Positions 1 through 64,000 of a stretch of DNA of 64,000 bases are shown piece by piece. Position 1 is the stretch's first letter, and every line of letters begins with the position of its first letter. Position numbers and translations under genes: made by a program. Below the pieces are notes generated by a model. The model was not told the DNA's origin and made no database searches. It saw nothing but the letters and a program-made list of their open reading frames with translations. Origin of the DNA: Tetrahymena thermophila SB210 (lineage: Eukaryota; Ciliophora; Oligohymenophorea; Hymenostomatida; Tetrahymenidae); NCBI RefSeq assembly GCF_000189635.1, contig NW_002476361.1:682001-746000 (forward strand). Reading direction: 5' to 3'.

Positions 1-3000
1 GAGTAAACAAAATAAGCTATATTGAAATAGTAAAAATAAAATAGCTTAATCCTGCCATTTAAGCTCAAATAATCCTTAAAGAAATCACAAACATAAAAAA
101 ATAATTCTTATATACTTAACTATTTGAGAATCCAAGTTAACTTTAAAATATAATCTAAGATTTAGAATAAAATCAAAATATTAATAGCTACTTATAATTT
201 AATAGTTTTTACTCTTAGTTTCAATATAGCTGTAGAAATTTTAATTAAGGTAATTAATTACTACAAATAAAAGAAAATGATACTCCTATTGATTTTACAT
301 AAGCTGATTTTTAAAAAGTATAATAATTACTTGGTGATGAAAGTACAAATGTTGATTAAACTAAAATGATGCCTAATAGAATTGAATATGAAGATTAGAA
401 TTGCTAATCAGATGAAAGTAATAGGCTGACCTTAAACTAACTCAGAGAATAAAATTCATTATAAAAGTTGAATGAAAAACTGCAACTTAATTATCTGTTT
501 TAGCTTCAAAGAAATATTGTATAAGAGCAAGCACTTAATTAGTCAATTTAGGAAAACTAAATAAGCTACAACGATTTATAAATTGTAAATTATGGTAATT
601 TTAATTTGAGTCTTTAAAATTTTTAAGATGATTAGATAAACAAAAACAGCGATTGTGCCTAAAGATCAAATAGAGCAATAAATATAGAATTAATTTCTCC
701 AAATAATAGCTTCTGCATGAATATTAATTCTAATCAAATATCTTTAGCTCAGTTATCTGATTAGAATTTCAACATATAACAAATAAATTCACATCAATTT
801 ATTGGAAATTAAACTAAAGAAAATATTAGTTTAGATGTAGAAACTAATAATTGTGAAATAAATAAAAAATGTAATAATACTATCCTTCCTTTAAAAATGA
901 ACATAAACCCTAGCAAAATCGCTAAATCTAGTAGTTTTAGAAAAAGTAAAATCAACAATACATTAACTAATGCACTAAATGATAGAGAAAGAAAATAATT
1001 AATTAAAAACTCATATTAACATAATCATGCTAATTAGCTTTATAAAGATAAAAATATTAAAAAGTAGTAAGTTCAAGATATTATTTATGATATTGCTTCA
1101 AGCAACTCTCAAAATTCATATTATACTCCAGTCAAGAGACAATTATAAGATGTTATGGCAGACCAATCAACCTTATAAGTAATAAAATTAATAAAAATTA
1201 TTGGAGTTATTTGCTTCACTGTCATGGTATCGATCACTTGGTTATAATTTAGCTCAATGTATCAGTATCTGTCAGAAGCTAATTAAGACTACCAAGATTT
1301 TGGTTGGCCCACTGATTATTCTTCTTCTCTAAGTGATATCCTTAAATATAAAAATATTTAATATCTTACAAATTATAGAAACTTAAATTTCACAGACAAC
1401 AGCTAGTAGCAACTTTTTAAAAATAAAATACAATAAGATATGGAGGATACTTTCTCAGACGTATAAAGTTTATTAAATTAAGTAGATTTAGCCAACACAA
1501 AAAGAGATATATTTAACAGAGTAATAGACTATAAAATTACTTTTTACTTTGGGTAATTGTATGATACAACAATGCTTAGCTCAACTGCGTCTGACAATTC
1601 TGATTTAATCACTTTAAATTATAGTTCTACCTTACATTATAGTTTTCTTTTAAATGTTCAAGTTATCTACCGTTATATTAAGAACTTAGGTAATGGAAGG
1701 CCTGAGTATTACTTAATATAAAATTAATTAGAATCAGTTTCTTAATTAAAAAAATTACAAGACGATATAAAAGAAAACCAATCAGGATAATAGCAATACA
1801 TTCAAGATTAGCTCTAAATTATAATCATAATTTTAGTTTTAATTAACACATGTTGTGTTATGATCATAATACCATTATATTTTTATATTTAAAAAGAAAG
1901 AGACTCTATAATTTACCTATTTACTACATTTCCGATTTAAAAGTTAGATATTTTGATCTAAAAAATATAAAATTCCTACTTTAGCACAAACACTAGCTCA
2001 ATTTATTAGAATTAAAATAACAAAATAGTTTTAGATACAATTGCATAATTATAAAGTATCGAGAATGAAAAAAATATCAGAAAGCATAGTATTAGTTCCA
2101 TCACGAGTCTCCCTAGATATAATAAAAAATTGTTTTTTGCTAGCTTTCTTATTTATTCATTAATAATATGTCAACCGATAATTGTTAAAATCTTATCCCT
2201 GAATTATTTAACTAAATCTGCTCTAGATCTTTAAACAATGTGTAATTAATTAAAAATAATTTAATATTTAAATATTTAAACAAAATATACATTATATTTA
2301 TTTATTCTCTTTCTTTATAATATTATTTATTTATTTATTTATAATAATTTTAAAAGCGAAAGTCTAATAGCTAAGATCATATCTATTGTAGAATATTGCA
2401 TTGCATTTTAATGTTTTAGCTATGAAGGTAGATCCAAGTCTCAAACCTATGTAGCCTGAAATTTATTATGATTATTTATAAAAACTCATTTAAGAATAAG
2501 GAGATATAAGTAAGGATATCTAATGGATAATAAATTCATAGTATTCCGATTAAAGGTATTTTATTTTATTTAAATCTATGATATATAATTAAAATTTATG
2601 TATTTTGATCAGTTTTTTATCTTAATTTTTTGACTTTATTTGAATATTAAAATATATTTATTTAAATAGATTTAACTAAGACTTATACGATAACTTCTTT
2701 TTTTCTGCTTTTAAAACCAATTTGTGCGAAGATTTTAAGAATTATCCTTAGTTCAATACTAATCCTAAAAAGATAAATATTGATCTATGTGCTTCACCGC
2801 AATAAAAATTCTTATAGTAAGGCTTCTAAGTAGCTTACAAAAGTCTTTTTAACTTGTTTACTGATCTTTACAACGCATATTAAATAAAAGATCAGTAATA
2901 ATTCCTTGATTAAGCAAGATAAATATTAGGAAATATTGATATTTAGGAATTTACTGCTTTTTCAGAGTTTTTGGATGAAACAATTATTAGTTTAACTGAA

Positions 3001-3240
3001 TTTGTTTTAACGTAAAACAACATTTATTATAATCAGATATAATTATAATTGATTGCTCTGATAGCTTTTTAAATGGTATTAATGCTTTTAATCTTCTTTT
3101 TTGGTTGGATTACTTTCAGTGAATATTTGAATGACTAGCTACACAAAACAAAAAGGTATCTAAAAATTATAGACGCTAATACTTTACTTGAAAATCAATA
3201 TATATAAAATTATATTAAAAAAAATATTGTTGTTTAATGA
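1..3240 (+). CDS. TmcB-like PAS/transmembrane protein, copy 0 (5' part outside window)
   Basis: This is the C-terminal 1002 residues of the first array member. Frame 3 of the window is open from base 1 under the ciliate code, with introns at 2242-2356 and 2556-2669 and a TGA stop at 3238-3240. By alignment with copy 1, about 978 N-terminal residues (first membrane block, helical repeats, PAS domains) lie upstream of the window. Visible parts are the end of the cytoplasmic region, a long Gln/Asn/Ser linker, a membrane segment near 1185-1255, an exposed loop with the conserved word GNGRPEYYL, two further membrane segments, and a last membrane segment around 3045-3120 followed by a short tail. 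No frame break was seen. It is closest to copies 1 and 2. Membership in the TmcB/TmcC family is inferred from the paralogues. Confidence 0.8.
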
Positions 3241-5594
3241 ATGATAAAATTATATTTTTTAACTTTTTAAATTACACAATTTATATTAATTTATTAAAGT
3301 CGATTTTATGCGAAGGGTTAAATAATATTATTTTTTCAAATTATTTTTAAAAACTATTAATTAAAAAAATTTTTTAATTTGCTTGATTTCATATTTTTTG
3401 AATATCAATATCCTATTTAAAATAAATTTTAAAATTACATATATATTTAGTATCTTAAATATTTCATATTTCGTGATTCATAGATTTAAATTCAAACAAA
3501 TTTTTGAATTTGAATTAATCTGCTATTTTTATTAAGACTATGTAATATAAAAAATTAGAACAATTATTAAAATTGCTAACTTAAATAAAATATAAAATAA
3601 AGAGTGAATCCTTAATTTTTTAATGAAATTTTCCATAAAAATACGAAAGCGATTTAATTCAATATCTCTTCAGTAAAAATAATGAATTTTTCATAAATTA
3701 TTTACTGGCTTTAAAACAAATAAAATTTGAGATAATTCATTAAAGAAGCACATTTCTCAACAAATATTTATTTTTGTATTAATTTTAATATCAAAAATTA
3801 GTTATTTGAAAAATAAATTTATTTTGATTAATTGAATAATTAAAATATTTATTTTTTTCAAAGTGAATAATGTTTTAATAAATAATTTAATCAGATTTAC
3901 TTACTTATATATACATATAATTAAAATCATACAATTTTCTCTAATTAATTAATCTATAACTTCCTATAACAATAGATTCTTATAGAACTAAAAGTAATAC
4001 TGTTAAAAAAAATAAACTGAATTAAATTTTCAAAACATTTAAAAATTAGATGATTACTACTTTTATTTTTGTAAAATTAAAGCTATTAAAAGAACTACTT
4101 TAATTAAAACCATCAAATAATTTACTTACATTCTAATTAAAATCACATACTATTACTAAGATTTCAAAATAAATAATCATACCAAAATAAAAAATATCCT
4201 ATACCAATAAATAAAGGCATGAATAGTATGTATTTTTAATAGAAAAAAACTTTTTAATATTAAAAGTAATTTAATAGTAAAAAATTTTTATGCTTTTTCT
4301 TATAACTTCTTTAAATATGTTTAGCGTTGTCTCAACTTTAAAACTTTAAGAAATTAATTATCATGCTATTTTTTTTAAAAATCTTAAAAACAACTTATTT
4401 CTTTTGTTGATTTAATTATGCTTTTCAAAAAGAAAAAAATAAATAAATAAAAATATGTATTTATTTGTATTGAAAATAGATTTTCTTTCTTTCAAAATAA
4501 TAAAGAAACTTTTTAAATTTTTTTAAAGAAATTAATTTATATTAATGATATATTTTTAAATAGAATTTATTATGAAACATTCTCTTTTAAACAACATAAT
4601 TTTGTAGTTGAAATAAGATATCCTTTATATTTGCTACTAAAATTAGTAGCAAACAAATTGGTAAAATTTTATTAAAATAAATAATGAATTTATAGTTTTC
4701 ACTCACTTGTTTTAAGTTAAGTTCTAAAAATATCATGTTTATCAAAATATTTAATTTATTACTCATAAAATAGAAAACTTAAAAAAGTAATCTTTTTCTT
4801 GTTTGCCATAATTTAAATTATTTTAAAATATTAAAATTTTTTATTTAATAGGATTTATTTATTTATTTTTGAATGAAAAAACTTATATATATAATAATAA
4901 AATTTTTTTAAATTTTTATAAATAATTTTCATTTATTTTATACTTCTGCAAAGAATTTAAACATTCATTTTTATGATGATGATGATTATTTCAAAATTTA
5001 AGATTACAATTTATTTATTGCTTGCTTGATTGATTGAAGCTAGTTTACTTTCAATTTATCATATGCTTTAATGAATTAATAATTTATCATTTAATTTATT
5101 TTTAATAAATTATGTTTTATTTCAAGTAATTATCTTTTTTTAGTGTAACAAAAGATGTTTATCTGCTTAAAGTATTTATGTACTTATTTGAGAATAAATT
5201 TTATCAAATAAATTAACATAATGTTAAATTAGATGAGTTATCTCTATATTTTTTATGTATTTTTTCCCCATTTTTAAAAACATTTAAATTTCTTTAATTT
5301 AAGACAATTTTTACTAATCAAATTTAAATATAATAGATAGTTTAAATTCCTATATATATTTTTATTAATTCATTTGATGTGAAATCTTGTAAAATTAGGA
5401 GATAATTTTATTCACGTGAATAATAATTTCTATTTTATTGATTTAACATTTTTAAATAATTTTTACCCATTAACCTGATTTTTCCAGCTTTTATTCACCA
5501 GTCAAAATATTTATATCTCAAATCAACTGTTTATAAATATCTGTAAAGATGAACATAAATTATAATTTATTTATATTAGATAAAAACATAAACA
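3241..5594. other. Intergenic spacer between copies 0 and 1
   Basis: The spacer is very AT-rich and no open gene was seen. It resembles the spacer after copy 1 in several blocks, for example the stretch around 4800-4830 and the short GATT-type repeats at 5025-5040. It is therefore part of the duplicated unit and presumably holds the 3' end of copy 0 and the promoter of copy 1. Confidence 0.6.
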
Positions 5595-8500
5595 ATGAAT
5601 CAAGAAAGAAACAAATAACTTAAATTTGCAGATTTGTTAAAGCTCTATTATACTGAGGAAATATATAGATTGGTTCACTTATTTCCTAGAAATAATCCTG
5701 CTTTTTAAATATTAATAATATTAAAATACTTGCTATTATTTTAATTTTCTCTGTCAACTCAATTTTAAGAAACAACAGATTATAATTCTAAAATAAATTT
5801 CATCGTTCAGTTTGGAGTATTTAATTTTTTAAAGAATGATAAATTCATTGATAGTCTTATTTACGTCTTGCTATTTATAAATGGAGTGCTATTGATATAT
5901 ATGATTTTTGGTCTTTTTAGATTCATGTACTGGAAATTTAGGATAATAAACAAGCTGAAAAATAATTTTCAATATGAAATTTAATTGTAATTAGAAGAGT
6001 TTATAAATGAAAAAAGCAGCTGCTTAGACTAATTTTTTTCATTGATGATTACTTTTTAACAGTATTTAATTCACTTTCCAAGTATTCTTTTAGGCTTTAA
6101 TAATTTAAATAACAACAGTGTCTCTTATGCTCTTTTGTCTATTGCTATTTTAATAAGTAACTTAATAATCAATAAATTATTCTTTATTAATTTAATTCAA
6201 ATACCAATTTCACTATATAAAAAGAACAAATTTTTTGCATTTTACTTTCAATTATTAATTAATTTAATAACATGTTTGTTTTTTTAATTTACTAAGATTT
6301 GGTCACTTCTGATACAGACTATAATTATGAAATTAAACTTAAGGACTATTTAGCAAAACCTTACACTCTCTAAAATTTTTTATTTAAGTTCTTAGCAGAA
6401 GTTTTTATTATAGCAGCAATAGTTTATACACCAGAAGGCTCAAATTCTATACTATCTTGCTATTTTCTTATAAGTGGGTTATCTTCTCAATTTATCTCTT
6501 ACTTTTATGATAAGTTTTCATAACATATAAACCTGTTTACTCATTTCACCTTATTTTTCATGAGCCTCACTCTCTAAATTTATATCTAATATAATTTTCC
6601 TAGTTAATTGTTAACTTACCTTTTTATGATTTATATACCTTTAAGCTATAAAATAGCTTCTATAATAGTTGAAAGAGACTATTAGAATATGCAAAACAGC
6701 TTTCAATCAGTGCCAGAATAAATATAAAATAATGAGAAAAATTTAGATAGAATTCTAAGATTAAATATTTTTGACAACATTGAGAATTCAAAGCAAAATG
6801 AGAAAAAATATTTTTAATTTTTAAATTTAATTACAAATAATTATTTATCAAACCAAAATAAGTTTATTAGTTCTACTAAAGATACAAACAATCTTAACTA
6901 AAAATTCTAAAATAATTTTTAAATTTATGAAAGTGATTATTTTTAAGAATAAAATAATCAAAAACTCCAATAAAATAGCTAATAAACTAATTTATTTGAA
7001 GACGTTAATAAATTAAAATAGATTGAAAAAAATATAATTAAATTATTGAAAGATTAATTTTTGAAAATTTCAAACGAAAATTTAAGAAGCAAAGATAATA
7101 GAACAAAAATTCTTCGAAGCATTTTTATATTTTTAATAGAAATAAGTGATTCATATAGAATATACTTCCTTAAATATTTATAATTGATAAAAAGTAACAA
7201 TTTGTCTTTAAAGTAGCAATAAATATTTAAATCTATACATAGTATATTTTTAAAAAAGAGAGCTGTAGTAAGAAAGACAATGGGAAAAACCAATCCATTT
7301 GATAGCTCTTACTTACAAGTCATAATTTTTGAAAACAAACTTGAAAAGTCCTATTCCATATTGCGCTAAACTATTAATTTAAAATTATAAATACTAAGCA
7401 TGATGAAACAAAAAAACATAGTTGCTAAGCAGTTAATTACGAAAATTGAAAGTCTGCAAAATTAAATAAATTTATTGAAAGTAAATTTAAATTATTTAAT
7501 TTAATTAAATGATGACAGCTTGGAACTTTTGAATCTGCAAGCACTATTTTTGGAAAACTTGAGCTTTTCTGAAAAAGATATAAATTTACTTCAAATCAAC
7601 AAATACAGAAAAAAAGGCTTAAACTAAAAATATTTAAACAGGTAAAATGAAGATGACATTTTAAGTAGTATGATTAACAGCGATAAATTTGATGAAAAAA
7701 CTTGTATAATTTTTGCAAGTTACAAAGATACTGAAACCTTAACAATAAATCAAGTTTCTTCTAATTTTTCTAATTTATTTTGCTTTACAAGTAGAGACCA
7801 TATCTATGATCGAAATATTGAATCTATTATACCTCTCGTGTTTCAAAGTGTACATAAAATGTATATAAAGTAATATTTAGAAGATTCAATATCATGTGAT
7901 AATTATTCAAATAATACAGATCAGCAATTATTAGAATAAAACGATCAAGATAATGAAAATGGTTAGAATGAGGTAACTCAAGACAATTAAGCCTTAAATT
8001 TTTAATTTAATCGACCAAAATATTTATCAGAGAAATCAACTGGAACAAAAAACTTAAACTAATAATTTGAAAATTGTAAAATGGGTTAGTAGATAATATT
8101 TGCATCTTTAAACTAAATGTTTATCTTACCAATTAAAATTGACATTAGAACAAATGAATACCAAGAGAGCGGAACTTTTGGATTAGTAGCTAAATTAAAA
8201 AAAATAAATGAAGAATACTAATATATTTTATTCAATGAGACAGATCTAAGTGTTATAGGCCTCACTGAATAAGTGCATGAAATATTCTTTCCTAACTGTA
8301 ACAACCTCTAAAAAATTAATTTGAGATAAATTTTCCCCTTTTTGAATGGAACTTAAAATAAAACAAAAGTTGAAGATTCTTATGTTTAAAATAACGAAAC
8401 GATTACCAACATTTCAAATATAAAAAGTTAGTTTCATGCAAATTTAACTGATGATATGCAGTATATCCTTAGAGGATAATCAAAAAATAAATTAAAAATT

Positions 8501-11500
8501 AAAAACAAATTCTCATTTATAGTTATATAGCATTCAGATGAAATAAATAACACATTAAACTCTTCGTTTAACAATATGAAAAGATTAAATAAAGCTAAAT
8601 CATATAAAGAAATTTCATCATATAGTTTTAATTATGTAGAATTATTTGTTAGAAAATTAAAATACAAAGGAGTAAATAATGTGAGCTATGTTGAAATAGT
8701 AAAAATAAGATAACTTAATCCTGCCAAATAAACTCAAATAATTCTTAAAGAAATCACAAAAATGAAAAAATAAAATATTTATTCTTAACTATTTGAGAAT
8801 CCAAATGAGCTATAAAATATAATTTCAGATTTAGAATAAAATTAAAATACTAATAGCTACTTATAATTTAATAGTTTTCATACTTAACTTCAATACAGTT
8901 GCAGAAATTTTAATTATGGTAATTAATTACAACTTATAAAAGAAAATAATACTCCTACAGATTTTGCATAAGTCGATTTTTATAAATAATAATAACAAAT
9001 AAATAAGCAGTAAACTTAAAGTGATGAAAGTACTGACCTTGAATAAATTAAAATGGTGTCAAATAGAATTGAATACGAAGATTTGAGTAGCTAATCCAAT
9101 GGAAGTAGTGGTTTGACTTTAAACCAATTTAATGTATAAAAAGGATTATAAAATTTAAATGAAAAACAGCTCCTTAATTAATTATAGTAGCTGTAAAATA
9201 ATAATATATAAGAACAAACGCTTATTTAGTCAATTTAAGGAAACTAAGTCAGTAACAGTGATTTGTAAATTAAAGCAGATTTTTCTAATAAAAGCTTGAA
9301 TCTTTAGAATCTTTAAGAAGATTAATTAAATAAAAATAGCGATCATGCCTTGCCAAGCCCTATAAAATTAAATAAAACAATAAACATTGAACTAATTTCA
9401 CCAAATAACAGTTATTATATGAATATTAATTCTAATCAATAATCTCTAGCTCAGCTTTCAGATTACAATTTTAACTTTCAACAAATAAAATAACATGAAT
9501 TTATTTAAAATAAAACTTAAGATAATATCTATTTAGATGTAGAAACTAGTAACCGTGAAATTAATAAAAAATAAAATAATATAATCACTCCTTTAAAAAT
9601 TAGTAAAATTCCTAGTAAAATGTTTAAGTCGAAAAGTTTTAGAAAAAATAAAGTCAACAATACATTAATTAATGTTTTGAGTAACAAAGAGAAGAAATAA
9701 TTAATGAAAAGCCCTTATCAACATAATCATACTAATTAGCTATAAAAAGATAAAAATATTATAAAGCAGCATGTTCAAGATATTATTTATGATATTGCTT
9801 CTAGCAACTCTCAAAATTCATATTATACTCCAGTGAAGAGATAATTATAACATATTATGGAAGATTAGTCAACTCAAAAAGTAATAAAACTAATAAAAAT
9901 TATAGGCATTATTTGTTTTAGTATTATGATATGCGTTACCTTTATACAATTTAACTCGATGCAACAGTATTTATCATAAGCTAATTAAGATTACGAAGAT
10001 TTTAGCTGGCCCACAACTTATTCTTCTTCTTTAAGCGACATCCTTAAATATAAAAATATTTAGTTTCTTTTAAATTATACACAGATAAAATTCCCTAACA
10101 GTGACTAAAAGTAACTATTTTATAATCAAATGCAATAAAATATGGAGGATACTTTTTCAGACATATTAAATTTGTTAGCTTAAATGGAATTAGCTAACTC
10201 AAAAAGATAAGTATTTAATAGAATAATAGAAAATAAAATGGTTTTTTATTTTGGGTAATTGTATAACCCATAATAACTTAACTAAACTACATCTGATACA
10301 GATTTAATAACTTTAAATTATACTACTAACTTACAATATAATGTACTTTTAAATGTTTAAAACATTTTCAGATATATTCATAACTTGGGTAATGGAAGAC
10401 CTGAATATTATTTAATACAAAATCAATTATAAGCAATTTCTTAATTGAAACAATTATAACAAGATATAAAAGAAAATTAATCGTAATAATAAGAATACAT
10501 TCTAGATTAGCTCTTAATTATAATCATAATTTTAGTTTTAATTAATACAGGTTGTGTTGCGATCATTATACCTTTATATTATTATATTCAAAAAAAGAGA
10601 GACTCTATAATTTACCTATTTACTACATTTCCAATTTACAAGTTAGATAATTTGATCAAAAAAATTTAAAATTCCTACTTAAGCGCAAATAATAACTCAA
10701 TTTATTAGAATTAAGAGAGCCAAATAATTATAGATACAATTGTTTAATTATAAAGTATCGAGAATGAAAAGAATATCAGGAAATAAAGTATTAGCTCTAT
10801 CACAAATCTGCCTAGATACAATAAAAAATTACTTTTTGCTTGTTTCTTTATTTATGCATTAATTATATGCTATCCGATAATTGTTAAAATATTAACCACT
10901 GATTATTTAACAAAATCTGCTCTAGATCTTTAAACAATATGTAATTAATTAATAATTATAAGCTTTTTTTAATTTTATGCATTCAATTAAAACAAAAAAT
11001 TTAAGATTTTTTAATTATTTAATAAACAAAAATAAAAATTCTATTTTCTTTTTTTATTAAATTAATAATTTAATTTATTATTATTTTTATAGCGAAAGTC
11101 TACTATTTAAGATCATACCTTTTATAGAATATTGCGATGCATTTTAATATTATAGTTATGAAGGTATAACCAGGTCTCAAACCTATGTAGCCTGAAATTT
11201 ATTATGATTATTTATAAACACTAATTTCATAATAGGAAGATATAAGTAAGGATATCTAATGGATAATAAACTCATAGTATTCAGATTAAAGGTATTTTAT
11301 TATATTCAAATCTACATTTTAATATCTTTGTTATTTTAATTAATTAAGTAACATTATTTAATTAAATAAATAAATAGATTTAACTAAAATTTATACGATA
11401 GCTTCTTTTTTTCTGCTTTTAAAACAAACTTGTGTGAAAATTTTAAGAAATATCCTTAGTTCAACACGAATCCTAAAAAAATAAATATTGATTTTTGTGC

Positions 11501-11945
11501 TTCATCACAAGAAAAGCTATTATAATAAGGTTTCTAAGTGGCTTATAAAAATCTTTTTAACATGTTTACTGATCTATACAACACTTATTAAATAACAGAC
11601 AAAAAAATATTAATTGAATAAATCAGATAAATATTAGGAAATTTTGATATTTAGGAATATTCTGCTTTTACTGAGTTTTTGGATGAAACAGTTATTAGTT
11701 TAAATCAATTTATCATAACTTAAAACAATACTTTTTATAATCAGATAAAATTATTATTGATTGCATTGATAGCTTTTTAAATGGCGTTAATGCTTTTAAT
11801 CTTCTTTTTTGGTTGGATTACTTTCAGTAATTATTTGAATGAATAACTTCAAAAAACAAAAAGGTATCTAAAAATTCTTGATGCTAATACTTTAATTGAA
11901 AATCAATACATATAAAATTATATTAAAAAAAATATTGTTGTCTGA
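5595..11945 (+). CDS. TmcB-like PAS/transmembrane protein, copy 1 (1990 aa)
   Basis: Exons are 5595-6156, 6297-10940, 11093-11291 and 11378-11945; they sum to 1991 codons with TGA as stop. The start is the only ATG shared by all copies just before a conserved word (LVHLFPRNNP). Residues about 38-285 carry a block of hydrophobic segments. Residues 290-640 are helical and resemble the repeats of Dictyostelium TmcB/TmcC. A PAS-like domain sits near 650-715, and a second, weaker one (GTFGLVAKLKK onward) near 785-850. A Gln/Asn/Ser linker follows. Membrane segments lie near 1385-1408, 1592-1618, 1699-1720 and 1926-1950, with an exposed loop between the first two. A sensory role at the cell surface or an inner membrane is inference; no enzymatic domain is visible. 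Nothing is truncated. Confidence 0.85.
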
Positions 11946-13821
11946 TTGATTGATGATAAAATTATATTTTATTAATTTTAATATTAAGTAGTTTATAATT
12001 GTGAAAGAAAATTTTTATAAAGCTTATATATAAAATATCTTAATGTGAAAAATCTATGGATGTTAAATATAATATTTGGTTTCTAAAATGTATATTTTAA
12101 AAATAATTAATTTACAAAATTTCTGTGAAATTGATTTTTAAACTTTTATGTTTTACATATTATTAAATACAGTCCAATTTCTCTAAGTTAGATACTTTTG
12201 TAAGCTCTTCTATTAGATGGGAAAACTTTTTTATAATTTATGCTTAATTTAGATTTCTGCTTAACTTAATTCGGCTTAACTTAGAGGGATACAGGTAATT
12301 ACATTTAAAAATATAAAATATCCTATCCCAATAAGTAATTAAATCGTATTTTTAATAGAAAATTTGTTAAACATCAAAAGTTAGTTTATAGTAAGAATAT
12401 TTCTATTTTTTTCTAATAACTTGTATGAATCATTTTAGTTTTGTCTCAACTTTATTTAAAAATTTAAAAAAATAAATTAGTTAGTATGCAGATTTTTTGA
12501 AAATCTCAAAAACAAACAACTAATTTCTTTTACTGGATTAATTCTGCTATTAAAAAGAAAAAAATTATAAATTTGTTTGTATTTATTTATATTTGAAATA
12601 CATTTTCTTCTTTTTAAAATAATTAAGAATCTGCTAGTATTTTTAAAAATTAAGTTATCTGAATGATTTATTTTTCAATAGAGTTAATAATCAATGATTA
12701 AATTTTATTCAACATAATTTTGTTGTTTAAATAAGATATCTCATATATCTTGTTACTAAAATTAGAAACAACGAAATTGGAAAAATTTTATTAAGAAATG
12801 TAAATCTGGTTTTCGTGCACCAATTGTTTTAATCTAAGTTCTAAAAATATCAATTTTATGAAAACATTTGATTAACCATAAATTAGAAAGCTTAAAATGT
12901 CATATTTAAAATGTAATATATCACATGTAATAGGTCTAGTTATTAAAGTAAACTTTTTCTTGTTAGCCATAATTTAAATTATTTTAAAATATAAAAATGT
13001 TTTATTGAATTTTTAGAATGAAATAATATCATAAAAATGTTTTATAATTCATTTTCATTTATATTATACTTCTGAAAGGAATTTAAACATTTTTATGATG
13101 ATTATTATTTCAAAAGTTAAGATTACAATTTATTGATTGATTGATTGGTCGATTGATTGAAGCTAGTTTACTTTCAATTTATCATCCTATTTTATTAATT
13201 AATAATTTGTTATATAATTTAATTTAATAAATTATGTATTTTTTATCATTTTTTTAGTGTAACAAAAGATATTTGCCAACTTAAAATAACTATTTATGTA
13301 CTTATTTTGATAATCGATTTTATTAAATAAATTAATGTAATTTTAAATAAGTTGAATTATCTCATACATTTTTTATCTCTTTTTATTTCCATTTTTAAAA
13401 ACCAATAAATTTCTTCAATTAAATCAATCTTATACTAATAAAGTTTAATTAAAATTGGTGGTTTGAATTCATATATTTTTCTTTTATGCTTAATTAATTA
13501 AGTAAAATTTTGAAAATTAGGATAATTTATATTTTAATGATTTAGTATTTTAAATCATTTTCACCCACTAATCTAATTTTCAGGCTTTTAATTACTAATC
13601 AAAATACCTTACTTTCTTACTCTAATTAAGGTGCTTAATGAAATCAGTTTTTACCAAAAAATTATGCATCTTAAGTTGTACTCTGAGCATATTTTTATGT
13701 TCGAGTATTTATATTCTATTATAGTAGTTGCGGTATTTATATCTCAAACCAAGTATTTATAAATATCTAATGAAGATGGACATAAACTATAATTTATTAA
13801 TATTAAATAAAAACATAAAAA
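11946..13821. other. Intergenic spacer between copies 1 and 2
   Basis: No gene was seen. The spacer carries an inverted repeat (12168-12297, listed separately) and a short run of GATT-type repeats at 13133-13160. Its right half matches the spacer before copy 1. Confidence 0.6.
12168..12297. mobile_element. Possible MITE remnant with CTCTAAGTTA inverted arms
   Basis: The arms CTCTAAGTTA (12181-12190) and TAACTTAGAG (12277-12286) are perfect inverted copies. Each lies close to a TA dinucleotide with CAG or CAGG next to it, as at the ends of Tc1/mariner or pogo-type elements. The outermost bases do not pair well, so this is a decayed or fortuitous element. The left arm has a relative after copy 2 near 20417, which suggests it predates that duplication. 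Confidence 0.3.
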
Positions 13822-16800
13822 ATGAATCAAAAAAGAAATAAATAATTTAAAGTTGCAGAGTTGCTAAAACTCTATTATACTGAGGAGATATATAGATTGG
13901 TTCACTTGTTTCCTAGAAATAATCCTGCTTTTTAAATATTAATAATATTAAAATACTTGTTATTATTTTAATTTTCTCTTTCAACTCAATTTTAAGATAC
14001 TATGGATTATGACTCTAAAATAAATTTTAAGGTCCACATTGGAGCATTTTAATATTTCAAGAACAAAAAATTCACTAATAGTCTTATTTATGTCTTGCTA
14101 TTTATAAATGGAATACTATTGACATATATGGTGTTTGGGTTTTTTAGATTCGCCTACTTGAAATTTAGGATGATATAAAGGTTGAACAATAATTCTCTTT
14201 AAGAAATTTAGTTGGAATTAGAAGAGTTTATAAATGAAAAAAGCAGCTGCTTAGACTAATTTTTTTCATTGATGATTACTTTTTAACAGTATTTAATTCA
14301 CTTTCCTAGTATTATTTTAGGCTTTAATAACTTAAATAATAATAGTGTCTCATATGCTCTTTTGTCAATTGCAATTTTACTGAGTAACTTAATATTCAAT
14401 AAATTATTCTTAATTAATTATGTTCTTATTTATTTAAATGCCAATTTCAGCATGGAAAAAGAAAATTTTTTACATTTTACTTTCAAATTATTAATTAATT
14501 TAACATATTTTTTTAATTTACAAAAGATATGGTCACCTCTGATACAGATTATAATTATGAAATTAAACTTAAGGACTATTTAGCAAAACCTTTCACTTTC
14601 TCTAATTTTCTATTTAAGTTCTTAGTAGAGATTTTTATTATAGCAGCAATAGTTTATACACCAGAAGGCTAAAACTCTTTACTATCTTGTTATTTTCTTT
14701 TTAGTGGTTTATCTTCTTATTTTTTCTCTTACTTTTATGACAATTTTTCATAACTAATAAACCTGTTTACTCACTTCTCCTTACTTTGCATGAGCCTCAC
14801 TCTATAAATCTATGTCTAATATAACTTTCCTAGTTAATTGTTAAGTTTCCTTTTTATGGTTTACATACCTTTCAGCTATAAAATAGCTTCTATAATAGTT
14901 GAAAAAGATTATTAGAATTAATAAAATAGCTTTCAGGAACTGTATTAAGAAATATAAAATAATGATAAAAACTTTGATAGAATTTTAAGATTAAATATTT
15001 TTGACAATATTGAGAACTCAAAGCAAAATGAGAAAAAATATTTAAAATTTTTGAATTTAATTACTAATAATTAAATATCAAACCCAAATAAGTTTATTAA
15101 TTCTATGAACGATACAAACAATCTTAACTAAAAATTCTAAAACAATTCTTAAATTTATGAAAGTGATCATTCTGAAGGATAAAATTAGCAAAAGCTCCAA
15201 AAAAATAGCTAATAAACTCATTTATTTGAAGATGTTTCTAAATTAAAATGGATTGAAAAAAATATAATGAAATTATTACAAGATTAATTTTTGAAAATTT
15301 CTAACCGAAAATTAAGAAGCAAAGATAATGGAACAAAAATTCTTCAAAGTGTATTTATATTTTTAATAGAAATTAGTGAGTCATATAGAATATATTTCCT
15401 AATGTACTTATAATTGATAAAAAGCAAGAATTTATCAATAAAGCAGTAATAAATAATTAAATCTATACATAGTATATTTTTAAAGAAGAGAGCTGTAATC
15501 AGAAAGAGAATGGGAAAAAAAAATCCATTTGATAGTTCTTACTTACAAGTAATAACTTTTGAAAACAAACTGGAAAAGTCCTATTCCATATTACGCTAAA
15601 CTATTAATTTAAAATTATAAATACTAAGCATGATGAAACAAAAGCATATAGTTGCTACAGAGTTAGTTTCAAAAATTGAAATTATACAAAGTTAAATAAA
15701 TTTATTGAAATATAATTTAAATTATTTAATTTAATTAAATGATGATAGCTTGGAACTTTTGAATCTGCAAGCTCTATTTTTGGAAAATTTGAGCTTTAGC
15801 GAAAAAGATATAAATTTAATTCAAATCAACAAATATAGAAAAAAAGGCTATAACTAAAAATATTTAAACAAGCAAAATTAGGATTTTGACATGTTAAGCA
15901 GTATGGTGAACAGAGATAAATTTGATGAAAAAACATGTATAATTTTTGCAAGTTACAAAGATGCAAAAACCTTAACAATAAATCAAGTTTCTTCTAATTT
16001 TTCTAATTTATTTTGCTTTACAAGCAGAGACCATATCTATGATAAAAATATTGAATCTATTATACCTCTTGCATTTCAGAGTGTACATAAAATGTATATA
16101 AAGTAATATTTAGAAGATTCAATAACATGTGATATTTCTTCAATTAATACAGATCAGCAATTATAATAAAATGAACAAGATAATGAAAATGATTCGAATG
16201 AGGTAACACCAGATAACTAAGCTTAAAATTACTAATTTAACCAATTAAAATATTTATCAGAGAAATAAACTGGCATAAAAAATTAAAACTATGAATTATA
16301 AAATTGTAAAATGAATTAGTAGATAATATTTGCCTCTTTAAACTAAATGTTCATCTTACCTATCAAAATAGACATTAGGACAAATGAATACAAAGAGAAC
16401 GGAACGTTTGGATTAGTAGCTAAAATAAAAAAAATAAATGAAAAATACTAATATATTCTATTTAACGAGACAGATCTAGGTGTTGTAGGCCTCACTAAAT
16501 AAATGCATGAATTATTCTTTCCTAATTTTAATAATCTTTAAAAAATTAATTTGAGATAAATTTTTCCCTTTTTGATTGATACTTAAAATCAAACAAAAAT
16601 TGAAGATTCACAGGTTTAAAATAACGAAAGGATTTGCAATTCTACTAATATAAAAAACTAATTTCATGTAAATCTAACCGATGAGATGCAGTAAATCCTT
16701 AGTGGATAATCAAAAAATAAATTAAAAATTAAAAAAAAATTATCGTTTATAGTTATATAGCACTCAGATGATAAAAACAACACATTAAACTCTTCATGTA

Positions 16801-19800
16801 ACAATATAAAAAGATTATATAAAGCTAAATCATAGAAAGAAATTTCATCATATAGTTTTAACTATGTATAATTATTTGTTCGAAAATTAAAGTACAAAGG
16901 AGTAAACAACTTGAGCTATGTTGAAATAGTAAAAATAAGATAACTTAATCCTGCCAAATAAGCTCAAATAATCCTTAAAGAAATCACAAAAGTGAAAAAA
17001 TAATATATTTATTCTTAACTATTTGAGAATCCTATTGAGCTGTAAAATATCATTTCAGATTTAGAATTAAATAATAATAATAATAGCTAATTATAATTTA
17101 ACAGTTTTCATACTTAACTTCAATAAAGTAGCAGAAATTATAATTATGGTAATTAATTACATCTAATAAATGAAAATGATACTCCTATTGATTTTGCATA
17201 AGTTGATTTTTATAAATAATACTAACTTACAAATAAGCAGTAAACTTAGAGTGATGAAAGTACTAACCTTGAATAAATTAAAATGATGTCATATAGAATT
17301 GGATAAGAGGATTTGAACTGTTAATCTGATGGAGGTAGTAGTTTGACTTTAAACAAATTCAAAGAATAAAAAGAATTATAAAAGTTGAATGAAATAATGC
17401 AATTTAATTAGTTGTATTAGCTGCAAAATAATAATTCGTAGGAAAAAAAACTTATTTAGTAAAATCAAGGAAACTAAGTCTGTAACAGTGATTTGTAAAT
17501 AAAAGTAGATTTTCCTAATAAAAATTTGAATTTTTAAAACCTTTAAGAAGATTAATTAAAAACAAGTAGCTATTATGCCTTAGCTAGTCCTGGAAAATTA
17601 AATAAAACAATAAACTTGGAGCTAACTCCAAATAACAGTTATTTTATGAATATTAATTCTAATCAACAATCTTTAACTCTGTTTTCAGATTAGAATTTTA
17701 ATGTCCAACAAACGAAATAAAATGAATGTATTTCAAATAAAACTTAAGAAAATATCTATTTAGATGTAGAAACTAGTAATCTTGAAATTTATAAAAAATA
17801 AAATACTGCAATCAGTCCTTTAAAAATTAGTAAAAATCCTAGCAAAATTTTTATATCGAATAATTTTAGAGAAAAAAAAGTCAACAATACATTGATTAAT
17901 GCTTTGAGTAACACAGAAAAAAAACAATTTATGAAAAACTCTTATCAACATAATCATTATAATTAGCAAAACAAAAATATTAAAAAGTAGCAAGTTCAAG
18001 ATATTATTTATGATATAGCTTCAAGCAACTCTCAAAATTCATATTATACTCCAGTGAAGAGTTAATTGTAACATATTATGGAAGATTAATCAACTTTATA
18101 AGTAATAAAATTAATAAAAATGATTGGTATTATCTGCTTCAGTATTATGATATGCATCACTTTTATACAATTTAACTCGATGCAATAGTATCTGTAATAA
18201 GCTAATTAAGATTATAAAGATTTTAGTTGGCCCACAACTTATTCTTCATCTTTAAGTGACATCCTTAAATATAAAAATATTTAATATCTTGTTAATAATA
18301 CAAACATAAAATTCCCAGACATTAACTAATAGCAAATTTTTTATAATCAAATGCAATAAAATATGGAGAATACTTTTTCAAATGTATTACGATTGTTAAC
18401 TTAAATGGAAATGGCTAACTCACAAAGAACAGTGTTTAATAGAGTAATAGAAAATTAAATTGTTTTTCATTTTGAGCAATTATATGATCCATAATTACTT
18501 AACTAAATTACATCTGATACGTAGTTAATAAGCATAAATTATACTACTAACTTACAATATAGCATACTTTTAAATGTTTAAAACATTTTCCACTATATTC
18601 ATAACTTAAGTAATGGAAGGCCTGAGTATTACTTAATATAAAATCAGTTAGAATAAATTTCTTAATTAAAAAAATTATAACAAGAAATAGAACAAAGCCA
18701 ATCATAATAATAAGAATACATTCAAGGTGAGCTCTTAATTATAATCTTAATTTTAGTTTTAATTAATACAGGCTGTGTTGCGATCATAATACCATTATAT
18801 TATTATATTCAAAAAGAAAGAGACTCTATAATTTACCTGTTTACTACATTTCCAATTTAAAAGTTAGATATTTTGATCAAAAATATTTAAAATTCCTACT
18901 TAAGCACAAACACTAGCTCAATTTATTAGAATTAAGACAACTAAATAATTTTAGATACAATTGTTTAATTATAAAGTATCGATAATTAAAAGAATATCAG
19001 GAAATAAAGTATTAGCTCAATCACAAGTCTCCCTAGATACAATAAAAAATTACTTTTTGCTTGTTTCTTTATTTATGCATTTATTATATGCTACCCAATA
19101 ATTGTTTAAATCTTAACTACTGATTATTTAGCAAAGTCTGCTGTAGATCTTTAAACAATATGTAATTAATTAATAATAAGCTTTCTTTAATTTTATACAT
19201 TCAAATAAAAACAAAAAATTTAAGTTTAAAATATTAAAACAAAAAAAAAATTTATTTTCATTTTTTATTAAAATAATAATTTAATTTATTATAATTTTAA
19301 AGAGAAAGTCTACTATTTAAGATCATACCTACTATAGAATATAGCGATACATTTTAATATTATAGTTATGAAGGCAAAACCAGGTTTCAAGCGTATGTAG
19401 CCTGAAATGTATTATGATTATTTATAAACACTAATTTCATAATATGAAGATATAAGTAAGGATATCTAATGGATAATAAACTCATAGTATTCAGATTAAA
19501 GGTATTTTATTATATTCAAATCTACAGATTAATTTAATTAGAATTTTTTAATTTTGCAAAGATAAATAATTAAATAAATATCTTTGTTATTTTTATTTTG
19601 TAACTTTATTTAAATATATATATATAAATAAATAGATTTAACTAAAACTTATATGATAGCTTCTTTTTTTCTGCTTTTAAAACAAACTTGTGTGAAAATT
19701 TTATGAATTATCCTTAGTTCAATACAAATCCTAAAAAAATAAATATTGGTTTCTGTGCTTCATCACAAGAAGAGCTCTTATAAAATGGCTTCTAAGTGGC

Positions 19801-20206
19801 TTACAAAAGTCTTTTTATTAATCTATTTACTGATTTATACAACATATATTAAATAACAGACAAAAATAAATAATTTGAATAAATCAGATAAATATTAGGA
19901 AATTTTGATATTTAGGAATTTACTGATTTTTCTGAGTTTTTGGATGAAACAGTTATTAGTTTAAATCAATTTATTTTAACTTAAAATAATACGTTTTATA
20001 ATCATATAAGATTATTATTGATTGCATTGATAGCTTTTTAAATGGTGTTAATGCTTTTAATCTTCTTTTTGGGTTGGATTACTTTCAGTAATTATATGAA
20101 TGAATAGCTACACAAAACAAAAAGGTATCTAAAAATTCTAGACGCTAATACTTTAATTGAAAATCAATATATATAAAATTATATTAAAAAAAATATTGTT
20201 GTTTGA
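13822..20206 (+). CDS. TmcB-like PAS/transmembrane protein, copy 2 (1988 aa)
   Basis: Exons are 13822-14383, 14527-19161, 19303-19501 and 19636-20206, summing to 1989 codons. The protein is very close to copy 1 from the first residues to the end, with small in-frame gaps only, for example one missing codon near 17620. Domain order is the same: N-terminal membrane block, TmcB-like helical region, PAS-like domain with the word DEKTCIIFASYKD (about 15918), second PAS-like segment, Gln/Asn-rich linker, and four C-terminal membrane segments. The acceptor of the second intron has shifted sequence (AG then AGAAAGTC) but keeps the frame. All indels seen are multiples of three, which argues that this copy is under selection rather than decaying. 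Confidence 0.85.
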
Positions 20207-22725
20207 TTGATTGATGATAAAATTATATTTTATTAATTTTAATAATATTTATTGTTAAAGGAAATTTTTATAAAGTTGAAATATAAATCTTTTAATGTGA
20301 CAAATCTATGTCAATTATAATATTTTGTTTCTAAAATGAGTATTTTATAAATAATTAATTTACTTTCTAAGCAAATTGATTTTTTATCTTATATATTTTA
20401 CATATTTTTAAATATAGTCTAATTTCTCTAATTTTAATACTTTTGTGTAATACATATCATATATGATGAGATAAATTTTTAATTTTGCTAGAATAGATTG
20501 ATTGGTTGATGGCTATTCAAGCTTTTAAAAGTGAGGATCTACAATATATTTAAAATTAATTAAATAAAGTATTAATTATTTTTTAGTAGTACATTTGATT
20601 AAATAAAAATTTGTAAATTTTATATTAATTCTATTTGGTTTTAGAACCAAGAAAATGATAATAAAAATATTCAAAATTACATCAAAAAAGATGAAATGTA
20701 TGTATATGTATCTCTTTAAATTTAAAATAAGATATACTTTTACTTTGATAAATATCTAATTTTACTTTACAAATGATTATAGAACTAAATATTAATTAGA
20801 TTTTAATTAAGTAAAATAAATAATCTTAAGCAACTATAACTAATACTTCTCAAGAATTATTATTATTACATCAATAGTAAATTTATTTTTAGCACAGAAT
20901 ATTACAAAATATTGTAAATCGGTGTAGATTAGCTTTTAAAAAGATGTATATGATATTAAATTTAAATATTTAAGTAAGTAATATACTAAGCAATTATCAA
21001 AATTACAATAAATTCTGCTAGTATTAAATTAAAAGATATTACTTAGTAAAACATAGAACTACTATTCTAATAAATTCTAAAGACTTAATAAATTTACAAT
21101 TAATTTCATAATTTAACTTACAAATTTACTATTTTTAGAATTGGAATTAGAAGTAAATTAAATAATATTTTTGAAGTAGTTAAATATGCGATTTAGATTA
21201 ATTTATTTATTTATCTTTTGCAATAGCTAAGTCTTTTATAATAATTTAGAAGTGATTAATTTAATTAATTTTGAATGAATTTTAATTACTATTTTTGAGG
21301 TTAGAACCTGCGTTTAACTTTCTCCATATATATATGCTACCTTATGTATCTATTTATACTTTTTAAGAAATTTTATTTATTTACTTATGTGATCTCATAG
21401 AGTTTGTAGCTAGATGAAAATAATTTAAATAGTTCAATATCAAATCATTTTTGAATTTAAAAAATCGCATAATATTATATTATCCTTAATTCAGGATAAG
21501 TAGAGCTTGTAATTTAATTAAATTATTATTTTTAACTTATTAGGGCATTTTAGTTACAATTTAATTTAGTCTGTAGAAAAATCAATAATTATTGCTAAAA
21601 TATGTAAATTAAATTAATAAATAAATAAAAACCACAATATTTCAGCAAAATGTTTATCTTGCAAATTAATAATAAATCTAGCAAATATGTCTATAAATAA
21701 ATATTTAAGCATACGATTGATTATATGAGTTAAACACAATTAGAATTTATTTCTTTTAAAATTTATTTTAAATTAACATTTTTTGTTTGCTTTAATTTGT
21801 ATTAGAGTTATTTTTTATGCATGCATAATGTCAGCATACTTATAAGATTAATAGTTTGCGTGGGCTTTACTTTATCTTGTCTAATACACTTTAAAAAATA
21901 GAAAAGATTGATTGAAAATGAGATTGTTTCATGCTTATTATAGCAATTTTTAATTGGTATCAAATTCTTTTACAATTTCTAATTTTTATTCCATATTTTA
22001 CTGAATTAATAACAATCGTAAATTTAATTACTTCTATCACAGTATTATTGCTTGATTTCAAAAATTATATACTTCTTAGCTTAAAATAGGAATTATATTT
22101 AAAAATGCTTATCTTTTTTAAATCTTGAATGAACTAATCTCATTTTTATCTAGTGAATTTTGTAAATATTTTATAAATTTGTTTTGTTTTATAACTTTTA
22201 AAAGACATTTAACAAATTAATTATTTTTATTAACAGAAAATTAAAAAACATGCTTAGGTATGATTCAAATTTTAATATGCCTTTTTATAAAGTGAAAGCA
22301 AGCAACATATGATTTAAATTATTTCCTATTTTTCGATTATTTGATAACATTAAAATAAATATTTTTAAAAATATAATAAGGAATAAATAGGTAAAAAAGT
22401 AATTCCAGTAAGAAATAATAATTATCTTATTAACAGCGAATTTAGTCAAATTAAATTAAATCTATAAAATATATATTTGCATTTGTATTTATTAAAAAAG
22501 TTTTTAAACGATTAAATCAAATAAATTGTTATGTTTTACTTATTCCTAATTAATCAGTAATCAATCGTTAGAAGAAAAAGATAAAAATTAGCAAACATGT
22601 AATTTTTATTATTAATAAAATATCAAATGTGTTTTTATTAAAATCTAAATTAGTAGTGAGTCTATAATTTATTATTGCTTGAAAAATAAATAATCACTCT
22701 GAAAATAATTAAATAAATAAATTAA
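20207..22725. other. Intergenic spacer between copies 2 and 3
   Basis: This is about 2.5 kb of AT-rich DNA with no convincing gene on either strand. The first 300 bases resemble the start of the spacer after copy 1. The rest is unlike the other spacers, which agrees with the jump in divergence between copies 2 and 3. Confidence 0.55.
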
Positions 22726-25700
22726 ATGAATTAGGAAAGTAAAAACAAAGAAAATAATTTAGCAAATTTTTTAAAACTCTATTATACTGAAGAAATTTAT
22801 AGGCTAGTTCACTTATTCCCTAGAAATAATCCTATATTTTCAATATTTATTGTTATTAAATATTTACTACTATTTTACTTATCTTTACAAAGTAACTTTT
22901 AAGAAATCACACAAAATGGCTTTGGATTTAATCATTAGAAATAAAATGGAATAATTCATTATTTGCTAAATAACGATTTGATAGATAAATTAATCTATGC
23001 ATTGCTAGCTATAAATGGCATGCTTTTGATTTACATAATATTTACAATGATTAGATTTATTAACATGAAATTAAAGTTATCTAACTAAATTTAAATGAAA
23101 TTCAATCCAGACATACACTTTTAAATTGAGGAAAATTAAAATGAAAGTAGTAGCGTTTTAGATTAATCATTTTCATTAATGATAACAGTTTATTAGTATG
23201 TTATTTATATACCAAGTATAGTTTCAAGCTTAAATAACTTAAATAAAAACCCAGCCTCTTATGCACTTTTATCTATTGCAGTCTTACTTAGTAATTTTTT
23301 AAATTAAAAATTTTCATAATTAGCTTATATTAAACGTAATAATGGACAAATATAATTGTAATTTTATTAAAATAAACAAATTTTTTTATTTATTTTTTGA
23401 TATTTTTAATCAAATTAATTTAATACTTTTATATTTTATAGATATTATCATTTCTGATACAGATTATAATTATGAAATTAAGATTAAAGATTACTTAGCA
23501 AAACCATTCTCTATCTTAAATTTCTCCTTTAAAGCCATTGTAGAGTTTTTTGTTTTAGTAGCAATAACATTTGTTCCTGAAGGCGAAAGTGCTTTGTTAT
23601 CTTGTTATTTCATTATAAATGGAATAAGTTCTTATTTTTTAGCTTATTATTATGTAGAATTATCATAACTTCTAAACCTCTTTACTCATATCGCCTTATT
23701 TTGCATGAGCGTCACGTTATAAATCTGCATTTCATATAGCATCTCTAATTAAATATTAGGTTATCTTTTTATAATTTTAATACCTTTTAGCTATAAAATA
23801 GCTTCAATAATTATCGAAAGAGATCATTAGAGTTTGCTAAATGACTTTCAACAATTGTATGAATAAAAATAAAACAGTGATAAAAACATAGATAGAATCA
23901 TAAGATTAAATATTTTTGACAACATTGAGAACTCAAAATAGAATGAAAAAAGATATTTAAAATTTCTTAATTTAATTTCGAATAGTAACTAATCAAAGTA
24001 AACGAAATTAATCAATTCTAAAAAAGAATCTGAATATTTTATTTAATATTTTCAAAAGAAAGAATTACTTTCTGAATCTAATGCTCCTGAACAATAAACA
24101 TAAAATCAGATTTCATCAAACTATTAACAAAATCTCTTATTTGAAGATGTTTACTAATTAAAACTTATTCAAAAAAAGGTCATAAAGATTTTAAGAGATT
24201 CATTTATGAAAATTTCAAATAATAAAGAAAGAAACAAATAAAATGGAACATAAAGTTTAATTAATTAATTTATTTTTTTAATAGAAATAAGTCATTCGCA
24301 TAGAATATATTTCCTTAAATTCTTTCAATTTACAAAAAGCAATAAGCTTTCTATCAAGTAATAGCAGCTTTTTAACTCTATACATTAAATATTTTTAAAG
24401 AAAAGAGCAGTCCTAAGAAAGAGAATGGGGAGAGCTAATCCATTTGACTGCTCTTATTTGTAGGTAATAATTTTTGAAAAGAAACTTGAAAGATCCTATT
24501 CCTTATTGCGTTTCACTATCAATTTAAAACTACAAATCTTATGTATGATGAAGTAAAAGGAGATTATTGCTACTGAATTAATTTCGAAAATAGAAAGTAT
24601 GCAAAAATTAATTAAGTAATTAAAAACAAATCTAAATTACTTGATTTAATTGAATGACGATAGTTTAGATCTTTTGAATCTCCAAGCTCTATTTTTGGAA
24701 AACTTGAGTTTTTCAGAAAAAGACATTAATTTAGTCTAAGTAAATAAATACAGAAGAAAGTAAACTAAATATTTTAACCCACTGAAAGAAGATGAAATGT
24801 TAAGCAGTATAATTAACAGTGACAAGTTTGATGAAAAAACTTGTATTATTTTTGTGAGTTACAAAGACTCTAAAAAAATGCAAATAAATCATGTTTCTTC
24901 AAACTTTTTTAACTTGTTTTCCTTTACAAACAGAGAAAATATATAAGGACGTAGTATTGAATCTATTATACCTTTAGCGTTTTAAACTGCACACAGAAAT
25001 TATATAAAAGAATATTTATTAGAAGAAGTAACAAGCAATATGTATTCAAATGATACGGAACAACCATAAGATAGAGGAATTATTTAAAATCAAAACAGCT
25101 AATTATAATAAAAACTATTTGACCAGTAATAAGATTTTTAATTTGATTAATCAGAATAATTATCAAAAAATCAGGCAATAGAAGAAATTTTGATGTATTA
25201 ATCAAGAGGTTCTAAAATGAATAAATAGATTATATTTGCTTCTTTAAATTAAATGTTTGTTTTACCTGTGAGAGTAGATATTCGAACAAACGAATTTAAA
25301 GAAAACAAAACGTTTGGTTTAGTGGCTAAAGTAAAATAGATCAATGAAGAGTGTTAATATGTTCTTTTCAACGAAACAGATTTAAGTGTTATCGGGCTTA
25401 CTGAATAATTGCATGAAACCTTCTTTCCTACTTGCGAGAATTTATAAAAGATTAATTTAAGAGAGATTTTCCCATTTTTAATAAGCCCTAAAAATAGAGT
25501 AAAACCCTTAGAGGATATCGAAGCAATTGATATGAAAAAGAAGCTACATATTAATTTAAGTAACGATATGGAAGATTTCCTTAAGGATCAAGTAAAAAAT
25601 TAATTTAAAAAAAAAAATAAATTAGCTTTTATAGTCATCCAAAATTAAGATATGACAAGCATTACTTTAGCGTCTTCTTTAAAAAGCAGTAAAAATAAGT

Positions 25701-28700
25701 ATAGTGCAAAAAATCTTAATAAAATAAAGTCAACAAAAGAAATATCATCATACTGTTTTACTTATCTTGAGCTTATTATTAAAAAATTAAACTATAGTGG
25801 AATCAACAACATTAGTTATATTGAAATCGTTAAAATTAGATAGATAAATCCTATTTTATAAGCTCCTTTTATTTATTAAGAAATTACTAATACAAAAAAA
25901 CAAAATATATATTCTCAGTTTTTCAGTTTTCCAGAAGAATTTTAAAATTTAATATCTAATTTAGAATAATAAACAATTAATTATTATCCTATAAATTCTA
26001 TTGACTCTTAATTTAACTTTACTTCAAGATACTAGAATTAAACAAAAAATGGTGATGAACAAAATAATATTCTTCTTTCATAATAATAACTTTAAAAATC
26101 TTAAGATGATAGCATAAATCTAAAGTAAATTAAATTATAAATAAACAAACTTGAGAACGAAGATACAACTTGTTAAGAAGATTTTGAATTTTGCAATTAA
26201 CAATTTAATTAATTGATAGAATAAAATAATGACAAAAATTAGAAACAATTTGGTAAACTTTAGTGCAATTTTAACTTGCCATAATAACATTCAATACAAA
26301 ATATTAATCGATAAGACTCCTAATTTATATAATCGCTATAAGAAATATAATAAATAGATTATGAAGAAGGGGAAAATCATTTAAACAGAACTAATTTAGC
26401 ATTTAAAGATAATAGTGTGCATAGAATACAAGATGATTAATAGCACTTTAATAACAATTACGCTTTACTTTCTCCTTGTAAATCAGATAAAACACTAAAT
26501 ATAGAGCTAGTTTCTCCAGTTAATAGCAGCTGCATAAACATTTTTCCAAACTAATAATCACTCACTAATTTATCTCATTAAGATCTCAAATCTCATTAAA
26601 CTAAAGAAACTTCTTAATAGGATTTAGAATGTATTAAAAATTAATACACCTAAATCTTTAACAAGACAAATACTTACTTAAAAAAGATAAAAGAAAAAAC
26701 TAAATCTTATAGATCTAGAAATGCAAACAAAAACACATCTCCATGCAGATTAGCTAATGCTCTAGATAAACAACATTAACGCTAATTAAATAATTAATTT
26801 AATTTTGATAAATAAAACAATGTGAATCTAATAGACAAAAATAAGAAAAAAAAGTAAATTCAAAATATACAGTATGATATAGCTTCTACTAACTCTAAAG
26901 ATTCAAGTTCTGCTTCAGCAAAAAGATAGCTTTACTAGATTATGGCTGATAAATCAATTCTTTAAGTGATTAAAGTTATTAAAATGATTGGTATCGCTTG
27001 CTTTGCTGTAATGGCATGTATGACTTGGGTGTAGTTTATCTCTATGGAATAAGACTTAAGAGAAGCTAATGAAGATTTTCAAGTTTTTAACTGGCCTACA
27101 ACTTATTCCTCTTCATTAAGTGATATCCTTAAATATAAGAATACTTAATATCTTATTCAGTTCTCAACATAATTAGATTTTCCAAGTATGGAGCAAAGAT
27201 TAAACTTCTACAATAGAGTTTAATCAGAAATGGATCTGACTTTAACTGAGGTTTATGAATTACTGTCTGAAATGTTAAAAGCAAACACAAAAAGAAAAGT
27301 ATTTTAGTAAATAAGAGAAACTAAAAGCTTTTATATTTTTGGATAATTGTATAATACAACGCTCTTAAGCTCCGTTCCTTCTGATAGTGTGGAATTAATC
27401 AGTTTTAATCATGATACAAGCTTACTTTCAAGTATACTTTTAGGGCTTTAACTAACCTTTAGATATGTAAATAATTTAGGTAATCGAAGACCTGAATATT
27501 ATTTAATATAAAATTAACTATCAGCAATTTCATAATTGCAATAGGTTTAAAATAACATTCTAATATAATAATAAAATGATTAACAGTATATTGAAGAGTA
27601 GTTAAGCATTTTAGTTATTATTTTGGTTGTAGTTAGCGCAGCATGTGTAGCAATTATAATTCCCCTCTACTTTTATATCCAAAAAGAAAGAGATTCTATC
27701 ATATATCTTTTAACTACTTTTCCAACAATTAAAATGGATAGCTTAATAAAGAATATATAAAATTCGTATTTTAGTTAAAGCATCTAATCATAATACTACC
27801 AAAACCAAAATGACCATTAATTATTAGATTCAATAGTCTCATTGTAAGTTTTAAATAATGATAAAAATATTCGGACTTAAAATATCAGTTCTATCACTCG
27901 CCTACCCAGATATAACAAAAGTCTGATTTTAGCTTCTTTATGCGTTTATATATTAATGATATGCTATCCTATCATTGTTAAAGTATTAACATAAGACTAT
28001 TTGAATAAAACTACTATAGATCTCAAAACAATGAGTAAATATTTTATATTCAATTTTATTTTTTTTTAAATTATTTTATTTTAGTTTAAATTAAGCATTT
28101 ATAAATTTAAATTTCTGTAAAGCGTATAGTGTATCAGGCGGACGCCGCGCATGTGCACAAAATAATGTGATATATAGCTAATCCTGATAAATTTTAAAAA
28201 TATTTAATTTTAATTCGTTTGATATAAATTTTATGAATGCGCACAATGAGTGCACTAATTATAAAAACAAAATTATTTGAGCCTAAATTTTTGCAAAACA
28301 CTTACTATGCATTCAAATTAAATTAAAATTCTTTAATATAATTGTTAATCATATTCAAAAATTAATTTAAATAACATTTTATTTTTTTAAAAGTGAAGGT
28401 TTATTATTTAAGGTCTTACCTTTTGCAAAATATGGCAATGCATTTTAATATTTTAACCATGAAAGTTAATCCTCGACTTAAGCCTATGAAACCTGATATA
28501 TATTATGAGTATTTATAAACTCTCATAAAATAATAGGAAGATATTTACAATGATATTTAATGGGTTTCTAAATCTTAATATAAAGATAAAAGGTATTTAT
28601 TTATTCATGATATTTAAATTATTTTTTTACTGATCACTAATTTAAATAAATAGATTTAATCAAGAAGAATATGATGATTTTTTTTTCTCTACATTTAAAG

Positions 28701-29221
28701 GTAATTTATGTGATAGTTTTAGGAATCATCCTTAATACAACACTAATTCAACAAGAATTAATGTTGAAATGTGCAATTAATCATAATAAGGATTCTTGTC
28801 ATAAGGCCTACAAATAGCTTTTAAAAACCTCTTTAACTCATTTAGCGACTTATATAACTTGTATATGATATAAGACCAATCTGAATAACAATCTTAAATT
28901 TCTAATTTTTTATCTAAATTTGACATTTAAGGTTTCACAGATTTTACTGAATTCATAGATGAAACGATTATTAGCTTGAATTAATTTATATTATTGCAAG
29001 GAAATAATTACTATTAACAAATAAAAATATGGTTGATTGCTTTAATTGGTTTTCAAATTGTTTTGATGGTACTGATTTTTTCTTTTGGATGGAATTCTTT
29101 CACTAACTATTTGAATGGTTAGCTTCATAAAACTAAAAACTATTTACAAATTCTTGATGTTAATACATTAATAGAAAATCCTTATATTTTAACTTATATT
29201 AAAAAAAATACAGTAGTTTGA
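22726..29221 (+). CDS. TmcB-like PAS/transmembrane protein, copy 3 (1974 aa)
   Basis: Exons are 22726-23290, 23442-28034, 28394-28592 and 28654-29221, summing to 1975 codons. The N-terminus repeats the pattern of the family (LVHLFPRNNP near residue 30). The helical TmcB-like region, the PAS-like domain (DEKTCIIFVSYKD, about 24830), the second PAS-like segment and the four C-terminal membrane segments are all present. The C-terminus reads KKNTVV, against KKNIVV in copies 0-2. The second intron (28035-28393) is 359 nt, against 115-153 nt in the other copies, and contains a GC-rich hairpin. The third intron is only 61 nt. The subgroup is shared with copy 4. Function beyond a probable membrane-bound sensor cannot be told. 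Confidence 0.85.
28132..28189. other. GC-rich nested hairpin inside an intron of copy 3
   Basis: Inside an otherwise AT-rich intron, TATCAGG (28132-28138) pairs with CCTGATA (28183-28189). Within it GCGG-ACG-CCGC (28138-28148) forms a tight GC stem, followed by the palindrome GTGCAC. The patch has several CpGs, very rare in this window, and is absent from the same intron of the other copies. It could be an intron-borne small RNA or an insertion; no snoRNA boxes were recognised. Confidence 0.4.
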
Positions 29222-31734
29222 TATAATAAAATATAATATTTATATTTATTTTGTGAACATTATATTTATTCAAAATAAAATTATTAAGTTTTTTTATCTT
29301 TGTTAATAAGTTTTAAAAAACTTTCCTTAAATTTCGTTATAATTTATCTTAAATTTTGTTTAGTTCTATTAAATTATATACAAAATTTAGCTTCAACGAA
29401 GCTCAATTTAATTTAAGGTTCTCTAAAATCTTAATAGGTAGAAAGCATATTTATTAATAAAAAACTATTATTGTAAAGGTAAACAAGCATAATTATTTAT
29501 ATGAAGATCTTTTGAATTTAATATCATTATCTTCTGGCTCAAAAAATTTAGAAAAGTATGTTTTGCTTTATATATTTTATTTATATGCATTTTAGCATTA
29601 AAAAAAATATTTGGAAATATTACTAGCAAGGCTAAATAAATTATTACTATATTAATTACCCTAGTTACTCTTTAATTAAGGACAAACTCAAATCAAAAAT
29701 TTTTATAAAATTTAGTCCTATGATCAATGCTGAATCATCGTAGGTTTTGTTTGGGAGTGGCATTAATATATGAGGAATTACAGTTTATATATTTTTTATG
29801 AAAGTAATCTTCATTTATTTGTGTATTTAAATATCAATTTTTTTTAGATCGAACTACCTGCGATTTTATAAAAAATAAAAAGATGTTTTAAGTTTTTGCT
29901 TTTAACTCATAAAATTTAATTTAGATTTCCTAATTAAGAAAGAAGAAAGAAATATTTTAAGAGTTTTTTGTTTAACTTGACACAAATTAATTTAGGAAGA
30001 AAAAAAAAATGACTTGTAAAATATACAGTAGATGGTAAAAAAGTATCAAATGATTTAAACATAATTATATGTTTGAATTGTATGCGTAGATAAATAGGAA
30101 ATATAATTAAATTTTATTATTAGAACAAAATTCTTAATTTTTATTGATATTAAATTCAAGGATATAAAATGACAATTTTTTACTCTCGTTGAGTTAAGTG
30201 AATATTTTTAGAATTTAAAAAAATGAATATTGCTATCTAATAATTCAAGAATAATCAATATTTAATTTATTTATGATGTTTATCAACTAAATCTTTTATA
30301 ATAAAGTAAGAAAGAGTTAACACTATTAATTTATCTTATTAAAAATATTAATATTTTATATTAATGAACTTAAATGCACTTTTCTTTGTCAATCGTTAAT
30401 TTTTTTAAATTACTATATTAAATTGATTTCATAGGGTTTGTTTATGTACAAATGAATAAGTATTATACTTACTTTGAGTTAAATTAAAATTTATTGACAT
30501 ATTTTATAAATTGTCCAAAGGTATTAATTTTATTTAATGTGCATTCCAGTTAGCTGATAATTTTAATATATTTTAAATTATTTTATATTTATTACTCAGA
30601 TTAATAAATATACCTATTATTACTTTAGACAGTAATATAAAAAAACGACTAAAAATTCAATCTGTAAACTAAACTAAATTAATCAAAAATGACCACAGTC
30701 TTTAATTATTAACAGACTTCAACCACATGGATATTTTGTTAATTAAATTAACAAAAGATTAAAACTTAACCATCTATTTAAAGAAATGAGCATTTAACCA
30801 TAAAAAAAAAAGATTTTAAATTTGTTTAAGAGTTAGTTTTTATTGATATGAACTTACAATAGGTATATTTGATTATGTTACATTTGAAAATCTTTTGATT
30901 CTTAATAAATAATTATTGCGAGAAAAATAATAGTTTAAATGGACTTCTCTTGAATTTTATCTAGTACAGTTATTACTATAAAAAATATATAATCAATATC
31001 ACATTTTGCTAAAGCTAAGACAACGATTTAGAATAGGTATCTAACTGATTTTTAATTTTTAACTTTTTTTCCATATTTTACTGGAGTAATTCCAACTCTA
31101 AATTTAATTGATTCTCTCAAAAAGTCTTTCTTACAATAAATTTATCTTTTTAAATTTATTATTTAAAAAGAAGAAAGTATTCAATTTATCACTTAAATGT
31201 TAATAATTCTATTAAAATAAAACATAATAATAAAGTTGTAATTTTAATATATTTTTTGTTTCTACTCATTTTTATTATAAAGGGTGATCAAAAAGGTAGT
31301 GAGTTTTATTTTTTGCGTTTTTAATGAAGAATCAAGTGTTATTACTTCAATTGACCAAACTTTATGCCTTAAACAAAATTGATCTATAAAGAAGTATTTT
31401 ATTGAAATTTTTATCATGGATCTTTTGATGAAAATTATTTCCATATAGAAATAATCAATATGTTATTAACAGTAATACTTGTAGTATTATATTAAAAATT
31501 TTAAGTATATAAATTTGCATAGATTAAAAAATTTTTAAAGCAACTTAATCATTTAATATTACTGTAATTTAATTATTTTTAGATTATCAGTAATCACAAG
31601 GGAAAAAAGCAATAACCAAAAAAGAATGCGATTTTAATAACTAATGCAACATCAAATTTATTTTTATTAAATTTCAAGCAAATTAATTAGCCTGTAATTT
31701 AATATTACTGAAAAAATTATATATTCCAAGAAAA
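29222..31734. other. Intergenic spacer between copies 3 and 4
   Basis: No gene was seen in about 2.5 kb. Two less AT-rich patches stand out: 29720-29770, with no recognised structure, and 31270-31445, listed separately as a possible transposon remnant. Confidence 0.5.
31270..31445. mobile_element. Possible mariner-like end fragment (uncertain)
   Basis: The sequence AGGGTGATCAAAAAGG followed by TAGTGAG resembles the ends of some mariner-type transposons. It heads a patch that is less AT-rich than the spacer around it and has an open 60-codon frame on the minus strand. No matching opposite end was found nearby and the encoded peptide was not recognised. This could be a solo end or chance. Confidence 0.2.
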
Positions 31735-34700
31735 ATGAATTAAGAAAAAAAGAAATAAGTTAAATTTTCTGAGCATTTTAAACTCTATTTTACTCAAGAA
31801 GTTTATAGGCTAGTACACTTATTCCCTAGAAATAATCCCACATTTTCATTATTTATTGCTTTAAAATACCTGCTACTATTTTACCTGTCTTTATAAAATA
31901 TCTTTTAAAAAATCACAGAAAATGATTCTCAATATAATTCTTCGAAATCAAATGGATTAATTAATTATTTGCTAAATAACGATTTGATAGATAAATTAAT
32001 CTATGAATTGCTAGCTATAAATTGCATGCTTTTGATCTACATAATATTTACAATCTTTAGATTTATCAACTTGAGATTAAAGTTATCAAACTAAATTCAA
32101 ATGAAATTCAACCCAGACATTCACTCTTAAATTGAGGAAAATTTAAATGAAAACAGCAGTTTTTTAGATTAATCATTTTCGTTAATGATATCAGTTTATT
32201 AGTATATTATTTATATCCCTAGTATTATTTCAAGTTTAAATAACTTAAATAGAAATCCAGCATCTTATGCGCTTTTATCTATTGCAGTCTTACTTAGTAA
32301 AATTTTTAATTAAACTTTTTCTTAATCAGTTTATATTTTATGATATTTGAAATAATACGCAAATAGAATTGTAATTATATTCATATAAACAAATTTTTTT
32401 ATTTCAAATTTATTTATTAATTTAACATAATTTTATTTAATTATTTATAGATATTTTCATTTCTGATACAGACTATAACTATGAAATTAAGGTTAAAGAC
32501 TACTTAGCAAAGCCATTTTCTATCTTAAATTTTTCTTATAAATCAATAGCTGAAATATTTATCTTAGCAGCTATAATTTTTGCACCACAAGGCGAGAGCG
32601 CTATATTATCTTGTTATTTTATTATAAATGGACTTAGTTCGTATTTTTTTGCTTATTTTTATGAAGAGTTTTCATAGCTTATAAACCTATTTACTCACAT
32701 AGCCTTACTTTGCATGAGCTTTACTTTATAAATATGCATTTCTTATAACATTTCTAACTAATTTTTGAGTTATCTCTTTATCATTTAGATACCCTTTAGC
32801 TATAAAATAGCTTCTCTAATTATTGAAAGAGATTATTAAAATTTGATAAATAATTTTCAATAATTGTATAAATAAAAATAAAGTAATGACAAAAACATTG
32901 ATAGAATTATAAGATTAAATATTTTTGGTATCATTGAGAACTCAAAATAAAATGAAAAAAGATATTTAAAATTTCTTAATTTAATATCCAATAGTAACAA
33001 ATCAAAGGAAACAAAACAAATGAATTCTAAAGAAGAGTCGGACTATCTTTATCAAAGTTTTCAAAAGAAAGAATAATTTATTGAATGTAATTACCCTGAA
33101 CAATAAAACGAATAAAAAGATTTATCCAGCCAATAAATTCTTTTGTTTGAAAATGCTTATTAATTAAAATTTATTCAAAAAAAGATAATTTAAATTTTGG
33201 GAGATTCATTAATGAAAACTTCAAGTAACAAATTAGGAAGCAAAGAAAATGGAACATAAAGTCTCCTTAATTTGTTTATCTTTTTAATAGAAATAAGTAA
33301 TTCCCATAGAATGTATTTCCTTAAATTCTTTCAATTAACGAAAAAGAACAAGCTATCGATCAAATAATAGCAGTAATTTAACTCTATTCATTAAATATTC
33401 TTAAAGAAAGTTGCTGTTCTAAGAAAGAGGATGGGAAGAGCTAATCCATTCGATTCCTCTTATTTACAGGTTATAATTTTTGAAAACGAACTTGAAAGAT
33501 CTTATTCTTTATTACACTTCACAATTAATTTAAAATTGCAAATACTAACAATGATGAAATAAAAGGAGATTATTGCTACTGAATTAATTTCGAAAATAGA
33601 AAGTATGCAAAAGTTAATTAATTAATTAAAAGTAAATTTAAATTATTTGATCTAATTGAATGATGATAGCTTTGATCTTTAGAACCTCCAAGCTCTATTT
33701 TTGGAAAATCTGTGCTTTTCAGAAAAAGATATTAATTTAGTCTAAATTAATAAATATGCAAGAAAGTAGACTAAAAATTATAATTTATTTAAGGAAGATG
33801 AAATGTTAAGCAGTATTATTAACAATGATAAATTTGATGAAAATACTTCAGTGATTTTTGTGAGTTACAAAGACTCTAAAAAAATGCTTATAAATCAAGT
33901 TTCCTCAAACTTTTTTAACTTGTTTTCTTTCACAAATAAAGAAAATATAATAGGACGTAGCATTGAATCTATTATACCTTTAGCGTTTTAAGCTGTACAT
34001 AAAAGTTATTTAAAATAATATCTATAAGAAGAGATAACAAGCGATATTTTTTCAAACTATATTGAATATTAAAATTAAGGAATTAATTAAATTAAAGGCA
34101 GCTAATAATAACAAATACATATTAACCAGTAATAAGATATTTAATTTGATAATTTAGAATAATTATCTAAAAAGGAGACAAAAGAAAAAATTTTAATGTA
34201 TTAATCAAGAGGCTGTAAAATGAATCAATAGATTATATTTGCATCTTTAAGTTAAATGTTTGTCTTACCTGTTAGAATAGATATTCGTGTCAACGAGTTT
34301 AAAGAAAATGAAGTTTTTGGTTTAGTGGCTAAAGTTAAATAAATCAACAAAGAATACTAGTACGTTCTTTTTGATGAAACAGATTTAAGTGTTATTGGAC
34401 TCACTGAATAAATGCATAAGACTTTCTTCCCTAGTTGTGAAAATTTATAGAAAATAAATCTAAAATAGATATTTCCATTTTTGATTGGCACTTAAAATAG
34501 TGTAAATCCTTAATCATATATAGACCCAGTTAATAATAATAATAATAATAATATAAAAAATTAACTGCATATAAATTTGAGAGACAATATGTAAGATTTT
34601 CTTTAGGATCAAACAATTAATTAATTTAAAAATAATAACACGATAACTTTTTTAGTCATCTAAAATTCAGATATGATAAATCCTGCTTTAAATTCTTCGT

Positions 34701-37700
34701 TAATGAGTAGTAAAAAGTAATAAAGTATGAAAAAGCTAAATAGATTGAAATCAACAAAAGAAACTTCATCTTATAATTTTATTTATGTTGAGTTTATTCT
34801 GAAAAGATTAAATTATAAAGGAGTTAACAATGTAAGCTATATTGAAATTGTGAAGATGAGATAACTTCATCCTATTTTTTAAGCTCCAATAATTCTTTAA
34901 GAAATTACAAATAAAAGAAAGCAAGATATTTATTCTCAGCTTTTCAGTTTTCCAGAAGAACTTTAAAATATAATATTTGATTTAGAATAAAAAACAATAA
35001 ATTATAATCAGATTAATTTATATGATTCTTAATTAAACTTGACTTCGCGAAATTAAATTAATTAATATTTATTACAAGAGAAAAGTAACATCGATGAATT
35101 AAATAATAATCTTAAAATGTAACAACAACAACTACTTTGTAAGTCATAAACTATCGGAGACGAGAGCACAAATCTAGAGTTAACTAAAATCAAAATAAAT
35201 AAAATTGAGAATAAAAATGTAAGTAGTTAAGATCTTGAATTATGTAGTTAAATATTGAAATAATAATCAATAAAATAAAAATAATAATTTAGAGATTATT
35301 CATAAAATCAATATGGCAAATTAAATAGTAATTTAAACTAGAAAGAACAATTTTAGATTTAAAATATCAATTTATAAAATTAAAAATTTATTACTTCATT
35401 GAAAGAGATATCAAATCTTTTTAATGAAGAAGGTGAAGACCATTTAAACAGAACTAATTTTGCATTTAAAGATATAAGTGTAGATAAAGTGTAAGAAGAT
35501 TAGTAAAATTTAAATAATAACTTTACTTTACTTTCTCCTTGCAGATCAGACAAAGCATTAAATACAGAACTAGTTTCTCCAGTATATAGCAATTATATTC
35601 CTAGCCATTCTCATTTTTCAAACTAAGAGATCAAATATAACGAGTTTAAATCATATTAAACAAAAGAAACTTCTTTATAAGATTTAGATTTTATTAAAAG
35701 TTAGTCAAAATAAATATTTAATCTGACAAGTAATAACTTACAAAAGATTGAAGAAAAAACCTCAATCAATAAATTTATTAATACAAACTATAATAGAACT
35801 CCAAGCAAATTAGCAAATAATAATGTTCTTTCTTAAAAACATTAACATTAATTCAATAGTCAATTTGATTTTGAAAAATAAGGTAAGTTGCATTTCAAAG
35901 ATAAAAATTATAAAAAGAAGCAAATTCAAAATATACAGAATGATATTGCTTCTACCAGTTCTAAAGATTCAAGTTCAGCATCTGCAAAAAGATTGCTTGA
36001 ATAGATTGTGGCAGATAAGTCAGTTCTTTAAGTGATTAAGGTTATTAAAGTCATAGGTATCGTTTGCTTTGCTGTTATGATATTCATGACTTGGTTTTAG
36101 TTTATCTCTATGGAAAAATAACTTTCAAATTCTAATGAAGATTTCAAAGTTTTTAATTGGCCAACTTCTTATTCTTCTTGCTTAAGTGACATTGTTAAAT
36201 ATAAGAATACTTTATATCTTATTCAGTACTCAAAATAGTTGTCTTTTTCAAGTTAACAGTAAAAATAACTCTTTTAAAATAGAATGTAATCAGAACTAGA
36301 GTTTACTTTAGTTGAAGTTTATGATTTATTGTCTTAAATGTCAAAAGAAAACACAGATAGGTAGGTATTTAAATATATAAGAGAAACTCAAAGTTTTTAT
36401 TCTCTTGGATAAATGTATAATACTACACTCTTAACTTCTACTCCATCTGATAAAATTGGAGTTTTTAGCTATCCTCATTACACAAGTTTATTGTCAAGTA
36501 TTTTACTAGGCATTTAGCTAACTTTTCGTTACACACATAATTTAGGTAATGGGAGACCTGAATATTATTTGCTACAAAATCAACTGTAAGCAATTTTAGA
36601 ATTAGAAAAGGTTTAAAATAACATTCTAGTAGATTAATAAAATGATTAATAATATATCCAAGATTAATTAACCATTTTAATCGTGGTTTTAGTCATAATA
36701 AGTGCGGCATGTGTAGCAGTTATTATCCCCTTCTACTTTTACATTCAAAAAGAAAGAGAGGCTATAATATATCTTTTTACTACCTTTCCAATAATAAAGT
36801 TGGACAAATTGATAAAAAATATTTAAAATTCGTATTTTAATTAAAGCGTTTAATCAAAGTATCAAAATTTAAATGATCACTAATTATTAAATTCAATCGT
36901 CTCATTGTAAATTTTAGATAATGATAAAAATATTCGCAAATAAAATATAAGTTCGATCACTAAACTACCTAGATTTAACAAATACTTAATTATAGCCTCC
37001 TTTTTCATTTATTTAATAATGGTATGCTACCCAATTATAATTAAAGTCCTAACATAAGATTACTTGGATAAAACTATCATAGACCTGCAAACTACAAGTA
37101 AATATAAATTTTCTAATTAATTTCAATTATTTGTTGATTAATTTAATATTTTCTAAAATTAAATTTTAATATAAATTAATTTTTTTAGATAAAATTCAAA
37201 TTGTTTAATCTATTTATTTTTTTAATAATTAATATTTTTTATAATTAAAGTGAAAGTTTATAATTTAAGATCATATCTTTTGCAAAATATAGCAATGCAC
37301 TTTAATATTTTAACAATGAAAGTTAATCCTAAACTAAAACCTATGCAGCCAGACACATATTATGATTATTTAAAAACACTGATCAAGCAATAGGAGGATA
37401 TCTTAAATGATATTTAATGGATTACAAAATCTTAATATTAATATTAAAGGTATTTTATTTAATTAAATTATAACTTTTATTTATTTAAAATTTAACAAAA
37501 AGATTTAAGTAAGATGAATATGATGACTTTTTCTTCTCTGCTTTTAAAAGCAATTTATGCGATTCTTTTAAGATTTACCCTCAATATAATACTAATTCAA
37601 CTAGAATTAATGTTGGTATTTGTAATCAATCACAATAAGGATTCTTATCATAAGGCCTTTAAATAGCTTACAAAAGTCTGCTAAACTAATTTATTGACCT

Positions 37701-38070
37701 ATATAACATATATATGATAGTTGACTAATCTTAATAATAATCTTAAATTTCTAATTTTTTATCAAAGTTTGATATTTAAGATTACTTAGCATTTATTGAA
37801 TTTTTAGATGAGGCAATTATCAGTTTGAATAAATTTGTTTTAACATAAGGAAACAATTACTATTTATAAATCAAAATATGGTTGATTGTTTTGATTGCTT
37901 TTCAAATGGTTTTAATGGTCTTGATTTTTTCTTTTGGTTGGATTTCTTTCAGCAATTATTTGAATGGTTAGCTGCATAAAACTAAAAATTATTTAACAAT
38001 TCTTGATGTTAATACTTTAATTGAAAATCCCTATATACTAACTTATATTAAAAAAAACACTGTTGTATGA
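31735..38070 (+). CDS. TmcB-like PAS/transmembrane protein, copy 4 (1991 aa)
   Basis: Exons are 31735-32296, 32451-37097, 37251-37449 and 37503-38070, summing to 1992 codons. It is the nearest relative of copy 3 over the whole length. It has the N-terminal membrane block, the helical TmcB-like region, the PAS-like domain near 33827-34010, and a second PAS-like segment near 34230-34430. The long polar linker contains a run of seven AAT codons (34532-34552). The C-terminal membrane segments enclose the loop with GNGRPEYYLL. The last membrane segment lies near 37880-37950 and the protein ends KKNTVV before TGA. No break or missing part was seen. As with its sisters, a sensor or receptor role is inferred from the PAS-plus-membrane layout, not shown. 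Confidence 0.85.
34532..34552 (+). repeat. AAT trinucleotide run coding for seven Asn
   Basis: Seven AAT codons in a row lie in the frame of copy 4 at a place where the other copies have no such run. The length is likely to vary between strains without breaking the frame. Confidence 0.8.
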
Positions 38071-39350
38071 TAGATAAATAAATGTAAAACTATAAACAAA
38101 AATTAATATATAATAATCACTATTGTAATTAAAGAACAAATTTTCATCAGTATTTATTTATTTATACATTTATTTTAAGAAAAAATTTTTTAATTTATAT
38201 TGAAAAATCTACTTCTAAATAAAAGAAAATAATAAGATACTATATATATTTATTGTATTAATATTTTTATTAATTAAGTATTTTCTTTAATTAAATAGTA
38301 AGCTTTTGATAATAAAAAGGAATCTTTTTTTTACAAATTTGATCAATCAATTTTATCCATACAATAAAGAGTAAGTGTTTGTTTTAAAAAATTTAATATT
38401 TAATTTTCAGATTGATATATTTATTATGGATATTACTATTAGAGGATATTTTAGGAGATTATAACCTCTTATTTCTTAGATATTTTCTTACAAATTTTCA
38501 TCTGAATAGATAAAATCAAAATTTTTAAAAGGGAGTTACTTCTCACAACAAAAATACTAAATAATCATTTGCAAGCTTTTATATATATATATATTTTCAT
38601 TCCAAATTTAAAGAGCGTTTAATTTTTGTTATATCAAATATTCTATCTCATAATTTGATTTATTAGCTTAGAGTAGTACTATTAATAATGAACATAATTA
38701 ATTAAAAATTCAAAGACTAATTAATTTATTATTTTCAGATTAAATTTGAAAGCGTAAAATAAATCTTTGAATTATATATTTTTATTATTTTAATTTTAGC
38801 CAAAATAAATAATTTAAGCAATTAAGAAAATTGAATTTTAACTTACTTATACAAATACAATCTAATTTATTTAATATACATTTTGATTATTTTTTATTAT
38901 TCTTACAGATTATAAAAATTGAGCTTAGATGTTACTAATATTTTACTTGACATAAATTTATTTGTTTTAAATTTTATTCAGTAAATTATTAATTCTACTT
39001 ATTATATTAAAATGTAAGCCTTGATTGAAATTCCATCAATTAATATTTAAATCATTAAGAAAGAGATTTTTTAAAAGATGGATTAAAATTAATATCATAA
39101 TATGAATCAAGCAAGTATCATCAAAATTTACTAATTTAAAATCAAGCAAATGGTAGATAGATGATAGATACTTTGAAAAATTAGAATCAATTATTAAAAT
39201 TTAATCAATCAATTTAATAAAATCAATCAATTGATATATTTTGCTAATTTTAATAGCAAAAAAAACACGAAAGCCTGATTAAAAGGTGATCAACATTTTG
39301 TTAATAATTTATTTTTTTAGAAACAATAACATATTTTAAAAACGCACAAT
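38071..39350. other. Intergenic spacer between copies 4 and 5
   Basis: No gene was seen. It holds a short AT dinucleotide run at about 38580-38595 and otherwise plain AT-rich DNA. This is the shortest spacer in the array. Confidence 0.55.
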
Positions 39351-42300
39351 ATGAATAAATAGCAATTCAAAGAAAATTCACTAAAAGAATTAATAAAGTT
39401 GTACTATATAGAGGAAATTCATAGATTAATTCACTTGTTTCCAAGGGATAATCCAATATTTTCGATATTAATAATTGCCAAATACTTAGTCTTGTTCTTT
39501 CTCGCCATTTCAAGTTAGCTTTAGGAAATTGTAGATACTGACTTTAATTTCAGCTTCTTAAAATAATATGAATTAGTTGGATATTTATAAAATCACGAAT
39601 TCATAAATAGATTGATTTTTGTCTTATTAGGCTTTAATGGAATACTAATCACTTACATCATTTTTTCTTTGCTTAGATTCATATCTTAAAAATATAAAAG
39701 TAACAAGCTAAGTTAAATGACTTTTAACCCAGATGCTTAATATTAAATTGAAGAAAATATTTGTGAAAAAAGGAGTTTTATAGATAAATAATTTTCACTG
39801 TTAATAACTATTTACTAAAATATGATTTATTTTCCCAGTTTATTTATGAGTTTAATAAACTTAAGCAATAATATGTCATATTATTTTCTCTTACCAACAG
39901 CAGTAGTACTAAGTAATTCTTTAAAATTTAGTTATAATTTTAATATTCATTTCTAATCATTGATAAATTAGCTATCTTATCTAATTAAGATTTAGAAAAA
40001 ACAAATTTTTGCTTTTACTTTAGATTTTGAATTTTCATTAATAATAATCGGATATATTTTTCTTTTAAATTTAATAGATTTAATAATTTCAGATGTAGAT
40101 TACAATTACGAAATCAAAATAAAAGACTACTTAGCCAGACCTTTTTCAAAAATTTATTTTGCATTTAATTCTTTCCTAGAGATATTTATTATAGTAGCAG
40201 TAGCTTTTACACCTTATGGTAAGAATACAGTATTATCTTGTTATTTTCTTATCAGCGGTCTATGTTCTAACTTTTCATCTAAATTTTATGACAGGTTTTC
40301 ATAGTTTTTAAGCAATTTTGCTCATATTACCTTTTTCGGAATAAGCGTGTTTCTTTAAATTAGTGACGTATTTTGCTTACCCAACAAATTATTGAGCTAT
40401 TTTATTATTATTTATATACCTCTATGCTTTAAAATCGCTTCTCTAATATCTGAATACGATCACTAAAATTTATTAAGTAATTTTTAATAGTTATTTGAAG
40501 AAAGGTAATTTAGCTTAGCCTATATTGACTAAATGTTGAGATTGGATATATTTGACAATAAAGAAAATTAAAAGGAAAATGAAAAACGATATTTAGGATT
40601 TCTTAACTTGATTGTAAACTCTAATTTATCAAAATTTAGTAAGTTGTCAAATTTTAAGACAGATTGTGATTACTTTGATTAAAAATTTTAATAGAACAGC
40701 TCAATTTTTTAATCTGATGATTTTACAGGGAAAAATTTTTAAAAAATCCGAATTGATAGCCAAAAAATTAGATTATTTGAAGATACCACTTAATTAAAAT
40801 TAATTCAGAAGAGAGTGAAACAATTTCTGAGAGATAAATTAGTTAATGCTTTAAATGACAAATTAACATATCAAAAAAATGGATTTGAAAATTTGTAAAA
40901 TTTATTTGTCTATTTAATAGAAATAAGCGAGTCGCATCGAATCTATTTTCTTAAATTCTTGTAATTTATGTAAAGCAGCAATTTTTCTGTCAAGCAAAAG
41001 CAAATATTATAATCTATTCATAGGATATTCTTAAAAAAGAGAGCAATTTTAAGAAATAGAATGGGAAGAGCAAATCCTTTTGATTGCTCGTACTTGTAAG
41101 TAATTATTTTTGAAAACAACCTTGAATAGTCTTATTCTTTATTACATTTGACTGTCAATTAAAAAATATAAATTCTAAATATGATGAAGCAAAAATAAAT
41201 TATAGCAACAGAGCTAATTTCTAAAATAGAAAATATGCAAAAATTAATTAAATAATTGAAAATAAATTTAAATAATTTGATCTTATTGAACGATAATAGC
41301 TTAGATCTATTAAATCTCTAGGCTATGTATTTGGAAAATTTGTGTTTTTCAGAAAAAGACATTAATTTAGTTTAAGTAAATAAATACATACGAAAGAATT
41401 TAAATCAACAGAGTAAGTACTTTAACCTATAAAACGGAGATGATATTATTAGCAATATAATAAATCATGATAAATTTGATGAAAAGACTTGTGTGGTTTT
41501 TGCATCTTATAAAGACTCTAAAACTTTATTAATAAATCAAGTTTCTTCTAATTTTACTAATTTATTTGGTGTTACTAGCAAATCAAGTATTTTAGGTAGA
41601 AGCGTAGACTCTATCATTCCTCTAGCATTTTAGTCTATTCATAAACTTTATTTGAGTCATTATTTAGAAGAAGAAATATCATGCGACTCATATCTAAATT
41701 AAGTATTATAATTATAAGATATAAATATCAATTAAAATCCAAGGGATTTGAAACATTAAGGACCTGCTGAATGGATTAAAAATGAAAAGTTTGTATTGAA
41801 AGAAAATTTATCAAAAATAGAGGATAAATAATAAATTTTAATGTAAAAATCAAGAGGCAGTAAAATGAACTAATAAATAATTTTCGCTTCTTTGAATTAA
41901 ATGTTCATATAACCTGTTAGAATAGACATCCGCACTAATGAATTCAAAGAAAACAAATTGTTTGGGTTAGTGGCTAAGATCAAATAAATTAATTAGCAAT
42001 TTTAATATATTCTCTTTAATGAAACAAATTTAAATGTTATTGGTCTATCTGAATAATTGCATGAAAAATTCTTTCCTCATTGCGATAACCTGCTAAAAAT
42101 AAATTTGAAGCAATTTTTCCCCTTTTTGAATGGAACCTAAGACTTGAAAGGGAGATATGATTAAATTTAACATAATGATTATGATAGAATTATCAACTAT
42201 CATGTAAATATAATTGAGGAAATGAAGGACATTCTTAGAGAATAGACAGAAAATAATTCATATAGAAAAAATAAATTAACTTTCATATTAATCTAACAAT

Positions 42301-45247
42301 CATTTGTGCTAAAAAATAAATTGCTTTCTTCTTAAGATACTAGCAAAAAAGACTTAGATATGTAATAGATAAAACCAATAAATGAATTAAAAGATTATCT
42401 CTTTACTTTTATAGAAATGAATATTTAGGAAGTAGGCTATAAAGGGATAGAAAATATTAGTTATATTGAAGTGACAAAAATTAGAGAGATTAATCCTTTT
42501 CAATCAGCAACTATAATCCTTCAAGAAATAAGAAATAAAAAAAAATAAAATATTTATTCATAGCTATTTAAAAACGCAAATGAATTTTAAAGGATAATAT
42601 TTTTATTAGAATAAAAAGAATTATTTTAAAATTAACTTTAAAATAATTAGGAAATATCAAGTTTATAAATTAGTCAGATAAATTCTAATTTTAATTTTTA
42701 TTAATCTCCAAAAGATAAAGATTGTCGTCTTAATATGCAAAAAAAATAAGATAATTTATAAACAATTGGAGAAGAAGATATAGATATTGAATATTAGTAA
42801 TCGAATAAAATTAAAACCTATGACTCACATGAATACAATAATGAAGATAGTATTTTTAAAAATCATTTCTTAAGAGGAAGGCAGTAATAGTAATAATAAC
42901 AAACATGCACATCTAATAGATTTGTTGAGAACGTCTAAGTTAATATAAACTAATAATTTTAATATTAAAATTTATAAGAAATAAAATTCATACAATCAAT
43001 CTGTGAAATTTAGTAAAATGATTATGAAAAAATAAGTAATTAAGATTTAAATAGCTAAGTGAATTAAAATTTCTTGATTACTTAAAAACTATTAAGTTAG
43101 TCAAGTCTGAAACAAAAATTTGTAAAATATTATTTTATTTTTGATATTTTTATTTTAATTTAATTAATTAACATTTTTTTATTAAAAATATTAAGATTGG
43201 TGATGCTGATGAACTTAAAAGCAAAAAAAACTCTCCTAATGAAGATGCAAACATGTTGAAATTAACCAACGAGTAAAACCATATGAATAATAATTATAGT
43301 TTTCTGTCACCATGCATATCAGACAAAACATCAAACTAAGAGCTCCTTTCTCCTAACTGTATATATATACTTCAAAATTAATAAACTCTTTCTAGCCTAT
43401 CAAACTAAGATTTAAATTTGTAATAAAAAAAATTTTCTTAATAAAGTACACAAAATTTAAGTGATGCTTAGAATATATAAAAATAAATTTTGCTTTCTGA
43501 TTATAACATCAATAGTGAAAAACAAAATTCTTAATTGAAATTTAACTACGATAACATGCATTAATAAAAAAATAATAAAGAAACAATAGATAATAAAAAT
43601 AGCTTTTAACTAAAAAAAGATTAAAAATAATAGTAAAAATAGATTAATAATAATTTTATTAAAGTTCAAAATGGAAATTTTAACTAAAAAGATAAAAATA
43701 ATTATAAGAAGCATATTCAAGAATTATAACAGGAAATTGCCTCAACTACATCTAAAGACTCAAGTGTTGCTTCAACTAAAAGATAGCTCTTTTAGATTAT
43801 GAAAGATAGATCAATTCTTTCAGTAATAAAAATAATCAATATAATTGGAATCATGTGTTTTATTGTGATGGTATGTATAACTTGGATCCAATATTACTAA
43901 ACTACTCAGAATTTATCAAGCGCTAATTAAGATTATCAAGTTTTTGATTGGCCTACAACTTATTCTTCTTCCTTAAGTGATATCCTTAAATATTAAAATA
44001 CAATATATCTTTTAAACAATTCATAATAATTACCATTTACAAACAATCAAGAAAAATAACTTTTTAATAATCAAATAAAATCAAATATGAAGCTTTCCTT
44101 AGCAATAGTATTTAAATTATTATCTCAGATGGAAAGAGCGAACATAGATAGAGAAGTATTCAGTTAATTAAGACAATAAAATATGATTTATTATATAGGG
44201 CAATAATACAACACTTCAATACTAAGCTCTACACCTTCAGTAAGCACCTAATTAGTGGCTGTAAATTATCAAACAAATATGTAATTCAGTGCTATATTAG
44301 GCGCCTAGCATATTTATAGATATGTTAATAATTTGGGAAATGGGAGACCTGAATATTACTTAATAAAAAATCAGCTTGCAGCTATTTCTGAATTATAAAA
44401 TGTTTAAAGCTTAATTCTCATGAAGTAAGAAAATAGATAATTTTATATTCAAGATTAATAAGCGATCTTAATGATTATCTTAATAACTATTAATGCAGCT
44501 TGTGTTGGAGTCATAATTCCACTATACTTTTATATTTAAAAAGAAAGAGACACAATTATTTATCTTTTTTCTACTTTTCCAGTTCATAAATTAGATTTTT
44601 TAATTAAAAAAATATAAAATTCTTACTTCAGTTAGAATTTTCTATCAATGCATTTAAGCAAATGTACATTACTTCATAGAGAAACCATGGCATCACTCCA
44701 AGCTCTAAAAAATCAAAAAGATACTAGAAAATAAAGCATAAGCACTATTACAGCTCTTCCAAAATTTAATAAAAAACTATTTTTTGCAAGTTTTTGCATT
44801 TATTTAGCTGTTATTTGCTATCCTGTGACAATTAAAATTTTAACTGAAGACTACCTAAGTAAAACTACTCTTGATCTTTAGACCATGAGTAATAAATAAA
44901 TAAATAAAATAATTATTTAAAAAATATATTAATTAAATTATAATTTAAGCAAATTTTATTTTTACTTTTTAGGCTAAATTTTACTTTATTATTTTAATAT
45001 AAAAAAGTGAAAGTTTATTATTTAAGATCTTATCTTTTATAAAATATTGCCATGAATTTCAATATTTTAGTGATGAAAATCAATCCATAATTAAAGCCAA
45101 TGACCCCAGATATATATTACAGCTATTTAAAGGATCTTATCTAATAATAATAAAATATAACAGATGATATTCAATGGATAACCAATTCGTAGTATTAAAA
45201 TAAAAGGTATTTAATTATTATAAAAGTATTTAATAATCTAATTAATT

Positions 45248-45286
<39 letters not shown>

Positions 45287-45869
45287 TTTATTATTAAAAA
45301 GATACAATCAACAACTTTACGATAGTTTCTTTTTTCCGACATTTAAAAGCAATATGTGCGATTCTTTTAAGAATAATCCTTAATACAATACTAATTCTAC
45401 CAAAATTGATATTGGTATATGTGCTTCACCAGAATAAGGATTGCTAGAGTAGGGTTTTTAGGTAGCATATTAAAGCCTTTTTAATATATTTACAGACCTT
45501 TATAACATATATACTATAGATGACAATTCTTAATCCCTTTCTTAAATTAAAAAATTCTTAATGAAATTTAAAATATAGAACTTCTTAACTTTTACTGAAT
45601 TCTTAGATGAGACAATTATTAGCTTAAATTAATTTATATTGACTTAAAGCAATTAAAATTATCATTTAATATAGCTTTATTAGGTAATTTTAATTTCTAT
45701 GCAAATGATAATAATGGTGTTAATCTTCATATTTGGGTGGATATCATTCACTAATTATTTAAATAATTAATTGCACCAAACAAAAAAATATCTACAAATA
45801 CTGGACATAAATACTCTAACTGAAAACCAATACATATCAAATTATATCAAAAAATATAGAATTATGTGA
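39351..45869 (+). CDS. TmcB-like PAS/transmembrane protein, copy 5 (2021 aa)
   Basis: Exons are 39351-39912, 40078-43121, 43196-44888, 45008-45206 and 45302-45869, summing to 2022 codons. It is the most diverged member but collinear with the others: N-terminal membrane block, TmcB-like helices, PAS-like domain (DEKTCVVFASYKD, about 41475), second PAS-like segment near 41895, polar linker and C-terminal membrane segments. The 74-nt intron 43122-43195 in the linker is absent from the other copies; without it the frame is lost. The protein ends with KKYRIM instead of KKNIVV, just before a TGA at 45867, and a degenerate second copy of this last exon follows. The gene itself appears complete. Confidence 0.83.
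45248..45286. repeat. Tetranucleotide (ACTT)n microsatellite in the last intron of copy 5
   Basis: About nine or ten tandem ACTT units fill the middle of the 95-nt intron 45207-45301. The homologous introns of the other copies do not have it. Confidence 0.9.
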
Positions 45870-45877
45870 AATATTAA

Positions 45878-46062
45878 GGCAATATTAATTTCTATTCAAA
45901 TGCTAACAATGGTATTAATCTTCATATTTGTTTGGGTGAATATCATTCAGCAATTAAAAAATTAATTGCCCCTAACAAAAAATATCTAAAAATACGGGAC
46001 ATAAATACTCTAACTGAAAACCAATACATATCAAATTATATCAAAAAATATAGAATTATGTG
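45878..46062 (+). pseudogene. Decayed tandem duplicate of the last exon end of copy 5
   Basis: This stretch repeats 45683-45868 at a distance of about 195 bases. The last 60-odd bases are identical; the first part has substitutions and a small insertion (ATTTGTTTGGG against ATTTGGG) that shifts the frame. The TGA that ends copy 5 reads TGC here. It lies after the functional stop, so it is most simply a non-coding remnant of a local duplication. Confidence 0.8.
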
Positions 46063-46405
46063 CATAAATATATATTTATTTAGTCAGTCAATTAAAATAT
46101 CAGTAATTTTATTTATTCAATTTAATTTTTTTAGATAATTTATTTTAGGAGAATAAAAATTATTATTTTCATTTTTGTTTTTCATAAAATTAGATTTTGT
46201 TTAGTTTTAATTCAATTTTTTTATTTTTATTTATAATAATTATTTTAATTTAGCTTATTTCAAAAATAAATAAATAAATAAAATATTCTTAGTTAAACTT
46301 TAAGATACAAAAGTAATTAATTAATTTTAAATATTTTAAATGTAATTATTTTCATTTATTTTATTAAGAATAAATTATTAAGTAAAAGAATAATAGAAAA
46401 AAAGA

Positions 46406-49400
46406 ATGATTCAAAAAAACAGTAAATTTAATAATTTAGCTAAAGTAATTAAGAATTTATTTAAAATACTTTATAAAATTATTTAATTTATGATTAAAAG
46501 TTCCTATAATCTAATTTACTAAACTTCGAACATTTAAAGCTATATTTCAAGTAAAATTTCATAGAGATTAATACAATTTAAGTTTTCTAAGATTAATTAG
46601 ATGTTAAATCATTAATGTTTTAATATAAACATCTTTAAAGAATTTTAAGTTCAATAATTTTCATTAAAATAAAATGTTTATTAAAATAGTAATTCAAATA
46701 TCGATTAAACAAATATTTCAGATTTATGCAATCACATTATTAAAATTAATTGTCTTAAAAGTCTTTTCCTTGATTTGAGGTAAAAATATTTTTTTTTTTA
46801 TAAGTGTATTAAAATTGGATGAACTTAAAGTATTCTAAATAACTAGCTGAATAATTCATTTATATAAAAAATATTATTGAGGAATATATTTAAAATTTCT
46901 TTTTAAATATAAAGCAATACAAATATTAGCTAGGAGTCTATATAAATTTTGGGGAAAGGCTTACAGAATTGTTAAAATTTATAAATCCTGATACTTTTAT
47001 TAAGGTAATAATTTATTTAAATACTTAATTAGATTAATTATTAATTAATAAGTGAAAATAAACTTGATCTTTAAGGCGTAGCATCATTATTAATTTAATT
47101 GGGAAATTGCTGTAATCTAAATTAGTTAATAGTAAGCTTCAAATATAAGTAAAACCTTTAGCTTATAAAATATTTACTTATAATATAACTAAAAATCAAG
47201 TAATAAGCTTGATTATTGTGGAGATTTTAACCTCGGAGATGGATTAAGTTGTTTAAACAAAATTTAAATCTTAGAATTCGATTTACAGTAAATTTTTTTA
47301 TTTGCATTTCTTCATTCTAAAAATGTTTGACAATTAAATTCTAAAATAGGTAAAATGAAATTAACGATAATATGTTCTTTAAAATATGCAACCGAATTTC
47401 AAATTGTTCCTAAGTCTAAAATTTGACATTAAATTTTAAGTAAATTAATTGATTAATATTTATTTTATGGTTGATTAATTAATTATTCATTTATTTTATA
47501 AAACTCTTTTATTTATTTCTTTCTAAAGCAAAAAAAAGTTTTAGAATTTTTCTTAAAATTGTTTTTTTAATTACTCTTTAATTAAAATAAGCAAAAATAA
47601 AATATGTTTTGCTGAATAGTATGAATTAGGGTTTTCAAAATGTTTAAATCTTAAAGTTTTTAATCTAGAATTAAAGTAAATAAGATTGAGTTATAATTTT
47701 AAAGTCATTTAATTTCAAATATAAATTTAATAGCAAAAATAAAATTGAATACCTTGGAGCTTCTCACTTAGCTAATTAGTTGGCTAAGATTTCTAATTTA
47801 AAAACCTTTAAACTTGATTTAAGGTATTCTCTTTTTTTGAATTTAAAATAATTTGTAATCCTAAAAACTAATTCTTCAATAATTCATTTTAAAAGTTCTA
47901 ATCAAATTGGAAGTTTAGGGGCAGCAAACTTAGGAACGGGATTAGCCAATTTAAAGGCCTTGGAAGTGCTTAGCCTTTCGTTAGAGTAGCTTTATCTATA
48001 CTTTTAAATTTTTAAAAAATACATTTTTTAATTCTTAATAAAAGGCTAGACCATTTGTATGATAAAAGTGTATCAGAATTATGCAAAGGATTGAAAAATT
48101 CATAGAATCTTAATAGTTTGTCTTTGTATCTTGAGTAAAAATATCTTACAATGCCATTTAAATTTGTGGAAAAAAAAAATTTATATCTAGAATTAAATAG
48201 GATTTATTTTAATTTATTTTATAAGAAATAATAAAATAGGAAATTAAGGTGCTCATGAAATAGGCAATTATTTAGGATCAATGAAGAGTTTAAAAACATT
48301 GATTATTGATTTAAAGTAATTTATATTTTTTTGAGGATATATTTATTATAATTTACTAATTTATTTAGAAGAAACAAAGTAAGCTAATAAGGTGGTTTTG
48401 ATCTTTGCAGTGGGTTATCAAACTGCTAAAGTGTCTCTGAGCTTTCTCTTGAATTTTAGTATTAAATTCAAAATTATATCTTTTTATTGAAATTTATTTT
48501 TTCAAAGCTATAACTCTGTAAATGAAGAACTAGTCGATGGACTTTGTTCAAGGCTAGGCAATTGCTTGAATATAACTAGCTTATATATTGGCTTAAGGTA
48601 CACATAGATACATACATACATACTATATTTTTTGCAAACTTAAAAATAGAAAATAATTTTTTACTTCAAATAATTAAAAATCAATTTATTTTAAATTAGT
48701 GATAACTAGATTATTGCCAAAGGTTCATCACGTCTTTTTGTAGGTTTAGAAAATTGCTTGAATCTTAAAACTTTAACAATTGACTTAACGTAATTTGTTT
48801 AAAAGTCCAAGTTTTATTTTTATTTTCTGCTTACTACAAAAAAGTACAAATAAAATCGGATCAAAAGGCTTAACAAGTTTAGGAAATTCATTAAAAAATT
48901 GTTAAAACTTGAAAAATCTAACTCTTAAGTTAAGGTAATTAATATATAATAAATTATAAATTACTTCTAATTTGGTATATTTTCACAGATATTTTAATTA
49001 AAAGTGATAATAAAATTGGCGATAAAGGTGTGGCTATTTTAGGTAGTGCTTTAGCAAACTGTTTTAATTTGATTTCGTTAACTTTAGATTTAGCGTAGAA
49101 ACTTAAAAAATTAATAATTTTTATTAAATTTAAATATATCTCTAAAAAAATAATTAGGAACAATAGCATTAGTGAGATAGGAGGATAAGATTTTGGTTAT
49201 AATTTAGGAAAATGTAAAGGACTTGCTTTTTTATCAATTAATTTAGTGTAATTTTTAATAGATTAAAATATTATTTATTTTTGTTTCTATTTTAATTATT
49301 TCAAATACTCTTTAAAAGAATGAATAAAATAGGGTCTTTAGGTGTTAGCGGTTTAACTAAAAGATTTCATCAAATTGCACATTTAAAAAATCTAATTTTA

Positions 49401-50044
49401 TATTTAAAGTAAATTATTTCTTTATTATAGCAATTCCTTCCTTCATTTAAATTTAATAAAATATTTTATTAATAAATAATATTATTTTCATATTAAATTC
49501 TATTAAAAAACAAACAATATTAATAAAATAAGCAACAATAAAATTGGATCCTAAGGAATACTTGAACTAGGTATTGGAATAAGATTAATAGTCAGTCTTT
49601 TAACTTTGAATATTGATTTAAAGTAATAATTTTGTTTTTATATTTTTATCATTATTATTATTGATTGATTTTTTATTTTAAATTAAACTTTTACTACAAA
49701 AATAAATTTATTGTAAATAAATCGTAAAAGAAAATTATTAATTTAGTTCCTAATTAAATATTTAATTTTTAAAACATTGGCAAATATGTTAAAATTTAAC
49801 TATCCAACTATCCCTGATTTAACAAATAATTTACAAGTCAAATATACAAATCTTAAGTTGTGGGATAGAAGATTTTGATATGTCAGTTTTTAATACATTT
49901 TAACTATTTTTTTAAATCAAAAAATTTTAAATTTAAATATAAATATAAAGCTAAAATGAAATTGATATTATTATGGCAAAAAATTTGTTTAAAAATCTTA
50001 ATAAAACTATGAGACTTGTAAATTTAGACGTTTAACTTTGGTGA
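46406..50044 (+). CDS. Leucine-rich-repeat protein, one repeat per exon (663 aa)
   Basis: Nineteen exons were traced: 46406-46779, 46915-47004, 47053-47148, 47201-47287, 47350-47439, 47592-47675, 47734-47823, 47896-47985, 48045-48134, 48226-48315, 48372-48458, 48508-48597, 48700-48789, 48845-48934, 49005-49094, 49158-49247, 49319-49408, 49533-49622 and 49951-50044. They sum to 664 codons. Thirteen internal exons are exactly 90 nt and every intron is in phase 2. Exon 1 gives a 124-residue N-terminus without repeats. The others each give one roughly 30-residue ribonuclease-inhibitor-like repeat, for example NNKIGDKG..LG.AL.NC.NL..L.LDL, with some weaker ones early on. Such repeats bind proteins; there is no signal peptide or catalytic domain, so the partner is unknown. 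The start ATG is the first in frame. Confidence 0.8.
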
Positions 50045-50821
50045 ATGAGGTAAGAGAATATTTATAAATAATATTATTTAGTGTTTTGAAGAAAATAAAT
50101 GTTGATAGAATGAATGTCATTTTTTATAAACTTTTTATAGTTTTTTGTTGGTGATTATATAAATATACTCAAAAATATTCCATAATATTTATTTTTAATT
50201 AAATTAATTTTGTTTTCTTTTTTCTATATTAATAAAATAAATGATATCTTTAATATTTAAATTAAATATATACTGTAAATGCTCATTAATTAAGGCATTC
50301 CCTAAGTATCTTTTTTGCCCAAAAAAAAGTGCCAAAAAAAAAATTTAAGAAAAAAATGCCTTAATTAACGAGCATTTACAGTATTATTGTTTTTTTTTTT
50401 AATTTTAAATAAGATTTTAAAAGAAAATATTTTTAAATGAATTTGATTTATTTATTTTGTTTTATTTAAAAATAAATAGATTTTACTATTAAGATTTAAC
50501 AATAAAATTTCTGGTAGATTTTATGAATGAATAAGCTGATTAATTTTTGTGATTAACCAAACTCCGCAAAAGATTAATTAATTAATTGATTGATTGATTT
50601 GATATCACAAAAATTGAACCTTCAAATAGTAAAAATTAATCAAATTTTAAAGAGAAAGAGATTATTTTAATAATAATTGTTGCTAGAGAAAGAAAGCAAT
50701 AATTTTTTATTCGGATTTAGACTATTTCATTTATAGGTGACTAAAATAAATTGGGATTATCTTTTTGCTTTCTCGTTATTGCTTTTTGAGTACTATAATT
50801 TGAATAAATAAAACATTTAAA
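50045..50821. other. Spacer between LRR gene and Q/N/S-rich gene
   Basis: No gene was seen. It contains the TA-flanked inverted repeat at 50271-50383 and, near 50576-50602, short ATTA/ATTG repeats. The last part presumably holds the promoter of the next gene. Confidence 0.6.
50271..50383. mobile_element. MITE-like inverted repeat, 27-bp arms, flanked by TA
   Basis: The left arm 50273-50299 (starting CTGTAAATGCTC) and the right arm 50355-50381 (ending GAGCATTTACAG) are inverted copies with one mismatch in 27 positions. Both are bordered by TA, the target duplication of Tc1/mariner-type elements. The 55-bp centre is also partly self-complementary, so the whole could fold as one hairpin. There is no room for a transposase. 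This fits a non-autonomous miniature transposon; a hairpin RNA is the alternative. Confidence 0.7.
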
Positions 50822-53079
50822 ATGATGAAGGATATTGAAAATTCAGTTTCAGATGAAGTGATAGATGATTTGAAAAGAATGAAAAGAATTGTTTCTTCGC
50901 ATGTACCTAATTTTGCTAAATCTTAGTTCGAAATACCAGAGTCAATTCAAAAGATAATAGAAAAATCTGCAAAAGATCAAAAAATTTTAAAAAAGACTGC
51001 ATCAACTCACATTAGAAACTCAATTTAATCAAGCTAATATTTTGGACATGCTTTGAATTCAAATCATGATATGGATATAGATATGAGGCGATAAAGATTA
51101 AGTTGGTTAAACAGAGAGTTTCCTCGCTAAAATAAACAAAATTAGAATAAAAAAATTTTCGATAGTTAAACAATTTTATAAACTTTAGAAAATTTAAGGC
51201 ACATGAATAGTATACAGTATAAGTAACACTTTGGCAGACACACTAGGTCTTCTTCACTTAATCCTACCTCTAAAGTAATTAAATTTTGTATCTAAAATAT
51301 TATATACAACTTCAAAGCATATTATTGGACTTATAATAACTTGATTTCTAATAAAAATAGACCAATAGTAATACTATTCCTTCAGAGAGTGAATCGAGCA
51401 ATTTAAATAACATAGATCAAGCTATCAAAAATAGAAAAAATAAAGTTTAAATTAAAGAATTTATCAAGGAAGAAGATATTCAAGAGGACAGTCAAGGATT
51501 CATTCTTTTACAGAGATAATATAAAAATTCTAGTTAAAATGAGAGCTTTGAAGGTTAAACTGATAAATTAGAGATAATTTGTTAAACAAATAATAAAGAT
51601 AGCTTTCAAGGTGATTCTACGCATAAAGTTAAATCTCATATGATACTTTATGATTTTAATGACATTCAAAAAGATATTTAAACATAAAAGTTAAAAAAAG
51701 TTGATTAAAACTAGCATAAAGATAGACCAAATTAAGAAAATTAGAAAGAGAATGAATAAATTTTATATAAGATTGATAAGACCAAATAAGATGATAATAA
51801 GGTTGTAATTAAAAAAGGGGAAAGGAGCTTTTCTCCTATCAAACCCAAATCTATAAATTTCGATATGGCTTTGGAATTAGACAAAAATAATAGATTGCTA
51901 TAAGAATAACAAAGTAAATAAAACCAGAATTAGATCTTGTAATAATAAATTTAGCAGCGATCTAGCTAAGTAATTAATCAATAGAATAGCTAACAGTCTT
52001 AGAGATCTCGACCAAGAATATTTTCAGAAGATAAAAAGTCAGAATGGAATGAAGGAAGTTTGATGCTTCCAGCAAATGCATTAAACTCAAGCTCAATTGA
52101 AGCAAACAGCTAGTTTTTATTAGCTAAATCATTAAGTAACATTCAGTTCAGTCACCTCAAGTAATCTAGATATATCGATTATGTAAATCATGTCCACAGC
52201 AATTATGAATTTAACAGCAGCAGCAATAATGATGCAACAAAAGAATCAAAGTAGCTGCTTTCTTCTACTATGAAAAATTTTAATTAAAATGAAGAAAAGC
52301 AAACAAGTATTCCATTAGATGATATATGCAAAAAAAATAATAGCTAAATCTATGGCAGTAGAATGATAAGAAAAGAAGTAGACTTACAAAAAATATTAAA
52401 TGCGAGGGGACTCTTAAACAAATAAAACAGCTATCAACAATAAAGTGAGTATTTTCAATCTGATAAATATTTGTGTTAAATTCCATGGTAAAGCTAAGAT
52501 GTACTTGAATTTGAGAAAAAACTTAACAATAGAGAAAAAGCTTAGATAAATGTGTACCAACATTAATTTATCAAAAAGTATTTGAATATGAAAAAAGATA
52601 ATTATAGAAAGAATATCACTTCTAATTCAAATTTATCTTAAATCTCCCAAAACCAGAACTCTCAAAGCAGCATAATAAACAAAAATAAAAATATAAAAGG
52701 CAGTGGATATCTCTCAGAAATAAGTGAGGTAAGTTAGAGTCTCAAAAGATTGAATAAAAATGATAAATTAAATTTAACTAATTAGTAAGAATTGTTTGTA
52801 GGAACAAGTAGTGGAAATATTTAATATGAATAGATTGGATAGAAAGGGAAATTTTTTGCTAACCCTATACCAGCCGAAATACCAAAAATAAATGAGAGTA
52901 CTCAAAATATAAGAGAAGTTAAATCTTTCAAAATTCTCAAAACTATAATAAATCGCAATCTGTAGTCAAATTAAGTTCCATTTTTATAAAATTAAAGTAA
53001 ATACAATGAACAAATCAAAAAAGATAAATAAAATAGTTAAATAATATACAGAGCAAGTGATTATTTAGAGTAGCTATGA
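50822..53079 (+). CDS. Gln/Asn/Ser-rich protein of unknown function (723 aa)
   Basis: Exons are 50822-51274 and 51361-53079 with an 86-nt phase-0 intron, giving 724 codons. Two adjacent ATGs (50822 and 50825) are possible starts. The protein is hydrophilic throughout, rich in Gln, Asn, Ser and Lys, with no membrane segment or signal peptide. Glutamine is mostly coded by TAA and TAG. Stretches around residues 440-620 look able to form helices or coiled coils, for example near EFEKKLNNREKAQINV. Basic clusters occur near the N-terminus (DDLKRMKRIV). I do not recognise a family; it may be a disordered scaffold or cytoskeletal protein. Neighbours give no clue. Confidence 0.7.
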
Positions 53080-53918
53080 AATAAATCCTTTATTCAGAAT
53101 AAAGTTTATTTATATAAATATAATAAAAATAGTATTTTAAAACAATTTAGTTATTTTATCATAATAATTATTTAAAATATAGAGTTTAAATTTAATTTTT
53201 AACAAATTTTAATTTACTTCATTAAAATATTAAATAAATTAAGCTAGTTTAAATCAAACTTCAATTAAATTTGGATCCAAACTAATACTTCAATTTCATT
53301 AAATGATAATAAATATGTTTATTTAATATGAATGAAGATAAATATTTTTATTTGTAAAATAAGCTTATATAAATTGATTAATTTAAGAAATTATTTACTT
53401 TGATAAATAAAAGTTTTATCATATGTAAAGAATTTAGAAGAGGTGAATAATATATATAAATACCAAATATATTGCAGTATTTTTAAATAAATAAATAATT
53501 AATGAAATAAATTTGGAATAAAATAAAGGTATCAAGTAAATCATAGATATTTAAAAATTATTTCTATTACTTAGTTAACAGATTTATTTCATAAAAAATG
53601 TATTTGAATTATGTGATGATAATATTTTATTAATATTTTTTATATTCATTTTTTTTATTTATTTAAATTACATTTTGGAACATTTTTTAAGTAAGATGGA
53701 TTTTTGTTTTATATTCCGGAGGTCTTTTTGTTAATAAATATTACAATAAAAATTAAATTTTTAATTTATATTAAAATCATATTCATAATTGCTTTCTTTA
53801 GTTAGTATTTTAATAATAATTATGTGATTTAAAAATTCAAAAAAATATTTTAATTAATATTTTACTTTTTAGTTGATTTTAAGAAAGTAGAAACTATAAA
53901 ATTTGTTTGTTAAAAGAT
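53080..53918. other. Spacer upstream of LYR-type gene
   Basis: AT-rich with no gene seen. It should hold the 3' end of the preceding gene and the promoter of the next. Confidence 0.5.
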
Positions 53919-54808
53919 ATGCATGCTTATTCATCAGCAATTTATAAAAGTGAGATAGTTTTTAATAAGCAGAAAAACAAATACTTAGAAATTTCAATAT
54001 AAATTTATCAATAACTTAATAGTTTTTATCAAAAATTAATTTTAATTATTGAAAGAGTTAAAGCACAAAGATATTAGACATAATGTTACTTAATAAATCT
54101 ACTAAGGAAGTAATAATAAATAAAGATCTATTTTGTTTGAATTTAAAGCTAATTCTTATTTTTTTTTAAATTAATGATAGATTTTCAGAGATTGCTTAAA
54201 GTGCATTCCTAGCATGGTTAAAGATGTAAAATAATAATTAGTATTAAATAAAATCATAGTTAGCATTATCTTTATTTATTAATAGCAACATAAAATATAT
54301 GCAGTGAGATAAGTTTTAAGAAAGGAATTCGAAAAAAACAAAGATGAAACAGATGCTCAGAAGATAGAAGCTTTAAGAAATAAGTAATTTAAAATAATTT
54401 AAGCATTTCTTTTAGTTGTTTAAAGTATAAAGATAATCTCACTTTGCCAATTATTAAAATAATAATATTCTTTTAAATATAACTATTTCCTAACTTAATT
54501 ATATAAATAGTGCTATTAGAGGAATCAGCAATTACATGATCTATCTTATTAAAACGTATACTCATTATGACATTTACTTTTCATATATCTAAAATTTTCT
54601 TTGCTTTTGTGTTTTTTAGCCTTCAGCTAGAAATTTCTATGTTTTTAATTATATAAAATATCATACTATTATTAAATTAATTAAATAACTAATAAGCGAA
54701 TACTTAAAAGACCCTCATAAGAAAGAATACCAAAGTATATTTGAAGATCCAGATGAAAAAAGTAATACTCAAACTATAAAGCCAATAACATAAAAAGAAA
54801 ATGAATGA
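53919..54808 (+). CDS. Small LYR-motif family protein (tentative, 167 aa)
   Basis: Four exons (53919-54109, 54189-54225, 54286-54383, 54631-54808) give 168 codons with intron phases 2, 0 and 2. The core reads LLRKDCLKCIPSM, then YAVRQVLRKEFEKNKDET, then AQKIEALRN. This is the spacing and chemistry of LYR-motif proteins: a Leu-Tyr/Leu-Arg start of helix 1, then an Arg and aromatic helix with a D.xxIxxL helix after it. LYR proteins are small mitochondrial factors that help assemble respiratory complexes or Fe-S clusters. The LYR tyrosine is replaced by Leu here. The N-terminal 60 residues and the acidic Lys/Glu-rich tail are not typical. The first exon and the start are the least certain part. 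The last acceptor was chosen because it keeps both frame and sense. Confidence 0.55.
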
Positions 54809-55910
54809 ATGATTGAAAAGTAGCTCATTATAGTTAAAAATTATAATCAAATTAATAAATTATTTAATTATAAATAAAATGCAATATATTTATTTATTTA
54901 CATTTGAGAATTTATACTTTTTTAAGATATAAGTTAATATAATTTATATATTTATAATAATTCATTTAAAATATTTACTTAAATGTATTTAAAAAAATTT
55001 ACTTATCATTAAATCCCAATTTTTTTAACTAAAAAAGATAAGTTTTGTATGAATTATTTTAGAAAATTTATTTAAAATAAAAATAGTAGAGTAATTAAAT
55101 GGAACTAAAGATTATTAGAATTATTTCATGTATTTATGATAAAGATATTTATTTTTTAATTGAGAGAAAAAAAATTAATATAAAAAATATGTGGGAGGGC
55201 TAATAATATAATTATAAAAAACTTTAAAAACAATAAATAAATTCAAGATAAGTGTAAATATATTATTAAAAAAAATATTTGATCTTACTTAAGGATTATG
55301 GTAATATAGTTTAAGATTCAATTTAAGTTTAAAAGACTTTGATTTCATTTTAGTGGAATCAATCATAAAATTCATTTAACATGAATTTTATTTTATTTGA
55401 TTACTGTATTTCAATGGTGCGGTGAGCTATTTTCCAAAAATAATGAAAAATACAAGTATTTAAAAAATGTAAATTAGTATATGCTTTTTCTAATTAGCTT
55501 TCTAACTATTACTATTTATTTACGAATTGTCAAAATTAATTTAAGTAAAATTTACCAAGTTTTCATTCTGTGGTGAAATTCTTTAAAATCTTTGTCTAAA
55601 AGACCAATAATGCGATTTTGATATAAAAATCATAGATAAAAATTAACGAGGATTCAGGGTTTGATTTTTGTGGTTTAATGAAATTAATTTTATTTCGAAT
55701 TTTTTATTCAATTTTTTAGCTTACTCTAACAAAAAATCAGATCAATAAATAATTGAAATAGTTTTGACAAATTAATAAAATAGGAAAATCAAACATAACC
55801 CACCATTGGAAATGATTATATAAAGGAAATTTGAATATAGGCTTTAATTTTATATAATAAATTTCAAATTGTATTCATAAAATCTATCAAAAATTTTAAA
55901 TCATCAAAAA
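54809..55910. other. Spacer upstream of phosphatase-like gene
   Basis: AT-rich with no gene recognised on either strand. A slightly GC-richer patch near 55410-55440 has no recognised structure. Confidence 0.5.
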
Positions 55911-56609
55911 ATGTACTTGAAATTAGCATTCTTGTTTATGGCTACTCTAGCAATAAGTTTGGCTAAAGTTGATAAAAAGAGAGTTATTCTAGTTGACTAA
56001 ATAGGATAAAATCTTCTTTTTAGGACAAATTCTCCAGCTGATCCTGATAACTAAACTTATGAATTAGACACCTTATTTTCCTATATGAAAGAAGTTGCTC
56101 AAGCAAATAATATTTAATTCCCTGAGAATTTCACTGTTGATGCTTATTCTCTTCTCAATGTATTTGAGCCCTCTCATAGAAATCCTGAGATTGAATACTT
56201 TAAAGAGCATCCTAACTACAAACTATACCATAAGGTTATAATAGGTAATTTTATAAGCCCACTAAATTACCCAGCATTTATTAGAAAGTTCATGGCTGAA
56301 ACATATGAATATTGGAATTTCGATTAGCTTTAAAAGCTAGTTAAAAGAATGAATGAAAATCTTGCTCAATAAGAAGAAATCCCTAAAATAATTTTCTTCC
56401 ACTGTGTAGCTGGTGAAGATAGAACTGGTGAGGTATTTGGTGCCTATAAAATGTATATTAATGGATGGACCTACTAACAAGCTTTAGATTTTGATAATCA
56501 TGTTATGGATAGAAATATAAAAAAAATGAGTGAAAATGGAATGAACTGGTTTTGTTGGTATTTAAAATATGTTCATAATATGGAAAATGATTGTGATTAT
56601 TATTCTTGA
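55911..56609 (+). CDS. Secreted Cys-based (tyrosine/dual-specificity-like) phosphatase, 232 aa
   Basis: A single exon of 233 codons ends in TGA. The first 19 or so residues are a clear signal peptide (Lys, a hydrophobic stretch, then LAISLA), so the protein should enter the secretory path. Residues 164-173 read HCVAGEDRTG, the C-x5-R phosphate-binding loop of Cys phosphatases, with catalytic Cys165 and Arg171. The loop follows a hydrophobic strand (PKIIFF), as expected. An Asp for general-acid catalysis cannot be assigned by eye. At 232 residues it is the size of a small dual-specificity or PTEN-like domain, and no membrane anchor or retention signal is seen at the C-terminus. The substrate is unknown and could be a phosphoprotein, lipid or inositol phosphate. 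Confidence 0.85.
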
Positions 56610-57616
56610 ATTATATATAATATTAAAGATGTATTAAAATTTTAATTTTGAACTTAAAATATATATTAAACTTTATTGGTTTGAATATGCTTTTATTGAT
56701 AAAACTTACTTTTTGCCATAAAATAATTTATTTTTTTTATTTAAAAAAGCTAACATATTTTTAAGAACAAATTTAAACTTTTTACTATGTTAATCAGATA
56801 TTTTTAAAATAATTTTTTTAATTAATATTTTAATTGTCTTTAGATAACAAATAAAAAAAGGCAGGAATGTTTAAAGTTAAAATTAAAAATAAAGAATATA
56901 CTAAAATCTGACTATTAATAGATTCAAATGTTGTGATTTTAAAATTTGCGAAATATATTTCTATTTGTGGATATTTAGTTTATAATTTATGAAAAATTGC
57001 TGAAACTTTAATTAAAAGACTAACTAAAAAAATTATTTTATATTTTCAAGTAGATTGAATTTATACTAGCTTATTATTAATTAAAAAGAATATTTAAACG
57101 ATGCCATAGTACTATATTTTTTTATGAAATTAAACTAAAATTAGAGCTTTAAAAATAGAAAGAATAATAAAATAGAAGAAAAATAAATAAATAATTCAAA
57201 TTATTTTAAATTTTGAAATATTTTTTTTGATAATTTCTGAAGCCAAATTCAAAATTAGCATTTATCAGATTTTAATTTATTTTTCAAAATAATTTAAAAC
57301 AATAAACCATATTATGAAATAAAATTATTTAATACATTAATCTATTATCATATAGTATAAACATGCTTTTACATGGCTTTAAATTTTTTAATAGAATTGG
57401 GTTTTTTTAAATAAATTAAAAATTAAATAAAAATATCTACTTCCGACCTCTCATTCAGTTCTGGATATCAACCCTCTATAATTTATATAATGAAGCTGGA
57501 AAAAAAATGTTCAAGTGAAAATTGGTGGTATTTTTATTTTATGAGAATAAAAAATTTAAAAATATCTCATAAGAGTGTGTTTTTATTCAATTAGTTTTGT
57601 TTAATTTAATTTAAAT
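56610..57616. other. Spacer between phosphatase-like and coiled-coil genes
   Basis: No gene was seen. A less AT-rich patch at about 57440-57480 (CCGACCTCTC and nearby) stands out, but I could not match it to a tRNA or snRNA. Confidence 0.5.
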
Positions 57617-58615
57617 ATGTCAGTTGATGCAATAACAGATGAGGTAATTAATTATAATATTTTACTTGTTCTTTAGTATTAGAAATAACTTTAAATAATT
57701 TTAATTGGGAAGAAATTATTGCGAATAATAAATTCTATTTGCTACTTTTATTAATAAATATAATATTATTAAATTTCAATTGAGTTAAATAAAATAGATA
57801 CTAGCAACTTAAAATTAAATTTTATCTTTGTTATTGAAAGTAATAGCTAATTAAGTTAAAAGATAAGTATTGATAAATAAAAAATAGAAGGTTGAGAAAT
57901 TTAAATATTATTTCAGAAAATATAGTAAAAAAATATCTTTGATTCTTTAATTTTCTTTTAATTTCAAATTTAATTAATAAGAATTTATTGGCTAAACTAA
58001 AACTGGTCATATAATGATTTATTAAATTTTAGATACAAACATCTATATTAATTTTAATTGCATTACTGGAATTTGAATATGCGTTTCAAGTACATACATT
58101 TTGAATTAATTTATTAACAAATTCTTCTATCACAACTATTAATTAATTTTTATATGTTAAGATAATCATCCATTAAAAAAATCATAATCAAATTAAGTAA
58201 TAAAAAATCAATTGATTAAGAAATCTACTAAAAACTACAAATAATAAAGAAAAAAATAGCTCTACTTTAAAAAATGCAATTCTAATTAGACGAACTCATT
58301 TAAAACGATTTTTAACAATTATATTTCTCTGAATATTTTGGAAACTACGAGCAAACTCCAGCAAAAGAAATGGAAAAGGAAGACAATATGAGCAATACAT
58401 CTTCAGATAAATCAGATTCAGACAAAGAAAAAAGCTTTGGTGAAATACTATTACAAGAAGGACATGAGTTTGAATAAAACTTTTTAAACAATAATAAAGA
58501 ATCTTTACAAAAATTCAACGAAAAAGCACATAGAATTTAAAAAGCTCTTGATAGATTTAGCAATAAAATAATTAACTTCTTTAACAAAGACGAGCCCAAA
58601 AATTTAAGTTAATGA
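57617..58615 (+). CDS. Small acidic coiled-coil protein of unknown function (tentative, 183 aa)
   Basis: The best model joins a 9-codon first exon (57617-57643, ending before GTAATT) to 58091-58615 through a 447-nt phase-0 intron. Reading without that exon, the frame could start at ATG 58154 (154 aa) or 58274 (113 aa). The certain part is the last 340 bases. It gives a Gln- and Lys-rich helix likely to coil, then an acidic Ser/Asp/Lys stretch (SSDKSDSDKEKS), then another helix (KFNEKAHRIQKALDRF) and a TGA stop. No family was recognised. The long intron and short first exon make the 5' end doubtful. Confidence 0.5.
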
Positions 58616-59527
58616 TTACACAAACTAAACTGAATCAAAATGTAAAACACCTCTGGCATATATTAGTCTTAATAAACTAATATATTTTTATAATGGAAAT
58701 CCTAACCACTAGCTCCTTTAAATGAAAAGCAATACTTTCATTTATAATTACTAACTATTATAACTTAGATGAAATAATTTTGAATAACCTAACCAACTTT
58801 AAATATATCTTTAATCATAAATTTTAAACAATACTAACCTAAAAATAATTTATACAACCTCTTACAATAATTTAAGTATTTTAATTTGTATATATATCCA
58901 TCGTATATTATTCTATTCTTTTCTTTAAATTTAAATAAATTCCTCAAAAAATTTCATTCAATTAAAAAAATTAAGAAATAATTTGAAAACTTAAATAATA
59001 AAAATAACTTTTTAAAAAAATATAGTATTTATATTTATCTATAAAGTTAAATAAATAAATAAATATCTTTTATGAAATCTTTTTATGTTTGTTTATGTAC
59101 TATTTTATTTGGAATTAGGAAAAATAAATAAAGAGATTTGATAGATAATTTAATTAAAATTACAATATAAATCAGTAGGTGAGTTAATATCAAAATGTAG
59201 TTAAAACTAAAGGAGAAATTACTAATAAAGAGAAAGAAGGCTTACTATTTAAAATATTTCTATTTACAATATACTAAATTATTTCTAGAATTTAAAAATA
59301 TATAGTGTTGATGGTTATTTTTTTGTTAATTGTGTTTATTAATTTACCAATTGACCAATTTAATTGTTTTTTGAATTGAATTCAGTTGATTTGATTAGAG
59401 TTGTCAATGATTGGCATTAAAAAAAGATTTAAATTTATTATTTTGGTTTTTTTTTAATTTTGTTTTACTTTTTAATTGTTTTAATTTATGTCTTAATATT
59501 TAATTATGTCTAATGAGCTTCAGTTTA
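58616..59527. other. Convergent spacer before the minus-strand TXR1-like gene
   Basis: Genes on both sides point into this AT-rich stretch, so it should hold two 3' ends. No coding sequence was seen. Confidence 0.6.
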
Positions 59528-62500
59528 TCATACAAAATTTTATGTTGGATACTCTCCAAATCCTCCTGCATTGTAGTCATAATATAGAAGTTCTCCTTTT
59601 TTTATGTTTCTTTTGGCATATAAAATTACTCTTGATTCTCCATTAATGTTGAATCTAACACTGTGGACATTCTGTTTAGCCATAGATTTTTTAGAAGTAT
59701 TATTAATTCCTGATAAGAATCTAGCAAGGTTACCTTTTTTATCAGGAACAATTACTAATGATGTTTTTGATCTAGCTGTTCTCAAAAGATCCATAATAGA
59801 GTCGTTTTTGTTGAAGATGTGGTTTCTAGCATAATCGACCTCACCAACATATTCGCAAATTAAAGTCTTTGCCTTTATATCATCCATAGCTCTTACTATA
59901 AATCCTTGTATCTTATCTTCTTCTACTACAACAGGAGCATAAATCCCCTATCTGCTCATTTCTTTGAATTTTTAGAATATAATGCTATTTGCAAGATCAA
60001 TTACTTACAAATTTGGTTCTAAATTAGCATTATTGCTTTATTTAGGGCATTGTTAAGTGTAGCACAAATCGTCGCAGAATTAGATGTTTTTAGCTTTCAA
60101 AGCATAGATTAAAGATTGCTTGCATTCTAAATTAACAATTGGATTAGAGCTTGGAACTGGAAGTAGGAATTTAACTCCTCCTTTTGAATTTATAGGTGCA
60201 GTAGTGTTTTTAGCTTATGTTTCATTGCTTGTTGATGAATAAGTTGTAGACATATTAGACTCGCAGTCGTCATTATAATAACTACTGCTGCTGCTAGATT
60301 TTTAGTTAATAGCCAGTGGTTGAGTCAAAGAGTCATCGTTAATTTAAGTTTTATTACTTATAAATTCAGTAGAATCATTTTTCTTTCTTTTTTTAGCCAA
60401 AACAGAGTTAACTGTTTTATTTGAGTCGTTAATATATTAATCATTTAATTTATCTATTTTTTCTTGAGTTCTTTATCTAGTGATGCGAGTTTGTTATTCA
60501 ACTTTAGTAGATTTATCTGTTTTTTAACTTTACTTTTATTCTTTTTATTCTTTTTCTTACAACAATTTAGCTCTTCTTCCACGAGTTTATCTCATATTTT
60601 CCATTTCTTTAAGAGCATCAACATCAAGTATCTCATCATCACTTTCATCATCCTGCTTCTCCTTTTTATTTTCATTAATCATCTTCTTAGAATCCTGAGT
60701 AGCTTTATTTTTTTTATCTGACTTCTTATCATCCTATTCGTAGGGTTTATTACCCAAAGATTCTTGCTATCCTCTAATGAAGTAATCCTCGATAAGTTTC
60801 TAATCAGTAGGGATTTATTCTTTATAAATTAAATGATATTTTAGTTATAAGAAATCAAAAATACAATTTAACATTCTTAAATTTCCATCTTAATATTTAT
60901 AAATAAAAATGAATGGTTGAAGCAATAAATATTTGATGGTATAATGAGTTCTTCAGACATGGAGTGTCTTTAATAAAAAAATACAAAAGGATTAGTTTCC
61001 TTTACTTTTTGTTTGTTAGTCTTAATTAATTAAAAATGTAAGCTCAATTTGATTAAGATAAAAAACAAAATTTTAAATTTGGGTAGAAAAAGAAGGAAAT
61101 ATAAAAATTTTAGTAAAGTAAAAGAAAACAAAGACAGTGTTTGAAGTAGGAATTGTTTTTATTTTCTCATCAGACATGATTTTTATAAGTAATTTATTAT
61201 CTTCCATTCAATTTTTATTGTTTAAAGTGTAAGAAATTTGAGTGAAAAAAAAATTATAGATAGATAGGTCTTTAAATAAACTAAATTTATTACTTTTGAT
61301 AAGCGTTTGACAGGAATTGCATAAAATAGATTCTTTCTTTTTACTGAAGCACTCTTTGTGATACATTTTATTACATTTGATACATTTCTCGCTTTCTTCA
61401 ATCACACCTTCGTTCTCCATGTAGAGAATCATATCATCACATTTTCCACAAATCTTTTTTTTTCATAATAATAATTTTAATATACATTTAATTCTACTTA
61501 TCGAATAAGAAAATTTTTAGTTTTTAAAGGCATTTAGAGTTATCTTTTTAGTTGATTTTGTGCTCAAATAAAAAAAATTTAAAATAGAAAGCGAAATTTA
61601 TAAATTTATCTGTAAAAACTATAATTAATCTTGATAAAATAATTTTCTAACATTTTATCTGTCCAAAATCAAAAAGATTTGCCATGTATGAAAGAATGAT
61701 TTTTATTGGTATACAATCTAAAAAGATCCTATAACTGCTCTTCTATAAAATATGGTTTTGTATGTATATTTAATTTATTAGTAGAAATTCAGCTTTTTAG
61801 CAATGATAAAAGTTCTAGATAGATTTTGAGAAAGAAAAATAATATTGATAAAATTAAATTTTTGAGTTATTCATTGTAATTTATTTTCTTCTTTTGCTTT
61901 TTTATTCTAAAAAATTGATTTAAAATCTTTAAGTAATATAAATTTATTAATTTATTTATCTATTTATTAATCATTCATTCATTTAATTTATCATTCTAAA
62001 GAAATTAAATCTTTCTTTATTTATTTCCATTACATGTTAATATTATTTTTTTTATTAAAGACGAATTATTTTGAGCAAACTTGATTTTAAGATACAGCGC
62101 TTTAAAATTGTTTAGTGAAGCATGCTTTAATAGACTAATGAAGGGCTCTTCAAATGTAATAAACAGTTTATTTGTTTGTTAATTTACCTGTATCTTTTAA
62201 GCAACATCTCTTTAATTTTTAAAATTAAACTACTCGAGCAGTTTTTGTACTTTTGAATTAGATCTCCTTCCTCCACTGCTTCTTTTCTCTTTTTCCATTT
62301 AATATTTTTATTCAACGCAGACTGGACAAAACCAATCTTCTTCTTCATCAGGAATTTCCTTAAGAGGTGGGTTCTAAATTTAAAATAAAATTTATTAGTT
62401 TATAAATCAAAAGATTTTGAGTAATTTAAGCTGCTTATCTACTTCTACTCTCTCTCTCATTTAAACATCATAAGATTTGCTTTATACATCATGAATCGAT

Positions 62501-63065
62501 ATTTTAAAATAAATTACAAACAAAATATTATAAATCGTTTCTCTTTATCCATAACATTTCCAAATACTTTTTACTATTACATAGTTCCGAAAATCCAACA
62601 CTTCACTCAGTTTTTCAATAAGAAACGAGAATTAAATCGTGTTTTAATCCATAAATATTTGTGTTTTTTATATCATTTTAACTTCTAAAGTAAAGTTTTT
62701 GATTATTTCCTCACATTATTAAGAAAACTAAATAAATATAAATAACTTATGTATGAGAGAGAGTGAGAGATAAAGTTTGCATTGAAATATTTATTTGAGC
62801 TTACGAGGCAAAAAGAATGATAAGCATCATCACAGTAATCGCAGAGGAGTAGTTATTCATCGTGATGATAGTCATTACATACTTCACAGATCTTTTCCAG
62901 AATGTAATTTGTTTGAATCTACTTAAGATCTTTTTTTGAAAATTACTTCACCTTTTCTCTTACGAGTTAAAGATATTACTCCTAGGTCATCTTTTCCTCC
63001 GAAGAATGAATGTATTCCAAAAATTAATCCAATTTAGCCTTCATAGCTCTTCTCTTACGTCCCAT
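59528..63065 (-). CDS. TXR1: Histone H3K27 monomethyltransferase, ATXR5/6 type (TXR1-like), 655 aa
   Basis: Exons on the minus strand are 63065-62805, 62373-62188, 61453-61294 and 60888-59528 (656 codons, TGA stop). A C4HC3 PHD finger spans residues 60-106 (Cys60, 63, 75, 78, His83, Cys86, 103, 106) and is split by intron 1. A second C4HC3 finger spans 151-197. A charged, Ser-rich linker leads to the SET domain at about 530-655, which carries VGEVDY, SLVIVPDKKGN, ARFLSGINN (591-599) and LLYYDYN. The protein ends EYPTQNFV, the hallmark end of ATXR5/6. In that family the enzyme monomethylates H3 Lys27 in the nucleus and supports replication elongation; Tetrahymena TXR1 is the described homologue. 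The SET NHS-type motif reads NNTS here, without the His usual in plants. The third and fourth exon boundaries rest on frame and splice-site fit. Confidence 0.9.
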
Positions 63066-63650
63066 TTATAATTTACTCTTACTTGGTTATTAGTATTATC
63101 GTAGAATTATTATTCTCTTTTCGAAATAACTTTTTCGTTATTTGCTCTTTTTTTTAAATAATAAGACTCTTAATTTAATTTTTTTGGATTTATTTTTTTA
63201 TTGATAAATTATCTATTGCTTTATCCTTATAAAGTGATTTATAATCAATTATTTTAATTAAGATTCATAATCATTCATATAAAAACTGTATTCGCTAACA
63301 TCATATTTATTCAATTCATTATCTCATTCAATTAAAAATTGCTTATTTATTTGCTATTTAATATATATTGCAATTTATTCATAGAATTGGCGCTATACAA
63401 TTCAATATTTTGGCTCGCCCGCATCACATCTAATTTAATATTTTGATATTTATTCTTTCTTTTTTTATAGAGCTTCTCAACAGATAGCTGTTGCAAGTCT
63501 GTTTTTATAGATTCATTTATCATTTTGATGTAATTTTATTCTATCTTTTATATTAATTTTAAAATTATTTTCAAAATTAAGCAAAATTATTTTAAAATTG
63601 TTAATAAATTTTGGTTTCAAAAAGGTAAAAATAAAAACAAAATAATCAAT
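63066..63650. promoter_or_regulatory. Divergent spacer, probable promoter region of TXR1-like gene
   Basis: The TXR1-like gene starts leftward at 63065, and a possible gene starts rightward at 63651. A GAATTG..CAATTC hairpin lies near 63385-63404, followed by a GC-richer patch (CTCGCCCGC). No defined promoter element was recognised. Confidence 0.35.
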
Positions 63651-63881
63651 ATGTCTCCTTCATAAGATTAATTATTTTTAAATATATTTTAACTCTACAT
63701 GGAAAAGATTAGAAGATTCAAAATTTATTAACCAAGGTATTTAGTTATTAAGTAGCTAAATAAAAATATTTTAAGTTTTAATCTATATAATTTATGTAGT
63801 TTCCACTATACTCAAAAGGTTATTTCTGATCAAAAACAATACAATTTCTTTATAAAAAAGCCTTGGCGGTACTTTATTTGA
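63651..63881 (+). CDS. Possible start of an unknown gene (76 codons seen)
   Basis: ATG at 63651 opens a frame that runs to TGA at 63879-63881 under the ciliate code. The first 30 residues look protein-like (MSPSQDQLFLNIF). A GTATTT donor at about 63737 may end the first exon, so the real protein could continue in exons beyond the window. No family was recognised. Confidence 0.3.
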
Positions 63882-63914
63882 GCTATCATTAGTTGTAGTA
63901 TTTAATTTAGCATT

Positions 63915-63967
63915 AAATGTGCACTCGCGGGAATATTCAAACTATTCCCTCTTTATTTAGCACATTT
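63915..63967. other. Nested stem-loop of unknown role
   Basis: AAATGTGC (63915-63922) pairs with GCACATTT (63960-63967). Inside, GGGAATA (63929-63935) pairs with TATTCCC (63943-63949). Two perfect nested stems in 53 bases of otherwise AT-rich DNA suggest a structured RNA or a small inverted-repeat element. Confidence 0.35.
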
Positions 63968-64000
63968 ATTCAAATATATGCATATAAATTAGATAAACGG

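Follow-up and report, generated by a model that had tools for sequence, protein, structure and literature searches.

Six gene copies in the window analysed here, a stretch of 64,000 nucleotides (C176:682001-746000, in a genome of 101 Mb and 445 contigs), belong to a head-to-tail array of 14 that spans 135 kb of contig C176 and in which no copy is clearly broken. We tentatively interpret the array as a set of very large multi-pass sensors that may form a branch remotely sister to the TmcB-like PAS/membrane proteins, a reading to which we would give slightly less than an even chance. In its favour we count the 14 copies, their common introns, the dN/dS values, matches to TmcB-derived profiles together with a clean reversed-sequence control, and the position of the oldest copies at the array edges. 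Against it stand the misses in Pfam, the failure of the profiles to match most copies, low profile-profile probabilities and structure models of low pLDDT.

Extent of the array and gene models

The window is ciliate-like DNA with a GC content of 21.2%, read with code 6, in which TAA and TAG encode Q; the six window copies were modelled under this code with a spliced-alignment script (Table 1). A preliminary description had reported six head-to-tail paralogues of roughly 2,000 residues. The six are where it placed them, in code 6, and the five that are complete in the window measure 1,974-1,995 aa, but the array as a whole is larger. Eight more copies (u8 to u1) lie upstream, as found with a profile of the window copies that was run on the reading frames of the window plus 120 kb of upstream and 40 kb of downstream flank. 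A genome-wide search with exon 2 of c1 returned the same 14 places on C176. A more permissive search found no further copy in the 30 kb before u8; in the 58 kb following c5 and between u7 and u6, the rows returned were no stronger than E 0.01. The copies from u6 to c5 are 12 consecutive genes with 1.3 to 3.2 kb between coding parts, and a 17.7-kb stretch with a 100-N gap separates u7/u8 from them; LRR-like repeats can be seen by eye in this flank (window coordinates -73.8k to -56.2k).

Table 1. Array copies in the window and parts of copy c1, in window coordinates
Feature	Position	Strand	Exons or basis
Copy c0, 3' part	1..3240	+	exons 1-2241, 2357-2555, 2670-3240; spliced alignment
Copy c1, 1990 aa	5595..11945	+	exons 5595-6156, 6297-10940, 11093-11291, 11378-11945; spliced alignment
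Copy c2, 1988 aa	13822..20206	+	exons 13822-14383, 14527-19161, 19303-19501, 19636-20206; spliced alignment
Copy c3, 1974 aa	22726..29221	+	exons 22726-23290, 23442-28034, 28394-28592, 28654-29221; spliced alignment
Copy c4, 1991 aa	31735..38070	+	exons 31735-32296, 32451-37097, 37251-37449, 37503-38070; spliced alignment
Copy c5, 1995 aa	39351..45869	+	exons 39351-39912, 40078-43121, 43274-44888, 45008-45206, 45302-45869; spliced alignment
c1 N-terminal membrane block, residues 1-312, one intron inside	5595..6670	+	hydropathy, charge bias
c1 helical core, residues 313-640	6671..7654	+	place of TPR_TmcB in TmcB-type proteins; no TPR match
c1 PAS-like region, residues 648-876, variable insert	7676..8362	+	TmcB-type PAS profile at 686-909
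c1 predicted outer domain 1, residues 1408-1590	9956..10504	+	between two hydrophobic segments
c1 GNGRPEYYL word	10388..10414	+	inside predicted outer domain 1
c1 predicted outer domain 2, residues 1719-1925, two introns	10889..11747	+	between two hydrophobic segments

The copies are open, as had been described: all six spliced window models run without stop or frameshift to a terminal TGA. Copy c0 begins before the window: its TGA lies at 3238-3240 and its 5' part upstream, and completed with the flank it comprises 1,961 aa, counted to the last residue that aligns. The claim of conserved intron places is equally borne out, with three GT..AG introns of phases 1, 1 and 2 that c1 to c5 all carry in identical positions. 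The last two of these are inside the window in c0 and the first is upstream of it. The second intron of c5, located in the linker, is copy-specific, and further extra introns occur in u6, u7 and u8. The second common intron of c3 (28035-28393) is 359 nt long, as compared with 115-153 nt in c0, c1, c2, c4 and c5, and contains about 200 nt absent from the other copies. We rejected a repeated mobile element as the origin of this insert, of which the genome holds no second copy. A 194-bp unit with two copies 88% alike (window 45678-46062) repeats the end of the last exon of c5 right after its stop.

Two signs of gene decay did not withstand remodelling. Frameshifts near residue 200 in copies 1-4 were rejected in favour of an intron common to the copies, as seen in a five-copy alignment; they had appeared because the alignment template carried the intron of c5 translated. 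Similarly, u7 had one frameshift and one stop on the c3 template, but we dropped the reading of it as a pseudogene once it was modelled on u8: a 47-nt intron then accounts for the frameshift and zero stops remain. The u7 model is uncertain in its first nine or so residues and in its linker introns.

The window also contains frames of other kinds. A SET domain frame (59531-60952, minus strand, 5.8e-11) and, on the same strand, a PHD finger frame (62676-63323, 1.1e-6) are together reminiscent of an ATXR5/6 or TXR1-like histone methyltransferase. A tyrosine phosphatase frame (55665-56606, plus strand) matches Y_phosphatase3 at 7.5e-5, above the cut-off, and DSPc at 1.3e-5, below it; its hydrophobic start looks signal-peptide-like by eye. 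LRR-like repeats are visible by eye at 48491-49069 (plus strand), where Pfam at E 0.1 gave no match.

Protein layout and relation to PAS and TmcB-type proteins

Hydropathy profiles of c1, c3 and c5 agree with the earlier description of two membrane blocks flanking a hydrophilic core. Five or six strong segments fall within the first 313 or so residues and four in the C-terminal block, where a first predicted helix precedes an outer domain of some 185 residues, a second is followed by a basic inner segment of some 84, a third by an outer domain of some 207, and the fourth by the tail. Positive charges number 10.9-17.8 per 100 in parts assigned to the inside versus 3.6-10.0 in those assigned to the outside, while N-glycosylation sequons are not enriched in the outside-assigned parts and do not separate the two sides. 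The word GNGRPEYYL, previously called invariant, is exact in four of the six window copies and seven of the 14 overall (c2 has SNGRPEYYL and c3 GNRRPEYYL). At five of its positions (G1554, R1555, E1557, Y1558 and Y1559, numbered as in c1), at least 15 of the 16 rows formed by the 14 copies and two siblings carry the same residue. Two AlphaFold2 models, each from five window sequences, are of low confidence, with a pLDDT of 35.3 in one and of 33.4 in the other, which covers the PAS-like region.

The copies had been likened to TmcB/TmcC with a PAS-like core. A Pfam scan of the window exons at E up to 1 or 10 returned neither PAS nor TPR_TmcB, NCBIfam and Pfam gave the window copies no direct match, and searches of solved structures with these copies yielded nothing convincing. 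The preliminary description had named the lack of a significant match as its refuting condition; by that rule the claim that these proteins are TmcB/TmcC fails, while a remote relationship survives, and we rejected filing them directly under either family. The genome does have TmcB-type PAS proteins, since PAS adjoins TPR_TmcB on several contigs: PF25474 (TPR_TmcB) has 21 matches elsewhere in it, some of them parts of one gene, with PAS models matching alongside on C209 and C396 and TIGR00229 also on C13, C397, C276 and C439. The domain that follows the helical part in these loci we take to be PAS. PF25474 had no match on C176 and none in 14 control genomes; genome-wide searches with PF13426 and TIGR00229 found nothing on C176, nor did the N-terminal 459 aa of the TmcB-type locus L010 match there.

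Small profiles (PAS, TPR, C1, C2 and C3) were built from ten TmcB-type loci of the same genome, C1 representing the third-last hydrophobic segment and its flanks (the C-terminal hairpin) in seven loci, and their E-values were scaled to an assumed 25,000 proteins. The PAS profile matches c1 (8.7e-5), u2 (3.8e-4), c2 (1.5e-3) and u4 (3.3e-3) at residues 680-909 and misses the other 10 of 14 copies. C1 matches u7 (2.6e-4) and u6 (3.0e-3) and misses 12, and TPR, C2 and C3 match none of the 14. No reversed copy (0/14) was matched by any of the five profiles. In the reciprocal direction, a profile of the 14 copies matches the PAS of L010 (4e-5 in the TmcB-type set) and, at 0.002 in the same set, a membrane segment that is the last in the protein, a single place that two overlapping loci both contain; with a 16-row profile and scaling these values become 4e-4 and 0.05. 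Profile-profile probabilities are low, at 35-69% for PAS, 17-19% for C1, 12% for C2 and 0.2% for TPR. Pfam matches nothing in the siblings L035 and L036, and L035 has a sub-threshold match to the PAS S-box model (TIGR00229, 0.015) at the PAS place.

The profile comparison that the preliminary description had proposed thus failed for Pfam PAS and TmcB directly and gave weak matches to the same-genome PAS and C1 profiles. Support for the PAS-like core is indirect and consists of a TmcB-derived PAS match at the expected place in four copies; that for the TmcB/TmcC layout is likewise indirect, from a C-terminal segment order that looks alike in L010 by hydropathy and a C1 match in two copies, with none for TPR, C2 or C3. 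Judged from sequence, the array family and the TmcB-type proteins probably share a remote common descent rather than membership of one family. Further members of the array family occur on C276, C318, C172, C10, C327, C209 and C126, according to a search of the genome that gave at least 39 matches in all, a lower bound as 30 of 97 candidates were scored. Four of these seven contigs (C276, C172, C10 and C209) also carry TPR_TmcB matches, and on C276 the two kinds lie about 40 kb apart.

History of the copies and selection

The centre of the array is young and its edges are old. Amino-acid identity is 83-90% among u5, u4, u3 and u1 and 82-85% among u2, c1 and c2, and c0 is 73-78% identical to both groups. 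These eight have dS values of 0.15-0.49; c3 and c4 are 72% identical with a dS of 0.66, and every remaining pair exceeds 1.1. Identity is 49-53% between c5 and the copies from u5 to c4, 53% between u7 and u8, and 34-39% between u6 and all others. The label of a recently expanding array of six therefore errs in number and, given the dS of the eight youngest copies, overstates recency. Copies 0-2 are less than nearly alike (73-82% identity, dS 0.28-0.47). Nor does similarity fall off step by step with position: u2 lies three genes upstream of c1 and is 85% identical to c2, compared with 82% for c1 and c2. In a tree of the 14 copies and siblings from C318 and C172, u2 joins c2 despite the intervening u1, c0 and c1, and u6 (position supported at 0.46 only), u7/u8, c5 and c3/c4 fall outside the young group. 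The identity matrix and the tree used an older u7 model; dN/dS was repeated with the newer one (0.12-0.42, previously 0.14-0.41). A young centre, old copies at both edges and two interleaving young clades are as unequal crossing over would give, and we infer that the pattern fits growth by this process.

Around 70 nt upstream of their ATG, all eight young copies (u5-u1 and c0-c2) have TTTATAAATAT, with TAATTTATT closer to the ATG, whereas the 600 nt upstream of the ATG are 56-63% alike between the two clades or against c0. The two elements are a possible core promoter in AT-rich DNA.

The suggestion that the copies are kept by selection is supported because they are open and because dN/dS is 0.12-0.42 in all 91 pairs of the 14 (Nei-Gojobori, code 6), the lowest values belonging to pairs with saturated dS. 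When the 28 young pairs are pooled, dN/dS is 0.30 in the N-terminal block, 0.25 in the helical core, 0.22 in the PAS region, 0.43 after it, 0.39 in the linker, 0.42 in outer domain 1, 0.29 in the middle segment, 0.34 in outer domain 2 and 0.44 in the last helix and tail. The two predicted outer domains together reach 0.38 versus 0.24 for helical core plus PAS. In 2,000 codon bootstraps, which are a guide only because the pairs share ancestry, the outer-minus-core difference was zero or less in 0.05% both for the two domains together and for outer domain 1 alone; for outer domain 2 alone it was so in 4.6%, which is not clearly above the core. The post-PAS part, linker and tail, all assigned to the inside, keep pace with the outer domains in their rate of change, which argues against a simple outer-domain reading. 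No 40-codon window reaches a dN/dS of 1 and the highest is 0.74; four exceed 0.7, of which two overlap within outer domain 1 and the others lie in outer domain 2 and at 861-900, the end of the PAS region.

Possible roles and comparison with known systems

If the proteins are sensors, the two C-terminal outer domains, each set between two membrane helices, would receive a signal, and movement through the helices would reach the cytoplasmic helical/PAS core. This core may signal via protein partners; we propose protein contacts because no kinase or other output or enzyme domain was found. Growth by unequal crossing over could then supply receptors of differing specificity. A specific form that we regard as unlikely is a chemoreceptor repertoire of a single-celled predator, in which 14 full-size receptors on a PAS/membrane plan would combine a conserved signalling core with outer domains that diversify for different ligands, while new copies arise mid-array and older ones survive at the edges. 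How far specificity matters is at issue in another alternative, in which all copies do the same job and are retained for the amount of product. This dosage function would suit the low dN/dS throughout, the lack of any 40-codon window at or above 1 and the short stretch before the ATG common to the eight young copies. Nevertheless, the protein sequences of the young copies diverge by 10-27% and those of the edge copies by more than half, and outer domain 1 evolves faster than the core; we consider mere dosage distinctly improbable.

Other explanations discard the sensor role altogether. Large multi-pass structural, adhesive or transport proteins unrelated to PAS and TmcB would account for window copies that lack a direct Pfam, NCBIfam or solved-structure match, for TmcB-derived profiles that miss most copies and for AlphaFold2 models of low confidence. 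The profile matches would then have arisen by chance, or by convergence among membrane segments and sequence of biased composition. We consider this explanation rather improbable: PAS and C1 matches occur at the corresponding place and in the corresponding order, none of the reversed copies matches, and the array profile reciprocally finds the PAS of L010. A repertoire akin to surface antigens, with one copy expressed at a time, has a precedent in the tandem arrays of ciliate antigens such as the immobilization antigens of Ichthyophthirius (PMC3341644). As described there, however, those antigens have GPI-anchor signals and cysteine-bearing repeats, a layout that differs from that of the array, and our outer domains carry no excess of amino-acid change; we judge this explanation highly improbable.

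Returning to the sensor reading, its nearest counterparts are the TmcB-type proteins, whose succession of membrane block, helical part and PAS the array appears to follow; in L010, hydropathy and inspection by eye also reveal two C-terminal pairs of hydrophobic segments around outer parts. They differ in that the array has no detected TPR_TmcB and a long insert in its PAS-like region. PAS sensors (PF13426, TIGR00229) resemble the array in the residue pattern at the PAS place, although no window copy has a PAS match above the cut-off. Among the open-licence matches listed, literature searches bearing on the suggested link to sexual development returned no macrocyst or mating paper for tmcB or tiny macrocyst with Dictyostelium, and none on the protein family of the array in ciliates.

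As an arrangement of genes, the array is comparable to the LRR genes of Tetrahymena, for which PMC6564038 describes strict head-to-tail clusters, the largest reported with 17 LRR genes. The protein family is another one: the leading domains in that paper are LRR, TPR, WD40, kinase, CNBD, GFR and P-loop, and the term PAS is absent from its main text. Few ciliate receptor genes have been identified so far, to go by a 2017 paper whose gene is presented there as the first for a chemorepellent receptor to be described in any protozoan (PMC5497023). Against this background, the 14 copies offer a natural set for asking whether TmcB-like proteins are receptors, and for what, because none is clearly broken, all evolve under purifying selection and outer domain 1 outpaces the core in protein change.
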